A stretch of DNA of 64,000 bases from Roseburia sp. 499 (GTDB lineage Bacteria; Bacillota; Clostridia; Lachnospirales; Lachnospiraceae), in the NCBI RefSeq assembly GCF_001940225.2, contig NZ_CP135164.1, forward strand, positions 2,356,001 through 2,420,000, in the 5' to 3' direction. Every line of letters starts with the position of its first letter. Within the stretch, counting starts at the first letter, position 1. This document shows, one piece after another, positions 1 to 64,000 of the stretch. The translations under genes were made by a program, and so were the position numbers. The notes below the pieces were generated by a model, which did not search any database, was not told where the DNA came from, and worked only from the letters and a program-made list of their open reading frames with translations.

Positions 1-428
1 TAGAAAAAAGCCATATTCCTAATTCTATCCGCCCATCTCTTTAACACTTCCAAGGTTACGCCTTGTTTTTCAATCAATTCCCGGATTGTCCCATAATGAT
101 CAAAGAAATTCACTCCATTACCCTGCTTTAAAGATAATTGCCTAAGCAGTTCATAGATAAGCTTTGTATCATCCAGCGAGGATTCTGAACATTCATTTTG
201 TGACAAAATTCCATACATCAAATCAATACTGTATGCAAATTCTTCATCATGATTTCCTCTAAGAAATATCACATTTTTCGGATTCGACTCAATCCATTTT
301 AACATTTCAAAGCTTTGAGAACCTCTGTCAATATAATCGCCGGCAAAAATCAATGTATCCTCATCAGCAAACGCAATCTGTTCATGCATTTTTATCATAT
401 CATCATAGAAGCCATGAATGTCGGACAT
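1..428 (-). CDS. PPP-family metallophosphoesterase, 3' end cut by window edge
   Basis: The visible N-terminal part carries the calcineurin-like phosphoesterase signature: SDIHG near the start, GDYIDRG about 30 residues on, then RGNHDEE. These residues bind the two metal ions in PP2A-like Ser/Thr phosphatases and Ap4A hydrolases, so it probably removes phosphate from proteins or nucleotides in the cytoplasm. The first ATG is at 428, but no ribosome binding site precedes it. An AGGAGG at 452-457 lies 8 bases before an in-frame ACG at 441-443, where an ATG would give the usual MSYYVMSDIHG start, so the true start may be non-canonical or mutated. It is the last visible gene of the kinase/phosphatase module. 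The C-terminus lies outside the window. Confidence 0.8.
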   Translation of the reverse strand, partial: MSDIHGFYDDMIKMHEQIAFADEDTLIFAGDYIDRGSQSFEMLKWIESNPKNVIFLRGNHDEEFAYSIDLMYGILSQNECSESSLDDTKLIYELLRQLSLKQGNGVNFFDHYGTIRELIEKQGVTLEVLKRWADRIRNMAFF

Positions 429-455
429 TACATAATAACTCGTAGAAATCGCCTC

Positions 456-650
456 CTAGAACATTTTGTTACCTGTTTTCGCTAATATAAGTGCATCATC
501 ATAGCTACAATTATTCTCTCTTGCATATTGCATAATTGCACGAGCCAAATATGGATACTTACGAGGATCAACAAATCCATAATTTGCCTCAACCAACGCT
601 CTATGGTAAAGTGCCTGAAGTTTTTCATCGTTAATATCAAATAATCCCAT
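456..650 (-). CDS. hypothetical 64-residue protein
   Basis: I do not recognise this small acidic, helix-rich protein. It has no membrane segment and no cysteine pair; it has one cysteine near residue 48 and several tyrosines. A plausible ribosome binding site (AAAGGAAG) precedes the ATG. Its stop codon overlaps the AGGAGG that should serve the following phosphatase gene, so the two are probably translationally coupled. It sits between the macro-domain gene and the phosphatase and is likely transcribed with them. No function is assigned. Confidence 0.6.
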   Translation of the reverse strand: MGLFDINDEKLQALYHRALVEANYGFVDPRKYPYLARAIMQYARENNCSYDDALILAKTGNKMF

Positions 651-678
651 AATGTTTTCTTCCTTTATTTATTATTTC

Positions 679-2442
679 TTACATATCTGTATATAGCTTA
701 TCTACTTCACCTTCATAAATTCTATCTGTCTCATTGTCAAATAAAACCCATTCAACAAGGTCAAAGCTATCAGGATTTTCATTCATGAATCTGCTTACTG
801 TTTTTACTGCAATCTTTGCTGCCAGCTCAACCGGAAAACTATACACTCCGGTTGATATGGATGGAAAAGCAATCGTTCTTATTCCATGTTCAAGTGCCAA
901 TTTCATAGTATTAAAATAACAGCTTGCAAGTAGTTCCTCTTCCTTACTTCTGCCGCCATTCCAAATCGGACCCACAGTATGTATCACATAATCGCATGGC
1001 AGATTATATGCTTTTGTAATCTTTGCCTGACCTGTCTCACAGCCATGAAGAGTTCTACACTCAGCTAAAAGTTCCGGTCCTGCTGCCCTGTGAATAGCAC
1101 CATCAACTCCACCGCCTCCTAAAAGAGAGTTATTTGCAGCATTTACGATTGCCTGAACATCTGTAATTTTCGTAATATCACCTTTTACCGTTTTGATTAA
1201 ATACATCTTTTGCCTCTTATCCTTATTTTTCAATGCCTCATACCACATATCAATGACTTCATTTGCAACCATGTGATTACACCCGTATGCCTTTACCAGC
1301 TTATCTTCCAATCTATGCATATGCTGACTGGACATATTCTGAATTTTGTTTATCTCCTGTGGTATTCCTTCTTCCAAACATCCAAATAACATATTTCTCT
1401 TTAATTTATCATCCGGAATATAATCTAATAACAGTGCCTTAAATAATCTCATATCCGTTAATATGTCTGGATATTTGCTTAATATAGTATTCAAGACATT
1501 GTTCTTCATAATGCTATCGTTCTGATTTGAAACCACTTCATAAATCAGTCTAACATGATTTCGATATATATGTTCCCCTGATGCTTTTAGTCGTTTTTCA
1601 AACTCTGGTTCAAGCTTTTCTTTGAGATAAAGGTAGTTTCCCATCCCCATACTTACACACTTCATCCCTTTAGGTTCCTTTGTTATAGTGTTGGGAAATC
1701 TACTTTTCAATTCATCCTCTAATCTCTCATTTTGTATATAATTAAATCTATACAGCCACATGGTATTTCCATGAATTGTGATAATCGTAATCTCACCAGG
1801 GCACCCCATTGCTCCAGGATGAGCAAATGTCCAAGCTATAATATCAGATTCAGCAATCTCATTAATATTCTGCATTGTCAAATAAATGGGGTTATTTGCT
1901 CTGTTCTGTATCAATTTCTTTATTTGCTCCTTACTGTCATTTTTTCTCTGAATATTCATAACAAATATCGGATCAGCCTTCACTATATCCATAATCTCAT
2001 CTCTTGTAGAATCCCCAATATTCACATAAAACATCCCACAGTACCGGCATTTTTTCAGTGAATACTTTTCCTTAAATAAATGTTCATTACATACCAAGCA
2101 ATGATTCAAATCCTCACTTTTTCTGTACTTATACGGATTGTCGCTTCTCTCAAGCTTCTCTTTTTTCGGTTCAAGACTCCTCTTGTATTTTTCAATATTT
2201 TCTCTTTCAATCTGTTCAGCATTTTTTCTGCTCTCCTGTAGTTTCTTAAAATCCTCATACGACTCAGAATAGTCCATACAATGACTCGAACCTACACATT
2301 TTCCAGAATAATTTGCTCTCCATCCACATTGACCATCTCTATAGTGAATGCATCTTGCCTTGTGTCTTCGTGGATCATCTTCTTGCTTCTTCGCATATCC
2401 TATATGCCAGGGTGTGTCTGGCAATTTGTTGTTATCTACCAT
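679..2442 (-). CDS. macro-domain protein with N-terminal zinc-binding region and shared helical domain
   Basis: The protein has about 587 residues. The last 175 residues are a macro domain: [25 protein letters not shown], the GPIW loop and SISTG match the ADP-ribose pocket of MacroD/YmdB-type O-acetyl-ADP-ribose hydrolases, so it probably binds or hydrolyses ADP-ribose derivatives. The N-terminal 120 residues hold two cysteine clusters: one spaced like CIHY..CGW..KC...HC, and a CxxC-x(n)-CxxC zinc ribbon around residues 115-140. Residues about 314-412 are a helical domain that also occurs at the N-termini of the LRR and helicase proteins of this island. A TTG lies in frame at 2469, but the ATG at 2442 has the better ribosome binding site (GGTGAAAGC). 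The cellular substrate is unknown. Confidence 0.85.
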
Positions 2443-2472
2443 GCTTTCACCAACTTTCTCTGTATGCAATTT

Positions 2473-2709
2473 CTATTGCCAACCTGCCTGCTTACCTACT
2501 TCATCGCCTATGATAAAGCCAAGTATTGCAACAAAATAATTGATATTTTTAGTCATCAATCCAATTACACAAATTACAATAATTGCACCTGTTCCAACCC
2601 ATATTGCTGAACTCCCTTGATTGTGATTCTTTCTAACCTTATGTAACAACCATTGAAGAAAAATAGTACATATAAAAAATCCTACTGCATATAGTATTAT
2701 CTCCAGCAT
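2473..2709 (-). CDS. small membrane protein, three predicted helices
   Basis: A 78-residue hydrophobic protein with three probable membrane segments: near residues 3-22, 36-52 and 57-72. The C-terminal GDEVGKQAG tail is polar. I chose the ATG at 2709 because a G-rich Shine-Dalgarno sequence (GAGGGGGGA) precedes it; an upstream TTG at 2760 would overlap the helicase gene. It lies between the helicase and macro-domain genes on the same strand with almost no spacing, so it is probably part of that operon. Small membrane proteins in defence operons can be effectors, but nothing here proves that. Confidence 0.7.
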   Translation of the reverse strand: MLEIILYAVGFFICTIFLQWLLHKVRKNHNQGSSAIWVGTGAIIVICVIGLMTKNINYFVAILGFIIGDEVGKQAGWQ

Positions 2710-2726
2710 AAAATCCCCCCTCTTTA

Positions 2727-5700
2727 CTATATCTCTTCCGGCTTTAAAAAGTGCCCACAATTACATCTGATATATGGACCATACTTACCTAATCCACCTC
2801 TCAATTCACCGCCGTCCTTCTTCGGGCATTTTACATTATGTGAATTGATGTACCAATTCATCAAGTCAACTGTAAGATATTTCGTCTCTTTGCAAGCTTT
2901 ATTGGAACATTTTAGATATGCTGTTCCCCGAGCATTTTTAGCAAGCACCATATGACTTTTACATGCCGGACAAAATTCTTTTTTCTCAATAAATGCTCCA
3001 AGTCCGTAATTTGATATTGCTCCACTATCAGCAGTATTTCCACTAATTGCAGCCATTGTACCTTTTTTCTTTACTAATTTTCTTGTATTTTGACCAACGA
3101 CAATGGTTTCTAATTCCGTTAAAGCCTTAATCATGTCGACTGTATTTTTCCCTTTAATTCTTATCATCGTATGTACGACAGTAATCATGGAAGTGGTCTT
3201 GTCAACTTGAAATTTCCACTTTGCTGTAGGCAATCCATACCATGCAACCTCATCATCAATAACAATAAGCGGAAATGTTGCATTTTCCGTTCCAAAACAG
3301 TATTCCTTCCATTGTCCTGGAAGATTGGCATAATCATTGGATTTCATTTTAATATCAATGCCTCTACTATCTGCATCATCCAGTATTTCAAATACTTGAT
3401 TTTCAGTTTCCCTTAATTCACCACTTGGAAGAGAAACTACTGTCTGCCACTTTGCCTTTCTCATATCTTGCTCGAACATTGCAATTGCATCTTGTTCATT
3501 CATAAAGATATTAATCATCCTACCAGGATTTACCGCCTCGATGTATGGCTGAAGTGTTTTATCATGGTTCTCTATTACATGATGCTTTCCATTCTTAATA
3601 TGCTGTAATAACTTATAGAACACATGATTTGTACCCTTAAAGACATTCTCCCAGAATCTGGCATTTGCAACTGTAATTACTTTTCCCTTACCTCGTGTAA
3701 TTGCTACATTTATCAATCGTGCTACCTGGTTACGATCTTTTCCCATCAGATACCCTACAGCACTCTTTGGATAACTCTCTACTGCATCAAAAACTATCAC
3801 ATCGGATTCTGAACCTTGGAACTGATGTACTGTTGCACAACTTACAGTAGTCGTCCCTTTTGCATAATAATCCTTTATCATTGCACGGATTAATCTTGTC
3901 TGGGCAGCATATGGGGTGATAATTCCAATGGTATCAATATTATTCTGCTCTGCCTTAACCGCAGTCGAAAATGAAATAACAGCACTAAGTATATTGAATC
4001 TGGAACCATCTGTGTTCTTATCTGCTGCACAATATGTTCCGGCAAGGTCTATTAAGTTTAATGCATCCCCCGGCAATGGCTCACTCTTAATAACAGCATC
4101 TCCTTTATGTAACACAGAAGGATGATCCTTTAAGAGTCGGTTATAAATGAATTTATTTGGAAATTCTGATATTGCCGGTGTCATTCGCCTTTGCTCATTC
4201 AGCATGACAAGCCAAGGATGCCAATACATATTTCCCTTACCATCTACTATCTGTAAATAAGAGAATATGTCCACCTGCAGCACATGTGCATCCGGATTCT
4301 GAGAAATAGGTGCCAGCTGTCTAAAGTCACCTACACACATAAACTTTTCTTTCGCCAATGCTGCTGCCGCTATTACCTGCGGTACATATGCCATCGAAAC
4401 CTCATCAAACATTACGAGGTCAAATTGTCTCTCTTCAAACATTGGATCAACCGTTGCTCTTGAAATAGTTGTACCAATCACCTGTGCTCTCTGCACATAT
4501 CTTCTTTCTTCTTTTCTTATCTCACTGCGAAGTTCTTTGATTTTATGCTCGACTTCATCATACTCTTTAGACTTCATGCTATTTTTGGCACGCAATTCGT
4601 CTCGTTTTGCAGTCAAATGATCCAGCTGCCTTGCATAACTGTCGCACTTGCTAAGTGTATAATTAAAGGATGTTGCATATGGATTCTGAGCAAGCTCATC
4701 ATCTCTTACATATCCGAAACGCAAAATCTTTCCATCCTCAAGATAAGACTGCATATCCGTATCCAACATCTCAACAACTTTCTTGATTACACCATCCACT
4801 GATACATTACTGTGAGATACAATAAGAACAGATTTGTTCTGAGCAATATACTTCTTAGCAATCTTTGCCATTGTATATGTCTTACCGGTTCCGGGAGGTC
4901 CCCATACCGTTACAATATCATCTGTTTCCAACTTTCTTTCTACAGCCGGTTGTCCTTTCGGTACACTGGCAATATCAGTATCTGTAGATAAGTCCGGACC
5001 TTCTTCCATGATTTTAATTGCAAGCTTATTGATATTCGGATTAAGAGAGTTCATTCTCTTATCCAAGGCTTCAAGAAGCTTCCATGGTTCTACCATCAAA
5101 TGAGCTGAACTTACCTTATCAGTGAGATCCCTGTCTAATAACAAAATCATCTGAAAATCTTCACATGATAAAACCGTACCAACTGCTCTAAGACCTCCTA
5201 CCGTTTCTACCACCACCGGAGCATCATCCGGAAGATGTAGTTCTGTTTCCATCTCGAATGAATATGTATAGATTCCCTTATCACTTTTATTTAATTTGAT
5301 TCCGTTGACAATCTTGTATTTCTTACCTTTTCCTAATTTAAGGAAATGAATTTCTCTTCTTAATGCATCGGAATATTCCTTTATATCAGAGGAAGTATAT
5401 GCAGGTTGTTCATTCGTTGCTGAAACATTACTACCCTCCACCGCTATAGGATTGATATTCTTAACTACGTTATCCATCGTCTTGATAAGTAATCCAACAA
5501 TATCAATTGTTCTGTTATATTCTTCGTCTGTCATCTGACATACTGCTACCTGCATCAACATAGTTGTCTTAGATATGTTAATCTTATATGATGTCGTAAT
5601 CCTCTTATGATTACTGCACAGGAAAACAAATTCAATAGTTGCTCCGCTGACATAAATTTTTTTATCCTCTACAGGAATACTGATTGTTACACTCTTTGAC

Positions 5701-6260
5701 TTATCATGTGTCAACAATTCATAGTCCATTCTTGAAGAATGCATTGTCCCAAATTTATCAGTAATAATGCATTTTTCAAGCACGGTATCAACTTCCTCGC
5801 CTTTATTGATATACATAAACTTAAATGATGCGTCTACCCGATCTACAAACTCTTTGATTACAGGTAAAGTCATCTTGAAATGTGAGTCATTGAAGTTTTT
5901 GGATATAACAGGCTGGTATGGACTCTTTACCTCTGTGTTGACTCCTTTATCTACAAATGCTAATCGCATAACTTCAAGAACATTTTCCCTGACACTACTC
6001 TCTATCGCCTGTGCCATCAAAAACTTATCAATATTAGAAAGTCCCATTTTAAGCTCTCTTTCACTCTTAAATGGGACTCCCTTCATAGCCTCTCCAAGCC
6101 CAGCCTGAAAAAGCATCTGCATAATATTCTTTTCGACTGAATAATCAGCTAATAAATCATTGCACAATGCGGCACACAATTTTCTGTTCTGATATATTTC
6201 ATATCCATATTCATCTGTTATCTTCTCAAATATCTTTACAAGTTCTGTTGTATGCCACAT
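2727..6260 (-). CDS. SF1 (UPF1/DNA2-like) helicase with PLD-like region and C-terminal zinc ribbons
   Basis: A protein of about 1177 residues. Residues 1-105 are the helical domain shared with the LRR and macro proteins. The helicase core follows: Walker A GPPGTGKT near 455, DEVS Walker B near 620, GDFRQLAP, the EQRRM arginine motif, then HQFQGSE near 815 and VAITRGKG (motifs V and VI). Residues about 910-1005 resemble the phospholipase-D-like region found in DNA-processing helicases. Two C4-type zinc ribbons end the protein (CPAC...CSNKAC; CPKK...CNCG). Helicase-PLD proteins are known partners of TerY-P kinase/phosphatase modules, so a role in unwinding or processing DNA or RNA is likely. 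The start at 6260 has GGAG upstream; an earlier ATG would overlap the transglutaminase gene by over 100 bases. Confidence 0.85.
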   Translation of the reverse strand: MWHTTELVKIFEKITDEYGYEIYQNRKLCAALCNDLLADYSVEKNIMQMLFQAGLGEAMKGVPFKSERELKMGLSNIDKFLMAQAIESSVRENVLEVMRLAFVDKGVNTEVKSPYQPVISKNFNDSHFKMTLPVIKEFVDRVDASFKFMYINKGEEVDTVLEKCIITDKFGTMHSSRMDYELLTHDKSKSVTISIPVEDKKIYVSGATIEFVFLCSNHKRITTSYKINISKTTMLMQVAVCQMTDEEYNRTIDIVGLLIKTMDNVVKNINPIAVEGSNVSATNEQPAYTSSDIKEYSDALRREIHFLKLGKGKKYKIVNGIKLNKSDKGIYTYSFEMETELHLPDDAPVVVETVGGLRAVGTVLSCEDFQMILLLDRDLTDKVSSAHLMVEPWKLLEALDKRMNSLNPNINKLAIKIMEEGPDLSTDTDIASVPKGQPAVERKLETDDIVTVWGPPGTGKTYTMAKIAKKYIAQNKSVLIVSHSNVSVDGVIKKVVEMLDTDMQSYLEDGKILRFGYVRDDELAQNPYATSFNYTLSKCDSYARQLDHLTAKRDELRAKNSMKSKEYDEVEHKIKELRSEIRKEERRYVQRAQVIGTTISRATVDPMFEERQFDLVMFDEVSMAYVPQVIAAAALAKEKFMCVGDFRQLAPISQNPDAHVLQVDIFSYLQIVDGKGNMYWHPWLVMLNEQRRMTPAISEFPNKFIYNRLLKDHPSVLHKGDAVIKSEPLPGDALNLIDLAGTYCAADKNTDGSRFNILSAVISFSTAVKAEQNNIDTIGIITPYAAQTRLIRAMIKDYYAKGTTTVSCATVHQFQGSESDVIVFDAVESYPKSAVGYLMGKDRNQVARLINVAITRGKGKVITVANARFWENVFKGTNHVFYKLLQHIKNGKHHVIENHDKTLQPYIEAVNPGRMINIFMNEQDAIAMFEQDMRKAKWQTVVSLPSGELRETENQVFEILDDADSRGIDIKMKSNDYANLPGQWKEYCFGTENATFPLIVIDDEVAWYGLPTAKWKFQVDKTTSMITVVHTMIRIKGKNTVDMIKALTELETIVVGQNTRKLVKKKGTMAAISGNTADSGAISNYGLGAFIEKKEFCPACKSHMVLAKNARGTAYLKCSNKACKETKYLTVDLMNWYINSHNVKCPKKDGGELRGGLGKYGPYIRCNCGHFLKPEEI

Positions 6261-6279
6261 AATGCTCACTCTCCAATAC

Positions 6280-7287
6280 TTAGTATATTCTGATCCAGTA
6301 AGTTCCAACCTTCTCATTTGGAATCTGCTGGACTTTAACTGCTCTGCTCTGTCCTCCTGCTGCAATCTTTGCAACCATACCTGCAAGCTCTGACTGTCTT
6401 AGTTTCGGAAATAAACCATCTATCCGAAAATATAATTTATTCCGACCTTGCTCTATCTCTTGTGTTATATATGCTATCAGCTGACTTCTACTTCTAAATG
6501 TCAGCCTGTTTCTTTCAAAATAATTATCTTTTAATGAAATGCATTTCGGCATCTCATCTTCAAAACTATGTGTCTTGCTTATAATTTCATCTGTAACATT
6601 GAAATAATCATATGCAATTCTTCCCTTGGAAGCTCCGATATCCCATGTCACATCCACCTGATAGGGACTACCATCAATATCAATAACATTCCAAGCATGG
6701 TGTTCTTTCTTACCACTTGCCTCTGCTTCCCCGGTAGCCACAATACACTTGATATCTACTGCATTCAGCAATACTTTTACAGCTTTGGCAATTCCCTCAC
6801 ACTGGGCTTTCTGTTTTGCAAAAACTCCTACAATATTATGTGAGAGAACTACTCTAGCTGGTTCGTCCATGTCTGCGCCTTTAAAATCATATTTCACATT
6901 TTTACAGAACCAGTCATGGACTCTTACTTCTTTCTCATAATCTGTGCCTTCTGTCAGTCTTAACTGTGCAGCCAGATTATTCACTGCATTTTCTATGTTA
7001 CGGTTGTACTTTCGGACAGTTTCCCTGCTGTAAAAATACTGTGGACAGATTGCTGTATGACCAAATGCATCCGTCGCCCAGTTACACGCAGATTGATTGA
7101 CATAGTATATCAACGGATTATCCCTTGTCATTGCCCGAAATATTTTGTTGAATACTTCTTTTGATATCTGTCCCTTGATTGGAATTGGAATGACATCCTC
7201 ATGAGCCATCAGTCCATTATAGAAAGCCTTGTAAACCGCCTGTTCCTGCTTATTCAGTTGTGCATAATAGTAGCGGTCTACAATCAC
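6280..7287 (-). CDS. transglutaminase-like cysteine protein
   Basis: A 335-residue protein with the transglutaminase/protease-like fold signature: nucleophile C163 in QCEGIAKA, H197 in HHAWN and D212 in VDVTWD. Such domains act as peptidases or transamidases. There is no signal peptide or membrane segment, so it is probably cytoplasmic. The first 120 residues are alpha-helical and unrecognised. The last 60 residues include a basic stretch ending in IRIY. The start codon is GTG at 7287 with GGAGG 8 bases upstream. It lies between the PP2C phosphatase and the helicase with 14 to 20 base gaps, so it is co-transcribed with the kinase module. Its target protein is unknown. Confidence 0.8.
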   Translation of the reverse strand: MIVDRYYYAQLNKQEQAVYKAFYNGLMAHEDVIPIPIKGQISKEVFNKIFRAMTRDNPLIYYVNQSACNWATDAFGHTAICPQYFYSRETVRKYNRNIENAVNNLAAQLRLTEGTDYEKEVRVHDWFCKNVKYDFKGADMDEPARVVLSHNIVGVFAKQKAQCEGIAKAVKVLLNAVDIKCIVATGEAEASGKKEHHAWNVIDIDGSPYQVDVTWDIGASKGRIAYDYFNVTDEIISKTHSFEDEMPKCISLKDNYFERNRLTFRSRSQLIAYITQEIEQGRNKLYFRIDGLFPKLRQSELAGMVAKIAAGGQSRAVKVQQIPNEKVGTYWIRIY

Positions 7288-7301
7288 ATCCGCTTCCTCC
7301 T

Positions 7302-8132
7302 TTATTTGTCTACATAAGCCATAACCACAGTGACATCATCACCGCATCCAAGCTCACTTGTCTCCTTGAGCCACTTTTCAAGATTATCTCTTACTGCCTC
7401 GTATCCATGCTCGCCAATCATTTTATAATACTCTCTACAGGTTTTATGGAACTCCTCTTCGTTCACAAAACTGTTGGAAAATCCATCTGTCGAAAGCATA
7501 TATAAATATGGCACATCATCTGCTGCATTCTTTCTCCTTACGGCTGCTACCGCTTTTCTCCATGCATCCAGTTTGGATAAAGAATGTGTCTCTGTGCCAA
7601 GAAATTTCTCTGGCTCTACCAATGGAGAAATCTCATCACCTGTAATATAGTTAATATCTCCATCACCAATCTGAAATGAGAATACAAAGGTATCTGTAAT
7701 CAGCATACCCAAAAGTGTAGTTCCATACAGAGAGTAAACCTTTTTCCAGTCGGTATTACCTTCTTTGTCTAATACGCTGTCATCTTTGTTCTTATAAAAT
7801 GATTGTTTTACTCTTGCCTGCCATTCTTCACATATATCCTGTGCGAAGCGCATATCGCCTTCTCTGTTCAGAAATGTTACCAGATTCGTAAGACCATCCT
7901 TTTCTTTTCCATAATTGAGCAGATAATTTTTCATTACTGTGCAGAAAGTATTTACCGCAATTAAAGAACCTCTGTCGCTTCTGGGGCACTTTGAGCTGCC
8001 ATGTCCATCTGCTACAGCTATAATCGTGATCTTATCTGAAATTTCTTCTATCTTGCAGTTATCCTGAAGAGGTAATCCATTTTTTTCGTGAGTAGCGCCT
8101 TTTACACTTTTGCCAAATACATAACGCTTCAT
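7302..8132 (-). CDS. PP2C-family Ser/Thr protein phosphatase of the TerY-P triad
   Basis: A 276-residue metal-dependent phosphatase. The PP2C motifs are present: ADGHGSS (residues 41-47, metal ligands), a GxxxL-type core near 130-150, LSTDGFSN near 205 and GCGDDVTVV close to the C-terminus. It should reverse phosphorylation by the kinase encoded two genes upstream. Kinase, VWA protein and PP2C phosphatase together match the TerY-P triad described in tellurium-resistance-like stress systems. I chose the ATG at 8132, which follows AAGGAGGGATTTC; a TTG at 8153 would overlap the VWA gene. Assignment to the fold is secure; the substrate is inferred. Confidence 0.92.
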   Translation of the reverse strand: MKRYVFGKSVKGATHEKNGLPLQDNCKIEEISDKITIIAVADGHGSSKCPRSDRGSLIAVNTFCTVMKNYLLNYGKEKDGLTNLVTFLNREGDMRFAQDICEEWQARVKQSFYKNKDDSVLDKEGNTDWKKVYSLYGTTLLGMLITDTFVFSFQIGDGDINYITGDEISPLVEPEKFLGTETHSLSKLDAWRKAVAAVRRKNAADDVPYLYMLSTDGFSNSFVNEEEFHKTCREYYKMIGEHGYEAVRDNLEKWLKETSELGCGDDVTVVMAYVDK

Positions 8133-8146
8133 GAAATCCCTCCTTT

Positions 8147-8899
8147 TTACCAAACTGCTCCATCGTCAAAGTCATCCGGACTAGGAATATTACTCATATC
8201 TATAACAAGCGGCGCTCCTCCATTTGCAGGTGCAAAAGGCTCTCCACTGCCTGCAGGTGTAGATACTGCGTCAGCATTCATAGGTTTGCTTGCTGGAGCG
8301 GATACCATAGATGCAGTTGTGGACGCCCATTTAATCATCTTTGCAAGTGCAGCTGCATTATTTGCCTGTAATATCAGTTCTTTGTTACCTGTGAAGTCTT
8401 CAAGTACATCATCATCTGCATCGGAACCGATAGAAATCGCAATCTTAACTGCTTTCTTGAACCAAGGAAGTGCTTTTAACTTATTCAATCCATCCTTGTA
8501 AGAATCTGTTGGCTGTCCATCAGACAATAAAACAATTACCGGCGGCAATGCTCGTGTTGGCATTGGTGGAATAGAAAGCTGTGCTGCCAGTAATTCAAAT
8601 GCTTTTCCCATCTCTGTTACACCATTTGCTTCCAAAGGATTCCATGAATATTCCTCAACCGGTACAGGCTTTGCAGTAAGCCAGCTTGCCCCGGATGAAA
8701 ATTGAAGTGCCCTAATAAGCAGCTGTGCATTTGGGTTATTATCCGCAGCTGATGCCATCTCCGGGATACACTCCTCAATAGCTGTATTTACCACTTCCAT
8801 CTTTCCGTCATAAGACATTGAACCCGAACAATCCACTACCCAAAAGAAATGAATCGGTCTGCTTGCCAGTTCTCCACCTGGTCTTTGTAAATCTGCCAT
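8147..8899 (-). CDS. TerY-like von Willebrand factor A domain protein
   Basis: A 250-residue VWA protein. The metal-ion adhesion site is intact: D23-C-S25-G-S27, a conserved threonine in GVTEMGKAF and LLSDGQPTD. TerY-like VWA proteins are thought to act as metal-dependent scaffolds or substrates for the adjacent kinase and phosphatase. The C-terminal 60 residues are rich in Ala, Pro and Ser and end in an acidic stretch, suggesting a flexible tail. AAAGGAGG precedes the ATG. The gene lies between kinase and PP2C genes, the usual triad order. It has no membrane helix, so it is cytoplasmic. Confidence 0.9.
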   Translation of the reverse strand: MADLQRPGGELASRPIHFFWVVDCSGSMSYDGKMEVVNTAIEECIPEMASAADNNPNAQLLIRALQFSSGASWLTAKPVPVEEYSWNPLEANGVTEMGKAFELLAAQLSIPPMPTRALPPVIVLLSDGQPTDSYKDGLNKLKALPWFKKAVKIAISIGSDADDDVLEDFTGNKELILQANNAAALAKMIKWASTTASMVSAPASKPMNADAVSTPAGSGEPFAPANGGAPLVIDMSNIPSPDDFDDGAVW

Positions 8900-8914
8900 A
8901 ACAATTTCCTCCTT

Positions 8915-10213
8915 TTACTTGAACTCTCCGACTGACTCGGAGAAATGTATTTTCACGCCTGCTGCAATACCTGCTGTTTTTCCTACTTCAACAGGAATTT
9001 GTGTTCCATCCGCTTTTTCATAAGTCCAGTTTAATTTATCTTCATTGCGGATTCCCCATAATGCCGGATTCTTTGGATTCTGAACTACTTCTCCAACTAC
9101 TGTTTCCATATCAAAATCACTATAAATGTGATGATGTAACAGCTTACTGTTCTGATTTAGTACCACAGTATTCTTTCCAATCACAATCCTTGTTGGTACT
9201 TTCACTGTCTGCTGACAATTCCAACATGTATGTGCCACACCATTTGCTTCCAGACTTTCATCATAGAAAACACTTGCACCACAAGTGCATTTCATCAACC
9301 CACTCATCATATTTGCAAACAGGTTCATCCATTCAGGCTCTGTTACTCGCTTGCTTGGATTATTAAGTCCGACTGTAAAAGATTTGATAAACAGCTGACG
9401 TAACTGTTCCGGATATAACGGCCAATAAATATTGGCGTTATCATGGATTCCCGGTACTGGTCTATTTGTCTTATTATCCGGATCAAATATAAAAATAGGA
9501 TCAGTTCCATAGAGCTTTACTCTGGCTGCCATATCCATACACTTGATACTGGCTTCCTGCTTGCCTTCCAATGGGTGATTTACCATAAAGAGGTAAAACA
9601 GCAATACCGCTAATGAATATCTGTCTGTATCCCTTGATGGTCTCGCTTCACCTCTTACGATCTCAGGTGCCATAAATCCCGGTGTACCAAGAACTCCTCC
9701 CGGCTTGCTGTTGCCATATGATACATTATCATTGTCGCAAATCAAGACATCTCCGTTATCCGGATTAAAGAAAAGATTTCCAAATGAAATATCCTGATAC
9801 TTTGCCCCGGCAATATGTAGATTTCGATATCCTTTTGTAAGGTTAAATGCTGTCCTGCATATAACATAAAATGATGGATTTACACGATTCTTCATCAAAT
9901 CCACTATGCTCTTATAATTCTTTGGACGAAGCGGCATGATATATCCAAACAAGTTTCCCTGCGACGGAACAATTAGTTCCATCGGCCAGAGAAACGAACT
10001 ATCCGGTGCTCCCTTTGCAATAATCTCTTCCAATAATTTCTTCTGCCGTGCTGTAGCACTTCCCTTGAAATACCATTTCAACGCATAATGCTTTCCATCA
10101 CATTCCACATCATAGACTTCGCCTTGTCCACCGGCACCCAGAAGATTCACTACAGTATACTTATTTCCGCTTTCCGAAGTAAGTATTGTTCCGTTTTTTA
10201 ACTGTCCCTCCAT
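8915..10213 (-). CDS. Ser/Thr protein kinase with C-terminal zinc ribbon (TerY-P type)
   Basis: A 432-residue kinase. The glycine loop GAGGQGEVY is at 26-34, the ATP-anchoring lysine at K46 (ALKWY), the catalytic aspartate at D141 in KYQDISFGN, and the metal-binding aspartate lies in CDNDN instead of the standard DFG. GTPGFMAPEI marks the activation segment. YQD in place of HRD and DND in place of DFG deviate from textbook eukaryotic-type kinases; my recollection is that TerY-P kinases show similar deviations. A four-cysteine ribbon (CTCG...CWNC) occupies about 308-335. The start overlaps the stop of the PH-like gene (TAATG), so translation is coupled. It probably phosphorylates the VWA protein or other products of this island. 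Confidence 0.92.
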   Translation of the reverse strand: MEGQLKNGTILTSESGNKYTVVNLLGAGGQGEVYDVECDGKHYALKWYFKGSATARQKKLLEEIIAKGAPDSSFLWPMELIVPSQGNLFGYIMPLRPKNYKSIVDLMKNRVNPSFYVICRTAFNLTKGYRNLHIAGAKYQDISFGNLFFNPDNGDVLICDNDNVSYGNSKPGGVLGTPGFMAPEIVRGEARPSRDTDRYSLAVLLFYLFMVNHPLEGKQEASIKCMDMAARVKLYGTDPIFIFDPDNKTNRPVPGIHDNANIYWPLYPEQLRQLFIKSFTVGLNNPSKRVTEPEWMNLFANMMSGLMKCTCGASVFYDESLEANGVAHTCWNCQQTVKVPTRIVIGKNTVVLNQNSKLLHHHIYSDFDMETVVGEVVQNPKNPALWGIRNEDKLNWTYEKADGTQIPVEVGKTAGIAAGVKIHFSESVGEFK

Positions 10214-10719
10214 TATGGAATCTGCCTCCTTTGCTTCACAAGCTGTAATACTTCATATAATAGATTTCCATCATCAACATACATATTGTATGTTTTACTG
10301 CCAAACTGCAGTTCACAGGCATCTACATACGGAGTTACCGCTGTTAGATATCTATATGTTTTATCAAACCCCTTTTCAGAAGCTTGAAATACGATTCTCT
10401 GATTAGTCACATACAGGATTCCCCGATGCTGTACAAGCTCACCATGCTCAATAGGCTTCGCCACACCCACATTCCAACGATTGCCTTTTAACAATCCAGG
10501 TGTACTGTGTCCCACATGCCGGTATTGCTTTACTACCTTGATTTCAAGGTTGATTGCTTTATCAATATAATGGATCTTCTCACCACGCTTGAGAAATAAG
10601 CTGTCTGTATTCAATATCGGTAATCTTCCTGCACGAATCTCATTCTTAGCCGCTGTAGGAAGTATGGAATTTATCTTAGGTGGCTGATTATTGCCAAATA
10701 TTGCATCCAATAAGCCCAT
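10213..10719 (-). CDS. PH/GRAM-like domain protein
   Basis: A 168-residue protein whose C-terminal half (GILYVTNQRIVF, then a strand-rich region ending in a helix) looks like a bacterial PH or GRAM-type domain. The N-terminus has a short hydrophobic helix (MGLLDAIFG). Such domains bind lipids, peptides or other proteins; here it may place or sense a ligand for the kinase, to which it is translationally coupled by a TAATG overlap. The ATG at 10719 has AGGTGATATGT before it and sits about 20 bases after the -10 box of the palindrome-controlled promoter, so it appears to be the first gene of that operon. Confidence 0.7.
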   Translation of the reverse strand: MGLLDAIFGNNQPPKINSILPTAAKNEIRAGRLPILNTDSLFLKRGEKIHYIDKAINLEIKVVKQYRHVGHSTPGLLKGNRWNVGVAKPIEHGELVQHRGILYVTNQRIVFQASEKGFDKTYRYLTAVTPYVDACELQFGSKTYNMYVDDGNLLYEVLQLVKQRRQIP

Positions 10720-10739
10720 ACATATCACCTCTTTCCTGT

Positions 10740-10784
10740 ATTCTATCGTAATTTCATACTTTATGTGTCGCATCGCTGGCGACA
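10740..10784 (-). promoter_or_regulatory. palindrome-controlled promoter of the PH/kinase/VWA/PP2C operon (copy 1)
   Basis: On the minus strand the 19-bp palindrome TGTCGCCAGCGATGCGACA (10784 to 10766) is followed after 20 bases by a TAGAAT -10 box (10745 to 10740). The operon's first ATG is at 10719. No -35 hexamer is visible. The palindrome is centred near -42, where class II activators bind. The same palindrome with nearly the same spacing occurs at 31431-31449 and 34904-34922. Confidence 0.6.
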
Positions 10785-11852
10785 TTACACCAGCTGGTAC
10801 TTAATCTTATTCTTCCTGCAATACTGCTCAGCAAATGAGCCAAATGAACATTGCACGATAAACATCTCATCCGTTCCCGTAAAAGCATCCTGTCCGATTT
10901 GCTGTACACTGTCCGGAATCACAATAAAGTCAAGACTGGAGCAGCCGAAAAATGCTCGTTCACCAATCGCATTTAGACTTTCATGCAGCTCCACCTTCTT
11001 CAATCCACTACAATTCATAAACATCCGATCAGTTATCCTTGCAATATTATCCGGTATCTTAATATGCTCCAGCGATTGGCACTCTGCCAATAAATCATCA
11101 CCTATCCAAAATACACTCTTTGGAATATCCAGTGTCCGTAAACCTGTTCCTTTAAAGGCTGCATCTCCGATTGTCTTAAGCAGTATCGGCAAGGAGATTG
11201 ATTTTAAGCTGTTACAATTCTCAAATGCTGAGTTTTCAATCTCTTCTACGCTGACTGGCAATACCACCTGATGTAATTTCTCACAATCAGAAAAAGCATT
11301 TAAACCTATGTATTTAAAGCCTTCCGTCAGAATTGCCTCTTCTATGGAAGATTTGCTAAAACTGTTATCCGCAATCTCTATAACATTTTCATTGCCAGAC
11401 CTATTTTGAAATATAATCGTCTGGTTCTTATCTCCACGGAATCCGGTTACAGCCAGTCCGTTGCCTCTGCGACTTTTTTCATATACAAATAAATCTCCAT
11501 ATGATTTTCCCGAAGATGACTTATTATCTTTTATCGCCGGACCACCACCCTGCTTCTGCACTGATATGTCACAGGCTTTTCCCAATACTTTATTACCATA
11601 ACAAGAACACCATACTGACACAATCCAATCTGCATTCACTCTGCTGATGCCATAGTCATCCATCAACTGCTTCACATACCGGAAAGCAAATGTATTATTG
11701 AGCAGATTCGCCTTCTGAATATCCTGTGCAATTCCCATGTTGTATGCCATAAGAATCAGATTGATATTCTTTGCCTCTTCCGGAAATATATCTTTTACCA
11801 ATGCAGTAAACTGTCGCTTATCATCTATTGAATTTTCATACTGTCGAAGCAT
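10785..11852 (-). CDS. leucine-rich repeat (BspA-like) protein with shared N-terminal helical domain
   Basis: A 355-residue protein. Residues 1-95 form the helical domain shared with the helicase and macro proteins (conserved AL..D..P, N......G[IL], then YGIS..A..IVSVW). From about 170 to the C-terminus there are at least seven LRR_5/BspA-type repeats of about 23 residues with the pattern I..xAF..C..L..V.LP..V..I. These repeats normally mediate protein-protein contacts. No signal peptide is seen, so it is probably cytoplasmic and may be a sensor. The first ATG is 11852; an in-frame ATT at 11876 lies nearer the AAGGTGATGAGG sequence and could be the real start. Its stop abuts the copy-1 palindrome. 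Confidence 0.75.
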   Translation of the reverse strand: MLRQYENSIDDKRQFTALVKDIFPEEAKNINLILMAYNMGIAQDIQKANLLNNTFAFRYVKQLMDDYGISRVNADWIVSVWCSCYGNKVLGKACDISVQKQGGGPAIKDNKSSSGKSYGDLFVYEKSRRGNGLAVTGFRGDKNQTIIFQNRSGNENVIEIADNSFSKSSIEEAILTEGFKYIGLNAFSDCEKLHQVVLPVSVEEIENSAFENCNSLKSISLPILLKTIGDAAFKGTGLRTLDIPKSVFWIGDDLLAECQSLEHIKIPDNIARITDRMFMNCSGLKKVELHESLNAIGERAFFGCSSLDFIVIPDSVQQIGQDAFTGTDEMFIVQCSFGSFAEQYCRKNKIKYQLV

Positions 11853-11882
11853 TGCTTCAAAATCCTGCTCAAAAATACCTCA

Positions 11883-12182
11883 TCACCTTCTTTTTTTTCC
11901 ATATGCATGTTTATTATCACTCCAAAACGAATGATACTTCATTTCTTCAATCTTAGACTCCAATGCTATTGCATCATTTATTCTCTTTTCTTTCAGCACA
12001 TTTTGACAATTTGGATCATCCTTAATAAGTACATCCCATACTTTCCTACCATCAATCTGATACGCACCATATAACTTTTTTTGAGTAATAAGACACTGCT
12101 CCTTTATTATCTTTGAAATAAGATATTTGCTCTTCTTACTTCCCGCAATTTTCACAGCGCAAGTCCATTCTTCAAGGTTCAT
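11883..12182 (-). CDS. hypothetical 99-residue basic protein
   Basis: A small lysine-rich protein with no recognised domain. A single tryptophan-containing N-terminal stretch precedes a region rich in Lys and Ile, and the last ten residues are strongly basic (GKKRR), which could bind nucleic acid. It starts 2 bases after the brxL stop codon and has GGGAG upstream, so it is co-transcribed with the BREX genes. Its place between brxL and the LRR gene puts it at the junction of the BREX part and the signalling part of the island. Confidence 0.55.
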   Translation of the reverse strand: MNLEEWTCAVKIAGSKKSKYLISKIIKEQCLITQKKLYGAYQIDGRKVWDVLIKDDPNCQNVLKEKRINDAIALESKIEEMKYHSFWSDNKHAYGKKRR

Positions 12183-12184
12183 AA

Positions 12185-14266
12185 TTATTCAACTCCCAGT
12201 GCCTTATATACTGCTTCTTCCGGAGAAGAATAAAATATCAGACTGAACGCTCCAACTAAGTCAGATGGTACAGTTCCAAGATCTGCTGCCGATGTGATTG
12301 GAAGCAGAACTTTTTTTGCTCCACTATCAAGGCATACCTGTAATGTACTTGCTAAATCTTCTACCTTAATAAGTGTTCCACCAATACTAATCTCACCAAG
12401 TACTGCAAGACTGCTAATTGGAGGCTTACTAAGTGCTGCCGATGAAATAGCAATCAGTGTAGGAAGTGCGAGATTTCCTGTCATTCCAAGTCCCTGCATA
12501 TCCTGATAATTGATGATGTAATCCTTAGTTGTTGTACTGATATTTCCAGATATTGCATTGCCGTTTGCCTTCAGATAATTAAATGCTGTATTGGTTGCTT
12601 CCTTCGGCTCTTTTCCGGAACCAATACCTGTGCAAGTCAGCTTTCCATTTCCCGGCATCATCTGTGTTTCCAGACGATAGCAGCCTATCATTCCAGTCTT
12701 TGACTTTGATACTGTATATAAGCATCCCGGCTTGCCCATACCTTCAGGAATCATCTTTCCGCCGCCCTGCTCCGGTACGGATACAAAATGCTCATCAAAA
12801 CTATCATTGTCTATGTATGAGAAGTTCACATCATAGAACTCCATTCCACCAATCTTCTTAAGCTGTTCTTTTACTCGTCTACGAAGTTCAAGTGAAATAT
12901 CCATGATCTCTGCAACTTCTTCCTTGCTGACTTCTCCATCCGGATAAATCAATTTGATAAATCCGGAAATCAGCTTACGAACCGCAATTGCATCTCTCTG
13001 ATTTAAATTATTTCCTAATTTGAAATACTTCTCTGCTATATTGCTGTAATTATCCTTACGAAGTTCACGCATGAACTCTGATAGATAATCTGTGATAAAT
13101 CCATAATCATTTGTAAATGAATCCGGTCTATACTTAGGAATCTCCCATCCCGGTATATATGCATGGAAACGGTCAAGGAAAGCAGTATCCGTACCCATTT
13201 CAGGAGGAAATGGATCAAACAGGCTTGATGTCTTCTGCAAAGTCTCCACACTCTGATTGATATTACCTACAAAGACCATAGATGCCTTTGCCTGTATCTC
13301 AGCCTTGCCACGGGAAAATGCACCTGATGCCATGTATCCCTTCATAATCTGGATACCATCTTTATCCTTAAACTTGATACCAGCAACCTCGTCAAATGCT
13401 ACAACATCCCACATTCCGACAAGACCTACTGTATTGTTAGACATGTTATAAAACAGATTTGCAACTGTAGTCTGTCCTCCGGCAACAAGGATACTGTTTG
13501 GAGAAATCTGCTCATATATGTATGATTTACCTGTAGAACGAGGTCCTAATTCACACATATTAAAGTTGTTCTCAACAAGTGGAATCATACGGGCAATCAA
13601 TAACCATTTAGCTCTGTCAGAAAGCTTGTCCGGTTCCATACCAGTAGAACGAAGTAGAATATCCATCCACTCTTCCTTTGTAAATGCCTTACGACCATTC
13701 TTTACCTCATCCATATCCACATGTGGCATCTGAATCGGTGTCAGCTTTCTGATGCGGATAGGCTGTGTATTCTTCTTATCTTCTTCAATAAACTCATAGT
13801 CAAGCTGAAGAATACACCAGATACCTCCACAAAGCAGGCGGTCATAATCCTTCACATAGTCAGCACTGATAGGAATATTCTTAATGCCGAGGTTAGAGAA
13901 GGTTGCCTCGTACCGGTCTTCCTTTGTATTAAGAACTACTGTAATCCTGTCAATAACTGTATAGCTTCCTCTCTCTCGAAGAAGTGACAATATCTTCTGT
14001 GCTTCATCCGGGCGAACATAGTTATCACGCAGAATACGCTTAACATTGTCTACTCCCTCATCAATAATCTCTGGATCATCAGAATTACAATACTGACCGA
14101 GAAGATATTCCAGTACATATACCGGAACATTTGCCCCTTCACGGATTGACTTTGTTAAATCCTTACGAACAATACGACCATCATAATATTGGCGGAGCTT
14201 TTGCTTTATGATTTCTCGTCTATCGTCTGTTTCTGATACACTATTGTATTCATTTATCTCATTCAT
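12185..14266 (-). CDS. brxL: BREX protein BrxL, Lon-like AAA+ protein
   Basis: BrxL of type I BREX, about 693 residues. The AAA+ core has a Walker A GPRSTGKSY near residue 242 and downstream VAFDEVAG. The C-terminal 110 residues match the Lon-protease-like fold (ALPTLIAISSAAL, GEISIGG). The usual GPSAG serine motif reads GMTGN here, and I do not see the lysine partner, so protease activity is doubtful. BrxL is a DNA-binding ring ATPase needed for defence in several type I systems. The ATG at 14266 has GGAG upstream; the ATG at 14281 has none. It lies downstream of pglZ, the normal position. Confidence 0.92.
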   Translation of the reverse strand: MNEINEYNSVSETDDRREIIKQKLRQYYDGRIVRKDLTKSIREGANVPVYVLEYLLGQYCNSDDPEIIDEGVDNVKRILRDNYVRPDEAQKILSLLRERGSYTVIDRITVVLNTKEDRYEATFSNLGIKNIPISADYVKDYDRLLCGGIWCILQLDYEFIEEDKKNTQPIRIRKLTPIQMPHVDMDEVKNGRKAFTKEEWMDILLRSTGMEPDKLSDRAKWLLIARMIPLVENNFNMCELGPRSTGKSYIYEQISPNSILVAGGQTTVANLFYNMSNNTVGLVGMWDVVAFDEVAGIKFKDKDGIQIMKGYMASGAFSRGKAEIQAKASMVFVGNINQSVETLQKTSSLFDPFPPEMGTDTAFLDRFHAYIPGWEIPKYRPDSFTNDYGFITDYLSEFMRELRKDNYSNIAEKYFKLGNNLNQRDAIAVRKLISGFIKLIYPDGEVSKEEVAEIMDISLELRRRVKEQLKKIGGMEFYDVNFSYIDNDSFDEHFVSVPEQGGGKMIPEGMGKPGCLYTVSKSKTGMIGCYRLETQMMPGNGKLTCTGIGSGKEPKEATNTAFNYLKANGNAISGNISTTTKDYIINYQDMQGLGMTGNLALPTLIAISSAALSKPPISSLAVLGEISIGGTLIKVEDLASTLQVCLDSGAKKVLLPITSAADLGTVPSDLVGAFSLIFYSSPEEAVYKALGVE

Positions 14267-14286
14267 GCTAATTTTCTCCATAACGT

Positions 14287-14427
14287 TTAATTTGTACCTT
14301 GAGATTTCTTCTTATTATTGTCATTACCATGATACTCATAGGTTCTTCTTACAGTTGGAATCTCTTTTGGCTTAATATCCTTTATCGGGTTTTGTTTCAC
14401 TTCATTATTTTTCTTTTCTTCTCCCAT
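14287..14427 (-). CDS. small charged protein of 46 residues inside the BREX operon
   Basis: A short reading frame with a good ribosome binding site (AAAGGAGAG, 10 bases before the ATG at 14427). The product is very rich in Lys, Asn and Glu with a KPKEIPTVRRTYEYHG centre and no hydrophobic segment, so it is probably disordered or a nucleic-acid-binding peptide. It fills the gap between the membrane-protein gene and brxL. I do not recognise it. Its clean spacing and start signal argue that it is translated. Confidence 0.55.
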   Translation of the reverse strand: MGEEKKNNEVKQNPIKDIKPKEIPTVRRTYEYHGNDNNKKKSQGTN

Positions 14428-14443
14428 AAAATAAATCTCTCCT

Positions 14444-14965
14444 TTACATTTTAACTATTGCTACCAAAAACCAAATTAACATTAACGCCAATGCTATATA
14501 AAACCATCTCATTGACCATCTAATTAACACAACCTTATTATCATTGACTCTTGATAAATCTTTTTCTACTTTTCCAACCATATCTATCCACTGAATATTT
14601 CTTTGAGCCTCGCTTAACGAATCCTCATAATTTTCAACAACAAATTCCTTTAAAACTTCTATGTGTGGAAAATCTTGCCTCTCATATCTTTTTTGAGCCA
14701 AGGTTGCCAATACTAAACTAACCACCAATGCAATTGTTATGGTTGAAAAAACAATCAACAAAAAAGCATATGACCAGGGTTCTCTATATTCTACAGCAAT
14801 AGCTGCAACCATAAACAGTGCCGCTGATGTAAACGAAAAGGCTGTTTGCATTTGCGAGGCTTGATTAATTAACGAATCTTCTCTTCGCAATTCATCTTCA
14901 TATTTTAATAATGCAAGTTCCTTAATATGTGCTGTTATATCCCTCTGTATTTTATTTTCTTTCAT
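14444..14965 (-). CDS. membrane protein with two central and one C-terminal helix
   Basis: A protein of 173 residues. An N-terminal charged helix is followed by two adjacent membrane segments (about 38-58 and 66-88), a helical cytoplasmic region of about 60 residues, and a third membrane segment at the C-terminus (about 150-171). This layout resembles the two-helix membrane effectors (SLATT/Pycsar-like) found with defence systems, but I cannot show homology. I chose the ATG at 14965, 9 bases after AAGGTG; the two earlier candidates have no usable spacing. It lies between pglZ and brxL, a place where BREX loci often carry extra genes. Confidence 0.65.
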   Translation of the reverse strand: MKENKIQRDITAHIKELALLKYEDELRREDSLINQASQMQTAFSFTSAALFMVAAIAVEYREPWSYAFLLIVFSTITIALVVSLVLATLAQKRYERQDFPHIEVLKEFVVENYEDSLSEAQRNIQWIDMVGKVEKDLSRVNDNKVVLIRWSMRWFYIALALMLIWFLVAIVKM

Positions 14966-14978
14966 ATACTGCATCACC

Positions 14979-17522
14979 TTAAAATCCAAAATCATCAACA
15001 AATGCAATATCAATCATAAACCCATACTGCTGCAAGATATTCTTCTCATCATTTGCATCCGCCAACACAAGATAATACTTGTCTCCATACTTATATTCTC
15101 TTGACTTCAAAGTAAACTTCTCATGGAATGTTCTCTTCTCCGGTGCATCTTCCCTACTATTGGCAATCATAGGCACATCAAATGAGATTTTTTCGCCATC
15201 TTCCGTAGTAAAGTAAGCCACAATACTTCTTGCTTTCATTGTGTCTGTGACTTTCTCTGTCTGAATGAAATCAAAATATGTGATAAGGTTTGTCACCTTA
15301 CGGGTAACAGATGTAAGGACAACATCCACATAATCGTATGCCACACCTCTGGTATTCGTTGTAAGTTCAATGACTGGAATCATCATCTCCTGCAGGGATG
15401 TACCACCATGTACATAGTTCTGTCCACCTCCGGCAACCCTGAAAATATCTGCTCCTACTGGAGTATCTATATAAAGTTTATTGAAATATGCCATTGTTCT
15501 TGCCATGATTCCCTGCTCATTTACTGCATCTTCTGTAATAAGGAATCTCTTGTTTGTGTAAAGGCATTTGTCCTTTGGATATGTAACTTTATCAAACTCC
15601 TGTAATCTGTCTCTCTTATACAAAAAGCCATGATCCGCAGTAATGAAAAACTTTGCCGCTGATACATCGCCAATTAACTGTTTTATTAAATCATAAATCT
15701 CTGAAATTGCTTCTCTGCATGCATTAAACACTTCATTTTCACTAGCTGGCTTGTCCCCTCTAGCATCAACTTGATTATGATACACATATACAATATTTTT
15801 ATTTTGAAGCAATTCTTTGGCTCTGTCTCTTTTTCTAAATATCTCATCGAATGAAACCGCAATATTTCTTTCATTATAAGATTTCAGAATCTTATCCTTT
15901 TGCTCCATACTTGCACATGCTTGTCCATCAACAGTCACATTCAAGTTGCCATCCACCTGCATCTCTTTATGTGGAAGCAGACTTGCCATTCCAACCGAGG
16001 TCACAGAAGGCAGACAGCTAAGCATACACTCCATCTTTGGTGTACACTTCTCGTCTAATTCCAATCTGCTGAAAAGTTCCTTTGCACACTCATATCGGAA
16101 AGCATCAGAAATAATCACAATAACCCTCTGCTTTCCATCGTAGCCTCTAAGATAATGCTTATAGAAATCTTCCTGCTTAGGCAGATCTGTAGCATTCATT
16201 ACCTCATTTGTAAAATTTTCATTCCACTTCGGTGTTATCTTCTGCAAATATGTATTCGCATAGATATTCTCTACTCTCTGTCTTACATCAGAGAATTTAC
16301 TGTTATCTTCAATCTGGTCATATGCATAATAAAACCATCTATAATATGAATCTATCAAATAAGACTCTTTCTGATAATTTGTAACCAATGTCTTAATATC
16401 ACATGAAAATTCCATAAGTGATACAGACTTCATCATCAAATACGCATACTTGATAGTCGTATATTCATTCTTGTATCTTTCGCTATAATGATATGCCTTG
16501 GACATTCTCTGGTCAGCTACCTGAGCAATATTAAGTCCATCAATCTGTGCATCTAAAATCTCATCATTTAACTGCTCCAATGCCCAATCAATAATAATGT
16601 CATCTAACCCTGCAAAAGCATCACATGCAAAAATATCAGACATCTGGAGAGAACTGTCTTTTTTCTTCTCCACGTCTTTCTTTAATCCATCCTGTATTCT
16701 TGTTACAAAACGTAATGACTTATCTATTCTTTCTACCAGTTTGTCATAGGCATCCTGATAATTTACATTGTCCATGATATTACGGATAAAGACTACAACA
16801 TCATTGCGTTTCTTAAGAATATAGGACCTCATTGCTTCCGGTACAGTAGCTTTTAATGTAGATGATGCATATGTTAATATCATACAAGCAGACAAATCAT
16901 CTATATTCGGCTTTTCAGATTTATATCCAAAGAATTTTTCGCAAAGTTCCCAGAACTTGTCGGTCAATCCATTATCATCCAATGCCTTAAAATACTTCTC
17001 ATTGTCACCGAGCATCATCTTCTTAACTACTTCCTCAAAATTTGGAGTCTTTACATCCGTGAGTACAGCAATCAAACCAATATCAATTGTCTGAGCATTG
17101 TAATGATCAATTCCAAGTTCCTTGAACTTCTCAATACGATGTTTATTTTTCCAGAAATTAGCATACTGTGATAAATGCTCCTTAAAACGATTATCAATGC
17201 CAATCTCCTGAGACATCTGCGATACCCTGTCTGTATAATAAGGTGTTGAATAATAATACATATCTGCAAGCGGATTCTCTGCATCACTTGGCTTTGCAAA
17301 GGCTGCATAGACAAGATATTTGCTCTCTTTGTTCTCTTCGTTTAATAAATACTTTGAATAGAGCCAGTTTGTACCATCAAGAATATGCAGCTTTACATCA
17401 CCAAGCTGCAGTTCCGATACCTCATCCTCGTATTCACCTTTATCATCAAACCAGAATATGATTCTTGTCTCTGACTTGGCAAATTCTGTATTTAATTGAT
17501 CCTGTATGTTCTGTAAATCCAT
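14979..17522 (-). CDS. pglZ: BREX protein PglZ, alkaline-phosphatase-like
   Basis: An 847-residue PglZ of type I BREX. The alkaline phosphatase superfamily core is visible: SDAFRYE near residue 471 (metal and nucleophile region) and TADHGF near 627 with a following H-containing strand. PglZ is a core BREX component that probably acts as a metal-dependent phosphatase or nuclease within the BREX complex. AGAAGGTGAAAT precedes the ATG. The length fits the type I family. It follows the AlbA_2-type gene after a 184-base gap filled with short repeats, so it may have its own control. Confidence 0.93.
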   Translation of the reverse strand: MDLQNIQDQLNTEFAKSETRIIFWFDDKGEYEDEVSELQLGDVKLHILDGTNWLYSKYLLNEENKESKYLVYAAFAKPSDAENPLADMYYYSTPYYTDRVSQMSQEIGIDNRFKEHLSQYANFWKNKHRIEKFKELGIDHYNAQTIDIGLIAVLTDVKTPNFEEVVKKMMLGDNEKYFKALDDNGLTDKFWELCEKFFGYKSEKPNIDDLSACMILTYASSTLKATVPEAMRSYILKKRNDVVVFIRNIMDNVNYQDAYDKLVERIDKSLRFVTRIQDGLKKDVEKKKDSSLQMSDIFACDAFAGLDDIIIDWALEQLNDEILDAQIDGLNIAQVADQRMSKAYHYSERYKNEYTTIKYAYLMMKSVSLMEFSCDIKTLVTNYQKESYLIDSYYRWFYYAYDQIEDNSKFSDVRQRVENIYANTYLQKITPKWNENFTNEVMNATDLPKQEDFYKHYLRGYDGKQRVIVIISDAFRYECAKELFSRLELDEKCTPKMECMLSCLPSVTSVGMASLLPHKEMQVDGNLNVTVDGQACASMEQKDKILKSYNERNIAVSFDEIFRKRDRAKELLQNKNIVYVYHNQVDARGDKPASENEVFNACREAISEIYDLIKQLIGDVSAAKFFITADHGFLYKRDRLQEFDKVTYPKDKCLYTNKRFLITEDAVNEQGIMARTMAYFNKLYIDTPVGADIFRVAGGGQNYVHGGTSLQEMMIPVIELTTNTRGVAYDYVDVVLTSVTRKVTNLITYFDFIQTEKVTDTMKARSIVAYFTTEDGEKISFDVPMIANSREDAPEKRTFHEKFTLKSREYKYGDKYYLVLADANDEKNILQQYGFMIDIAFVDDFGF

Positions 17523-17590
17523 ATTTCACCTTCTAATCCATTTGTGCAGTTAGTCTTTGCATAAATATTTTTATTCAGCCTATGCTAATA

Positions 17591-17688
17591 AGTGTCCGAT
17601 AAATGGCCACTATCGGTCACTTATCGAACACTTTGTATCCGATAGTCCAAAAAGTGTCCGATAGTGTTCAATAAAGTGTTCAATAAAT
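17591..17688. repeat. cluster of about seven 11-bp AGTGTYCRATA-type repeats in both orientations
   Basis: The intergenic gap between pglZ and the AlbA_2-type gene holds repeated degenerate units: AGTGTCCGATAA, AGTGACCGATAGTG (reverse), AAAGTGTTCGATAAGTG (reverse), GTATCCGATAGT, AAAGTGTCCGATAGTG and two GTGTTCAATAAA units. Several form overlapping palindromes. They could be binding sites for the winged-helix end of the adjacent regulator-like protein, or the remnant of a repetitive coding tail (DKVSDK-type) common in that family. The rest of the gap is AT-rich with nothing else evident. Confidence 0.6.
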
Positions 17689-17706
17689 CGTAAGGCAACC
17701 TCTAAA

Positions 17707-19182
17707 TCACATATATTTAGTTGCCGGTCCATTTCCAATCTTCGTAATCAATCCTTTTTCTATCATCTTATCAAGCAATTTTCTTGCTCCTGTCTTTGAC
17801 TTATAACCACCTATATCAGCAGCTTTTTGAGAAGAAATACTTCCATTCTGCCTAATATACTCAAGTATTTTATCTTCTTTTGACACAGCAGTTGCTTTTT
17901 CCTGATTTGTATTCTCATTTCTGATATCAGCAGCTCCCGGAATATATACCACTTGTCCAACTTCAAGCTTTAATGTTACCCTGTCATTGCGCTCTGAGAA
18001 ATCAAATTCCGGTTTCTTCCAATTTTGTTCTGCCCATGCTGTCATAATCTTATCGACACCACTTCCGGCACGCTCACCGACATTTACAAAACCAAACATT
18101 TTTAAGATATTCGGATTTCGTGGATCACTATTACCACCTGCATAAAACTCTTCTTTTGTTACTCTGATAGTACCAGGATTGGAAATACTAAGTTCCTTAC
18201 CCTTCTTTAAAACAAGGATTCCTCGTCTACCATAATAATTTGCATGTGCCAGCGCATTTGCCAATGCTTCTTCCAATGCATCATGCACATCCACTCTATC
18301 TACACGATATCCATCTCGTCTATTTGCAAACGGAACTGCTACATCATCGTCCATTCTGGTACGCACCTTGCAGAAAAAGTCATATATATTACCGCTCCAA
18401 TCACCTTCGTTAGAATGTGTCCGGAATAACCAGCGCACGGCTTTATCATCACATTCCTCACGATAATCCAGAAAATAATTTGGAAAAACCTCAGTAATAT
18501 GATAAGCCTCTCCAAAGAATAAAAGTCCTGCTATCGTTGGAGATAATGTACCATTCTTATTCTTTGCTGCTGCCCTTAATTTCATAAGGAACTCGTCATT
18601 TTCCAAAGCATTCCAAGGATGTCCACTATGGAGCTGCTCAAAAATGATTCTATAACCTTTTATCGTATCCTGATTCAGCACATCTAATCCGAACTCATCC
18701 AGCACTTCCACATCCCCAGATACATCTCTCTGATCTGCAAACATCGCACGGACTGCCTCTTCGGTACAAAGAAAGTCACCTTCATAATCTCTTTTATAAG
18801 TGCCTTTCATTGGATCTGTCCCAATATAAACCGGCTTATCGTGTCTGTCTGCCGCTGGAACATCAATTCTTAATATTTTCTTTTCTTCAACAACTACAGG
18901 TCTGACATGATGATTCAGTAAGATGTTCTTTGATACCTTATTTCTGTCATTCAATGTACTCCAGAAATCCTTTTGATATTTAACAATCTGCTTATCTGTC
19001 AGTCCTTCAACTGTAAAAGAATCTCTGTGTTCCCTAATTCCAAGCAGAATCGTGCCACCATTTGTATTCGCAAAAGAAGAGTAAGTCTCCCATATGCTCT
19101 CAGGAAGTCCACCTATTGCCAATTTACATTCTCGCTCATGGTCTTCTTCAAGATTCAATTTATTCAATATTTCATGATTCAT
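17707..19182 (-). CDS. AlbA_2 (Schlafen-type) ATP-binding protein with winged-helix tail
   Basis: A 491-residue protein of the COG2865 group. Residues 15-130 are an AlbA_2/Schlafen-like domain (ECKLAIGGLPESIWETYSSF, NTNGGTILLGI). Residues about 270-390 form a GHKL/HATPase-like region (ALEEALANALAHANY, then FVNVGERAGSGVDKI). The last 60 residues look like a winged helix (ILEYIRQNG, KLLDKMIEKGLI). Members of this group are frequent companions of BREX and other defence loci, but the role is unproven; regulation and RNA or nucleotide sensing are both possible. The start at 19182 has AGGAGG 12 bases upstream. Confidence 0.85.
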   Translation of the reverse strand: MNHEILNKLNLEEDHERECKLAIGGLPESIWETYSSFANTNGGTILLGIREHRDSFTVEGLTDKQIVKYQKDFWSTLNDRNKVSKNILLNHHVRPVVVEEKKILRIDVPAADRHDKPVYIGTDPMKGTYKRDYEGDFLCTEEAVRAMFADQRDVSGDVEVLDEFGLDVLNQDTIKGYRIIFEQLHSGHPWNALENDEFLMKLRAAAKNKNGTLSPTIAGLLFFGEAYHITEVFPNYFLDYREECDDKAVRWLFRTHSNEGDWSGNIYDFFCKVRTRMDDDVAVPFANRRDGYRVDRVDVHDALEEALANALAHANYYGRRGILVLKKGKELSISNPGTIRVTKEEFYAGGNSDPRNPNILKMFGFVNVGERAGSGVDKIMTAWAEQNWKKPEFDFSERNDRVTLKLEVGQVVYIPGAADIRNENTNQEKATAVSKEDKILEYIRQNGSISSQKAADIGGYKSKTGARKLLDKMIEKGLITKIGNGPATKYM

Positions 19183-19247
19183 CTATAATAAAAACCTCCT
19201 GCTTATGATTTATTCACAACTTCAGTCCTTGTAAAAACTATCAATTT

Positions 19248-20648
19248 TTACTTTTTGCTTGCTGATGTTTGTTTTTGAGAATCTATGATAAATAATTTAG
19301 GCGGATTCTCCCCATTTTCCAGCCTAGACTTATGAAGGCTCTCAATCTTATCATCCCGTACAGGATTTCCAACTTTAACATATACAAATACTCTCTGTGT
19401 AGTACCCTCAGCTTTTGCATACTCTTCAATTTGATCTTCGTATCCATGAATATAATCAGCATTTGATGAAAGCTTTATCTCAATAACAGTCTTATCATTT
19501 CCTCTGCTCATTTTTAGATCCACTGGACCAGGACCTTCATTTGCTTCGAATGCCATATCTATATTATTTTGTGTACAATAATACTTTCCTGAAAGATGTA
19601 AAAGTCTTTGTAATGATTTTTCCCTTTTGCTTGTTGATGCTGACAGTATTTCATCCCAGCCTCGATTGTTTTCGATCCAATCTCTAAATATTGAAAGAAC
19701 TTCTATGGTTGCTTCCAAACTACTCAGTTCTCTTTTCGCAGAATGTGAAAGTATATCAAATATTCCCTCTCTTTTTATCTGCTTAAATGTACTTGCCACC
19801 AAATATTCAGCATTACTTTCAATTTCATATGGTGCTATCGTCTGTGTACGATAGTTTTCTATCATCCTACCACATCGCTGAGAATCTTTGAAAATATGTT
19901 CTTTCAAATATTCCTTCTTATCTGCCGAACACATTTTTCTCCATTCTTTTCCAACCGCCTCATTTACCTCATCACGAATTGCTTGGTTTTCTTGAATCAC
20001 TCTATCAATATCGCTCCAAGATTCTGCTATTGGAATCTCATGTAGAACTTCTTCCGGTAAGTAAAGAAGTTCACATTTTTTATATGGGTTAATTGCAATT
20101 TCCCCTTGAAATTCAATATTGGGATATTTCTCATTATTTATGTTCAACTTTCTATTTATCTCTATCGTATAATTTCTTATATCCGGCAATATAATAGTTG
20201 CTATCATGTCACTCAGGCGATCTGCTGAAACATTCTTTTCAAAAAGCCCTACAAGTTGGAATATTTCCGGCTGTTCTGAACCAGATTTAACTATATCAAA
20301 AGCATCATTTATTACTTGTTTCGACAAAATCGGACCAAACCCTGCATCAATTCCAGTTTCTGATACGCCAAGATTAATTCCACTTACTCCAGGGAAATGA
20401 AAAAGTTCCAGTGCAGCCCTATATAGCTTATCACCCTTACTTTTGGAAGAATCAAGCAAAACCATTATTTTACGATAGAAGTTATTAATTCTTTCATAAG
20501 AACCTTGAAACTCTGGCGTTTTATTTACTTTAAGTCTAAGTAAATTAATAAAAAATGGACTATCTCTATTAATTATAGAATCAAATACACCAAGTTCTTT
20601 AAATTCGTTATTCAAGTTCAAAAACTCTGTAATAAAAATATCTTCCAT
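19248..20648 (-). CDS. hypothetical protein with PD-(D/E)XK nuclease-like C-terminus
   Basis: A 466-residue protein, AT-rich and mostly helical. Near the C-terminus (about 375-430) a VDLK strand is followed by VIEIKLSSN and a helix with an aligned Q/E, then a strand VFVYVKVGN. This D...ExK arrangement is the PD-(D/E)XK phosphodiesterase pattern seen in restriction and repair nucleases. The first 370 residues are unrecognised. It sits between pglX and the AlbA_2-type gene, inside the BREX operon, with AAAGGA upstream of the ATG. It may add a nuclease or DNA-recognition activity to this BREX variant. Confidence 0.7.
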   Translation of the reverse strand: MEDIFITEFLNLNNEFKELGVFDSIINRDSPFFINLLRLKVNKTPEFQGSYERINNFYRKIMVLLDSSKSKGDKLYRAALELFHFPGVSGINLGVSETGIDAGFGPILSKQVINDAFDIVKSGSEQPEIFQLVGLFEKNVSADRLSDMIATIILPDIRNYTIEINRKLNINNEKYPNIEFQGEIAINPYKKCELLYLPEEVLHEIPIAESWSDIDRVIQENQAIRDEVNEAVGKEWRKMCSADKKEYLKEHIFKDSQRCGRMIENYRTQTIAPYEIESNAEYLVASTFKQIKREGIFDILSHSAKRELSSLEATIEVLSIFRDWIENNRGWDEILSASTSKREKSLQRLLHLSGKYYCTQNNIDMAFEANEGPGPVDLKMSRGNDKTVIEIKLSSNADYIHGYEDQIEEYAKAEGTTQRVFVYVKVGNPVRDDKIESLHKSRLENGENPPKLFIIDSQKQTSASKK

Positions 20649-20693
20649 ATATAATCCTTTCCAAATATAATTTTGCTTAATTTTAACAACACA

Positions 20694-23600
20694 TTATATC
20701 TTTGCCAGCAAATCCACTTTCAATGCTTTCTTACCTTCCTGTGCAACTTCCACGCCTTGGAACTTCGCATAATTTACCTTTACACCATCATCCAGGTCAA
20801 TCTCAATTCTCTGATTGGCTACATGGGCAATGGCTTCATCATATATCCTCATCTCTGCAAGCTGTTTAGTGTACTTTGTTACCGCCTTTGTGGCTTTCGA
20901 TTTCTCTGATGACGATGTCGCATTGTCAATCGTATACTGTGCACTCTGCATTGCAGTTTCTACGTACTTCTGCGCCTTATGGAGATAATCTGTTCTAACT
21001 CTACCGACTGTATCAGCATCATATCTGTGTATATAAATTAAACATTTAAATGCATTATTCTTTCCAGAACTAAACAACCAATATATTGGTCTTTTCCCCG
21101 AAGTAGATACAGAATTTGTGTTACAATGATAAGTGTAAAACTCGTTTATAAAATAATAACGAATTTTTTCCCTTGCTGTATTTCCTTTCGTTTCCAAGAC
21201 TTCAGATATATAATAGAGATTATCATCTAATACATTATATCCGTATACAGATATAAGCCATTCACATAATCTACTCACAATATCATCAGCAAAACATTCT
21301 TCATCTGTTATTGGTATAATTCCATATTCAGCAGCCGAAAAACGAGATGATTTATTTTCAATCCATTCTCCTCCAGCAAAATAAATGCCTTCCTTTTCAA
21401 CTGTATATCTACCCAACATACATCCAACTGCAAATGACAACAAATTCTGTATGCATTTCCTTTTTTCAGCCAAATGAATTGTTACTTCTTTTTCATCAAC
21501 ACTTGCTGAAACGGAATTGCTCAAATTAAAAGCATTAATGAATATATCGTTTATTCTTTCTTCATTTTCCTTTACTTTATTGAACCTATCATTGCATTCC
21601 TTTTCCCATTTTCCATACATATCAGAAATAAGAATATTACAACCCAATTCATTTTTACATGGTACTAAAGGGTCTCCACGATAATCCCATGAATTTTCAA
21701 ATGAATCCCAATCTTCTTTTGACAATCGTATACATTCATCTACAAGTTGCTCTACTTCTGTTTCATTAATTCTATCTATTACATCAATAGGCAAAGCTGC
21801 TATAGTTCCTGGTGGAAAATTAATAGTGGGATTTAAGATTTCCAAATAATTCCTACACACTATACTGTTCAAATAACCTAACAAAACTTTATATCTATCA
21901 CTATATAAAGCTAGCCCTGCCATATTAGGAATGTATCCTTGAGGCATATACCTAAATGATGTTTTTGCAATGGTAATACGTGACCATGTAACACCTTCCT
22001 GAAAGTATTTATCTTTGCCCGTCAATGAAGCTTTCTTAAATGCTTTTAATTCTCTACCATCTTGCTCATAATTTAGCACCTCAAAATTATTGCCATACCA
22101 CTTTCTGAATTCACCACCTTTTGTATGCTTAATCCATTTAGCTCCACTTTCATCTTTTATGTTTGTTTTATTTATATCTACTTCCGTCCAATACCGTATA
22201 AATCTTTCGTTATCACCTGTTTTAAGTCCTTCCTTCACATATGCTATATCTGATATTTTTAATCCGCCAAATGCCGATATCATTTCTTCATTTGCCCAAT
22301 ATGCCAAATTCATTTCTGGAACATACTTAAATATATTTTGCTTTTGTAAAAATGTGGTTTTATTATCTGCTAATAATTGCAATTTTCTTTCTACATCTTC
22401 AACGGCACTACTAGAAGAAAATAACCTTTTATAGAATCCCTCATATTTTTCCACTAACTGCCCTTTTATTACAAAACTTGTTGTTCCAAAATCTGCCCCA
22501 AAAACGCCTCTTCCAAGATGTAGCATATTAATAATAGTATAATTTTCCAAAATTAATTTTCTAAGTTGTGCATAACTTTTTATGAACATCCAAACTGGTA
22601 TATTAATCATAGCTAAATAGCCTTCTGGCTTAATTGAATGCAAGTAGGATTCCATAAATACTGTGCTCATATCATTTTTTGAGCTAGGATAATTCATTTT
22701 CAACATTTCGCTTAATTTATCATTCATCCCACCATTTCCCATATACGGCGGATTTGTCACAGCAACATCATATTTTCTATTAAGAAGCAATGAAACTTTG
22801 TAAAATTCAAACAATTGTTCTTGTGTTTTAGTAAGATGTAATGTTTCAAACGACACTTGTTGTATTTCTTGCATATCATTTATAAAATCATATAGTAACG
22901 TGTAATCTAAATTTTCTATTCTGATTATCGAACCATACTCTTTAGCATCAACAAAAGCCATTAGTAATTTTCTTATTTGAGATAATGCCTTGTCTCTCTT
23001 TTCTGCTAACATGGTGACTCCAAAAAACTGCAATTGTTCCTTCTTAAACTCATTACTTTCACTTATTGGAAAAACATTTAGTTCAAACTTTTCCTCCTTA
23101 AGCAATGTCAGAAATCTCCTATTTACCCCTCTTCCTTTCATCATTATCGCAAAATATGCCAACTGATATGCTCTCTTATCTATATCTATTCCATGAATAT
23201 TATATTTTACAATCTTTAAAGCAGCATCTCTCTTATCATATCCGGCACTTTCATAGATATCCATTAGCACATCAAACATCGCAATCAAGATATGTCCACT
23301 ACCCATACAAGGATCAATGCAGCTAATTTCTGTTGGCTTTAGATCTTTGTATGTAGTTCTGATTTCTGCCAATTTTATATTCACTTCGTCTTCTTGCTTT
23401 GCTTCTGGAAGATAATATTTCCAGCCAAATTTCTCCGCTGTTGTCTTTTCATCTGTACTTGGATCAACTGCTCGCAAATGTTCAATCCAGATTCTACCTA
23501 CAGAGTTTTCAACCATGTAACGAACAATCCAGTCAGGAGTAAAAAGCTGTGTTGCTGCAGGTATTCTCTCTTTTGTGATTTTTACATTCTTTTTCAATTT

Positions 23601-24344
23601 AGCAAAAGTATCATCTTTTAATTCTGTATTGTAATACTGATATAGCCATCCTATAATCTCCACCTGTCCGGTAGGCTGTCCATCTTCTCCAATTGTATTT
23701 ACATTAAAATCTTCTTCTGGAATTCCTCTCTTTTCATCTACAAGCATACGAATTACATCATCTTCATTCGTAAATGAGATGTTAAGAAGCATTTCTGTAT
23801 AGTCTTCTGTCTCTTCAAAAAGTCCCGGCAACACTTCATGAAGCAGGTTACACTGTTTGATAAAAAGCATTCTGAATAAATCATCAAGCCTGTTGTTCAT
23901 CTTTGCATCAATGATTTCTTCTCTCTCTTTATCTGTGAAATCCCAGTCAATTTCTGGAGCCATAGTTACCACATCTGGCTCATTCTTTCCCTCTTTTTCA
24001 GAAGAAAGCACACGAACTCTTACAGGATACATATAGTCGTTTACTTCCATAAAACGGATAGCACAGATTCTGTTAAACCATGTATATGCCACTTCTTCCA
24101 CTACCGCTTCAAAGCCTCTTGCATGAATCTGGTCTACCAGTTTTCTTCTCTGCTCACACTGTTTTTTGTTAAGTGTTACCTCTGTTCCTGCCGCTGTCTT
24201 GTATACCTCAAAATCTGCACCTTTTGTAATTGCTTCACTGCAATTATCCGGTGTAATTCCAAGCATACCAGCTTTATCCGTAACGGATGCTATCAGCTTA
24301 TTTCTTGCATCTATTGCAAATTTCTTAATTGCATTTTTGTTCAT
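20694..24344 (-). CDS. pglX: BREX type I adenine-specific DNA methyltransferase PglX
   Basis: A 1216-residue N6-adenine methyltransferase. Motif I is DPCMGSGH (about 344-351), which binds S-adenosylmethionine; the catalytic motif IV is NPPYMGNG (about 535). The N-terminal 300 residues and the C-terminal target-recognition half match PglX, which marks host DNA at a non-palindromic site so that BREX spares it. GGAGG precedes the ATG. The middle of the gene (about 21000-23400) is clearly more AT-rich than its two ends, which suggests exchange of the recognition part. It follows brxC after 25 bases. Confidence 0.95.
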   Translation of the reverse strand: MNKNAIKKFAIDARNKLIASVTDKAGMLGITPDNCSEAITKGADFEVYKTAAGTEVTLNKKQCEQRRKLVDQIHARGFEAVVEEVAYTWFNRICAIRFMEVNDYMYPVRVRVLSSEKEGKNEPDVVTMAPEIDWDFTDKEREEIIDAKMNNRLDDLFRMLFIKQCNLLHEVLPGLFEETEDYTEMLLNISFTNEDDVIRMLVDEKRGIPEEDFNVNTIGEDGQPTGQVEIIGWLYQYYNTELKDDTFAKLKKNVKITKERIPAATQLFTPDWIVRYMVENSVGRIWIEHLRAVDPSTDEKTTAEKFGWKYYLPEAKQEDEVNIKLAEIRTTYKDLKPTEISCIDPCMGSGHILIAMFDVLMDIYESAGYDKRDAALKIVKYNIHGIDIDKRAYQLAYFAIMMKGRGVNRRFLTLLKEEKFELNVFPISESNEFKKEQLQFFGVTMLAEKRDKALSQIRKLLMAFVDAKEYGSIIRIENLDYTLLYDFINDMQEIQQVSFETLHLTKTQEQLFEFYKVSLLLNRKYDVAVTNPPYMGNGGMNDKLSEMLKMNYPSSKNDMSTVFMESYLHSIKPEGYLAMINIPVWMFIKSYAQLRKLILENYTIINMLHLGRGVFGADFGTTSFVIKGQLVEKYEGFYKRLFSSSSAVEDVERKLQLLADNKTTFLQKQNIFKYVPEMNLAYWANEEMISAFGGLKISDIAYVKEGLKTGDNERFIRYWTEVDINKTNIKDESGAKWIKHTKGGEFRKWYGNNFEVLNYEQDGRELKAFKKASLTGKDKYFQEGVTWSRITIAKTSFRYMPQGYIPNMAGLALYSDRYKVLLGYLNSIVCRNYLEILNPTINFPPGTIAALPIDVIDRINETEVEQLVDECIRLSKEDWDSFENSWDYRGDPLVPCKNELGCNILISDMYGKWEKECNDRFNKVKENEERINDIFINAFNLSNSVSASVDEKEVTIHLAEKRKCIQNLLSFAVGCMLGRYTVEKEGIYFAGGEWIENKSSRFSAAEYGIIPITDEECFADDIVSRLCEWLISVYGYNVLDDNLYYISEVLETKGNTAREKIRYYFINEFYTYHCNTNSVSTSGKRPIYWLFSSGKNNAFKCLIYIHRYDADTVGRVRTDYLHKAQKYVETAMQSAQYTIDNATSSSEKSKATKAVTKYTKQLAEMRIYDEAIAHVANQRIEIDLDDGVKVNYAKFQGVEVAQEGKKALKVDLLAKI

Positions 24345-24369
24345 GTGCTATATCCTCCAATCAAGCTTA

Positions 24370-27300
24370 TCAGCTCAATGTAATTATTGTGTCTTCTTCC
24401 AGTTCATTCATCAATTTCTGCTTCATCTCGGAAAGGAACTTATCAATATCCTGCTCGGTCTCAATCGAATATGTTCTAGCCCCTGCCACATTGCTGATAG
24501 AGACATTCTTACGTCTCTTTGTCTTTACTTTAGTCGGTACCGGAGTAGGTTCAATCGGTTCTTTACCAGGTACTATCGGTGCAACAGGTGGTTCCGGTGC
24601 AGGCTGATGTGCCCTCTCATATTCATCTATCTCATCCAGACACTTGATTTTTAAAGTGTCACTTTCCAGCTTGATATTCTTAATTGCAGCGATATCACTA
24701 GATGTTCTGAGTTTCTCCCAGATTTCATCAAATCTCTGATTGATACGAGGACGGAGTACTTCCGCAAATGGCTTAGTATCCAATACTTCTTTCACTTTAA
24801 GGAAGTCGTCATGTACTAATGGATCCATGATAGCTGCTTCCTTTTCAAGCAGTCCCATATGAAGTTCTTCAAATTTCTTATTTAATTCCGGTAATCTCTG
24901 AATCTTACCGAAAGGCTTGCTGTCCTTCACGATAGTCTCTATCTCTTCGACTACTTTTAACAGCTCCTGGTCACTTACATAAGTCTTACTGTTGCCAAAA
25001 TATGCAAGATTCTTCACTGCCTCTTCAAAAATTTTTCTCTGGTCTCCCTTAAAGAAATCAAATACAGGTGCAGTATCTTCTGCATCATCAAGTAGGTCAT
25101 CTCTCTTCATATCTACTGTCTTGAAGAACTCTGTAGGCTCATTGATATCAAGGATTTCTGCAAGTCTCTTTCTTGCCTCTTCCATCAGTCGCTTACAAGG
25201 ATATTTCGGATTGATTCTGTATTCTACAAGGATGTCATCGTATACTTCAACTTTATCCTTCGCTCTGTTCTTGAAGTTGCTCATGATTTTGTCATCATCA
25301 TCACTGGATACAGTAAATCCAAAGTAATCCTTCATAATTTCTTTTGCAGAACGAATCTGTCCGTCCGTTGCTCTTTCTCTGATGTCTATCAAGAGTTTCT
25401 CTACATATTCACGCTTTGTAATATATCTGACCAGTTCATCCTGATTCGTTGAAAGTAATGACAGGCTCTGACTGTTAAGAGTAAGGGACACTCTTCCCAG
25501 CTTGAACAACATTGCAACAAGCCACTGCACATCCTTTGGATCAAATCCATAAGGTGCTGCACCAAACTTATCCTGTAATGACTTAAGGGATGTCTTCATA
25601 TGTCTGGCATTATTTAATCCGATTACCTGTACCACTTCCTCTAAAGCAAGCTTATTCGGTGTGGTATCACTTGTGCCAAGGAAACTCATCTGACCATCGT
25701 TATGTTTAAAAATGGCACTAATATCTGAAAGCTCAGGTGCTGTCTCCATATAGGTGAGCTTATTGTATTTCATTGCTACGAGCTTACCGAGTGCTTCATT
25801 GATTCTTGTTGCCGGCTCCTTAGCTGAAATGGTAGCCTTATCGCCATTTACATAGATGTCGGCATTCTTTAATGCATCCTCAATAAAGATTCGGATTCTG
25901 TCCTTCTTCTCAATACGCTCATCCTCTTTTGCCCTACGGATGCTGTCAAAGCTGCCTCTGGCTCCGGACGCATTTTTGTTAAGGAATTTATATATCTTGA
26001 TGGATTCTGTAATCTCATCAAGAAATGTACTGTCATTTGGCAACTTCACAATCACACTGCTTTCCTGTGCAGAAAGCAGACGAAGTGCAGAGTCTGCATA
26101 ATCTCCGCCATAAGGTGTAATAACTGTCACTCCGATATCGTTAGACTGATTGCCCTTGAAGAATCGGTCATCCACCTTCTGGTTGAATGGGAATAAGTAA
26201 CGACTGCTATAACGGTATTTCTTCTCCGTATAGATTTCCTCGAAGATAACTGTAGACGCTTCTCCGATGATTTCTCCCATCTCTACTGACTCATTATTGA
26301 TAGCATTATTGATTTCCTGCTCCTCATTTGTCAGGAAAATGTATATTTCACCATTCTTCTGTACAAGTGTCTCTTTAATCAGTTTCTTTAATGACTCCTC
26401 TATCTTAGAACGGACTTCAATTCTGTCATCATCAATATTTGAAATCATAAGTGTAGTAAGATTATCTACATTTGCCTTAATTTCCTTGACATATTTAATC
26501 ATAAAGAGAACTTTCAAAAGCTCTACATCGAACTCATCAAGCTTACTATTATTCTCTGCATCTGAGATTACCTGACTGTGCTGGTGGTCAATAAACTTAT
26601 GCAACGGATCATAGAAGAAGCTAAACGGAATCAATACCCCATCCTCTTTATCCATTACTCTGATTGCCGACTCCTGAAACAGTGCAAGCATAGAACGTGA
26701 CTGATCCGACAAATGCTTTCCACTTGCGCCATGTGTTCTGACCGCAGTAAGTACCTGTCCTAAAAGATTGAACTGATATGGTATAAACGGATAGCAGTCT
26801 GCAAAATCTGCCTTATCTGCATACAGCTTCTTGTCTGCTGTATCCGCTGTAAATGTAATAAGATTCTTGATAATTGATTCTTTCTGCTCATAGAGCAGTC
26901 TGAGTGTCTGTGTTGCTGTATCATTCTTTGCAAGCACACGCTTACGGATTACTTCGTCAACATTGGATGCTGAAAGAGAAAGTCTCGTATCAAAACGTCC
27001 TTGAATCTTAGAGAAGTCATTTCCCTTTGTCTTTGTAATAGAATCAATATCCTCCTGACTTGTTACGATAACCCATGCCTTACCTTTGCAGGCTGTTCCA
27101 AGGTCTTCTACAATTGTCTGGAGGTTGAGCATAAGCTGTGTGTCATCTGCAATATATTGACCGATTTCATCCACCAAGAAGATAACATGATGATTCGGTC
27201 CTTTCTTTGCACAATATTCCTGCACAAGTGATACGAACTTCTCGATACTGAGGTCATAGCTGCCCTTTGCATTCTTGCACCAGTTGCGGGCTGCTTCCTC

Positions 27301-27960
27301 ACTCATGAAATCCATCTCGACTAATGTCTTTACTACTTTATCCTGAATAACTGCAAATGCCTGTCTCTTTTTATCCCAAGGTGCTCCTGCATTCGCCTCG
27401 AACTTCTCTTTGAACTCTTCAAATCTGCCCTCGTTATCCAACTGGCGTTCAAATTCTGCAAGATAAGGTATTGAACCACAATAACCCTGCATCTCATTGA
27501 ACACTTTCATAAATACTTCAACGATAGCCTCCTTACCGGAGCCTACCTTTGCAGAACCCTTTGAATCAATATTAAAAAGCATGACGTCTGACTCAATTGT
27601 TCCAGCCTTTGTCATCTCTGCAATAAGCATCGGATCTTCTATCTTCTTACCATCTGTAAAATACTCAATGGCTCTTTTACCTTCTACTGTGCTGTTTTTT
27701 AATAAATAAGACAGTATTTTTAGGAAGTGAGATTTACCACTTCCAAAGAATCCGGAAATCCAGACACCCATCTTATCTGTATATCCATCTACACCCTTTT
27801 CATAATTGTTGAAGAAATCTCTGAAATGCTTCAGAAGTTCCTTTGTCACTACATATTCATCTAATTCCTGATATACATTTTCTTCATCCGACTGACCTAC
27901 TTTAATAACACCCTTGATGTCACGATCAATCTGCTTTTCAAACATATTTTTAATCTGCAT
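24370..27960 (-). CDS. brxC: BREX P-loop ATPase BrxC
   Basis: BrxC, about 1196 residues, the large P-loop ATPase of BREX. Walker A reads GFFGSGKSHF near residue 70 and Walker B is VIFLVDEIGQY near 260, followed by a VTSQED sensor. A Pro-rich linker near the C-terminus (APEPPVAPIVPGK) separates the core from a basic tail. The ATG at 27960 has AGGAGGAAATACA upstream; a start at 28023 would overlap brxB. BrxC is needed for blocking phage DNA replication in characterised type I systems. The arrangement brxA-brxB-brxC-pglX is canonical. Confidence 0.95.
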   Translation of the reverse strand: MQIKNMFEKQIDRDIKGVIKVGQSDEENVYQELDEYVVTKELLKHFRDFFNNYEKGVDGYTDKMGVWISGFFGSGKSHFLKILSYLLKNSTVEGKRAIEYFTDGKKIEDPMLIAEMTKAGTIESDVMLFNIDSKGSAKVGSGKEAIVEVFMKVFNEMQGYCGSIPYLAEFERQLDNEGRFEEFKEKFEANAGAPWDKKRQAFAVIQDKVVKTLVEMDFMSEEAARNWCKNAKGSYDLSIEKFVSLVQEYCAKKGPNHHVIFLVDEIGQYIADDTQLMLNLQTIVEDLGTACKGKAWVIVTSQEDIDSITKTKGNDFSKIQGRFDTRLSLSASNVDEVIRKRVLAKNDTATQTLRLLYEQKESIIKNLITFTADTADKKLYADKADFADCYPFIPYQFNLLGQVLTAVRTHGASGKHLSDQSRSMLALFQESAIRVMDKEDGVLIPFSFFYDPLHKFIDHQHSQVISDAENNSKLDEFDVELLKVLFMIKYVKEIKANVDNLTTLMISNIDDDRIEVRSKIEESLKKLIKETLVQKNGEIYIFLTNEEQEINNAINNESVEMGEIIGEASTVIFEEIYTEKKYRYSSRYLFPFNQKVDDRFFKGNQSNDIGVTVITPYGGDYADSALRLLSAQESSVIVKLPNDSTFLDEITESIKIYKFLNKNASGARGSFDSIRRAKEDERIEKKDRIRIFIEDALKNADIYVNGDKATISAKEPATRINEALGKLVAMKYNKLTYMETAPELSDISAIFKHNDGQMSFLGTSDTTPNKLALEEVVQVIGLNNARHMKTSLKSLQDKFGAAPYGFDPKDVQWLVAMLFKLGRVSLTLNSQSLSLLSTNQDELVRYITKREYVEKLLIDIRERATDGQIRSAKEIMKDYFGFTVSSDDDDKIMSNFKNRAKDKVEVYDDILVEYRINPKYPCKRLMEEARKRLAEILDINEPTEFFKTVDMKRDDLLDDAEDTAPVFDFFKGDQRKIFEEAVKNLAYFGNSKTYVSDQELLKVVEEIETIVKDSKPFGKIQRLPELNKKFEELHMGLLEKEAAIMDPLVHDDFLKVKEVLDTKPFAEVLRPRINQRFDEIWEKLRTSSDIAAIKNIKLESDTLKIKCLDEIDEYERAHQPAPEPPVAPIVPGKEPIEPTPVPTKVKTKRRKNVSISNVAGARTYSIETEQDIDKFLSEMKQKLMNELEEDTIITLS

Positions 27961-27973
27961 TGTATTTCCTCCT

Positions 27974-28561
27974 CTACACCAGACGGAATGCCCTGTAATA
28001 GTTGTGTGAATCCATCGTTCCAAATAATTTCAAATCCTGTCCGCTATACTCTCCCGGATAGAAAAGCACTACCGGCACACTGTCAAGCACCTGATGCAGG
28101 TTATTTAAGATGTTGTGGCTTGCGATTATCGGATGGCACTTGCCTACTCCGGTAAGAAATACCACACTGTCCGTCAAATCTTCCTGCAATATTCTTGATA
28201 TGATGAGATTCAGTTCATTTGTTTCATCCAGTCCCAATGTCTCTACAAGGCTGTCTGCCATCTCAAAAAATCCATTCTCTTTTTCCAAATCAAAGAATGC
28301 TTCCAGATAACCTTCCTCCTGCAATATCTCAATCATAAGATGAAACAGGTCAAACTCAACTATTCTGAAATCTTTGTTTCCGTTGTTTATTCTATCCTTA
28401 AGGTATGCTATATGATTTCTCACATACAGCTCCTCTCTTGGATCATAATCGAATATATAATATCCGACTTCATTTCCAAGTCCTTTATTCTCTCTAAACG
28501 ACTTCTCTGATATTTTGTCTTCTATCTGATTCAGTCTATCATCCAAACTTAACTTTGCCAT
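27974..28561 (-). CDS. brxB: BREX protein BrxB (DUF1788)
   Basis: A 195-residue protein matching the DUF1788 family: the N-terminal LDDRLNQIEDKI helix, a YYIFDYDPREEL strand, a GVGKCHPII segment and a PVVLFYPGEY strand near the C-terminus. BrxB is a core component of type I BREX, believed to contact BrxC and PglZ; its biochemical activity is not established. The ATG at 28561 follows the brxA stop after 2 bases, so translation is coupled. Confidence 0.93.
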   Translation of the reverse strand: MAKLSLDDRLNQIEDKISEKSFRENKGLGNEVGYYIFDYDPREELYVRNHIAYLKDRINNGNKDFRIVEFDLFHLMIEILQEEGYLEAFFDLEKENGFFEMADSLVETLGLDETNELNLIISRILQEDLTDSVVFLTGVGKCHPIIASHNILNNLHQVLDSVPVVLFYPGEYSGQDLKLFGTMDSHNYYRAFRLV

Positions 28562-28563
28562 GC

Positions 28564-29163
28564 TCAGACTCCTTTCACAGCTTTCAAGTATTCTCCCAGT
28601 CCATTTGCAGTCAGCAATTCCTCTGTACGATAGTCAATGTGAATTGGCTTGATTGTTCTTGGTTTTGCACTACTTTCAAGTAATCCCGCCTCAAACATCA
28701 TTCTAGTAAAGCACTGTTTCAGTTTCCGTATTGCTGTATCCGTCCATCCAGCCACCACATCACTCTGCAACGCTTTATCCGAAAAGAATACATTCAAATC
28801 CCTGTCTGTGATTTCCTTTTCTCCCAGTCTGAGCTTTTCATCATACACTTCATGAAGAAATTCAAAAAATAGTCGGCTATCCATAAGGATTGCAATTAAG
28901 TTTAAAATCTTTGCTGTCTCCACATCACAAGTGGTAAAAGCCCGAAGCACTGCTTCCGGTAAAGCAGATACTCTACGATAAGTACCATTCAATACCTCAT
29001 ATGCACGATATTCTGCTTTTACTTGATAGATATTCTCTTCCCAGGCTATCTTTCGAATATCCGCCTTACTATATCCATCCAATATGTATCCAGCGGTCTT
29101 TCTGGACTCCTGTAGCCAAAACAATTTTGATGTAAGTCCTGCACTATATACTAACTCTGCCAT
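28564..29163 (-). CDS. brxA: BREX protein BrxA (DUF1819)
   Basis: A 199-residue DUF1819 protein, mainly helical, with YSAGLTSKLFWLQESRKTA at the N-terminus and VVAGWTDTAIRKLKQCF near 145-160. BrxA homologues have a NusB-like or DNA-binding fold and are core members of type I BREX. It is the first BREX structural gene, 20 bases after the small HTH regulator gene, and overlaps no neighbour. Its order and length are typical. Confidence 0.93.
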   Translation of the reverse strand: MAELVYSAGLTSKLFWLQESRKTAGYILDGYSKADIRKIAWEENIYQVKAEYRAYEVLNGTYRRVSALPEAVLRAFTTCDVETAKILNLIAILMDSRLFFEFLHEVYDEKLRLGEKEITDRDLNVFFSDKALQSDVVAGWTDTAIRKLKQCFTRMMFEAGLLESSAKPRTIKPIHIDYRTEELLTANGLGEYLKAVKGV

Positions 29164-29183
29164 TTTGCACTCTCCAACAAGGT

Positions 29184-29393
29184 TTATTCTTCATCTTTCA
29201 CAAACTCACAGATATCGCTAATATCGCAATCCAGATATGTAGCAATCTTGAGTAATACACTCATAGACACTTCTCCATCCTTACGCATCTTTGTAAGGGT
29301 ATTCGGAGCAATATCTACAGCCTTTCTCAAATCGGCTTTACTCATCTTTTTGTCTACCAATAACTTCCATAATTTATTGTAACTTACTCTCAT
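29184..29393 (-). CDS. small Cro/C1-type HTH regulator, probable BREX regulator
   Basis: A 69-residue protein of the short Cro/C1-type helix-turn-helix family (YNKLWKLLVDKKMSKADLRK, then a recognition helix TLTKMRKDGEVSMSVL and a C-terminal D-rich end). It is the first gene after the BREX promoter and probably represses its own operon; a GAGT/ACTC palindrome overlapping the predicted start of transcription is a candidate operator. I chose the ATG at 29393, preceded by GAGGT, over a GTG at 29399. Confidence 0.85.
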   Translation of the reverse strand: MRVSYNKLWKLLVDKKMSKADLRKAVDIAPNTLTKMRKDGEVSMSVLLKIATYLDCDISDICEFVKDEE

Positions 29394-29442
29394 TCTCACA
29401 CCTCGTGGCTTCTTCTATAGACATGTTATATTTGTCACAATT

Positions 29443-29454
29443 GAGTAAAAACTC
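29443..29454. promoter_or_regulatory. palindrome GAGTAAAAACTC, candidate operator of the BREX operon
   Basis: A 12-bp inverted repeat (GAGT-AAAA-ACTC) lies about 10 bases downstream of the BREX -10 box and so covers the expected transcription start. It is a natural place for the HTH protein encoded immediately downstream to block transcription. The match is short and could be chance. Confidence 0.4.
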
Positions 29455-29463
29455 GCTTTTTAA

Positions 29464-29492
29464 ATTATAGTACAAAACGCTTATTCTTGCAA
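29464..29492 (-). promoter_or_regulatory. sigma-A promoter of the HTH-BREX operon
   Basis: On the minus strand TTGCAA (29492 to 29487) is separated by exactly 17 bases from a perfect TATAAT (29469 to 29464). The first gene, the HTH regulator, starts about 70 bases downstream. The gap 29400-29681 otherwise holds AT-rich DNA and a short GGCATT/AATGCC inverted repeat (29616-29631) of unknown meaning. Confidence 0.7.
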
Positions 29493-29681
29493 TCAATATA
29501 ATCGCATTTTCTTGCGAGCTTTAATTATTTTCATTTAAAAGTCATTAGTTTTTGTGAGAAAGAAATTCATAACCTTGCTTTTGAGTATTTCTGTCAATAT
29601 TTTTGCATTAAGCTAGGCATTGCATAATGCCAAAACGTATAGTTAAAAGGCAGAGTGCCTATCCTGCGCCCTGCCCATTCT

Positions 29682-30503
29682 TTAATCGTCCAGATACAGT
29701 TCCATTGCCTTATATGCATTTAACGTATTTGTATCAGCATCATTGAAAGTACTTGAATATGTCTGCAAACTGCCCGAAGGATCTGTTGCACAGTTGGTAA
29801 GTGATATATATGCATCATATAGATCTGATACGGCATCGTATGCATCCTTGTATTCATCTGGTGGATTTTTCAATTTCTTCATCAATGCATTGACTGTATC
29901 CTGATTCTCTTCAATACTGCTTATCTTGCTGCTGAAACTCGTATCTGCATACAGATTACCTAACGCATCGTTAAAATCAGATACGAAATATCCTTTGGGA
30001 CGCGTATACTTATCTGTATTATCATCCCTTTTCTCGTAGATAGCGTTATACCACACCTGCTTAATCAGATTTGCACTTGACTCTGCATCACTTGCACCTG
30101 TCAGCATTGTGACAGTAGCTAATTTCAGATTATCAGAATACTCTTCCACCCGTTGTGCATATTCCTCTGCTGCCTTTTTCTTCTGATATTGTGTCACCCC
30201 AAATACTGTTGCTCCTCCGACCACCAATAATGCAACCACAATCCCAATAATAACCTTTATCTTCTTAGTCACCTTTACCCCTGTTACCTCTACCTTTTGT
30301 GGCTTTTCATCTGTCTCCTGCCCTAGTGTATCATCAACCGGGCAACCACAATTCGGACACTCTGTCATCCCCTCTTCAAGTTCAGCACCGCATTCTGTAC
30401 AATGCTTCTTCTCTTCTGGTATCAATATTGCACCGCAATGCACACACTTCTTTGCTTTTTCTGATACCTGTTCTCCACAATGTGGACATACAATCATTGC
30501 CAT
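29682..30503 (-). CDS. zinc-ribbon membrane protein
   Basis: A 273-residue protein. The N-terminus has a double zinc ribbon (CPHCGEQ...CVHCGA and CTECGAE...CPNCGCP, residues 6-53), then a charged linker, one membrane segment (about 84-106, VIIGIVVALLVVGG) and a helical extracellular domain of about 165 residues. Such proteins are inserted with the ribbons in the cytoplasm. The function is unknown; it could be a sensor or effector of unit B. GGGAG precedes the ATG. It is the last gene of the unit that starts with the VWA gene. Confidence 0.75.
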   Translation of the reverse strand: MAMIVCPHCGEQVSEKAKKCVHCGAILIPEEKKHCTECGAELEEGMTECPNCGCPVDDTLGQETDEKPQKVEVTGVKVTKKIKVIIGIVVALLVVGGATVFGVTQYQKKKAAEEYAQRVEEYSDNLKLATVTMLTGASDAESSANLIKQVWYNAIYEKRDDNTDKYTRPKGYFVSDFNDALGNLYADTSFSSKISSIEENQDTVNALMKKLKNPPDEYKDAYDAVSDLYDAYISLTNCATDPSGSLQTYSSTFNDADTNTLNAYKAMELYLDD

Positions 30504-30520
30504 AAAATTGTTCTCCCTTC

Positions 30521-30703
30521 TTACACACCTGCCACCTGCAGGTGGTACTGCTTAATAATTCTTTTTGCCACCATTGCATTTAGATCTTTATTAACTGCAA
30601 CCGTATAAATACCGTTTGAATACATAAAATGTGAGCCTTTGCATCTTTGATATTCATATCCGTTATTACGAAGTATCTTTTTCATTTCTCTTGCATCTAC
30701 CAT
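30521..30703 (-). CDS. hicA: HicA-like mRNA interferase toxin, no HicB visible
   Basis: A 60-residue HicA-family protein with the double-stranded-RNA-binding-like fold: REMKKILRNNGYEYQRCKGSH, with the catalytic histidine H25 in the GSHFMY motif. HicA toxins cleave mRNA and are normally neutralised by an adjacent HicB antitoxin. Here both neighbours (VWA and zinc-ribbon genes) are unrelated to HicB, and no reading frame that could be HicB is seen. The ATG at 30703 has GAGGTAGG upstream. It may be an orphan, or it may be controlled by another gene of the unit. Confidence 0.85.
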   Translation of the reverse strand: MVDAREMKKILRNNGYEYQRCKGSHFMYSNGIYTVAVNKDLNAMVAKRIIKQYHLQVAGV

Positions 30704-30712
30704 AAATATTAC

Positions 30713-31372
30713 CTACCTTTTTCCTGCCTTCTCATGATATTCTGCAATATCGTCTGCCCAGGCATCATCAAGTTCTATACTACATGTTCTGCTTTTTGTA
30801 ACGCCTCTCACTGCTCTGCCAACAGCTTCGTAATTGAGTGCAACTCCATCATGATCATTCTCATATGTTACTGACCTGTTTCTTTCAATACCAATTTTTT
30901 CAGCTTCTTTGCCTGCATCAATATTTGCTCCAAGAAATAAGAACTCCCAGCCACATTCTTTCTTTGCTTCAATCATTAGCTTAATGTCATTGTAATTAAA
31001 CTCTGTACTGGAATTTTCTAATCCATCTGTAGTGATTACAAACAATACTTTTCCGGCACGGTGTTCCTCCGGCAAATGTTTCTGCACATTGTCAATTTTG
31101 TTAATTGCCTGTCCTACTGCATCAAGCAATGCTGTACATCCCCGGACATAATACTCTTTATCCGTCAACGGCTGAACTGCATCAATCGGGAAACGATCAT
31201 GAATGATTTCCACTTCATCATCAAAGAGAATTGTAGTCACATTAACTTTTTCTCCTTCTTTTTTCTGTCTCTCTATCATCCCGTTAAATCCACCGATTGT
31301 GTCGCTCTCCAGTCCACCCATTGAACCACTTCTGTCCAAAATAAAAACCAGCTCTGTTAATTCCGCATTCAT
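30713..31372 (-). CDS. von Willebrand factor A domain protein (second VWA)
   Basis: A 219-residue VWA protein with a complete metal site: D13-R-S15-G-S17-M, the conserved threonine in CTALLDAVG and TTDGLEN. It has no membrane helix, unlike the transmembrane BatA type. It is not closely similar to the TerY-like VWA at 8147-8899, but its promoter carries the same palindrome, which links it to that module. It starts an operon with hicA and the zinc-ribbon gene. AAGGAGGT precedes the ATG. VWA proteins commonly form metal-dependent protein complexes. Confidence 0.88.
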   Translation of the reverse strand: MNAELTELVFILDRSGSMGGLESDTIGGFNGMIERQKKEGEKVNVTTILFDDEVEIIHDRFPIDAVQPLTDKEYYVRGCTALLDAVGQAINKIDNVQKHLPEEHRAGKVLFVITTDGLENSSTEFNYNDIKLMIEAKKECGWEFLFLGANIDAGKEAEKIGIERNRSVTYENDHDGVALNYEAVGRAVRGVTKSRTCSIELDDAWADDIAEYHEKAGKR

Positions 31373-31404
31373 ATGATTTACCTCCTTCGGTTTATTGTAA
31401 TCAC

Positions 31405-31449
31405 ATTATATCTACGAAACTAACAGAGCTGGTCGCATGATAGGCGACA
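31405..31449 (-). promoter_or_regulatory. palindrome-controlled promoter of the VWA-hicA-zinc-ribbon operon (copy 2)
   Basis: The palindrome TGTCGCCTATCATGCGACC (31449 to 31431 on the minus strand) is followed after 20 bases by a perfect TATAAT (31410 to 31405). The VWA gene starts at 31372. There is no -35 match, which fits activation through the palindrome. It matches copies at 10766 and 34904. Confidence 0.65.
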
Positions 31450-31468
31450 ATTTCATATCTCCAAGCCT

Positions 31469-31669
31469 CTATTTTCTTTTTTCATAACTAGGACAGTTTG
31501 CAGAACTGCACCATTTATCATATTTGGTACATATTCCTCTCCCCGAAAAATGCACGCAGTTCTTTCCAAGTCTTCCTGTTTTCTTAACTTTGTAAAAACC
31601 GCCTGCACTATTTTTTACATGAAGTACGCTTTTTCCTCCGTCGTACATCCGCTTCTTCTTTTTCTGCAT
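31469..31669 (-). CDS. small cysteine-rich basic protein
   Basis: A 66-residue protein, strongly basic at its N-terminus (KKKKRM), with four cysteines arranged C-x8-C-x6-C-x4-C near the C-terminus (CVHFSGRGIC...CSSANC). They could bind a metal ion. I do not recognise a family. The ATG at 31669 has AGGTGA upstream; a GTG 9 bases earlier is also in frame. It follows the HTH gene almost directly and is the last gene of unit A. Confidence 0.6.
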   Translation of the reverse strand: MQKKKKRMYDGGKSVLHVKNSAGGFYKVKKTGRLGKNCVHFSGRGICTKYDKWCSSANCPSYEKRK

Positions 31670-31678
31670 ATACTTCAC

Positions 31679-32311
31679 CTACTCAAAAATTGGCTGTCCA
31701 TAAGCATCTAATATCTCATTAATTTCAAACATATCGTATATCTTATTCTGTAAGAAATAAGCCACGATAATATCCGTTTTTGAACTTCTTGAAAACGCAA
31801 AACCTGCTGAATTTAGAAGATCCTTCGCTTCGTCAATAGATAGTTCTAATGCTATTGCAAACGCAAGCACAGTCTTCTTATTTGGCGTATAATTCACATC
31901 TTTTCTGATTTTTGAGAAATGTCTCCGATCCACATAAGCTTTATTATATGCTTCAGAATCCGTCATCCCTCTCTCATCAATTAAACGCAATAGTCTTTGG
32001 GAAAATGTCTCATCCATCTGCCCCATAAGGCTTTCTATATTACGGTTTGTTGCCAATGTCGAAGACATAGAGTCAGTTGCTTTCGTTTTCTGCATACTTT
32101 CAACATCAAACGATTCTACGGCACTTTCATCTATCTCAATTTCTGCATCTTCTTCGGCATCACATTTTTTTGTTGCTTTTTTCTTTCTAAATTCCGAGAT
32201 TCTATCAAATATAGACTTCATTTCTTTATCTAGTTTAATATCATCCGGCTTATCTATGTAATATTTATCTATGTATTTTCCAACTAATTCATATAATTTT
32301 TGGTCTCTCAT
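31679..32311 (-). CDS. HTH-domain protein with acidic N-terminus
   Basis: A 210-residue protein. The N-terminal half is charged and acidic (EEDAEIEIDE). The C-terminal half is a helical XRE-like domain (RLIDERGMTDSEAYNKAYV, then RRHFSKIRKDVNYTPNKKT, ALELSIDEAKDLLNSAG) of a kind I associate with VWA- and kinase-containing bacterial loci. It may be the regulator of the palindrome-bearing promoters, although that is inference. AAAGGAG precedes the ATG. It is the penultimate gene of unit A, next to the VWA operon. Confidence 0.75.
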   Translation of the reverse strand: MRDQKLYELVGKYIDKYYIDKPDDIKLDKEMKSIFDRISEFRKKKATKKCDAEEDAEIEIDESAVESFDVESMQKTKATDSMSSTLATNRNIESLMGQMDETFSQRLLRLIDERGMTDSEAYNKAYVDRRHFSKIRKDVNYTPNKKTVLAFAIALELSIDEAKDLLNSAGFAFSRSSKTDIIVAYFLQNKIYDMFEINEILDAYGQPIFE

Positions 32312-32326
32312 TTCAGACTCCTTTAT

Positions 32327-33487
32327 CTATGCCATATTTTCTGCATCTTGCTCTCTTATCCTGTCTAATATTATATCAATACGGCTCCTTTTATCACCAA
32401 GTCTCTTCAACATTCCCTCGTCATGATACTTAATATAGCTTACCACATCATAGAACCTACTGGAAGGCAGTTTCTGTTTGTGATAACCTTCAAAGCACTT
32501 TTTATGTATTTTTAAAGCCTCATCCCTTCTTTGTCTGTAGTTTTCATGACGGAGTTTTGTAACCCTGTCATTCTGAATATGTACAATCCACCCGCTGAAT
32601 GGTGTGCGGATAAACACCATATCTGAGGCAATATTATAATCTAATCGGAATTTGTTGCAAATCATACTCATATTTTCATCTGTAAGCGGCAATTCTCTAA
32701 GATATTCTGCACGGTTATTCTGCTTTACACCAGAGCTTACACCCCATTGCAATCTGTTCCATTCATCCTCACAGCCACATATTTTACATACTCTGTTTCC
32801 CTGAAAAATCACATGTTTGGCTGCTTGGTTTGTAGCAAGCAAATGATTTTTATTAGAATATCGGCAGCTGCCAGTATGTATTATATGAGTTCTTGGACTC
32901 AGATAACATATCTCCTGATTAGTCCACCTCGTGTATTCCTTATAGCATTTGCCAAATAATTGATACATATAATTTGCATCATGCTTTGAATAGTGAAGAA
33001 AGTTTTTCTGAAATTCAATGCCCGCCTGTTTCAATGCACGCTCAAAACCAATTTGATTTACTCCATCACTTGCAATATGCATGAGAACTTCTTGAAATAC
33101 AATAACTCTATGTCTCGGCATTGAATATCCATAAGTGTCCATACCTCTTTTAAACAATTCATAAGTATCCTTTGTCCAAACTACTACATACTTATATTTT
33201 GGAAATGACATCTTAATTTTCTGCAATACTATTTCTTCACTATTTGCCTGCATGACAGATTTTAATGTAGAATGTGATAGTACTAATGTATCTGGATTAT
33301 ATTTTTCTTCTGAACTCAGTCGCATCGCTCTGGAAAATGATTTTTTCAAATTCATACTTTCATCAGTCGCTACCACACCAATCTGAATTGGCTCCCTGTC
33401 TTCTATCCCATTTGTTCCCGGTGTCTGATTCCATTCGATATCTACAAACAGATATTCAAATTTTTCCAGCTCATGTTTACCTGCCAT
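32327..33487 (-). CDS. DEDDh-type 3'-5' exonuclease-like protein
   Basis: A 386-residue protein. The first 180 residues carry RNase H-fold exonuclease motifs: FVDIEWNQ (Exo I, D and E), VWTKDTYELF (Exo II aspartate) and HYSKHDAN (Exo III, H and D spaced H-x4-D). The C-terminal half contains a CKICGCEDEW cysteine cluster and a basic helical end. It should degrade DNA or RNA from a 3' end. The ATG at 33487 has GAGG upstream; a TTG three codons earlier is less likely. It lies in unit A beside the HTH gene. Confidence 0.75.
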   Translation of the reverse strand: MAGKHELEKFEYLFVDIEWNQTPGTNGIEDREPIQIGVVATDESMNLKKSFSRAMRLSSEEKYNPDTLVLSHSTLKSVMQANSEEIVLQKIKMSFPKYKYVVVWTKDTYELFKRGMDTYGYSMPRHRVIVFQEVLMHIASDGVNQIGFERALKQAGIEFQKNFLHYSKHDANYMYQLFGKCYKEYTRWTNQEICYLSPRTHIIHTGSCRYSNKNHLLATNQAAKHVIFQGNRVCKICGCEDEWNRLQWGVSSGVKQNNRAEYLRELPLTDENMSMICNKFRLDYNIASDMVFIRTPFSGWIVHIQNDRVTKLRHENYRQRRDEALKIHKKCFEGYHKQKLPSSRFYDVVSYIKYHDEGMLKRLGDKRSRIDIILDRIREQDAENMA

Positions 33488-33489
33488 AT

Positions 33490-33960
33490 TTACCAATCCT
33501 CGTCAAATTCATCCATTGCGTCATCCACACCATCGGCATAATCACTATCCCTGTCATACCGATCATAATCATAATCGCCATCCATGTATATATCATCATA
33601 GCCATCATCATATGAGTCATATATATTGCTTTTCTTTGAGCTACTTGTCCCAGTAGAGCTTTTCTTTGTACTGCTATTGTACGATGATGCATTGCTTCCA
33701 GCTGTCGATTTATTGTTATTACTACTTGAAGAACTGCTACTTGATGATTTATTGGAATATGATGAATTGCTATGTGAAGAACTACTTCCACTATAAGGCT
33801 TATGCAGATAACAATAACTGCTATTTGTTGCCTGCTTATTGTCACAGCCTGACTTAATGCACTTAGGCTCACTAGCTTCACTAATAGCACCAATAATGTA
33901 AAAAATACCTATTACCACCAAAAATACTGCCAATCCTTGTCCAAACGAATTCTTTTTCAT
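33490..33960 (-). CDS. membrane-anchored Ser/Asp-rich protein
   Basis: A 156-residue protein with one N-terminal hydrophobic helix (about 8-27), then a CIKSGCDNK...SYCYLHKPY cysteine/histidine cluster, a long Ser-rich low-complexity stretch and a strongly acidic C-terminal third rich in Asp and Tyr. It is probably anchored in the membrane by the N-terminus with a flexible tail. The ATG at 33960 has AGGTG about 8 bases upstream. Its stop overlaps the exonuclease start region, so the genes are coupled. No function is assigned. Confidence 0.6.
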   Translation of the reverse strand: MKKNSFGQGLAVFLVVIGIFYIIGAISEASEPKCIKSGCDNKQATNSSYCYLHKPYSGSSSSHSNSSYSNKSSSSSSSSSNNNKSTAGSNASSYNSSTKKSSTGTSSSKKSNIYDSYDDGYDDIYMDGDYDYDRYDRDSDYADGVDDAMDEFDEDW

Positions 33961-33975
33961 ATAAGGCACCTGCTT

Positions 33976-34149
33976 TCATTTACCTGCATCTTCATTTATC
34001 AATCTTTCACAATCATCAATTAATATCCTAATTGCATCCAACTCCATCAGCTTAAATTTCGCTTCAATATCCGCAAAAATAACTGTATTGAAATCATTAT
34101 TGATTGCTTTCAAATTAGCCTGTAATTTCTTTTCAGTTTGTTGTTTCAT
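33976..34149 (-). CDS. small helical protein of 57 residues
   Basis: A short gene with an excellent ribosome binding site (AAAGGAG, 6 bases before the ATG at 34149). The product is an amphipathic helical peptide (KKLQANLKAI, then KFKLMELDAIRILIDDCERL) with one cysteine. It fills the space between the EF-hand protein and the membrane-anchored protein genes, with gaps of about 11 to 16 bases, so it is part of unit A. I do not recognise it. Confidence 0.65.
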   Translation of the reverse strand: MKQQTEKKLQANLKAINNDFNTVIFADIEAKFKLMELDAIRILIDDCERLINEDAGK

Positions 34150-34160
34150 CTTGCACTCCT

Positions 34161-34421
34161 TTAGTCAAAATCATAATCATCCGGATCTAAGCCGGCATCC
34201 TCCAATGCCTCTCTTCTTTCATCTGCATCCATATATTCAAGCTCTGTTGCATCTAGTCCTGCCAAGGATAACTCATCTTCTAGTTCATCTACCTCACTTG
34301 TATCCGTATCTTCATGACCGAAAACTACATCATCCATTACAGAATACTCATAAGCATTAAGTTTTCCATCTCCATCAAAGTCAAAATCCGAATCATATAA
34401 TCTTCCATCTGTTCCTAACAT
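34161..34421 (-). CDS. small EF-hand-like acidic protein
   Basis: An 86-residue, extremely acidic protein. Residues about 12-24 (FDFDGDGKLNAYE) fit a calcium-binding EF-hand or dockerin loop with Asp at positions 1, 3 and 5 and Glu at 12. A second half-loop may exist near LDPDDYDFD. It has no signal peptide. AGGAGG precedes the ATG. It follows the 21-residue-repeat gene in unit A and may bind calcium as a small regulator; the partner is unknown. Confidence 0.65.
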   Translation of the reverse strand: MLGTDGRLYDSDFDFDGDGKLNAYEYSVMDDVVFGHEDTDTSEVDELEDELSLAGLDATELEYMDADERREALEDAGLDPDDYDFD

Positions 34422-34433
34422 ATCCCTGTCCTC

Positions 34434-34748
34434 CTAATTATCGTAATGATTGAATCCACCAAACAAACCTCTGTCACTATGGCTTGTCTTATGTCCATTT
34501 TTATCATATGTGTTGACACTTCCAAATAATCCAGGGCGGCTGTATCCTACTTTGTGACCACTATTATCGTAATAATTCATTGTACCAAACAATCCGGGAC
34601 TGCTATGTCCAACTTTATGTCCATTAGCATCATAGTTGTTCATACTACCAAAGAATCCCGGTCTGCTCTCTCCAATTTTATTGCCATTTGCATCATAATG
34701 ATTCATTGTGCCAAATAATCCTGGGCGACTATATCCTTCTTTTCTCAT
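34434..34748 (-). CDS. protein of nearly five 21-residue repeats
   Basis: A 104-residue protein built almost entirely from repeats with the pattern G-x-S-x-P-G-L-F-G-x-M-N-x-Y-D-x-N-G-x-K-x, four full copies and one partial. The fifth copy is the most divergent. Such small repeat proteins occur widely in Firmicutes; the function is unknown to me. It is the first gene after the copy-3 promoter and has AAAGGAG before its ATG. The 63-bp DNA repeats can change in number by recombination. Confidence 0.7.
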   Translation of the reverse strand: MRKEGYSRPGLFGTMNHYDANGNKIGESRPGFFGSMNNYDANGHKVGHSSPGLFGTMNYYDNSGHKVGYSRPGLFGSVNTYDKNGHKTSHSDRGLFGGFNHYDN

Positions 34749-34878
34749 ATCAATCAGCTCCTTTCAAACAATTTTTACATGTTTTAAAGTTCTTTATACT
34801 TACATTATACGCACACCATGTGTCCAATAAAAAGGACAACTATGAATTCAAACGATTCTTATGTCATGTGCTATCATA

Positions 34879-34922
34879 ATTATAACAAGAACCATTTCTT
34901 ATGTGTCGCATTTCAGGCGACA
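34879..34922 (-). promoter_or_regulatory. palindrome-controlled promoter of unit A (copy 3)
   Basis: The palindrome TGTCGCCTGAAATGCGACA (34922 to 34904 on the minus strand) is followed after 19 bases by a perfect TATAAT (34884 to 34879). The first gene starts at 34748, so the untranslated leader is about 120 bases. Palindrome and spacing match the copies at 10766 and 31431. Confidence 0.65.
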
Positions 34923-34953
34923 AAAAAAGGACGCAGAATTTCTCCCACGTCCT
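34922..34953 (-). terminator. intrinsic terminator after the DUF6674-like gene
   Basis: On the minus strand AGGACG-TGGGAG-AAA-TTCTG-CGTCCT forms a stable stem-loop followed by seven T residues (34928 to 34922). It ends transcription coming from the transfer half and lies directly before the copy-3 palindrome, which therefore starts a new unit. This separates cargo transcription from transfer transcription. Confidence 0.75.
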
Positions 34954-34958
34954 CAAAA

Positions 34959-35873
34959 CTATCTGGCTTTATCTTCCCTTACCTTCGATACTTCCTTATG
35001 TGCCGCTTCCTGCTTCACCACATCCACACCTCTAGCCTCAAATGCATCTGCATTATACTGATACTCCTGTGGTTCAGCGACCATCGGTGAATATACAATC
35101 TCTGCTTCCACTCTCTCTGCTTCTGCCCTCTCCGGCTCTGTCTGTTTCTGCTCCTTCTCCATATGCTTTTCCTTATCAAGCTGGACATTCATAGCCAGAT
35201 TATCCAGCTTATCAATCGAAGCGTCCAGATGAAGTTCCATTGATACAAGTATCTTTTTCACTGCTTTCATAGGTGCAAGCACCGCCTTTGTAATTGAATG
35301 TTTCTGCTCTTTCTGTGAATAATCTACCTCCGGCTTGTCAGCAAAAGTGCGGAATGCATTGGCTACTGTCTGCCCTGCTTCACGAAATCCTTTTGCAAGA
35401 AGTGCTGTCTTTGCTATATCCTTATCCGTAGTCTTGATTGCACCTCTTACATTTTCTCGGATATTAAGAAGTCTTTTCTTAATTCCTAAGAACTCAGATA
35501 CCCTGTATAATGCAGCTCTTCCCTTTGCCTTTGCTTCATCAACTATGCTCTTTGCTGTAGATTTGACCTGTGCTTTCACTTCTGATACCTGCGACTTTAT
35601 CTGCTCACATCTGGTATTAAGTCGCTCGCGTGCTTCCGACAATGCCTTTTTAGCATTATTGACAAGTGTATCCTCCTGCATTTCTTTGATCTGGTTCTGC
35701 ATGTTTGTGAGTTCTTCCGTCATGGAATCAATCTTTTTCTCCAGTCCGTCCACATAGCTGCATATCTCAAATACATCGTTTGCCTGCTCTTTCATGGCAT
35801 TTTTCTTTAATAATTCGAGAAGTTCTCTTATGACCTCCTCATTGGTAAGTGTTTTTCCTGCTTCCATATCCAT
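34959..35873 (-). CDS. DUF6674-like coiled-coil protein
   Basis: A 304-residue, charged, mainly helical protein. Residues about 15-130 form a coiled coil (LEKKIDSMTEELTNMQNQI, EARERLNTRCEQI), followed by a basic helical centre and a Glu-rich C-terminus (KEQKQTEPERAEAERVE). It matches the DUF6674 proteins found in Tn1549-like elements as I remember them. It probably serves the element, for example in transfer or maintenance, but this is not known. GGAGG precedes the ATG, and an intrinsic terminator follows the gene. Confidence 0.65.
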   Translation of the reverse strand: MDMEAGKTLTNEEVIRELLELLKKNAMKEQANDVFEICSYVDGLEKKIDSMTEELTNMQNQIKEMQEDTLVNNAKKALSEARERLNTRCEQIKSQVSEVKAQVKSTAKSIVDEAKAKGRAALYRVSEFLGIKKRLLNIRENVRGAIKTTDKDIAKTALLAKGFREAGQTVANAFRTFADKPEVDYSQKEQKHSITKAVLAPMKAVKKILVSMELHLDASIDKLDNLAMNVQLDKEKHMEKEQKQTEPERAEAERVEAEIVYSPMVAEPQEYQYNADAFEARGVDVVKQEAAHKEVSKVREDKAR

Positions 35874-35896
35874 TCTGTTTCCTCCATTCTATAAGT

Positions 35897-35916
35897 GGGG
35901 CAGCCTTGGCCGCCCC
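35897..35916. other. GC-rich hairpin between the spoVG-like and DUF6674-like genes
   Basis: An inverted repeat GGGGC-GGCC-...-GCCCC in the 60-base gap forms a strong stem without a T-tract. It could slow or process the transcript between two genes of the transfer half. It resembles other hairpins upstream of transfer genes. Confidence 0.45.
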
Positions 35917-35933
35917 AGTAACATGATTACTGA

Positions 35934-36623
35934 TTATCGAAAGGGCGTTGCCTCTTTGTCCTTCTCTTTATCGGGATTGCCATGATGTTTCTCGGCACTC
36001 TCCCTCGCCTTTTCGTTGTTCTTATCCTTTGCTTTCTCATATTCCGAGATAATCTCATTATAGAGTTTTTCCCTGAAATCCTTTGTGACCGGATAGCAGA
36101 CATCCTGATAGATTGGCTTGCCCTGCTCGTCCACCTGCTTTGTCTTATAAGAAGGCATTGATACAAAGATTTTCTCTTTTCCCTGCACGATATTGATATT
36201 ATTTACGATGAAACTGTTTTCAAAATAAATGCGGGCAAGTCCCTTGATGTTACTGCCTTCCCTCTCATAAGGTGTCACAGTTACGGAAAACTCCGGCATT
36301 TCCTGTGTACGCTCCTGCTTCTGTGTCTCCTCTTTCTCCGGTTCTTTGATTCTTGCATAGGCATCAAGAATATTGGTATAGAGTTCCTCACGAAACTCTG
36401 CTGTGATAGGATTGCACACATCCTTATAGATCACACCATTGCTTTCATCACGCTCATTGGAGCGGTATCTTGGCATTGATACGAAAAGCTCTCCCTTATC
36501 CTTATTCTCAAGGATTGCAATATTGGTGATCTTAAATGAATCACCGAATACCACTGTTGCAAATCCTTTGATATTGCTGCCCTCTTTTGCCCTTACTTCG
36601 TTTACTTTAATTGAATACTTCAT
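35934..36623 (-). CDS. SpoVG-family protein with two tandem SpoVG domains
   Basis: A 229-residue protein of two SpoVG domains, about 1-95 and 115-215. Each has the KVNEV/TPYEREGSNIKGLA strand, a V-F/Y-F-x-N/D-SF-I core and FVSMPxYxxxxxDExGxxIYxDVCxPVT. SpoVG is a small DNA/RNA-binding regulator in Firmicutes, normally about 95 residues long and single-domain; element-encoded versions are common in conjugative transposons. The two halves are clear duplicates of one another but diverged. It is preceded by GAGGAATAG, which also contains the stop of the upstream gene. Confidence 0.9.
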   Translation of the reverse strand: MKYSIKVNEVRAKEGSNIKGFATVVFGDSFKITNIAILENKDKGELFVSMPRYRSNERDESNGVIYKDVCNPITAEFREELYTNILDAYARIKEPEKEETQKQERTQEMPEFSVTVTPYEREGSNIKGLARIYFENSFIVNNINIVQGKEKIFVSMPSYKTKQVDEQGKPIYQDVCYPVTKDFREKLYNEIISEYEKAKDKNNEKARESAEKHHGNPDKEKDKEATPFR

Positions 36624-36626
36624 ATG

Positions 36627-37025
36627 CTATTCCTCGCTTTCTTTTTGTTCTTTGTTTTGCTCCGGTATGATAAGCTCACACCAAAGCTGTTCTATCTGTT
36701 CACAAGACAATCTGCCATTTAACCAGTTGCCAAGTGTAACTACCATTCCGTCCTGCTCGTAGTAGAGCCACTCCTGTGTTTCAATGTTCCCCTCATACAC
36801 GATAGTCACATCAAAATCAGGCATGAATAATCCTTCCTCCGCATCACATACACAGGCTATTCCCTGTCTGAGTGTCAGATTTAGGCTTTCGACACACACA
36901 GACCAGCCGCTTACGACTATCTGAAAGTCATCATCAATCTCTGCAATATCATCCTCGATGTCAATTAGCTCTTCCATTTCTGCTACTGCCTCTTCTATCT
37001 CACCTAATCGGTATCTCCTATTCAT
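36627..37025 (-). CDS. hypothetical 132-residue element protein
   Basis: A 132-residue acidic protein whose first 35 residues are a Glu/Asp-rich helix (EEAVAEMEELIDIEDDIAE). The rest alternates strands with three cysteines and several tryptophans. I do not recognise a family. Its ATG overlaps the end of the sortase gene, and GGAGGCGGTG lies upstream, so the sortase and this gene are translated together. It precedes the SpoVG gene. Confidence 0.55.
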   Translation of the reverse strand: MNRRYRLGEIEEAVAEMEELIDIEDDIAEIDDDFQIVVSGWSVCVESLNLTLRQGIACVCDAEEGLFMPDFDVTIVYEGNIETQEWLYYEQDGMVVTLGNWLNGRLSCEQIEQLWCELIIPEQNKEQKESEE

Positions 37026-37635
37026 CCATCACCGCCTCCTTATAAATGCACCTGACCACAAAACGCATGGTTCCTTTCTGGGAACAGGTAAAAAGAGTTA
37101 ATTCTTTTTCTGTACCCTGTGTCTTGATGCTGTTATCATACGGATTTACTACCTCTGTCTCTGTTACCTCATAGATATGCTTCAGCCCATTTTTGTCGGT
37201 TATCATTACTTCATCACCTATGGATATCTGACTTAGTGGTGTAAAAAATGTGCCATATCTGCTGCCATTATGACCGCACAATACACAGTTGCCACTTTCT
37301 CCGATTCCTGCAGTCTCTTCTATATGACCAATCCCTGCATTAAGCACTTTACTTGTGGTTCCTTCCATTACCGGATACCTGATATCTAAGCCCGGTATCT
37401 CAATGATGCCGATAACACCGCCTTCTTTAAGAATGGCTTCATCCTCTTTACTAATGGAGGTTTGCTCTTCCTCCACATCTGTTTCTTCATCGTAATCATC
37501 CTCCAATGTCTGCTCAAATTCACTTATGAGCTGTTCTGTCTGTTTTTCTCCTGTTGCCCGCCAGAAAAAAGGGACTGCCATAATGGCAATCCCTGCTGTA
37601 ATCAGTAGTCCTGCGACCACTTTTCTTATGCTCAT
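37018..37635 (-). CDS. sortase (class B/D-like)
   Basis: A 205-residue sortase. A membrane anchor covers residues 5-27; the catalytic histidine lies in LCGHNGSR near 120 and the nucleophilic cysteine in LTLFTCS near 185, the TLxTC motif. A downstream arginine (RFVVR) completes the active site. Sortases join surface proteins to the cell wall; element-encoded ones may anchor adhesins used in mating. I chose the ATG at 37635, preceded by GGAG. It follows the giant helicase gene by 13 bases. Confidence 0.88.
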   Translation of the reverse strand: MSIRKVVAGLLITAGIAIMAVPFFWRATGEKQTEQLISEFEQTLEDDYDEETDVEEEQTSISKEDEAILKEGGVIGIIEIPGLDIRYPVMEGTTSKVLNAGIGHIEETAGIGESGNCVLCGHNGSRYGTFFTPLSQISIGDEVMITDKNGLKHIYEVTETEVVNPYDNSIKTQGTEKELTLFTCSQKGTMRFVVRCIYKEAVMDE

Positions 37636-37648
37636 ATTATTCACTCTC

Positions 37649-40600
37649 CTATCGTGTTCTGCCCTCTCTGTCGGCTGGATAAGCACCTTTATCCTCTGCT
37701 ACAATCGCTGCAGATTCCATCCTGTCATCTGCTTCTCTTTCTTCCTCCGGTCCGCTCAGGTCTGCATCCACAGCCTTTGCGTTCTCAAGATCTAGCTGGG
37801 CATTCAGTTCACACTGTCTTGCCAGCTTTTCTTCCAGTTCCTTGCTGTACGTAAATGGCTTGTCATACTCAGTCTTTGATGCTTCAAGGTCATTCTGGTA
37901 CTGCTCAATCTTCTTTTCTAAAAAATCAATGTTCTCATGAAGTCCATTGAACAGGTTTTCCAACTTCACCATGCTGCCGACAGGACTTGTGGAAAGCTCT
38001 GCTTTGTACTCTGTCTTTCCTCGAAGCACCATATAATTGATGCCAAGGAAGTTCTTTTCCACAAGCAGCTCAAATCCGTGAAATTTGCCGATTGCAGTTG
38101 TCTCTCCGGTCTTGCACTTGCTGATTGCTTCAAGCATCATCGTTCCACCATCCACACGCTCAGTATAGGTTGCTTTGCCTATGGTAATGGCAAATTCCGG
38201 ATTATCAATCAGTTCTTTATCCCTTGCCTTTACATCCTCTCTTACATTGGCCAGCTTTTCTGTTGCTGTCTTAATGAGCTTCGGATACTTGATCATAAAG
38301 TTATCCTGCAAGCCATATCTCTGATTGTCATAAGATGCCTTTAAAAGCTTAAGTCTCTGGACATCATTATCAATCTCCATCTTTTCTTTGATTAACGGAT
38401 TGCCAGTTGCAACCGCCTTAATCTCTGCATAAGAAAGAGTTGCCTCGTCGATATCCTCACAGCTTCGGCTTACTGCCTTGCTGGTCATAACCTGACTGAT
38501 AAAACGCTGCTTATTCTCCACAAGCGACCAGTTGTATGCATCAAAGGTTCCTTTGGTAACATATCTGTATATTGCAACTTCCTTGTTTTCATTACCCTGT
38601 CTGATGCCTCGACCTTCTCTTTGCTCGATAGATGAAGGTTTCCAAGGACAATCTACATGATGCATAGCAACAAGGTGTGTCTGTACATTAACTCCAGTTC
38701 CACACTTGTCAGTCGAACCGATAAGAACTTTTTTCTTACCTGTCCTCATCTCCTTAAAAAGTGCGTCTCTTTGTGCATCCGTCTTGGCATCATGGATAAA
38801 TGCTATCTCATCTGCGGGAATACCATACTGGATAAGTGTCTCCTTCAGATAATCATAAATAGTAAAATCCTTATCAGGTCCCGGTGTGCCGATATCCGAA
38901 AAAATAAGCTGGCAGCCTATATGACCGTCAGCATTTCCTTTCTCGTATTCTTTCCACACATTCTCCGCAACCTTGTTTAGCTTTCCATCTGGATTGTTTG
39001 GAGCATCCTTATCAATCAGCCTTGCATCTGTTCCTAATAATCTTGCCTCATGGGTAATCTTTAAAAAGTTGTCCTCACTCGGATCAACTCCACCACCTCT
39101 GATACGCTCTGCTCTTGCAACAAAGTTTTCCATGACCTGCTTTACATACCAGTCCGGCTCTGACTCCACAATGATAGGCTTACCACCACGAAGAGCCGGT
39201 ACATCAAGAGCAAGCATGTCTGCTGTCTGCACATCGGCTACCTCACGAAAGATATTCATAAGCTCAGGCAGATTCGTAAATTTATTGAACCTGCTCTTAA
39301 TTCGGAAACCACTTCCCTCAACTGTAAGCTCCAATGCAGTAGTCACCTCACCAAAGTTTGCAGCCCATGAATCAAAGTGATAAATTCCCATCTCTTCAAG
39401 AGCCGCCTTCTGCAGGTAAAGCTGCATAACATACATCTCACACATTGTATTGGATATTGGTGTCCCGGTTGCAAATACAATGCCTCTGCCATCATTTATC
39501 TCTGACAGATACTGACACTTAAGCTGCATATCCGTTGACTTCTTTGCCCCTGAACTACTGATTCCCGACACATTGTTCATCTTTGAAAATATGGCAAGGT
39601 TCTTAAAATTATGTGCTTCGTCCACCATTATGGAATCTACACCAAGCTCCTCAAAGGTAATCAGGTCATCTTTTCTACTCTCATCAGTTAAGGATTTCAG
39701 CTGTTCCTCCAGCTTTTTCTTCTGACTCTCCATCTGCTTTACAGTCCAACGCTCTCCGTTACGCTCCTTCATCTCATCAATCGCATAGCTGATTTCTTCA
39801 ATCTGCTCATTAAGCATCCTCTCCTTTCTCTCTGCCGAGATAGGAATTTTCTCAAACTGCGAATGCGACATGATAATACAGTCATAATCTCCAGTCGCAA
39901 TCCTTGATACAAACTGCTTTCTGCGACTCTTTTCAAAGTCACGTTCCGTAGCAACCAGGATATTGGCTGACGGATAAAGCCTTAAAAATTCACTTGCAGT
40001 CTGCCCGATAAGCGGCTTTGGAACTACCATGATTGTCTTATTGGCAAGTCCAAGTCTTTTCTGTTCCATACAAGCTGCCATCATCTCAAAGGACTTTCCT
40101 GCACCAACACAGTGTGCCAATAAGGTATTTCCTCCAAGAAGGATTCTAGCCACAGCATTTTTCTGATGAGGCTTTAACTCAATCGCAGGATTCATTCCTG
40201 GAAACTGCAGATGGCTTCCATCATACTCACGCAGGCGGATGTTATTGAATGTTTCATTGTAATACTCCACATACTTCTGTCTGCGTTCCGGCTCTGAAAA
40301 CAGCCATTCCTTGAACTTTTCCTTGATCATGTTCTGCTTTTCCCTTGCAAGCATTGTCTCATTCTTATTGACTTCGTAATGATACTTGCCATCCCCATCA
40401 TCAATCCTGTCCCTGACTGTTACAGTTTTCAGATTCAGTGTATCCTCAAAAATAGAATAAGCATCCATGCGGCTTGTACCATAAGTCTTAGTAGCTGCCA
40501 CTGAATGCTTATCCATGCTTTTATTCTCAATGAACCATTCCATGCTCATTTTATTTAAGTGTACCTGAATACCCGAATTATAATACTGGCTTCTGACTGC

Positions 40601-43600
40601 CCTTGCTCTCCTTGGTGTATTAAGAAGCTCATAGATAAACTGCTCATAATCAAGCGGCTCAATCCATGTCGTACCAATCTTCACATCAATATCCGAGGCT
40701 TCAATCCACTCCGGCTGCACTTTTTCAAGGGCTGCCACATTGCCTGTAAACCTCTCAGCCTGTGGATTATCGGTATCTGCTGCCATAGCCTTAGCTACAC
40801 GAAGCTTATCCCTTACATTGCCCGACAGATATTCGTCCGCTGTCTCCCAGCCAATATCCGGGTTATTCTCGTTGTAACGGTCGGGATTAAGAAAAATCAG
40901 TCCTTCCAGCTCATTAACCAAAGCTGACCTCTTTAATTCCATTGCAGCATCATCACTTAATGAAATCTCTTCCACCGGGTTACCGCTTTCCTTTGCCAGA
41001 TTCTCCAATGCTCCAGATATATCTGGCTGATAGATAGAAAGCATATATGCAAGATTCACATACCCAAATTCATTGACTGACACATTTAAAGCCTCCACCG
41101 CAGTTTCCACTCTGTCTATGACAGTCTTTGCTTTAATCGTCTGCTTATAGAACATATCCGCCTTCTTCACCTCCCCGTCTTCGTTTACTTCCTCAAGACT
41201 GCAAAGAAGCGGGTAATCGCTGTCATCTCTGAAGGCAATCCTATTTGCTTTTGAAGTAATGGCTCCATACTGCTTTACAAATGCATCATACTTTACATTA
41301 AGAAGTCTCTGTTTATCTGCAAGCTCTTCCTCGCTGCAGCCTTCCATCTGAATATCAATCAATTCTCTTGTTATCTGTCTGATTTCATCTAATTTTAAGA
41401 TTCTCTCCTCAGCAGTCTGAGATACTTCTTTTCTTACCATCTCGGAATTTTCCCTGTAGTAGAGCTTTCCTTCAAAGAATGTGTAAGTATAATTTCTCAC
41501 ATCGGGATCTGCAGGAATAACTTCCTCAGCCTTTTCTTCACTATCTGCTGCCCTTTCAAAATCTGTCATCTGTGCTTTGATATTGCTGATTGCCTTATTG
41601 AGTGCTTCATACATATTAAAGTTCTCATCATCATTCACACAGACTGTGTATCTGCTATCTTGTCCGTAAATTCTTGTATCATATTCCATATGACCAAGAA
41701 TCATCTCCGGGTGTTCTGCAAAGTATGAATTGACTGCAATACCATCCTCAGTCACACCAAGGTGTACCCAGTCCGGCTCGATATCAATCTTTCTCTCCCT
41801 CTTCTGTAAGAACAGAATATCCGCAGTTACTTCGGTTCCTGCATTATCCTTAAATGCAGTATTCGGAAGTCTGATTGCTCCAACAAGCTCTGCCCTCTCT
41901 GCCAGATACTTTCTGATGGTAGGATTTGTTTTATCAAGTGTTCCCTTTGTGGTAATTACTGCTACCATCCCTCCCGGTCTTACCTGGTCGAGTGCTTTTG
42001 CAAGGAAATAATCATGAATACGGAAGTTATACTTGTTGTACTTTGGATCAAACACCTTGTAATCACCAAATGGCACATTTCCCACAACCACATCAAAAAA
42101 GTTATCCGGATATGTGGTATTCTCAAAACCTGTGATACTGATATTCGCATTCTGATAAAGCTGCTTTGCTATTCTTCCTGAAATACTGTCAAGCTCAACT
42201 CCATACAACTTACTTCGCTGCATAGGTGCCGGCATACTTCCAAAGAAGTTACCGATACCCATTGATGGCTCTAATATATTGCCACCTCTGAAACCAAACT
42301 GGACAAGTGCCGAATTCATGCACATGGCAATTTCCGGAGAAGTATAAAAAGCATTATTTACAGTTGCCCTTGCTGCACTGTATTCATCATCAGATAAAAT
42401 TTCTTTGAGTTCCTTATACTCTTTATTCCAGCTTGCATTGTTCTCATCAAACGCCTGTGACAGTCCACCCCAGCCGACAAACTTTGACAAAATCTTCTGT
42501 TCCTCCGGTGTGGCAAGACGGCTCTCTGATTCTATCTGCTTTAAGGTACGGATTGCATCCATATTCCACTGGTATCTGGTCTTGGCTCCGCCCTTTTCCA
42601 CCTCCCATAGGTTATAATGAAAGTTATGTTTTTCCTGCCCGGTAATATTCTTCTCAGTATCAAGGCTTTCTACTTGCTGTAATGACTCCTGCTTTGATGT
42701 AAAATCTACAGTTTCCTGTAATTCTGTATCAGCCTGAATATCATCCACAGATACTGATACCACATCATCTGAAACCACATATCCATTCTCATCAATCTTG
42801 GTTTCCCAGCCATTCGCTATTGCTCTTTCCCTGGTTTCAAGACGATTGGCTTTTACACTATCCTCGATATCAAAGAATCTCTTATAGACCGGATTCATCT
42901 TATCCCTGTCAGCCTTCTGCTTTGTCTCCTGATAATACTTCTTCTGGTCTTCTCCACAGTAAAATGGCTGTTTTACCATATAGGATAAAATCTCGTATAA
43001 CTCACGCCAGTCGAGAGCACCTTCCTTACGCACACCGTTCCTGTTCTTATAGCTGATCTTCACATACCCGCTTCTGATTGAGTACTCCACAAGACCATAC
43101 TTATTGTTGGAATATGCCTTCCTTTCTGCATTATCTGTCCCTAATGCAATATCCCTGATAAGGTCAAGTTTATTGGGCATAAATGCAAAATCAGACTGCA
43201 CCACATCCATAAGGAATGCCCTAAACGGAGTGTAGCAGCTGCAATCTGTTACAAGAATCTCCGCCGCATCACGCAGGTCTTCATCAAGCTCCTCAATACG
43301 CTTGGCATAATCAATCGGTGTAATATACTTAAGCTCTGATGGATCTTTTTCAGATGTTTCAGCATCTATCTCGGCGTCATATTCTGCCTTTGTTATCATG
43401 CGGTCTTCATCGGCAGCTTCCTGTGGTGTCATGCCATATGCAGATACATATGCTTCATTACTTTCCTCATGTGCATCTTCATGCAAATTTGCCACTTTTA
43501 CAGTTCGGTTAGAAGCATAGCTCTCCGGCTCATCCGGTATTGCATAATCATCAACCTCTGATTCTGCCTCTTCCGGTTCCACTTCCTGATATTCGGCATC

Positions 43601-45352
43601 AATAACCTCATCATCCTCACGGAGTCCGTCCATCGCAAGCTCATCAATACGAGGTGTCTCAGGCTGGTATTCCCCTGTAAGAATAAGGACACCAAGCTCT
43701 TTTTCGATATCTTTCCACGAAACATATCCTTCAACCTCTCCATCCTCATCTCGCCACTGAAAACGCAGTCCATTCCCATGAAATGTGTCATATCCGTGCA
43801 GTCCTAGTCCGTCAACCGGCCAGCCTGCACCTCCCTGACCATACTCTGCTTTGATACGCTTTGCTCTGGTTCCTGCGTCAATCTCTGTTTCAAAAATCTT
43901 GCATATCCTGCCCTTGCCACCGATAAAACCTGTACCTCTCATAAGCACCTGTTTGATATACTCACTTGGTACTGTGGATGACTTCTTTGGATTCAGGTAA
44001 TTGTATTTACCTGCTAATGCAGCTTTTCTGTCCTGCTCGAACCGACGCATAAACTGATTATTGTTTTCATCCTCAGTATGAATGGTGCCAATGCTTACCT
44101 GCCCGTTCTGGTCGAAAAAAAAGGAAGCCTGTGTATAATCGGCTTCCTTACTAACACCCAATGAATTGATTTCATCAAGTTCCCTATTCAGTTCTGTATC
44201 ATCTGATTCTAGTGGAATCGCATCACTATCTGATGGAGTACCACTTCCTCTGCCTGCATCTTCGCCTGCTCTCTTATCTTCCACATCTCCATTGTCGATG
44301 ACGGATTCTGTGGCTTGTGCTTCGCCAGATACTGCATCTCCAGCTGGTCGTACAGCTGATTCGCTTCCTCCTCTACCGCTGACATCTTCTCGTACATCTT
44401 CCCGAATCTCATCAGCGTCTTGTATCTTGCCGGCTCGTTCTCCTTTAGATAGTTCATCGCCATCCTTCCGTATTTGCCCAGCTTCGTGAGGTCCTCCGTC
44501 TCGTCCGGCATCTCTATCTGCGGATAAAGCAGTCCGTCCACTTCCTTGTAAGTCATTTCTTCTAACATATCCAATTCTCCTTTCGCTCTCGATTGCCTTT
44601 AAGTTACGACTAAATTTTCTAAGAACACTACAGGAGACATCGCATACAATGGAACCAAGACGGTAAATGATCTCTTCGTCTTTGATATTTACGATCTGAC
44701 TAAAATCCTGTTCTTGCACAGATAAGTCAAATCCGCATCTCGTCCCTACAGCATACATGACACTTGCATATACAAGCTGCTCCATGTCCATTTCCTGCTG
44801 TAAGCCATTGCGTTTCTTACTTTCTTCCTTTATCACACTACCTGATAGCTGCATAAGCTCGGTCATTCGGTCTCCGAACTCTTCTTTTATTATAAGCCAA
44901 ACATCTGTTCCTGTAAACTGTTTTAATATATTTTTTAGAGACTCCCTGTCGCTGTTATCGTACTGCTCAATCTGACCTTCTGACACAAGAAAATCCACAT
45001 AATCTTTAAGATTTTCTCCCTCAAGGTCCCATGTCAGCTTAACATTCTTCCCTCCGGTATCACTGATATCAAAGATATACCTCATGCGTGGATTCAGTGC
45101 CCTTGACGGGAAGATGGCGCAGCCTTTCGCACCACGCTTTACATATCTTCCCACCTTTTTCCAGGTATCATAATCTGCCATGAGTGTGCTTTTTTCCGGA
45201 GGTCTCTGAGCTGTTACCATAACGATATTGTCAAATTCATAGCGGTATAACTGACCTGCGACCTTTAACACATCCTTCCAGTTCTTTTCTGATCTGGTGA
45301 TGTTACCAATTTCAGAATCGTATATCGCTTTGACCTTCATATCAACGCCCAT
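37649..45352 (-). CDS. giant ArdC-like/methylase/SNF2-type helicase protein
   Basis: A 2567-residue protein typical of Tn1549-like elements. Residues 1-240 resemble the ArdC antirestriction/zincin-type N-terminus ([24 protein letters not shown]). After a low-complexity linker, an N6-adenine methylase-like domain has [11 protein letters not shown] near 1031 and NVPFGDYK near 1094. A DEAD/SNF2 helicase follows: [10 protein letters not shown] near 1752, MVDEAHNF near 1912, and GRGIRQGN near 2250. It probably protects or remodels transferring DNA. AGGAGG precedes the ATG. A second gene, TnpV-like, is encoded in another frame inside the linker. Confidence 0.85.
44209..44568 (-). CDS. TnpV-like protein nested in the helicase gene
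   Basis: A 119-residue protein in a different frame of the same strand as the giant helicase gene, across its low-complexity linker (helicase residues about 261-381). It has the TnpV family pattern: [29 protein letters not shown], then a helix ending in VVLHQIV. AAAGGAG lies 8 bases before its ATG at 44568, as good a start signal as any in the window. TnpV is found in mobilisable transposons such as Tn4451, with unknown function. The overlap explains the linker's odd composition. Confidence 0.75.
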
Positions 45353-45366
45353 ACCTTTGTCCTCCT

Positions 45367-45735
45367 CTACTTAAACATCTCTGCAAACAATCCCTTAAAT
45401 AGCTTTAACTCATCCTTATCCAGCTCGATTGCAAATTCATTGTCGATTGCCTGTTTTTCGCATTTATCCTTTTTCTTTGCAATCTTACGCACCACACGAA
45501 GAATCACATAGCACTCCTTGGACTTTGCAATGCTCTGTTTAAAGGTCAGCTCATCCTCATCGACTGACTTCTGTGTCTGATAGATAATCTCTTTTAACTT
45601 ATCATTGATACCATCTACTTCCTCAAGGGAAATAATAACGGATGCCTTAGAAGCACCCGATCTGTCCCACTCCTTATGAAGTTCCTTTACTAAAAACTCC
45701 ATGTTCTTAATTACTGTTGTTGAATCACTTTTCAT
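45367..45735 (-). CDS. hypothetical 122-residue helical protein
   Basis: A charged helical protein with coiled-coil-like segments ([29 protein letters not shown]). Its ATG overlaps the stop of the DpnD/PcfM gene (GGAGGAAAAGCAAG-ATGA), so translation is coupled. The giant helicase gene starts 14 bases downstream. I do not recognise the family; it seems a routine small gene of this element type. Confidence 0.6.
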
Positions 45736-45950
45736 CTTGCTTTTCCTCCGTTTTCTTTTAATGAAGAAGGGAGCTGACCTTCGCTGAATGGCGCAAAATC
45801 AACTCCCTTCATGTCCTCTGCTCCAAGGACTATCTGCTCTGCATAATACATATCCATTGCCTTATTGATGGCATCGTCAAGCGACTCTGCCTTTACTTTC
45901 TGTACTCGTGAAAGCACTTCCTTTATCTCAACATCAAATTCCTGTTCCAT
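45732..45950 (-). CDS. DpnD/PcfM-family protein
   Basis: A 72-residue protein matching DpnD/PcfM: EFDVEIKEVLSRVQKVKAES, with an ALDDAINKAMDMYYAEQIV-like helix and VDFAPF at the end. Members accompany conjugative and phage-related elements; the function is not established. GGGAGG precedes the ATG. It overlaps the following gene by 4 bases. Confidence 0.8.
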   Translation of the reverse strand: MEQEFDVEIKEVLSRVQKVKAESLDDAINKAMDMYYAEQIVLGAEDMKGVDFAPFSEGQLPSSLKENGGKAR

Positions 45951-45977
45951 ATGATAGCGCCTCCCGTAAAAATCTCA

Positions 45978-46874
45978 TCACCGGCTCTTTTCTTCCTTTA
46001 CCTTTCTTTCTTTAAAGCTCTCATCGTACTTTCCATCTTCCAGTCTGTCGTAAAAACAATCCTCTTCAATCGTTCCGAAATCCTCATACATCTGGTGAAG
46101 GAAGTCATTCTGCAGCTTCTTTGGTACATCATCATCCTTTGACATATCCTGATAAAAATAGAACTTCTGCTTTAGCTTTGCCCTGTAATCATAGATATCC
46201 TCTATCTTTTCCGGTGTGCCATACTCCCTCTTGTATGCCTTGAAATTCGTGGTTGAGAGTGTGGAACCGAGATAAATTCCATGCTCCCACGATACCCCGA
46301 TTGTGGTATTGTCCTTTGTAGGCTTCTCATCCTTCGGATAACGCTTATACTCTGTCGCACCAAGAGCGATTGTAAGAGAACCTGACTTCATATCCATCAC
46401 CACAAGATTTCTTGGTGATAATGCTTCAAGCACCATGTAATCATGGTCATTGAAGTTATGAAATGTCTGTCCCCTTTCAAATGAGCGGTTCTCCATTTCA
46501 TAATGCAGGTTAAAATCATCCACCCAGCCCTTATCGGTCATTCCAATCTCCTTAAGCTTTGCAACACATTCAGAAGAACTGGCTTCTTTATCAAACCGAA
46601 ATTCTTTGGAATCGTTATAAAGTCCCTGAAGAAAGTGCCCCAGCTGAATATCATCCAGACAGAATCTCGCAGATACCGTTACATTTGCTGCCCTGTAATA
46701 CTCTGCGAAGTTATCTGCTTCACCAAGTGTTCTTCCAAGCTGCATCAAATTGTCTGCAAGCTCTGACATGTCATCAACTGCTATAAAACTCTTATAATCA
46801 TCCAGAGTCATCAGCATATTTGTCTCTGTTCCCCTGTCGTTTTCTGTTACCAGTATCATATCTTTTAAATCCAT
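45978..46874 (-). CDS. hypothetical 298-residue element protein
   Basis: A protein of about 298 residues, mixed alpha/beta, with an acidic start (MDLKDMILVTENDRG) and a Lys/Glu-rich C-terminal tail. Similar proteins occur between the NlpC/P60 peptidase and helicase genes of Tn1549-like elements, sometimes annotated with YodL or DUF4316 domains; I cannot confirm which. I chose the ATG at 46874, 5 bases after GGAGG. A hairpin precedes the gene. Confidence 0.6.
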   Translation of the reverse strand: MDLKDMILVTENDRGTETNMLMTLDDYKSFIAVDDMSELADNLMQLGRTLGEADNFAEYYRAANVTVSARFCLDDIQLGHFLQGLYNDSKEFRFDKEASSSECVAKLKEIGMTDKGWVDDFNLHYEMENRSFERGQTFHNFNDHDYMVLEALSPRNLVVMDMKSGSLTIALGATEYKRYPKDEKPTKDNTTIGVSWEHGIYLGSTLSTTNFKAYKREYGTPEKIEDIYDYRAKLKQKFYFYQDMSKDDDVPKKLQNDFLHQMYEDFGTIEEDCFYDRLEDGKYDESFKERKVKEEKSR

Positions 46875-46890
46875 TCTTACCTCCAGTCTC

Positions 46891-46912
46891 AGAGAGGGAC
46901 TATGCCCTCTCT
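46891..46912. other. stem-loop upstream of the 298-residue protein gene
   Basis: AGAGAGGG-CATAGT-CCCTCTCT forms a perfect 8-bp stem between the peptidase gene and the next gene, ending about 10 bases before the GGAGG. There is no T-tract. It may affect mRNA processing or translation. Confidence 0.5.
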
Positions 46913-46924
46913 GCAAATTTCCTG

Positions 46925-48883
46925 TTATGGTCTTCCTATCACAACAATCTTTCCTGTGCTTGCCACATCACGGTAAACCACACCAAGACTTTCATTAAGT
47001 GCCTCTACCACTTTGCCATTTCCGACGTATACTGCCACATGGCTGATGTTCTTATATCTTCCATTGCTTGTATAACTGTAGAAGATAAGGTCTCCCGGCT
47101 GTAACTCATCAAAGGAGACTGTCTTTCCGGCTTCATCCAGTCCCTGTGCCTCCGCTGCCGCTGTGGTTGCCCCACCGTAACTAATATCCACACCTGCATC
47201 CTTCCATGAATAATAGGCTAAGGAGCTGCAGTCATAATAGTTACCGCTGTCTCTTAAATCCTGACTATAAGGAAAGCCAACTCTGTGAAGTGCATAGGAG
47301 CAGACTGTTTTCTGCCTGCTGTCTGTAATTTCGTTTAGGATGGCATTGATTTCATCCTCAGTCATGGAGCTTACTCCTGGACTTCCGCCTCCGCCGCCAC
47401 TTCCGCTTCCGGCATATCCAAGCTGTCCCATAAACCCTGGACTCATGATCTGCTCAAGCATTTCCACCTGATCAGAGTTAAACCCATAGACCGAAATCAT
47501 ATCCCGATAAGATTTCAGTGTGACATTCACATACAGAACAGACTTCGTGACAGTAGTCACATTGCCGTCTGCATCTGTTTCTTCCACATCCTTTGTTCCG
47601 GTGCTTGTGGTGTATGAACACATATCATTTACAACTGCCTGCAGCCAGCCTTTAGAAGTACCATTCATGACTGTTGCAGTATCTCCGACACCATGCTTGA
47701 CCATATAGACTGCCATGATGTCATAGTAATTGCTTGGATTTTCTTCCATACCTTCATAATCCACATAGACAAGCTCTCCAAGGTCATATCCGGTATGCTC
47801 ATTCACTTTCGTGTTCACATCCCGGTTAAACTCCTGCACATAGGCACTCGTTACTGTCTGCACGGTATCTCCTGATTCAAGTGGTGGCAGGAATAAAGCA
47901 AATGGAGAATTATAAAGGATTGCTATCACCGCTATAACCGGAACCGCAATCATGGCAACTACAAGAACAAGTAACAACAGCACCAGTCCGATAATCGGTG
48001 CAGCTGCCTTTACCCATGTAATCGCTTTTCGCACAATCAGATCCTTTACCAGCTTTGCCACGCTGTCTGTCTGATTCTCCTGTGCTTTCATCTTATCCAG
48101 AAAGAACTTTATCTTCCTGCTCCGGTTGGTCATCTTTTCATCCTTGACCTCTATGGACACACCTGCAGCATATCCGGCTGCCATGCCGATTGCAGTACCA
48201 ACTCCCGGTGCAACCGCTGTTCCTGCCGCCGTAGCAGCTGCCTTTGTCGCAGTTTTCGTTGCAACCTTGGCAGTAGTCTTGGCTGTTTCTTTTGCCGTCT
48301 CTTTAGCTACTGCCTTGGCTGTATCTTTGGCAGCTTTCTTTGCTGTCTTTTTTGCCAGCTTCTTTCCTGCCTCTACCTTCCTGATACGCTTCTTTGCCTC
48401 GGCTGCCGCCTTTTTTCTAAAAAGTGCTGCCCCCTTAGAAGCAGTTCCGGTAACAGGGTGGCTTGCTTCATATGCAAGATATGCTGCCTGCGATACCTCC
48501 TGCCCGCCTTCCACCTGCTCCGTTACTGCCCCGGCTGCAAGTGCTCCAGTTCTTCCTGCAATGTGAAGATTCGTGGTTCTTCCTGCAATGTGAAGATTCG
48601 TGTTCTTGGTCTTGATGGAAGTGTTGGATTCTTTAAGGTTTCGCTTAAATCTTGATAGTCCCTTATTCTTCGGCTCCGACTGATGAATGGTACTCTTGCG
48701 ATAGGACTTCTTTTTATCATCAGATACCTTTGCACCGATAGTCTTAGGACCTCTCTCTACTGTATAGATGTTGCTGCCTTTAATCTTGGCTCCCTTTGGT
48801 TCGTGGGCATGAATCTTGGCTTTCTCCTTGGTGTGAATGACCATCGGTTTGTCATCAACCTTTCTAATTTTCAATTTTCTCAC
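46925..48883 (-). CDS. NlpC/P60 (C40) peptidoglycan hydrolase of the transfer system
   Basis: A 652-residue protein. The first 280 residues are Lys/Ala-rich and low-complexity, including a small tandem duplication (TNLHIAGRT twice); one membrane segment lies near 296-325; the outer part ends in an NlpC/P60 domain with the catalytic cysteine in YYDCSSLAYY (about 549) and histidine in ISHVAVYVG (about 616). It should cut peptidoglycan to open a channel for DNA transfer, acting outside the membrane. It belongs to the VirB1-like group of ICE proteins. A hairpin with a T-rich tail precedes it. Confidence 0.85.
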   Translation of the reverse strand: MRKLKIRKVDDKPMVIHTKEKAKIHAHEPKGAKIKGSNIYTVERGPKTIGAKVSDDKKKSYRKSTIHQSEPKNKGLSRFKRNLKESNTSIKTKNTNLHIAGRTTNLHIAGRTGALAAGAVTEQVEGGQEVSQAAYLAYEASHPVTGTASKGAALFRKKAAAEAKKRIRKVEAGKKLAKKTAKKAAKDTAKAVAKETAKETAKTTAKVATKTATKAAATAAGTAVAPGVGTAIGMAAGYAAGVSIEVKDEKMTNRSRKIKFFLDKMKAQENQTDSVAKLVKDLIVRKAITWVKAAAPIIGLVLLLLVLVVAMIAVPVIAVIAILYNSPFALFLPPLESGDTVQTVTSAYVQEFNRDVNTKVNEHTGYDLGELVYVDYEGMEENPSNYYDIMAVYMVKHGVGDTATVMNGTSKGWLQAVVNDMCSYTTSTGTKDVEETDADGNVTTVTKSVLYVNVTLKSYRDMISVYGFNSDQVEMLEQIMSPGFMGQLGYAGSGSGGGGGSPGVSSMTEDEINAILNEITDSRQKTVCSYALHRVGFPYSQDLRDSGNYYDCSSLAYYSWKDAGVDISYGGATTAAAEAQGLDEAGKTVSFDELQPGDLIFYSYTSNGRYKNISHVAVYVGNGKVVEALNESLGVVYRDVASTGKIVVIGRP

Positions 48884-48894
48884 CTCCTACTTTG

Positions 48895-48941
48895 AAAAAT
48901 AAAATAAGCCGCTAGGGAGCAAAAATTACTCCTTAACGGCT
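48895..48941 (-). terminator. terminator-like hairpin before the peptidase gene
   Basis: On the minus strand an AGCCG-...-CGGCT stem with an inner AGGAG/CTCCCT stem is followed by TTATTTTATTTTT. It sits after lnu(C) and directly before the peptidase gene. It could end lnu(C) transcription or attenuate the peptidase; a related hairpin lies before the maff2 gene. Confidence 0.55.
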
Positions 48942-48997
48942 ATGTAAAATCATTCAATATTCAATTATTAAAAGCAACATGAAACTGAAATTTACAG

Positions 48998-49492
48998 TTA
49001 TCTATACTCATTTGGAATTTCGATATGAAATGTCTCACACAATAGCTTCACATCATGTACATCATTCTCATCAAATTCATATCCCAAATGGAACATTACT
49101 TGACTATATGGTTCAATACAAGAAACCTCTATCTCCTCAATTTTTCCTTTACCAGAAAAAGTTTCTACCGGAAAGTTATCCCCCTCATAAAGAATTTCAC
49201 CTTCGCCCGTATATTCAAAACAATGCAAATCAACAATCCTGTTTTTCGCATCTTTCCATACAGTATGGTTCAATGTTGTATATTCCATCTTAATCTCATA
49301 AAAGTCATTAGCTTTCATTATCTCTATAAAGTTCTGATAATCTTTCTTTTCTACAAAAATATCAATATCGTTATGGACTCTTGACTGATGTCCAAGCAAC
49401 GCATCTACCCCCCAGCCACCATCAAGAAAGACTTTAATCTCGGCATCTATCGCAAGTTGAAGAATCTGTTTTACATCTGTAATATTGACCAT
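48998..49492 (-). CDS. lnu(C): lincosamide nucleotidyltransferase Lnu(C)
   Basis: A 164-residue nucleotidyltransferase with the GGWGVDALLG...HNDIDIF metal-binding signature (D at three positions) and a C-terminal PYSQVMFHLGYEFDEND segment. As far as I recall it matches Lnu(C), the lincosamide O-nucleotidyltransferase first described in a streptococcal mobile element, along essentially its whole length. It adenylates lincomycin and clindamycin and so inactivates them. GGAG precedes the ATG. It interrupts the normal order virB4-peptidase of this element type, so it is inserted cargo; I see no transposase next to it. Confidence 0.88.
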   Translation of the reverse strand: MVNITDVKQILQLAIDAEIKVFLDGGWGVDALLGHQSRVHNDIDIFVEKKDYQNFIEIMKANDFYEIKMEYTTLNHTVWKDAKNRIVDLHCFEYTGEGEILYEGDNFPVETFSGKGKIEEIEVSCIEPYSQVMFHLGYEFDENDVHDVKLLCETFHIEIPNEYR

Positions 49493-49533
49493 CTTATCAT
49501 CTCCACAAATTCAAATTTTCTTTTCCCTAATAA

Positions 49534-49641
49534 TTACAAATATTCCTTGGAAATTGCTTCCACACCATACATTTCCATAAATGCATCCAGGTCCGCTGCA
49601 TCCCCAATCAACATATTCTCGTCAAAGTGTACGATAAGCAT
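49534..49641 (-). CDS. short hypothetical reading frame, 35 residues
   Basis: An acidic frame (start ATG 49641) in the gap between virB4 and lnu(C). The product (MLIVHFDENMLIG..., ending SKEYL) has a protein-like composition, but no ribosome binding site is visible and a stop lies two codons upstream. It could be the leftover end of a gene disrupted when lnu(C) entered, or a real small gene. Low confidence. The rest of the gap 49493-49832 is AT-rich. Confidence 0.3.
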   Translation of the reverse strand: MLIVHFDENMLIGDAADLDAFMEMYGVEAISKEYL

Positions 49642-49768
49642 ATCTTAAAATCCAGCCACATGTTCTCCGGTACAAATGATACATTTTAGAACTGCTTCCT
49701 TATTTATTTTTCATATCGAATCTTATATGCTTTCTTCTTAAAAATAGGGAATATCTAATTTATTATCA

Positions 49769-49798
49769 TCAAGGTCGGACATTCATCCGACCTCTTGA
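49769..49798. other. stem-loop after virB4
   Basis: The minus strand reads TCAAGAGGTCGGA-TGAATG-TCCGACCTTGA, a stem of about 11 bp with a small bulge, 35 bases after the virB4 stop. No T-tract follows, so it is not a standard terminator; it may protect the 3' end of the transfer mRNA. Confidence 0.5.
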
Positions 49799-49832
49799 TT
49801 ATACTATAGATTCTATAAAAATTCATCTGTTA

Positions 49833-50776
49833 TCACTGCAGCATTGCTTCTTTTTTCTTCTGTTCCGCAATCTTCTCATGAATGTTGGTATTATACAGCC
49901 TGTACAAATCCGTATCCTTGCTGATCTGATTATCAAAGGGAATTACTACCGAACCACACTTAATAAGTCCCATTCCAGAGGCGGTATTAGTTACGAACCG
50001 AAGCTGTGCCTCTGATACCCCGATAACCTCCGCCATCTTTGAACTGTCTGTATTTGCCTGCTTCAAGAGTGCCACAAACTCAGAGTTTGCAAGCATTGTG
50101 GTTGCTGTGTAATTCTGCAACAGATCGACAACATTCTGCGTGATACCGGTACAAAGACCTCCCTGCTTTCTTACCTTCTTCCAGAGCTGCTGCAGATATT
50201 TTGCAGAATACTCCGAATTAAGCAGGACATGGAACTCATCAATATAGAGCCATGTTGCCTTGCCTCTCTTACCATTCTCAACAATTCTGTTCTGAATGGA
50301 CTCCATCATTACAAGCATTGTGATAGGACTAAGCTCGGTGCCTAAGTCCCTGATACCATAGACTGTAAATCTGTTATCTACATCCACATTTGTCTGGTGG
50401 TTGAAGATATTAAGTGAGCCATTTACGAAAAGCTCCAAAGATAATGCAATGTCCTTTGCTTCGTCCTCCGGCTGTGCCATAAGAATATCGTAAAAATCAC
50501 TCATTACAGGGATATACTTCTCTTTACTCCTTGCAATGTCGATATACAGTTTTCTCACACAGCGGTCGATGATTGACTTCTGTCTTGAATTTAAGCTGTC
50601 ACCGATGCACTGCTCACAAAGACCAAGCATGAACTCGCCCTTTTCTCTTACCATTCCCTTGGAATCATTCGGATCAAGGCTCCATACATCCATCTCCAGC
50701 GGATTCACATAGTTATCCGTGTAGGTGGACATATTTACCACTGTTCCACCATAAGTCTCAGCAATATCAAAGTATT
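49833..50776 (-). CDS. virB4: virB4 exon 2 (C-terminal half, after the group II intron)
   Basis: This is the second exon of the VirB4/TraE-like conjugation ATPase, joined to 53439..54870. It contributes the Walker B region (ATWLYIDEFHVLL) and a conserved GLCTGITQNV motif. The exon begins AA at 50776, and G from exon 1 completes a GAA (Glu) codon, giving DPMN-E-YFDIAETYGG, a continuous VirB4 sequence. The full protein is about 791 residues, as expected. Without splicing, an internal ATG at 50741 could only give the C-terminal fragment, which lacks the Walker A motif. Confidence 0.85.
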
Positions 50777-50823
50777 ATGTCGATAGGTAAGCCTTTGAAA
50801 TTATCTCCAACTTTTCCCCCGAC

Positions 50824-50862
50824 TCACACCGTACGTGCGACTTTCACCGCATACGGCGTTCC
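50824..50862 (-). ncRNA. group II intron domain V
   Basis: The domain V hairpin, the catalytic core of group II introns, is recognisable on the minus strand: GCCGTATGCGG, a GTGAAAG loop region, then CGCACGTACGG. It lies just after the stop codon of the intron-encoded protein, the expected position. A following stem with the expected bulged adenosine sits near the 3' end. Confidence 0.8.
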
Positions 50863-50869
50863 CTCGTGT

Positions 50870-52693
50870 TCAAGCAAGTTTACAAGTTCCTTTGACAGGT
50901 TTAAGTTTTCTAGCTCGTCTTAGTCGATTCAGCTTCACTTTCTGCTTTTCCGAAAGGTTACTACAGTAATCAGCATTTTTATCTTCAATAAGTGGAATAA
51001 CAGCTTTGCTAACAATAACGATATTGCTATAATCGTCAGTACCATTTCTTTCTTTTGGTTTTATTCTGATACCGACTGCATTTTCTGGCTCTAATTCATT
51101 TCCAGTAATGTAACATTTCCCATACTGTGCCACGAACTTTGAAACCACATTATTTCTAAATTCAATCGTATCATCTTCATTAAGAAACATCTGAAATGCT
51201 TTCAGTTTACTGCTTTCCACTGCTCTCTGATTATTATGAATTTTCTTTCTGCCCTTTTCAGTATAATTGCATATCTCCTGTGAAAAATTCATTGGAGATT
51301 TATGATGCACTCCTGTAATCGGCAACATATGAATATCCATAATTCTGTAAATCTTTTTACAGTCTCTGATTCCTGTTGTTTTCTTTTTGAAATCACTTGG
51401 AGTTTCTCCGAATCTGACTATTTTTGCTTTCTTCCTCAACCTGTTGTTACGGGTTCGTAATAAAGCATAATCAACCTCTGTAAGGTTGTTATAAACATTC
51501 GTTGCAATCCGATAATAATTCTGTATCCCAGTGACTGCACTGTTATACTTCTTTACTTCCTCTGCGTTTGTATGATTCTGTATTTCAAGAATCTTTTGTC
51601 TCAAATTAGCTTTTGATTTCTTCAAGGCTTTTTCACACATATCTGTTTTTGCAACATAACCATACTTTGATTTTCCCTGTGGCACTGCTTTGATTTTGAA
51701 TCCAAGAAAATCTGATGAATTCTTTTTCAAATTTGTTACCTTAGACTTCTCTGGACTGATTTCCAATCCCAGCCTGTTATTCAGAAAATCTACTACAGCA
51801 TGGTAATATCTTTGTGCTTCTGGATATGTTCTGCACATTATTTTAAAGTCATCTGCATAACGCACAATATATCCGTCTTTCAGATTTGTGTATTGTCTGG
51901 CATATTGTGCAAAACCTTTGCTATTTCCCTTTCGTGGCATATAAGTTTCCCATTGGTCACTTATCCACCAGTCAAGTTCATTTAACACAATATTAGATAA
52001 TAACGGAGAAAGTATTCCCCCTTGTGGAGTTCCTTTAGTCGGTATTCCCTCTCCCTCGATTTCACACTTTAAAAGTTTGCTTATAATACACAACAGCCTT
52101 TTATCCCTGATTCCAAGATTCCAGATTTGCTTCATTAGTTTTCCATGATTGACATTATCGAAAAATCCTTTAATATCAATATCCACACAATAATAATGTT
52201 TGCCTAAATTGATAAGGCTTACCATTCTGCTGACTGCGTGGTGGGTACTTCTGTTTGGTCTGAATCCATAGGAATGATTATGAAATTTCGGCTCGCATAT
52301 GGGTTCTAGCACCTGCAAAATACATTGTTGAATCAGTCTGTCCCATATAGTCGGTATGCCAAGAGGTCTCTTTTTATCACTGCCAGGCTTTGGAATATAT
52401 ACTCTCCGCACTGGTAATGGATTATAGTCCTCTAATCTGGCTCTCACTTCCTTTATCAGCATTTCATCATTAAGTTTGGAAATATCCTCTATTGTCTTTC
52501 CGTCAGTACCTTTGGTTTTACTACCAGTATTACCTTTCAGATTTCTGTATGCTAATCTGATATTCTGCTTTGAACCTATTACCTCCATTAACTTGTAAAA
52601 ATTATTGTTGTTTCTGCTTTGTTGATACAACTCATCAAATATGCTCTGCATATCAAAATATTCGTTGTATCTCAGCTTGTCTTTCTTCAACAT
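50870..52693 (-). CDS. ltrA: group II intron reverse transcriptase/maturase (LtrA-like)
   Basis: A protein of about 607 residues. The reverse transcriptase palm motif is YADDFK near residue 278; PKGTPQGGILSPLLSNI and RPLGIPTIWDRLIQQ are also typical. A maturase (domain X) follows. The C-terminal endonuclease-like region has CYITGNEL and NGTDDYSNIVIV, but the histidines of the HNH motif (normally HxHH) are replaced by VGIRIKP, so endonuclease activity is doubtful. The ATG at 52693 has GGAGGG upstream. It assists splicing and mobility of its own intron. Confidence 0.9.
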   Translation of the reverse strand: MLKKDKLRYNEYFDMQSIFDELYQQSRNNNNFYKLMEVIGSKQNIRLAYRNLKGNTGSKTKGTDGKTIEDISKLNDEMLIKEVRARLEDYNPLPVRRVYIPKPGSDKKRPLGIPTIWDRLIQQCILQVLEPICEPKFHNHSYGFRPNRSTHHAVSRMVSLINLGKHYYCVDIDIKGFFDNVNHGKLMKQIWNLGIRDKRLLCIISKLLKCEIEGEGIPTKGTPQGGILSPLLSNIVLNELDWWISDQWETYMPRKGNSKGFAQYARQYTNLKDGYIVRYADDFKIMCRTYPEAQRYYHAVVDFLNNRLGLEISPEKSKVTNLKKNSSDFLGFKIKAVPQGKSKYGYVAKTDMCEKALKKSKANLRQKILEIQNHTNAEEVKKYNSAVTGIQNYYRIATNVYNNLTEVDYALLRTRNNRLRKKAKIVRFGETPSDFKKKTTGIRDCKKIYRIMDIHMLPITGVHHKSPMNFSQEICNYTEKGRKKIHNNQRAVESSKLKAFQMFLNEDDTIEFRNNVVSKFVAQYGKCYITGNELEPENAVGIRIKPKERNGTDDYSNIVIVSKAVIPLIEDKNADYCSNLSEKQKVKLNRLRRARKLKPVKGTCKLA

Positions 52694-53438
52694 GGTCTGT
52701 ACCCTCCTTTCAGAGTAATACATCTCTTAGTCTTACACGAACCCATGCTGAACTCTCTACTTGCTCTAGCACACGACTAGTGGCTATCCCTCCACCACTT
52801 ATTATCATGGTTTCATCGGTACTGTGCCACCACTCTCACTGGCATAAATACAGGTTATAACTATGCTAATCTCACACAGCTTTTCCCTGTAAACACTTCA
52901 CAGATGGTAAAATCTCCATGTTGCCAGCTTTCCACGTTCCAAATATGCTATCTTTACATATACCCTTAGGTTTCCTCTATAAGCCTGTTACTTTACCAAT
53001 GCCTGTAACATTGTATGGACTTTCATATGAACGATTTTTACTCATCCACAAGTAACGACACTAATTGTGTCACATGGCCTTTCGACCACATCCCGATATA
53101 GACCTGTACATTCGAGGATTCGTCAGTTTTTAGCTGTACTCGTCAGCTTTTATTCCATTCTAACCATAGGTATTTTATAGACCTCCGGCATATCACATAC
53201 AACTCCCACCTCTGGGAATCTTTCGACAACCTAATGTTTCGGTATGCTTCTGCCGACTTCACCGAGCTTCTGACACTTCATATTTACCTAATCCGTGCCA
53301 GTCGGAGTATCAAGGAAGCCCTTCGAGGCGTTACCCTCTCATTTGACTTTTCGCATATTTAGTTCTCCTTATGCTAATTGTTTTTATATAAACGCGACGC
53401 ATAAGTGGACAACCTTTTCAGTTGCCAACGTGTCGCAC

Positions 53439-54870
53439 CGTTCATTGGATCTATAACGATTATTTCATCATCTCCCGACAAGAATACGCTGCCCATTTCC
53501 ATCTTGCAGAAGAAGGATTTACCGGAACCCGGCACACCAAATACAAAGCCATTTCCATTGATGAGCTTCTTTCTGTTACCGATATTCACATTCTTGCTGA
53601 TCTGGTTGATGCCATAATAGTTTCCTGTGCTGTCATTTAATTCCTGCACATTAAATGGCATAAGCACCGCAAGTGACTGGGTAAGAAGTGTACGCATTGT
53701 CTCCACCTGTCTTACACCAATCGGAAGTGCTGTGTTGAGTGCCTCCCTCTGCTTTAAGTAGTGTGTGTCAATCGTGCAGCTGTTACGCTTTCCGATAGTC
53801 TCCACTGTCTCACAGACGCTATCAAGCTCTTTTTTGCTCTCTGCCATAAGAATAATAGTAACTCCCACGAAGAAAAGGCACTGGTCATTCTCACGAACAT
53901 CATCCATAATTTCTTCAATCTCCTTTTTCTCCGTTCTCTTTGCATACGAGATTTCCGTAGAAAAATCATTGTTCTTATTACGGATTCTCTGCTGTTTGAT
54001 GATATCCGACTCGATACCAAGGTACTTTTTCTGAAGCACCTTAGTAGTTAAATCCTTTGGCACAGGCACTACATCAATGCTTGTAATAGAATGGACTGGA
54101 AGAGAAGTAATCTCATTGATGAATCTGTCTGATAAACTGCTCGGATACTTCTTGATAAAAAGTGCCTTGCAGAATTTACTCTCATCCTCAAAATGATCTG
54201 GAAAATATTTCACCATTCCATTACACAGATCATTCTTAAAATCTGCTCCGACCTTCTTTGCCTTCTTAATATCAAAATCAAAGCTGCCCTCATCTCCAAG
54301 ATGATAATAGTCATAGAGCACTTTCAGTCTCTCATTGCCATTAAGTGGTACAATCTCTGCACCAAGCTCAATGAAAGCCTTGTGTATCGTTGCCTCAAGG
54401 GTTGCAAACTGTGCCTTCGCCTCCTCAAAGTTCTTTCTCTCAATCGTGATTGTCAGGTATCTCTCCTGCTCAATCCCCTGTCTGCCCTCAATAATCTTCT
54501 CCTCAATGATGTCATTGTAGATACTTCTATAATTATTGAAGCCATCGTTTTTCTCAGCAATCAGAACCTTATCACGGAGGTCATCCATGTTTTTGTTCTT
54601 ATTGTTGATCGTAATCTTATAATTACAGTCCAGCGAATTTAAGAACTTACAGTATCTCTCGAAAATACCGATCTGCTCATCCTCGGTTGCTGTCGTGTAA
54701 TTGATGTCGCAAAAGCGGTAGCATTTGGAATACTTATTTTTGCTTACTTCAAAAATGCCGTTTTCAGCCACCGCCATAATCTCTATGGTTTCCTGAATGG
54801 ATTTAGGTGTCTTATACAAAGGCTCACTCGCCTTCTTTAATAACTTAAATCCGTCTGTAAATAAACCCAT
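53439..54870 (-). CDS. virB4: virB4 exon 1 (N-terminal part with Walker A)
   Basis: The first exon of the VirB4/TraE ATPase of the type IV secretion system. It has the long N-terminal domain and the Walker A motif FGVPGSGKSF near residue 445, and ends in VIDPMN plus one base. Exon 2 lies at 49833..50776. VirB4 powers pilus-like assembly and DNA transfer at the membrane. Read-through into the intron would add a short nonsense tail and stop at 53374. A hairpin lies upstream of the ATG. Confidence 0.88.
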
Positions 54871-54898
54871 GTCTCTAACCTCGCTTTCTTATAATGAA

Positions 54899-54927
54899 AG
54901 CCCGCCGGGAACTTCACCCTGCGGGCT
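54899..54927. other. GC-rich stem-loop upstream of virB4
   Basis: The minus strand reads AGCCCGCAGGG-TGAAG-TTCCCGGCGGGCT, a stem of about 11 bp in the gap between prgI and virB4. A second short stem (GACCGCAAGGTC) adjoins it. No T-tract. The AGCC...GGCT ends are shared with hairpins near 48907 and 57216. Confidence 0.55.
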
Positions 54928-54962
54928 ATGTTCCCGACCTTGCGGTCAGATACTATTCGTTT

Positions 54963-55475
54963 CTAATGCATTGCCTTATATGCTGCAATACCAGCTGCTA
55001 TCGCAACAATGACTGCGACAAGTCCAAGCAGCATGTTTCTCGTCTTTTTCTTCATCGCTTCAAACTCCTCCTGCTTCTTTACTGCCGAATCAGCTGTTGC
55101 AGTCTCCGGTTCAGCCTTTCTGCCTTTCTTCTTTACTTGTTCATTCTGTTCTGCTTCTAACTGCTTTATTGCAGGCTCTCCCTCTGTTGATACATAGGTA
55201 AGTGCCCTGTTTCCAAACATAAAATGCAGTTTCTTTCCCATATACTCGTAGAAATTCATCCCATTAAAGGAATAGAAACCACCAAGTGCAATCGGTGCCA
55301 CACAGGGAATTGCCACATAAGCAGAACCCGTAAGACCGATATACTTGTAAAGAAGAAGAACGATACCGCCACCAACCACTACGCTTGCAATGGAAAATAT
55401 AAGCTGCCTTGCAGTAAGTCCCATTGCAACCGATTCCTGATAGCGGTCAATATCCTTGTTTACTTCGATTACCAT
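54963..55475 (-). CDS. PrgI-family (VirB3-like) membrane protein
   Basis: A 170-residue protein with a PrgI/VirB3-like core: an N-terminal cytoplasmic segment (VNKDIDRYQESVAMGLTARQ), two membrane helices (about 27-45 and 51-70), the conserved F-x-x-x-N-G-M-x-F-Y-E-Y motif and a third hydrophobic segment at the C-terminus. It is probably a channel component of the secretion system, encoded directly before virB4 as usual. GGAGGCAGGGACA precedes the ATG. Confidence 0.85.
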   Translation of the reverse strand: MVIEVNKDIDRYQESVAMGLTARQLIFSIASVVVGGGIVLLLYKYIGLTGSAYVAIPCVAPIALGGFYSFNGMNFYEYMGKKLHFMFGNRALTYVSTEGEPAIKQLEAEQNEQVKKKGRKAEPETATADSAVKKQEEFEAMKKKTRNMLLGLVAVIVAIAAGIAAYKAMH

Positions 55476-55487
55476 TGTCCCTGCCTC

Positions 55488-55898
55488 CTATCTTGATAAA
55501 TCCTTTGTCTCTGGCTTTCTTGTCATTCCGATATTTGCCTCATACTTATCCATTCCATCCGGACACAGTTCTCTAAGCTTATCTACATTGAACAGATAAA
55601 GAGGATATTCACAGAACCCGCTCCTTTGCGTGAATCCTGTAAACTCTCCAATGTCATTGTCTGTAATAAACTTTTCAATATCCGGCATGTCATTCACATT
55701 CAGATATCCGCAGTAATTTGGTGCTGCAACCGACAAATTCACAGTCACATCCCCAAAAGGCTCCTCATATCCATCTTCATTACACATAAGACCAATAAAC
55801 ATTGCACTGTTATTCATATACTGCTGGATATCAAATGTCACCTGCGTTTCTCCGGTTATGCTTGAATTATAAGTAACCTGTTTCTTTTCATTATCCAT
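55488..55898 (-). CDS. DUF4313-like element protein
   Basis: A 136-residue strand-rich acidic protein that I believe matches DUF4313 proteins of Tn1549-like elements (TFDIQQYMNN, MCNEDGYEEPFGDVTVNL, YLFN near the end). It has no membrane segment or signal peptide. It lies between the VirB6-like and PrgI genes with AGGAGG upstream. A function in transfer is suggested only by position. Confidence 0.6.
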   Translation of the reverse strand: MDNEKKQVTYNSSITGETQVTFDIQQYMNNSAMFIGLMCNEDGYEEPFGDVTVNLSVAAPNYCGYLNVNDMPDIEKFITDNDIGEFTGFTQRSGFCEYPLYLFNVDKLRELCPDGMDKYEANIGMTRKPETKDLSR

Positions 55899-55910
55899 TT
55901 CTGCCTCCTT

Positions 55911-56753
55911 CTATAATCCAAATGCCTTGCTTGTAAGTGTCTGTGCACCCTTCACACTTCCGACAGTCATTGCTATCGTAAATGTCATTTCACACAGATA
56001 TATAAGTGTCTGTGCCCAGTCAGCATAACTTCCTGTAAATGCCGGAAGTCCTGCATTGATAAATGCATTACATACCACAATCGCAAGTGCCATCGTTACT
56101 GCCTCAAACACACATGACAGGAAATATTTGCAGTAGGTAGCCATTGTATGGCTGACCATTCTGTTTCCTGCCATCGTGGAACAGGCAATCGCACCGAGCG
56201 GCACAATGATCAGTATCTTTAAGAACCTGAAATACACTGTGTAGATGATAAAGAATCCACAGATAATAATGATGATTGCAAGCAAAGCTGTAAGTATCAG
56301 CATTACTAAACTTTCACCAAATCCAAGTCCTTTAATGATGTCTGCCTGTGTGCTGTCAATGGCAAGCTGCGTCGTTGTTCCGGCAGATATAAGTCCCACC
56401 AGATTTCCTATGGAAGTAAAAAATGCTTTCATGATCGTGACATTATTTGCAACAAACCATTCTGCAAGTCCCAGTCGGATAAGCATACGGAATATGGATT
56501 CAAACCTCATTTCGTCTTTTACATCTATACTTTCCGAGCAGAAACCGATAACAAAGAACAGCACAACAAGGGATGAGCCGACCGCTACAAAGACCGGCTC
56601 AATACCCTCAATGACTGCCCAGGGACCTCCGCCCTTGAAACTGACCGGTGACTGTCCAAGCATTGCAAAGACCAGGGATATCTGATTGTTCCAAAATCCA
56701 AACACCGCTTCAAGAAGTGCCAGGATCTTGTCACCAAGCTTAAAAATATCCAT
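55911..56753 (-). CDS. VirB6/TrbL-like multi-spanning membrane protein
   Basis: A 280-residue protein with about six membrane helices, an N-terminal amphipathic stretch (LGDKILALLEAVFGFW) and a large loop after the first helix. The pattern and position between the Maff2 and PrgI genes match the VirB6-like channel subunit of CTn/Tn1549-type secretion systems (CD0411 group). It should form the inner-membrane part of the transfer channel. AGGTGAATTTACAAGT precedes the ATG. Confidence 0.8.
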   Translation of the reverse strand: MDIFKLGDKILALLEAVFGFWNNQISLVFAMLGQSPVSFKGGGPWAVIEGIEPVFVAVGSSLVVLFFVIGFCSESIDVKDEMRFESIFRMLIRLGLAEWFVANNVTIMKAFFTSIGNLVGLISAGTTTQLAIDSTQADIIKGLGFGESLVMLILTALLAIIIIICGFFIIYTVYFRFLKILIIVPLGAIACSTMAGNRMVSHTMATYCKYFLSCVFEAVTMALAIVVCNAFINAGLPAFTGSYADWAQTLIYLCEMTFTIAMTVGSVKGAQTLTSKAFGL

Positions 56754-56782
56754 ACTTGTAAATTCACCTCTTTCCTTTTACT

Positions 56783-56804
56783 AAAAGGGGAAATGCATTT
56801 CCCC
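56783..56804 (-). terminator. terminator-like hairpin between maff2 and virB6
   Basis: On the minus strand GGGGAAATGCATTTCCCC is followed by TTTT. It is a strong palindromic stem with a short T-run directly after the maff2 stop codon, so it probably reduces transcription into the channel genes and lets the pilin-like protein be made in excess. Confidence 0.6.
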
Positions 56805-56808
56805 AATC

Positions 56809-57186
56809 TTAGAAGCCTAAGAATGTCAGAACTGTTGAAATACCAGCCATCATGACACCTGCCACAATTCCTTTCAGAGCGGAGTTCATGGTAGATGAAT
56901 CCTGCTGCTGATAGGCTTGTGCGAACTCCATAACATTCTTTGCAAGAATGATGACACCGACAGCACCAATGACTGCAATGATAAGTGTCTTTAAGTTCTC
57001 AAGTGGCTGTGTTACTGCGGAAGTACCTGTACCTGCTGCAAAACAAGTAGTGCTCATAAGCATCACTCCCATAAGTGCTCCGGATACTGCCGGAACGAAT
57101 CTCTTCTTAAAATGAATGAATCTGCTCTTCATGCCTTTCTCCTCCATCTTATTGTTGTTTGCTGTAATAATCTGTTCTTTTCTCAT
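56809..57186 (-). CDS. Maff2-family pilin-like protein
   Basis: A 125-residue small membrane protein with an N-terminal basic region, a signal-like segment (FVPAVSGALMGVMLMSTTC, then FAAG) and two more hydrophobic helices. The C-terminal half is the conserved Maff2 signature (PLENLKTLIIAVIGAVGVI, KNVMEFAQAYQQQDSSTMN). Its position and size suggest a VirB2-like pilin. GGAG lies upstream of the ATG, and a terminator-like hairpin precedes it, suggesting controlled expression. Confidence 0.88.
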   Translation of the reverse strand: MRKEQIITANNNKMEEKGMKSRFIHFKKRFVPAVSGALMGVMLMSTTCFAAGTGTSAVTQPLENLKTLIIAVIGAVGVIILAKNVMEFAQAYQQQDSSTMNSALKGIVAGVMMAGISTVLTFLGF

Positions 57187-57215
57187 GTTGTTTGTCTCCT
57201 TTTAAATAAAAAATA

Positions 57216-57243
57216 AGCCAGCAGGGACATTCCCTAACTGGCT
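57216..57243 (-). terminator. terminator-like hairpin upstream of maff2
   Basis: On the minus strand AGCCAG-TTAGGGA-ATG-TCCCTG-CTGGCT is followed by TTATTTTTTATTT, the form of an intrinsic terminator, about 30 bases before the maff2 start. It may be an attenuator. The rest of the 57187-57389 gap holds another terminator at 57342 and AT-rich DNA. Confidence 0.6.
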
Positions 57244-57341
57244 GTTAAAAGTTACTCTATATGATCAGGCAATGCCTGTTGTAATGATTAAATCGGGCTT
57301 TCCCCGATGTGGTGTGCTTCAACCCCCTCCTTTCAAGGCGC

Positions 57342-57377
57342 AAAAAAGCACCTTAACCTTATTGTGGCTAAAGTGCT
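57342..57377 (-). terminator. intrinsic terminator after the AT-rich cargo gene
   Basis: On the minus strand AGCACTTTAGCC and GGTTAAGGTGCT pair in a 12-bp stem (two wobble pairs) with loop ACAATAA, followed by six T residues. It lies 12 bases after the stop of the gene at 57390, so that gene is its own transcription unit. Confidence 0.75.
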
Positions 57378-57389
57378 TATATTGTTATA

Positions 57390-58364
57390 TTATATAATTT
57401 CAATTTTTGTTTTTTCTATAACTGTGTCTGGTTCAACGACATCCAAATATTTTGCTTCCATTGATTCCAAATAATCAAAATCATTCATCCATTTATGGAT
57501 TGCATCATTCATTTTATAAGATGTCTTATTCAAATTTAGCAAGAACGTCAAATGATTCTTTATATCTTCATATGAACATATTTTACTTGTTAATAAGAAT
57601 TGTAATACTCGATGTCTTTGCTCATCTGATAAATTCGCTTGTTTGGAAACATTATAACCAAACTGATGTATCAATGATTCTATATTTAACTTTCCATATT
57701 CAGCTTGTTCATCATAAGAGTTTTTTGCAGATAATAATCTACATAATATGATTCCCTTTTCTTTTAATTGCCTTATACGCTCCGAATATGCATAATATTG
57801 TCCTGTATACCACGAATAGTATACAACTGTTGGCTCTTTAATTATCGTACCATCTATTTTGCATATAGGAATTAATGCTTTTTTCTTTTGAATGCCAGGG
57901 ATAACTTTTATGTGTGATTGCTGTATAGAATATAATCCTGACTCACCATTTCCGAGATCTGACCTATTTTCTTTATCAATTGACTTTTCAGTCAAATTAC
58001 TTACTAGAATACCATCAAATGCAAAGTTTGCAAATGGGTATGTATTAGCTATCAAGGAGTCAAAATATTTCTTTTCTATAAAGAACTTTCTACAGTATTT
58101 ACAACCATATGCTTTTACTTCATATGGTTGTACTAGATTTTTCTTTTTAGAAAATGCAAGTATTGAACGTCTTATTCTTTTTAAAGGTAACGATGGATGC
58201 TTTTCACACTTTTCATTTTCAATAATATGAAAAACCGGTCTATTCTTTATACAGTACTCTCTATCTCTTTTTATACTATCTATCCATTCATCGCCTTGCT
58301 TATCAAGATCGTGTGCAATCAGTAACAATTCGTTTTCATTAATATTATGATAAAAATGGTTCAT
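57390..58364 (-). CDS. AT-rich cargo protein, possible zinc-binding
   Basis: A 324-residue protein of unknown function, much richer in AT than the conjugation genes around it. A CKYCRKFF pair and an earlier C-x3-H pair (ENEKCEKHP) could form a zinc site near residues 45-100. The C-terminal 90 residues (ESLIHQFGYNV, SDEQRHRVLQFL, then HKWMNDFDYL) look like a domain seen at the ends of some restriction- and HNH-associated proteins. It separates the VirD4 and Maff2 genes, which are normally close, so I read it as an insertion. GGAG precedes the ATG. Confidence 0.6.
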   Translation of the reverse strand: MNHFYHNINENELLLIAHDLDKQGDEWIDSIKRDREYCIKNRPVFHIIENEKCEKHPSLPLKRIRRSILAFSKKKNLVQPYEVKAYGCKYCRKFFIEKKYFDSLIANTYPFANFAFDGILVSNLTEKSIDKENRSDLGNGESGLYSIQQSHIKVIPGIQKKKALIPICKIDGTIIKEPTVVYYSWYTGQYYAYSERIRQLKEKGIILCRLLSAKNSYDEQAEYGKLNIESLIHQFGYNVSKQANLSDEQRHRVLQFLLTSKICSYEDIKNHLTFLLNLNKTSYKMNDAIHKWMNDFDYLESMEAKYLDVVEPDTVIEKTKIEII

Positions 58365-58442
58365 TCAGAAACTCCATCTCAAATTGATATTTTTTATTAT
58401 GTGCCCTCTATATCCCTATATCAAAATAATATTTTCATTTCA

Positions 58443-58477
58443 CATAGGCACAGTATACCACATTTTCTGTGCCTATG
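58443..58477. repeat. perfect 11-bp inverted repeat between cargo gene and virD4
   Basis: CATAGGCACAG (58443-58453) and CTGTGCCTATG (58467-58477) are exact inverted copies separated by 13 bases. They lie 10 bases after the virD4 stop and about 78 bases before the cargo gene start. They may mark an insertion boundary, a terminator without T-tract, or a regulator site. Confidence 0.6.
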
Positions 58478-58486
58478 CGATATCAT

Positions 58487-60682
58487 TTAATGCTTATTCC
58501 GATATGAACTCATCTTCTCCACAGTGACCTCCGGATAGAAATAAGTCAAAATCGTTGCTTTCGGAACTCCTGCGGCAAGTGCTTTTTTCACCTCTTCTTT
58601 CTGCTCCGGTGTATACGACCAGTGCAGCATTCTGTTTGTGATGGTATCTTCCCACTTAGGCTTTTCCCTCTCAGGATTCCTTACAGGCTTAGCACCAGTA
58701 CTTCCACTAGAAGAGTTGGCACTTTCTTCAGCATCAGACTTCTGTGATTCATCGACATACTCAAGCTCATTTGCCTGCTCCCTGTCAATCTTTGCCTTCT
58801 GCTCTGCTTCATCCTGCATGGAGAATCTTCTGCTTAATTCCGCATCACCAAGCATCATAAACTGCTCATAGGTAAGAGAGTCTATATACACATTCTCGCC
58901 CTTATCCTTCAGTTTTTCATAATACTTAACTGCCTTGTCTGAAAGAATCTCAAATGGCGGACCGATAAGATTATCTGCTCCCCTTATCTGATGAACATAA
59001 GGCTCTCCCTTGCCATCTGCTGTCTGGTTAAACATCGGATGATTGAATGGTATGAACTTATTATCCATGATAGGATCAAATCCACGGATAAAGATAATAC
59101 ACTTTTTGTTATCCAGCTTTCTGACCTCATCGGGTGTAAACAGTTCTCTACCTAATACATCATAGTTTCTTGAAGAGCTTCCCTGTCTGCCCTTTGTCTC
59201 TCCACTTGACTTCTTATCAATCGTCCCTTTGCCCAAAAGCTCCGAGACATACTTGTGTGTACTCTGCTCATTGCCTCCAAGATAAATGAAAGTATCGCAG
59301 TTGCCGGGAATTGTCTCCCAGGTATCCTTGAAAAGTGCCTTTAGCTGTGCAAAGTTCTGAATGATGATAATACTTGAAATTTCACGGCTTCGCATTGTCG
59401 ATAACAGGGAACAGAAGTCATCGGGCAATGCGACATTCGCAAATTCATCTAACATAAATGTCACATGGATTGGCAGTCTGCCTCCGCAGTTAAAGTCTGC
59501 CTGATAGTACAGTTCCTGAAATATCTGCGTGTATAACATACCGATAATAAAGTTATAGGATTTGTCACTATCAGGGATTACACAAAAGAGTGCTGTCTTT
59601 GTCTCACCATCTCCATTGACTCCAATGCCGATATCAGAAAGATTCAGCTCATCTTTTGAGAGCAATCTTAATACCTGCTTATTCTCAAGAAATGCAAGTC
59701 TTGAGTTGGCACTGATTATGATGGAACGGACTGTGTCTCCTGCACCTCTCATACATTTGTTGTACTGCTTTACTGCCGGATGATTGGCTCCAAGCGGAGA
59801 ACTCTCCTCTAAAAACTTCATACGCACATCCAGCTTTGATGCCTTTCCCTTCTCTGTAACCTCTGCCTCTCCAAGAAGCTTCAGTACTGTCTCAAAGTTT
59901 CTCTTTGCCGGCTGTACCTCCAGCCACACATAATAAAAGATAGCCTGTAAGAATAATCCTTCCGCTTTTTCCCAGAACGGATCACTTGGTGTTGCTCCCT
60001 TTGGTGTCGTATTGCTGATAAGGTTTGTAATCAGCTTGACCACATCTGTTTCCTCTCTGATATAGGAAAACGGATTGTAACAGTCTGATTTATCCATCTC
60101 TAACAGATTTATGACTTTCACATTGTATCCGTTATTCTTTAGCATCTGACCGCAGCTTCTAAGGATTTCTCCCTTTGGATCGGTACAGATAAAGGAACAG
60201 TTATGCGGCATCTGCATAAGATTCGGCTTTACTTCATAAAATGTCTTTCCTGCTCCGGAACCACCACAGATAAGGATATTTCCATTAAGCTTCAGCCTTC
60301 TGAAATCCAGCGACATCTTCACATTCTGGCTGAGTATCCGGTTGAAATTCTCATCCTTATCTGCAAGTATCTTGTTGACCTGCTTGGGATTTTCAAATCT
60401 TGCTGTACCAAATTCCTTACCCGGCATATAGTTTCTCTGACTGGTGTAATACATGACAATAGCCATCGCATAGATACCTAATGCAATGGCTACTGCTTTT
60501 ACTGTATTGGAATTGTAATAGTTGGCAAAGGGAACAGCACATACTTCATTGAATCTGTCCATAAATTCATTAAAGGCTATTCCCTCTACCCACGCACCAT
60601 TTATCAGATAACCAAGATACCCTGCTAACACTGCACCCACCAAAATAAATATCAGTGACGGTTTTTTCTTCGTTGTCTGCAT
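58487..60682 (-). CDS. virD4: VirD4-type coupling protein (T4CP)
   Basis: A 731-residue coupling ATPase. Two N-terminal membrane segments (about 7-27 and 60-80) are followed by Walker A GGSGAGKTF near 139 and Walker B FMLDEFANV near 412. A Ser/Gly-rich acidic linker and a C-terminal helical tail complete it. It links the relaxase-DNA complex to the secretion channel and provides energy for transfer. The gene directly follows the pcfB-like gene. Length and motif order fit Tn1549-like coupling proteins. Confidence 0.92.
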   Translation of the reverse strand: MQTTKKKPSLIFILVGAVLAGYLGYLINGAWVEGIAFNEFMDRFNEVCAVPFANYYNSNTVKAVAIALGIYAMAIVMYYTSQRNYMPGKEFGTARFENPKQVNKILADKDENFNRILSQNVKMSLDFRRLKLNGNILICGGSGAGKTFYEVKPNLMQMPHNCSFICTDPKGEILRSCGQMLKNNGYNVKVINLLEMDKSDCYNPFSYIREETDVVKLITNLISNTTPKGATPSDPFWEKAEGLFLQAIFYYVWLEVQPAKRNFETVLKLLGEAEVTEKGKASKLDVRMKFLEESSPLGANHPAVKQYNKCMRGAGDTVRSIIISANSRLAFLENKQVLRLLSKDELNLSDIGIGVNGDGETKTALFCVIPDSDKSYNFIIGMLYTQIFQELYYQADFNCGGRLPIHVTFMLDEFANVALPDDFCSLLSTMRSREISSIIIIQNFAQLKALFKDTWETIPGNCDTFIYLGGNEQSTHKYVSELLGKGTIDKKSSGETKGRQGSSSRNYDVLGRELFTPDEVRKLDNKKCIIFIRGFDPIMDNKFIPFNHPMFNQTADGKGEPYVHQIRGADNLIGPPFEILSDKAVKYYEKLKDKGENVYIDSLTYEQFMMLGDAELSRRFSMQDEAEQKAKIDREQANELEYVDESQKSDAEESANSSSGSTGAKPVRNPEREKPKWEDTITNRMLHWSYTPEQKEEVKKALAAGVPKATILTYFYPEVTVEKMSSYRNKH

Positions 60683-60688
60683 AGGCTG

Positions 60689-61807
60689 CTACCTCGCTTT
60701 CTTTGTGGTAACAGTTTTCTTCTGTGTGGTCTTTTTCTGCTGCTTCTGCACTTTCTCGTAACGCTCCCTGACAGATGACTCCACCTTGTCGTAGTGAGTA
60801 TAAAGTTCGGTTCCTTTCTGGGTTGTCACAACACGATTCTGCTCATCGTAAAGCTTATAATCCTTGGTGGAATCAAGGAAGGTAAGCATTGTCTTTCCAC
60901 CATGAATCTCCATGATGTTTTCCTTACGGAGCCATACATATCTTGCCTCTTCTCCCCATGTGCCGGGAACTCTGGTCTTAACAGCATGGTCATTCTCTTC
61001 GATAATCAGCTTCTTGCTGATAGTCACATCTGACAGGTTCGCATTCTTTGATGCTGCAACTGCCCTCATTCTCTCAGCAAGGTCCTGATAACCTCTGACA
61101 CGATTGATAAATGCATCCTTGTCCATCATGACTGTATGGGTGCCATCCTCATTCTTACTGCCAAGTACACCGATTGTCTCAAGCTGTCTGATAACACTTT
61201 CAGCCTGCTCACCATTGATACTGAAATTCTCCTTGACCTGATCCACACTGATAGCTTTCTTTTCCATTGCAAACATTCCGACCTTTTCGATCAGTCCTTC
61301 AATAGTGGAATTAACCCTATCCCCTTCTATCGTGTGGCTTTTCTCGTTTCCCTGCTGTTTCTTCAAAAAATCCATCAGCTTGCCAAGGGATTTTTCATCT
61401 CCATTCTTCAGATAATCGTCAAATGTGGCAATCTTGCCAAACTTGAGCTTCTGTATCATCATATTCACACGTGGAACTGCCTCCGTATGAAAGATTACCT
61501 CACTCAGTCCGTCTTTCCTGTTGCAGTCCGGAAGTACTGAATAGAGTATTCCATACTTCTTTGCCATCTTTTCAACCTTTTTCATATCTTCGGTATTAAA
61601 CTGCAACACCTGTAAATCACCGCCCTTTAGGAGCAGCTTTCTCATGGATGTCTTGCCAAGGGATTTCTCATAATCAAGCATACCCTTCAAAAAATCAATT
61701 GCCTTTTGCATCGCAGCTATACCACCGCTTCCTACTTTCATTGCAATTTCTATTCCGTCATATGCGACACGGATAATCTGTACCGCTTCCTGAATCTCTT
61801 CTGCCAT
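60689..61807 (-). CDS. PcfB-family protein
   Basis: A 372-residue PcfB-type protein: VAYDGIEIAMKVGSGGIAAM near the N-terminus, MKKVEKMAKKYGILYSVLPD, and a basic, Lys/Gln-rich C-terminus. PcfB proteins assist coupling proteins in conjugation, perhaps by binding DNA or the relaxase. Its start overlaps the stop of the preceding gene (TAATG), and virD4 follows after 6 bases, so the three genes are translated together. Confidence 0.8.
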   Translation of the reverse strand: MAEEIQEAVQIIRVAYDGIEIAMKVGSGGIAAMQKAIDFLKGMLDYEKSLGKTSMRKLLLKGGDLQVLQFNTEDMKKVEKMAKKYGILYSVLPDCNRKDGLSEVIFHTEAVPRVNMMIQKLKFGKIATFDDYLKNGDEKSLGKLMDFLKKQQGNEKSHTIEGDRVNSTIEGLIEKVGMFAMEKKAISVDQVKENFSINGEQAESVIRQLETIGVLGSKNEDGTHTVMMDKDAFINRVRGYQDLAERMRAVAASKNANLSDVTISKKLIIEENDHAVKTRVPGTWGEEARYVWLRKENIMEIHGGKTMLTFLDSTKDYKLYDEQNRVVTTQKGTELYTHYDKVESSVRERYEKVQKQQKKTTQKKTVTTKKAR

Positions 61808-62211
61808 TATCGCACCTCTACTTTCTCTCTGACTGTTGTTTTAAGTGTTTCTGTCTCTGTAGTACGGATTTCTTCTGCTGATACATCAATACCATAAGCA
61901 GTTAAGATATCTGCCAGATGATTGATTGCTTTTTCCTCCTCGATCCGGTACATTTCAAGAGCCACAAGCAGGTTTTCCACCTGCTCCACCCATGCAGGCT
62001 TCATATCATATTTAGACCTGTATGTGACCATAATCTCGTCCGAATCAGCCTTATCCGCTGAATGTGCCAATGCTTCAATAAGAGAAATCGTATCTTCCTT
62101 GCTGCCGCTTCTGAATGCGAACTGGACAACAAAGTTTTTCTCTTCCTCTGTAAACTGATGCTCCACACCATTCATCTCTGTTACTGCTTCATTTACTACT
62201 GCTAAATTCAT
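61807..62211 (-). CDS. hypothetical 134-residue element protein
   Basis: An acidic helical protein (NEAVTEMNGVEHQFTEEEKNF, VENLLVALEMYRIEEEKA). Its end overlaps the pcfB-like gene by one base. AGGAGG precedes the ATG. Similar small genes precede pcfB in Tn1549-like elements, but I have no function to offer. Confidence 0.6.
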   Translation of the reverse strand: MNLAVVNEAVTEMNGVEHQFTEEEKNFVVQFAFRSGSKEDTISLIEALAHSADKADSDEIMVTYRSKYDMKPAWVEQVENLLVALEMYRIEEEKAINHLADILTAYGIDVSAEEIRTTETETLKTTVREKVEVR

Positions 62212-62220
62212 AAGTTCCTC

Positions 62221-63420
62221 CTAATCTGCCATGCTGTTTTCAAGCACAGCAATCTCAATGATCTCCTTCATCTTTTCCGCTGAAATGTTGTTGTTTATAA
62301 GCTCTACAAGCTGTGACTCAGTAAGTCCCTTTTCTATTGCACTCTTAATCTGCACAAGCTGTGCCGGAACAAGGTCTCCCGATGCTACCAGCTTTACAAT
62401 GTCAGCTCTTGACTTTTTCTTAAATGACAGTCTTGCAAAAAGGCTTGCCACTCCGCTGTTGCTGCTCTTTCTCACACTTCGCTCAATCGGAAGTCTCTGC
62501 ACCACATGACCTGACGCATCCACAACCGGAAGCTGGTAATATACTGGTATTCCATTCTGAATAACTGGTGCTGCTTGTGGTACTGCTATGGTATCCACCA
62601 TTTCCTTACCTGCTGTTGTCTCGGCTACATTATCTTTAGGCTTTGTCTCCTCCTGTTTTGGTTTTTCCTCAGCTGCTTTCTTATTATCTACAGCTACTCC
62701 CATAATCTTATCTTCCAGCGATTCAATACGTTCACTCATACGCTTCATCTCCTTATCTTTTTTCTCAATATCATCCCTGAGTCTGGCAATCGTGCCATTA
62801 GCCTTGTTAAGTTCATTCTGCTGGTCATTAATCAGCTCATCCTTCTCCTGATTATCTTTAACCAGCCGCTTCCTTACTTCCTCATCATCTTTGGAAGTCT
62901 CTATTTCAGAAAGCTTCTTATTCAGGGCATCATACCTTTCATTCTGGTGATTGATCTTTGCGACCACTTCATCCATCTGTGCGACAAGAGCTTTCACATA
63001 TTCCGAATCCTCCGGTTTCTGTTCTTTCGCTTTACTAAGATTTTCTAATACCACATCAAACATCCTGCGCATGTTTACTGCTGTATCATCTTTTTGGATT
63101 ACCTCTCTGATTGCATCAATCGGCACACCTTTTTCATAGTAATCCAATGCTGTCTGCATCTTAGGTGCTGCCATCCTGTTTTCTTTCAACAGCGTTAACA
63201 ACTCTTCTGATACACCTTTATGCAGACATTTTGATAACACCTTCATCTGCTCAATGTCATAACTTTTGTTAAGATACAGACCAATTTCATCATCAGTCAG
63301 CCCATATTCATAATCGCTTTTGACAAGAGCAATGACCTCACTGTCCATATGCTTATTACGAAGAATCTGTATCTTTCTCTCAATCGCCATTTCACTTAAT
63401 GGCTCTCTTTTTTCTTCCAT
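62221..63420 (-). CDS. hypothetical coiled-coil protein of 399 residues
   Basis: A long helical protein. Residues about 130-235 form a coiled coil (KINHQNERYDALNKKLSEIE, ELNKANGTIARLRDDIEKKD). A Pro/Gln-containing linker (about 270-300) separates it from a C-terminal helical region (SGVASLFARLSFKKKSRADI, QLVELINNNISAEKMKEII). No catalytic motif is seen. It follows the relaxase gene, has GGAGG before the ATG, and may organise the relaxosome; that is inference. Confidence 0.6.
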   Translation of the reverse strand: MEEKREPLSEMAIERKIQILRNKHMDSEVIALVKSDYEYGLTDDEIGLYLNKSYDIEQMKVLSKCLHKGVSEELLTLLKENRMAAPKMQTALDYYEKGVPIDAIREVIQKDDTAVNMRRMFDVVLENLSKAKEQKPEDSEYVKALVAQMDEVVAKINHQNERYDALNKKLSEIETSKDDEEVRKRLVKDNQEKDELINDQQNELNKANGTIARLRDDIEKKDKEMKRMSERIESLEDKIMGVAVDNKKAAEEKPKQEETKPKDNVAETTAGKEMVDTIAVPQAAPVIQNGIPVYYQLPVVDASGHVVQRLPIERSVRKSSNSGVASLFARLSFKKKSRADIVKLVASGDLVPAQLVQIKSAIEKGLTESQLVELINNNISAEKMKEIIEIAVLENSMAD

Positions 63421-63437
63421 ATATGCCTCCTAACCAC

Positions 63438-63466
63438 TAAAAAAACAGCCTAACGTACCGGCTGTT
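63438..63466 (-). terminator. terminator-like hairpin at the end of the relaxase gene
   Basis: On the minus strand AACAGCC-GGTACGTTA-GGCTGTT is followed by TTTTT. The stem includes the relaxase stop codon. It should attenuate transcription from the relaxase gene into the 62221 gene and beyond. Confidence 0.6.
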
Positions 63467-64000
63467 CTTTTCTGTCTCTTATTGTTTCTTTGTCATACTG
63501 CTTCTCTTCTGCCGAAGCTGATACTGTAAGTTCTTTCCAGATTGATCTTCCCAGACTGAGTTCCTTTGACACCGCCCGTTCTGCCTTACAGTCCTGTGCA
63601 TACTTACTCTCATATTTTTTTCTAAGACTCTCGACCTCTTCCACACTGTATCCCTGTGCTAAAAGCTCTGTGTTAAGCCTTTTCCATGCATTATGCTCAT
63701 CTTCAAAGAAGGTATCCCCACTCTGATAACACGATTCCGCATCATCAAGCTCCCGGATCTGTTCAGCCTTCTCAAAAATATCTTTGAATCTTTCCTTAGC
63801 CTTATAAGTCTTACTCTTTTCCTTTGATGCTTCTTTCTTCTTATCCGTCAGATTATCAAGTACCGACACAAGTTCTTCTGCACTCTCAATCTTATGCCTT
63901 ACCAGAAAAAGATACTGCTCCTGCAGCTTATGCATCTTTCGGATATCATCCTTATACTTCCATGCCTGACTGTATGGCTTCTTTTTCAGCTTTCCAATCT
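63450..64000 (-). CDS. C-terminal part of a probable relaxase, cut by window edge
   Basis: The frame is open to the right edge of the window, so the start is not visible; codons upstream of the ATG at 63935 read in frame (...SQAWKYKDDIRK). The visible 183 residues are charged and helical (HKIESAEELVSVLDNL, YESKYAQDCKAERAVSKEL), like the tails of MobA/VirD2-type relaxases of Tn1549-like elements, and the position ahead of the pcfB and virD4 genes fits. The catalytic N-terminus is outside the window, so this is a likely but unproven assignment. Confidence 0.65.
   Translation of the reverse strand, partial: IGKLKKKPYSQAWKYKDDIRKMHKLQEQYLFLVRHKIESAEELVSVLDNLTDKKKEASKEKSKTYKAKERFKDIFEKAEQIRELDDAESCYQSGDTFFEDEHNAWKRLNTELLAQGYSVEEVESLRKKYESKYAQDCKAERAVSKELSLGRSIWKELTVSASAEEKQYDKETIRDRKEQPVR

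Follow-up and report, generated by a model that had tools for sequence, protein, structure and literature searches.

A candidate composite defence locus: an exchangeable type I BREX core within a conserved frame of brxL and TerY-P-type genes

The window analyzed here, meaning the whole stretch of 64,000 nt from the gut bacterium Roseburia sp. 499 (GCF_001940225.2, NZ_CP135164.1, positions 2,356,001-2,420,000), contains a complete type I BREX system (29163-12185, minus strand) that continues into genes for LRR, PH-like, kinase, VWA, PP2C and transglutaminase proteins. It is best read as a composite defence locus, in which a conserved frame surrounds an exchangeable type I BREX core and a phosphorylation module is coupled to the BrxL arm; the probability of this reading is put at roughly 0.52. 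The frame consists of a stand-alone VWA gene (VWA2) at one edge and brxL-LRR-PH-kinase-VWA-PP2C-transglutaminase at the other, and the core of brxABC, pglX and pglZ. The gene order recurs in other genomes, the BrxL proteins involved form a common clade, the core has been swapped and lost, and the frame is under purifying selection.

Layout of the locus

As the first-pass annotation had described, the run starting from the HTH gene lies on one strand, the minus strand, with short gaps, which between brxA and the macro gene range from overlaps to 184 bases. All six type I BREX core genes are present with open frames in the order brxA, brxB, brxC, pglX, pglZ, brxL, and their earlier assignment was confirmed by Pfam, NCBIfam and PADLOC. 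The features are listed from the 5' edge of the frame.

30713..31372, minus: VWA2, stand-alone VWA protein that marks the outer (5') side of the frame (Pfam VWA)
29682..30503, minus: zinc-ribbon protein between VWA2 and brxA, membrane-type by eye (Pfam)
29184..29399, minus: small HTH-like ORF, head of the run (ORF; HTH by eye)
28564..29163, minus: BrxA (Pfam 215 bits, PADLOC)
27974..28561, minus: BrxB (Pfam 137 bits, PADLOC)
24370..28023, minus: BrxC (three BrxC Pfam domains, PADLOC 1447 bits)
20694..24344, minus: PglX/BrxX type I methyltransferase (NCBIfam BREX_1_MTaseX 1266 bits, cut-off 500)
19248..20648, minus: accessory protein of 466 aa in which a PD-(D/E)XK-like motif is seen by eye (unmatched in Pfam and PADLOC; no copy found in nine other loci)
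17707..19182, minus: Schlafen/AlbA_2 protein, HATPase-like C-terminus (Pfam)
14979..17522, minus: PglZ (Pfam 180 bits, PADLOC 833 bits)
14444..15013, minus: predicted membrane protein, between pglZ and brxL where gene content varies (ORF with hydrophobic stretches by eye; Pfam, NCBIfam and PADLOC give no family above cut-off; no copy found in nine other loci)
12185..14281, minus: BrxL, MCM-type AAA+ with Lon-like C-terminus; the BrxL-TerY-P unit opens with this gene (Pfam, PADLOC 1108 bits)
11883..12182, minus: 99-aa ORF between brxL and the LRR gene (no Pfam family; no copy in nine other loci)
10785..11852, minus: LRR protein with N-terminal adaptor domain of ~97 aa, linker and LRR_5 solenoid (Pfam LRR_5, adaptor HMM, AF2 model)
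10213..10785, minus: PH-like protein (AF2; no Pfam match)
8915..10213, minus: Ser/Thr kinase with C-terminal zinc-ribbon cysteines and a further tail (Pfam Pkinase)
8147..8899, minus: TerY-like VWA protein with DxSxS motif (Pfam VWA, sequence)
7302..8153, minus: PP2C phosphatase (Pfam PP2C_2)
6280..7287, minus: transglutaminase-fold protein (Pfam Transglut_core)
2727..6386, minus: SF1 (UPF1/IGHMBP2-type) helicase, C-terminal zinc-finger-like cysteines by eye (Pfam AAA_11/AAA_12)
2473..2760, minus: orf95, 95-aa membrane-type ORF (51-54% identical copies in five of nine other loci)
679..2469, minus: macro-domain protein, second adaptor copy at residues 330-426 (Pfam Macro)
1..428, minus: PPP/calcineurin-type phosphatase (Pfam Metallophos; extends left of the window, L003:9646-10428)

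Profile matches bear out the LRR, kinase, VWA, PP2C, transglutaminase, helicase, macro and PPP phosphatase genes of the first-pass annotation. Its gene list had passed over the 466-aa protein, the Schlafen-like protein and the ORFs at 14444-15013 and 11883-12182. The phosphatase that it placed at the left edge is indeed there, but the gene runs on past the edge, and an ADP-ribosylglycohydrolase gene comes after it. The PH-like gene is likewise upheld: seven strands and a C-terminal helix are predicted (AF2, mean pLDDT 77), which we take to be PH topology. Its start is probably ATG 10719, where most aligned homologues begin; 215 homologues were found (the best 120 of 215 are listed), and no solved-structure relative at E up to 1. 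In the kinase, residues K46, D141, N146, D160 and C309/C311/C330/C333 are invariant among 10 sequences, window included.

The claim of a mobile (conjugative) element is supported by a Tn916-type integrase on the left, a CD1115-family coupling protein and a CD1110-family VirB4. A promoter-like site, by consensus match only, lies at 29492-29464 upstream of the HTH-like ORF, and the terminator scan gave no minus-strand match at any junction from brxA to the macro gene; such consensus matches are about as frequent as in shuffled sequence (promoters 59 vs 68 and 40 vs 46; terminators 15 vs 8 and 6 vs 5.5).

Recurrence of the gene order

The order brxL-LRR-PH-kinase-VWA-PP2C-transglutaminase was found in nine intact loci, namely the window and eight further genomes (L005, L006, L007, L008, identical to G322, L009, L010, whose contig starts inside brxL, G130 and G806); the order is present in every locus found whose PH-like protein is full-length and reaches at least 50% identity to that of the window. 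The first-pass annotation had pointed out that a TerY-P-type triad is physically joined to type I BREX, to be taken as chance if the two were never found together elsewhere. Nine intact loci share the order, so the union is not due to chance. It had named recurrence in unrelated hosts as support for one system; the BrxL-linked cassettes found come from several genera, all within a single family. The final cassette gene common to all intact loci encodes the transglutaminase (42-55% identity in 8/8 other intact loci), and orf95 follows it in five other loci. Core genes lie on the same contig in six of the nine (in G322 the stretch read does not take in brxA and brxB), and in two more the locus is cut off by a contig end. 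Two decayed copies also fit the order: G250 keeps an LRR remnant of a decayed cassette beside intact BrxL and core, and L013 has BrxA, LRR and PH fragments within 1.5 kb. The kinase was detected in 7/8 cassette-type genomes tested, being absent in decayed G250, and in 0/26 cassette-free BREX genomes at E up to 1e-15.

The outer edge is conserved as well. VWA2 is present at the BREX locus in seven loci, the window and six with 69-75% identical copies upstream of that locus (L005, L006, L009, L010, G322 and G806), and, within what draft contigs show, near BrxL in none of the 26 BREX genomes that are cassette-free. The zinc-ribbon protein has a 58-64% identical copy in 4/9 other loci.

Left out of the counts were L013 (decayed fragments), L014-L016 (Legionella, distant PH matches) and L020/L024 (36% PH match), none of which has the triad, together with partial or weak BrxL matches given no locus and the partial BrxL of L025 (same locus as L023, which was kept). 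Unrelated cargo was seen in some loci, partly by eye: CRISPR-like genes in G322, and SNF2 and HATPase-like genes in L005 and G806.

The idea that the cassette resides on phages or plasmids was considered and rejected. Viral contigs gave no match to the PH-like alignment, phages gave one weak kinase match only, and among 2347 plasmid records with a kinase match three cover 80% of the kinase. Two of these three were inspected: a Prevotella plasmid carries TerY_C-kinase-VWA-PP2C with no BREX annotated or matched in 19 kb, and an unannotated Methylomonas plasmid has kinase, VWA and PP2C matches with no BREX match in 19 kb.

BrxL stays with the cassette while the core changes

The first-pass annotation had drawn the boundary between the two halves after brxL. 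This boundary is misplaced: brxL belongs to the kinase cassette, and what is exchanged is the BREX core. In the BrxL tree, one branch (SH-aLRT 100) separates eight cassette-linked rows (window, L005, L006, L007, L009, G322, G130 and decayed G250) from 26 cassette-free ones. In the PglZ tree, seven cassette rows fall in two places, and a single grouping is rejected (p-AU 0.037); L010 and G806 are absent from both trees. A swap is seen in L005. Its frame proteins are 69 (VWA2), 86 (BrxL), 60 (LRR), 77 (PH), 78 (kinase), 80 (VWA), 67 (PP2C) and 51% (transglutaminase) identical to those of the window, and its core proteins 32 (BrxA), 43 (BrxB), 47 (BrxC), 46 (PglX) and 37% (PglZ). In G806, where frame identity is similar to that of L005, the core values for brxA/brxB/brxC/pglX/pglZ are 94/90/83/55/74%. 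L006, a metagenome-assembled genome of unstated completeness, retains the frame and has no BrxC or PglZ match; of pglX, a remnant of 47 residues is all that is left. The cassette of L006 has open reading frames throughout, with dN 0.07-0.34 and dS from 1.6 to saturated in comparison with L007 and L009. Among the locus pairs tested, most show dS >1.5 and low dN. No BrxC match was found in G130 (99% complete) and no PglZ match in the L010 genome; the contigs end there, so that gap and loss cannot be told apart, and L006 is not the sole locus with a core part unseen.

With near outgroups only, the eight linked kinases lie on one side of a branch with support of 98. L006 is placed differently in the BrxL and kinase trees, and thus BrxL is itself exchangeable relative to the cassette. 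In the VWA tree the linked rows are not grouped, and one clade is not rejected (p-AU 0.20); when distant outgroups are included, VWA and PP2C of G130 fall beside BrxL-free triads. Taken from the BrxL clade, the association of BrxL and cassette probably arose once, so the nine loci are not nine independent gains. Cassette-linked BrxL is 68-75% identical to cassette-free type I BrxL, from which seven fixed residues set it apart, two of them Phe-to-Tyr. A docking or phosphosite signature in BrxL was sought and dropped: seven fixed differences are too few to interpret, and no clear docking site was seen.

Alternative explanations

It is rather unlikely that the locus combines two ordinary defence layers, a type I BREX and a TerY-P system, joined only by mobile-element linkage, with no mutual action. 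Passages of PMC7699616 describe TerY-P as defending alone against T7-like phages, and triads of the same wider family exist without BrxL (G829, L063, L064-L067 and L011). The triad of L063 adjoins genes resembling housekeeping genes, and the L011 genome has a BREX-type core on another contig than its triad. Among 397 family genomes, the kinase occurs in 14, BrxL in 48 and both in 3 vs 1.7 by chance, which is no enrichment at genome level; the PH-like protein occurs in four, including a 36% match that lacks the triad. Sampling of 391 genomes across the class gave four kinases outside the family, none with BrxL in the stretch read. Around known loci the kinase was found in 5/64 genomes (L009; the fifth is G829), 1/12 (G322) and 1/61 (L005), the single genome in the latter two being the centre genome itself. 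The probable one origin and the unrelated cargo in G322, L005 and G806 also speak for linkage alone. However, it leaves unexplained why brxL, and not all of BREX, remains beside the cassette through swaps and losses of the core, and why VWA2 keeps the other edge. The order has also persisted across dS of 1.6 to saturation in most pairs.

It is improbable that BrxL was captured by TerY-P, so that BrxL with LRR, PH, kinase, VWA and PP2C would be a complete machine and the BREX core a separate, replaceable passenger. The open brxL and cassette of core-less L006 would fit, as would the BrxL clade tracking the cassette while PglZ does not, but L006 is the one clear core-less case, the core is still on the contig in six of nine intact loci with two more truncated inside the locus, and BrxL remains near the ordinary type I protein. 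Chance adjacency of two modules in one genome is very improbable: defence genes do cluster on mobile elements and the helicase-macro-PPP part is found only in the window, but repetition of the order in eight further genomes with diverged sequences refutes it for brxL to transglutaminase. It may yet apply to the helicase-macro-PPP-ADP-ribosylglycohydrolase genes.

Comparison with known systems

The window resembles type I BREX in its six core genes, a PglX of the BREX-1 family and an accessory of the Schlafen type, known from BREX (PMC12839542), and departs from it in the conserved LRR/PH/kinase/VWA/PP2C/transglutaminase set after brxL; the main text of that 2026 survey has no mention of LRR, PP2C or transglutaminase. 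A kinase with C-terminal zinc-ribbon cysteines, a VWA and a PP2C in tandem on one strand make a TerY-P triad, to which the window adds LRR, PH-like and transglutaminase genes and BrxL. A TerY_C-type protein is present in G130 and the relatives L011, L012, L063, L065, L066 and L067, and none was found in the window or L005-L010; since the TerY-P description, as given in PMC11090510, does not require TerY_C, its absence lowers but does not exclude membership. In CoCoNuT Type II and III-A, TerY-P triads are frequent but non-core, with BREX often in the same superoperons (passages of PMC11090510), a precedent for a triad carried by a restriction system. However, the partner in the window is BREX, through BrxL, and no McrB/CnuB or CnuH/CnuE match was found among the window proteins tested (Pfam, PADLOC). 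Type 2 BREX/Pgl also joins BREX with a Ser/Thr kinase, PglW (PMC12839542). In type 2, kinase and nuclease form a single large protein, PglW, and BrxL is missing, whereas the window is type I with separate kinase, VWA and phosphatase.

A possible mechanism

The frame hints that phosphorylation controls part of BREX defence. Kinase, PP2C and VWA may form a reversible phosphorylation switch, in which sensing or scaffolding would fall to the PH-like protein and, via its N-terminal adaptor domain, to the LRR protein. Such a switch would set how active BrxL is, as an AAA+ DNA motor, and would do the same for effectors that bear the adaptor, the macro protein being one example. Marking of self and non-self and a first line of restriction would come from the BREX core, and the frame would serve as gate or backup for the response that depends on BrxL. 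Tentatively, and at somewhat less than even odds, the locus may be a new BREX variant, a phosphorylation-controlled frame into which different cores are slotted, with a switch fed by the LRR sensor via an EAD-like adaptor gating BrxL. If such a switch does gate BrxL, the shared part would be signalling and the swapped part recognition. To our knowledge, how type I BREX is activated without harm to the host, and the role of BrxL, are open questions. A lineage in which brxL is tied to kinase, phosphatase and LRR genes while brxABC-pglX-pglZ is replaced is a natural experiment; the coupling suggests a role for BrxL as an output module, regulated and separable, and it opens control of BREX by phosphorylation to direct tests.

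Window-specific cargo and the shared adaptor domain

The helicase, macro, PPP and ADP-ribosylglycohydrolase genes were found in 0/9 other loci in the stretches read, and were rejected as part of the conserved system; the earlier grouping of helicase, macro and PPP with the triad as one unit thus falls away. The adaptor domain on the macro protein keeps a link to that system possible. The helicase has an IGHMBP2-family NCBIfam match below cut-off and a PADLOC MkoA match over its helicase part (197 bits). Mokosh is a helicase with a kinase domain and a PLD nuclease. The window differs from Mokosh (MkoA/MkoC helicase), since its kinase is a separate gene unfused to the helicase, the HKD motif is absent and the helicase is window-specific cargo. 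The label helicase-PLD given earlier is unsupported, because the H-x-K-x4-D motif occurs in none of 24 proteins tested, helicase included.

The domain of ~97 residues common to the LRR and macro proteins of the window recurs in TerY-P loci. Residues 1-105 of the LRR protein gave 215 homologous proteins (best 120 of 215 listed), and solved-structure searches gave chance-level matches only. An HMM grown from the window LRR alone detects the macro copy at E 6.7e-31, and its matches are confined to TerY-P loci or decayed G250, with zero in cassette-free BREX loci. Pfam holds families of effector-associated domains (EADs), and the window copy has no match at E up to 1 to these or to any other Pfam family. 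EADs were described through sharing between adjacent genes (PMC7159879). Like them, the adaptor is a small predicted helical domain in at least two proteins per locus with different fusion partners; unlike them, it was found with TerY-P and not with vWA-MoxR systems. It was present in 82/82 retrieved macro homologues, and in three proteins per locus in L011 and L012. The adaptor offers a sequence handle for finding TerY-P effectors.

Layout and setting of the locus

The genome is a single contig of 3.38 Mb, on which the window occupies 2356001-2420000. Below, brxA, brxB, brxC, pglX and pglZ are called the core, the LRR, PH-like, kinase, VWA, PP2C and transglutaminase genes after brxL the cassette, and VWA2, brxL and the cassette together the frame.

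30713-31372: VWA2, the other edge of the frame
29163 down to 12185: brxA, brxB, brxC, pglX, a gene for a 466-aa accessory protein, a Schlafen-type gene, pglZ, a predicted membrane-protein gene, brxL
After brxL, same strand: a 99-aa ORF, then genes for LRR, PH-like, kinase, VWA, PP2C, transglutaminase and SF1 helicase proteins, a small membrane-type ORF and a macro-domain protein gene
Left of the window: the remainder of the PPP phosphatase gene, and an ADP-ribosylglycohydrolase gene

Intergenic spacing from brxA to the macro gene ranges from overlaps up to 184 bases; the PH-like and kinase genes overlap by 1 base, and with 10719 as the PH start about 65 bases separate LRR from PH. That the locus resides on an integrative conjugative element is supported by a Tn916-type integrase, a CD1115-family coupling protein and a CD1110-family VirB4. 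The virB4-type gene (49833-54870) is apparently split into a CD1110-family C-terminal part (49833-50741) and a weak VirB-family match (53374-54870), with a reverse transcriptase gene (50870-52723) between the two, as if a group II-type intron interrupted it. A protein of 2567 aa encoded in the conjugation region (37649-45352) shows methylase-like as well as helicase matches. Right of the window, at L004:5189-10594, lies a gene for an LPXTG-anchored surface protein of 1801 aa that has a thioester domain and 13 SpaA-type stretches.

Recurrence of the brxL-cassette order

A PH-like query alignment (n=24), scanned against the genome_contigs collection, gave 12 loci, of which six (L005-L010) carry brxL, LRR, PH, kinase, VWA, PP2C and transglutaminase in the order of the window. 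One of these, L008, is the same locus as that of genome G322 in the family sample. Genomes G130 (L023/L025) and G806 (L091/L092) provided further intact loci, for a total of nine including the window; G806 and the genomes of L006 and L010 are members of the genus searched around Blautia locus L009. The hosts are Lachnospiraceae NE2001, several Blautia, Hominisplanchenecus, Mediterraneibacter, G130 and the window strain. The window's own family is taken to be Lachnospiraceae, since G322 falls in the same family. Insertions occur in the series: four CRISPR-like genes (by eye) between LRR and PH in G322, and a 260-aa adaptor protein before the transglutaminase in L005; in G130 the latter place is taken by a TerY_C-type protein, and in G806 a 204-aa ORF follows the kinase. 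By eye, the G322 insert (L008:3026-8941) encodes a Cas9-like protein of 1358 aa plus three small proteins. Of two further copies, both decayed, G250 has kept the core and BrxL with only a truncated remnant of LRR; the other, on a Lachnospira metagenome contig (L013:3374-4832), is a relic in which pieces of BrxA, of the LRR end and of PH follow one another in this order within 1.5 kb. Chance adjacency of BREX and triad, which the first-pass annotation had named as the outcome that would undo its proposal, is contradicted by the same order in 8 further intact loci; the 2 decayed copies fit it too. Comparison of gene order shows the linkage of brxL and the cassette to be conserved.

In five pairs drawn from the window, L005, L006, L007 and L009, the cassette genes have no internal stops. 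Their dN is 0.02-0.40; dS is 0.3-1.2 for the closest pair (L007-L009) and runs from 1.6 to saturation for the other four. Codon comparison shows the cassette to be under purifying selection.

At the outer edge of the frame, VWA2 copies of 69-75% identity lie upstream in L005, L006, L009, L010, G322 and G806; that of L010 is on the brxABC contig, and that of G322 shares the contig of the locus. For G130 a 53% relative on a different contig was all that turned up, and in G250, whose locus contig ends just past brxA, no VWA2 was found elsewhere in the genome. Among 26 cassette-free BREX genomes, where the comparison is limited by draft contigs, 7 have a 49-53% relative, on another contig or (G376) 1.1 Mb away.

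A seam between BrxL and the core

BrxL matches at E up to 1e-30, short and weak relatives included, occur in 48 of 397 family genomes. The cassette was intact in 3 of 30 BrxL loci inspected (window, G322, G130), decayed in one (G250) and absent from 26, some of whose flanks end at contig ends; the kinase was absent from all 26 of these genomes at E up to 1e-15. Cassette-linked BrxL was found in one family only, the family and class draws being samples. All trees described here are quick searches. In that of 34 BrxL proteins, the eight cassette-linked ones, G250 included, form one side of a branch (SH-aLRT 100), which shows one BrxL clade to be associated with the cassette. In the PglZ tree the cassette rows are split: one clade comprises the window, L007, G322, L009 and G250, and the PglZ of L005 and that of G130 form a sister pair within cassette-free PglZ. 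A single clade for cassette-linked PglZ is rejected (p-AU 0.037, in a quick tree with several long branches). In the 34-row set, BrxL residues 384 and 535 (window 12185-14281) are Tyr in cassette-linked and Phe in cassette-free proteins.

Identities to the window are 51-86% for the frame genes of L005 but 32-47% for its core genes, whereas the core of G806 reaches 55-94% with frame identities similar to those of L005. The L006 genome, a metagenome assembly of unstated completeness, has no BrxC or PglZ match anywhere, and what lies between VWA2 and brxL is a pglX remnant of 47 residues together with a Schlafen-type gene; by gene content, L006 has lost its core. G130 and L010 make the picture less tidy: G130 gave no BrxC match, its contig starting beside pglZ, inside the locus, and the genome of L010 gave no PglZ match, its locus lying on two contigs that end in pglX and brxL. 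The comparisons of L005, G806 and L006 show the BREX core to be exchanged and lost while the frame stays. The swapped core of L005 (genome G776) contains two tandem pglX-type genes (L080:10859-17096).

The main rival reading is that two independent defence layers are held together by linkage. It leaves unexplained why BrxL keeps to the cassette when the core does not. In a milder rival the cassette has captured BrxL outright, which would suit the BrxL clade.

Family and origin of the triad

In 10 kinase sequences, K46, D141, N146 and D160 are invariant, together with cysteines 309, 311, 330 and 333. TerY-P is described in PMC11090510 as a zinc-ribbon kinase accompanied by a VWA protein and a PP2C, and the cysteines and residues of the window kinase fit that description. 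Related triads free of BrxL in the stretches read are L011/L012 (the stretch of L012 begins at the PH gene, with its upstream side unseen), L063 and G829, and more distant ones are L064-L067. The kinase type occurs in 5 of 64 genomes around L009, 4 of them with the BrxL cassette. Of the 397 family genomes, 14 have a kinase match at E up to 1e-30, and 3 of these also have BrxL, against 1.7 expected.

With near outgroups, linked kinases fall on one side of a branch (98), as do linked PP2C proteins, more weakly (94). The linked VWA rows are ungrouped, one clade still being compatible (p-AU 0.20). With distant outgroups, the VWA and PP2C of G130 fall beside BrxL-free triads. One branch of the wider TerY-P family has joined BREX, probably a single time, G130 being the least settled member. 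In L063 (L063:10729-15148, genome G060) an LRR-like protein lies between the kinase and VWA of the triad, whose neighbours look by eye like housekeeping genes (electron transport and others), so that triads are not confined to defence islands. Besides its cassette kinase, the genome of L007 carries a more distant one of the family on another contig (G778:C132:10762-12015).

An adaptor domain shared by LRR, macro and other proteins

A profile HMM, built in four rounds from residues 1-98 of the window LRR protein, gave 36 matches in the loci examined, many of them from overlapping stretches of one locus. The adaptor occurs in nine loci (window, L005-L010, G130, G250) and in the BrxL-free triads L011, L012, L063, L065 and L066; triad loci L064 and L067 and all cassette-free BREX loci gave no match. 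Its place in the protein varies: LRR proteins and a DEAD-box helicase of L011 carry it at the N-terminus, proteins of L005 and G130 at the C-terminus, and the macro protein internally (330-426). The domain is present in all 82 relatives of the macro protein that were retrieved. With E values up to 1, Pfam gave no match for the window copy. In the AF2 model of the LRR protein, six adaptor helices (low to modest confidence, with block pLDDT 44-70) precede a disordered linker and a confident LRR solenoid. Effector-associated domains, according to PMC7159879, are common to proteins of adjacent genes, and the adaptor resembles them in being shared among proteins of one locus. Database protein P0205 joins the N-terminal part of the LRR protein to the kinase, a fusion that looks like the product of a natural deletion.

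A possible phosphorylation switch

The kinase and PP2C may carry out reversible phosphorylation, which the VWA and PH-like proteins would organise and the LRR protein would inform; such a switch could control BrxL or adaptor-bearing effectors. According to PMC12839542, BrxL is a component of BREX types 1 and 4, Schlafen-type accessories occur in BREX, and PglW is a BREX kinase; LRR, PP2C and transglutaminase do not occur in its main text. Among titles and abstract starts of the matches listed, from a scope outside which most subscription journals lie, none reports a union of BREX and TerY-P.

Variable cargo

The first-pass annotation had also counted the helicase, macro and PPP genes into one unit with the triad, and this part does not stand: nothing corresponding to these genes or to the ADP-ribosylglycohydrolase was found in the stretches read of nine other loci (8 intact, 1 decayed). 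The same holds for the 466-aa protein, the window Schlafen-type protein and both ORFs (at 14444 and 11883). Exceptions are L006, with a Schlafen match of 22% identity, and macro matches at 13-14% coverage, which correspond to the adaptor domain. The slot between pglZ and brxL and the stretch past the transglutaminase vary among loci. On a Prevotella plasmid (L096:2073-12446), genes for HTH, TerY_C, kinase, VWA and PP2C proteins have two ADP-ribosylglycohydrolase genes just upstream on the opposite strand, an echo of the macro/ADP-ribosylglycohydrolase cargo of the window.
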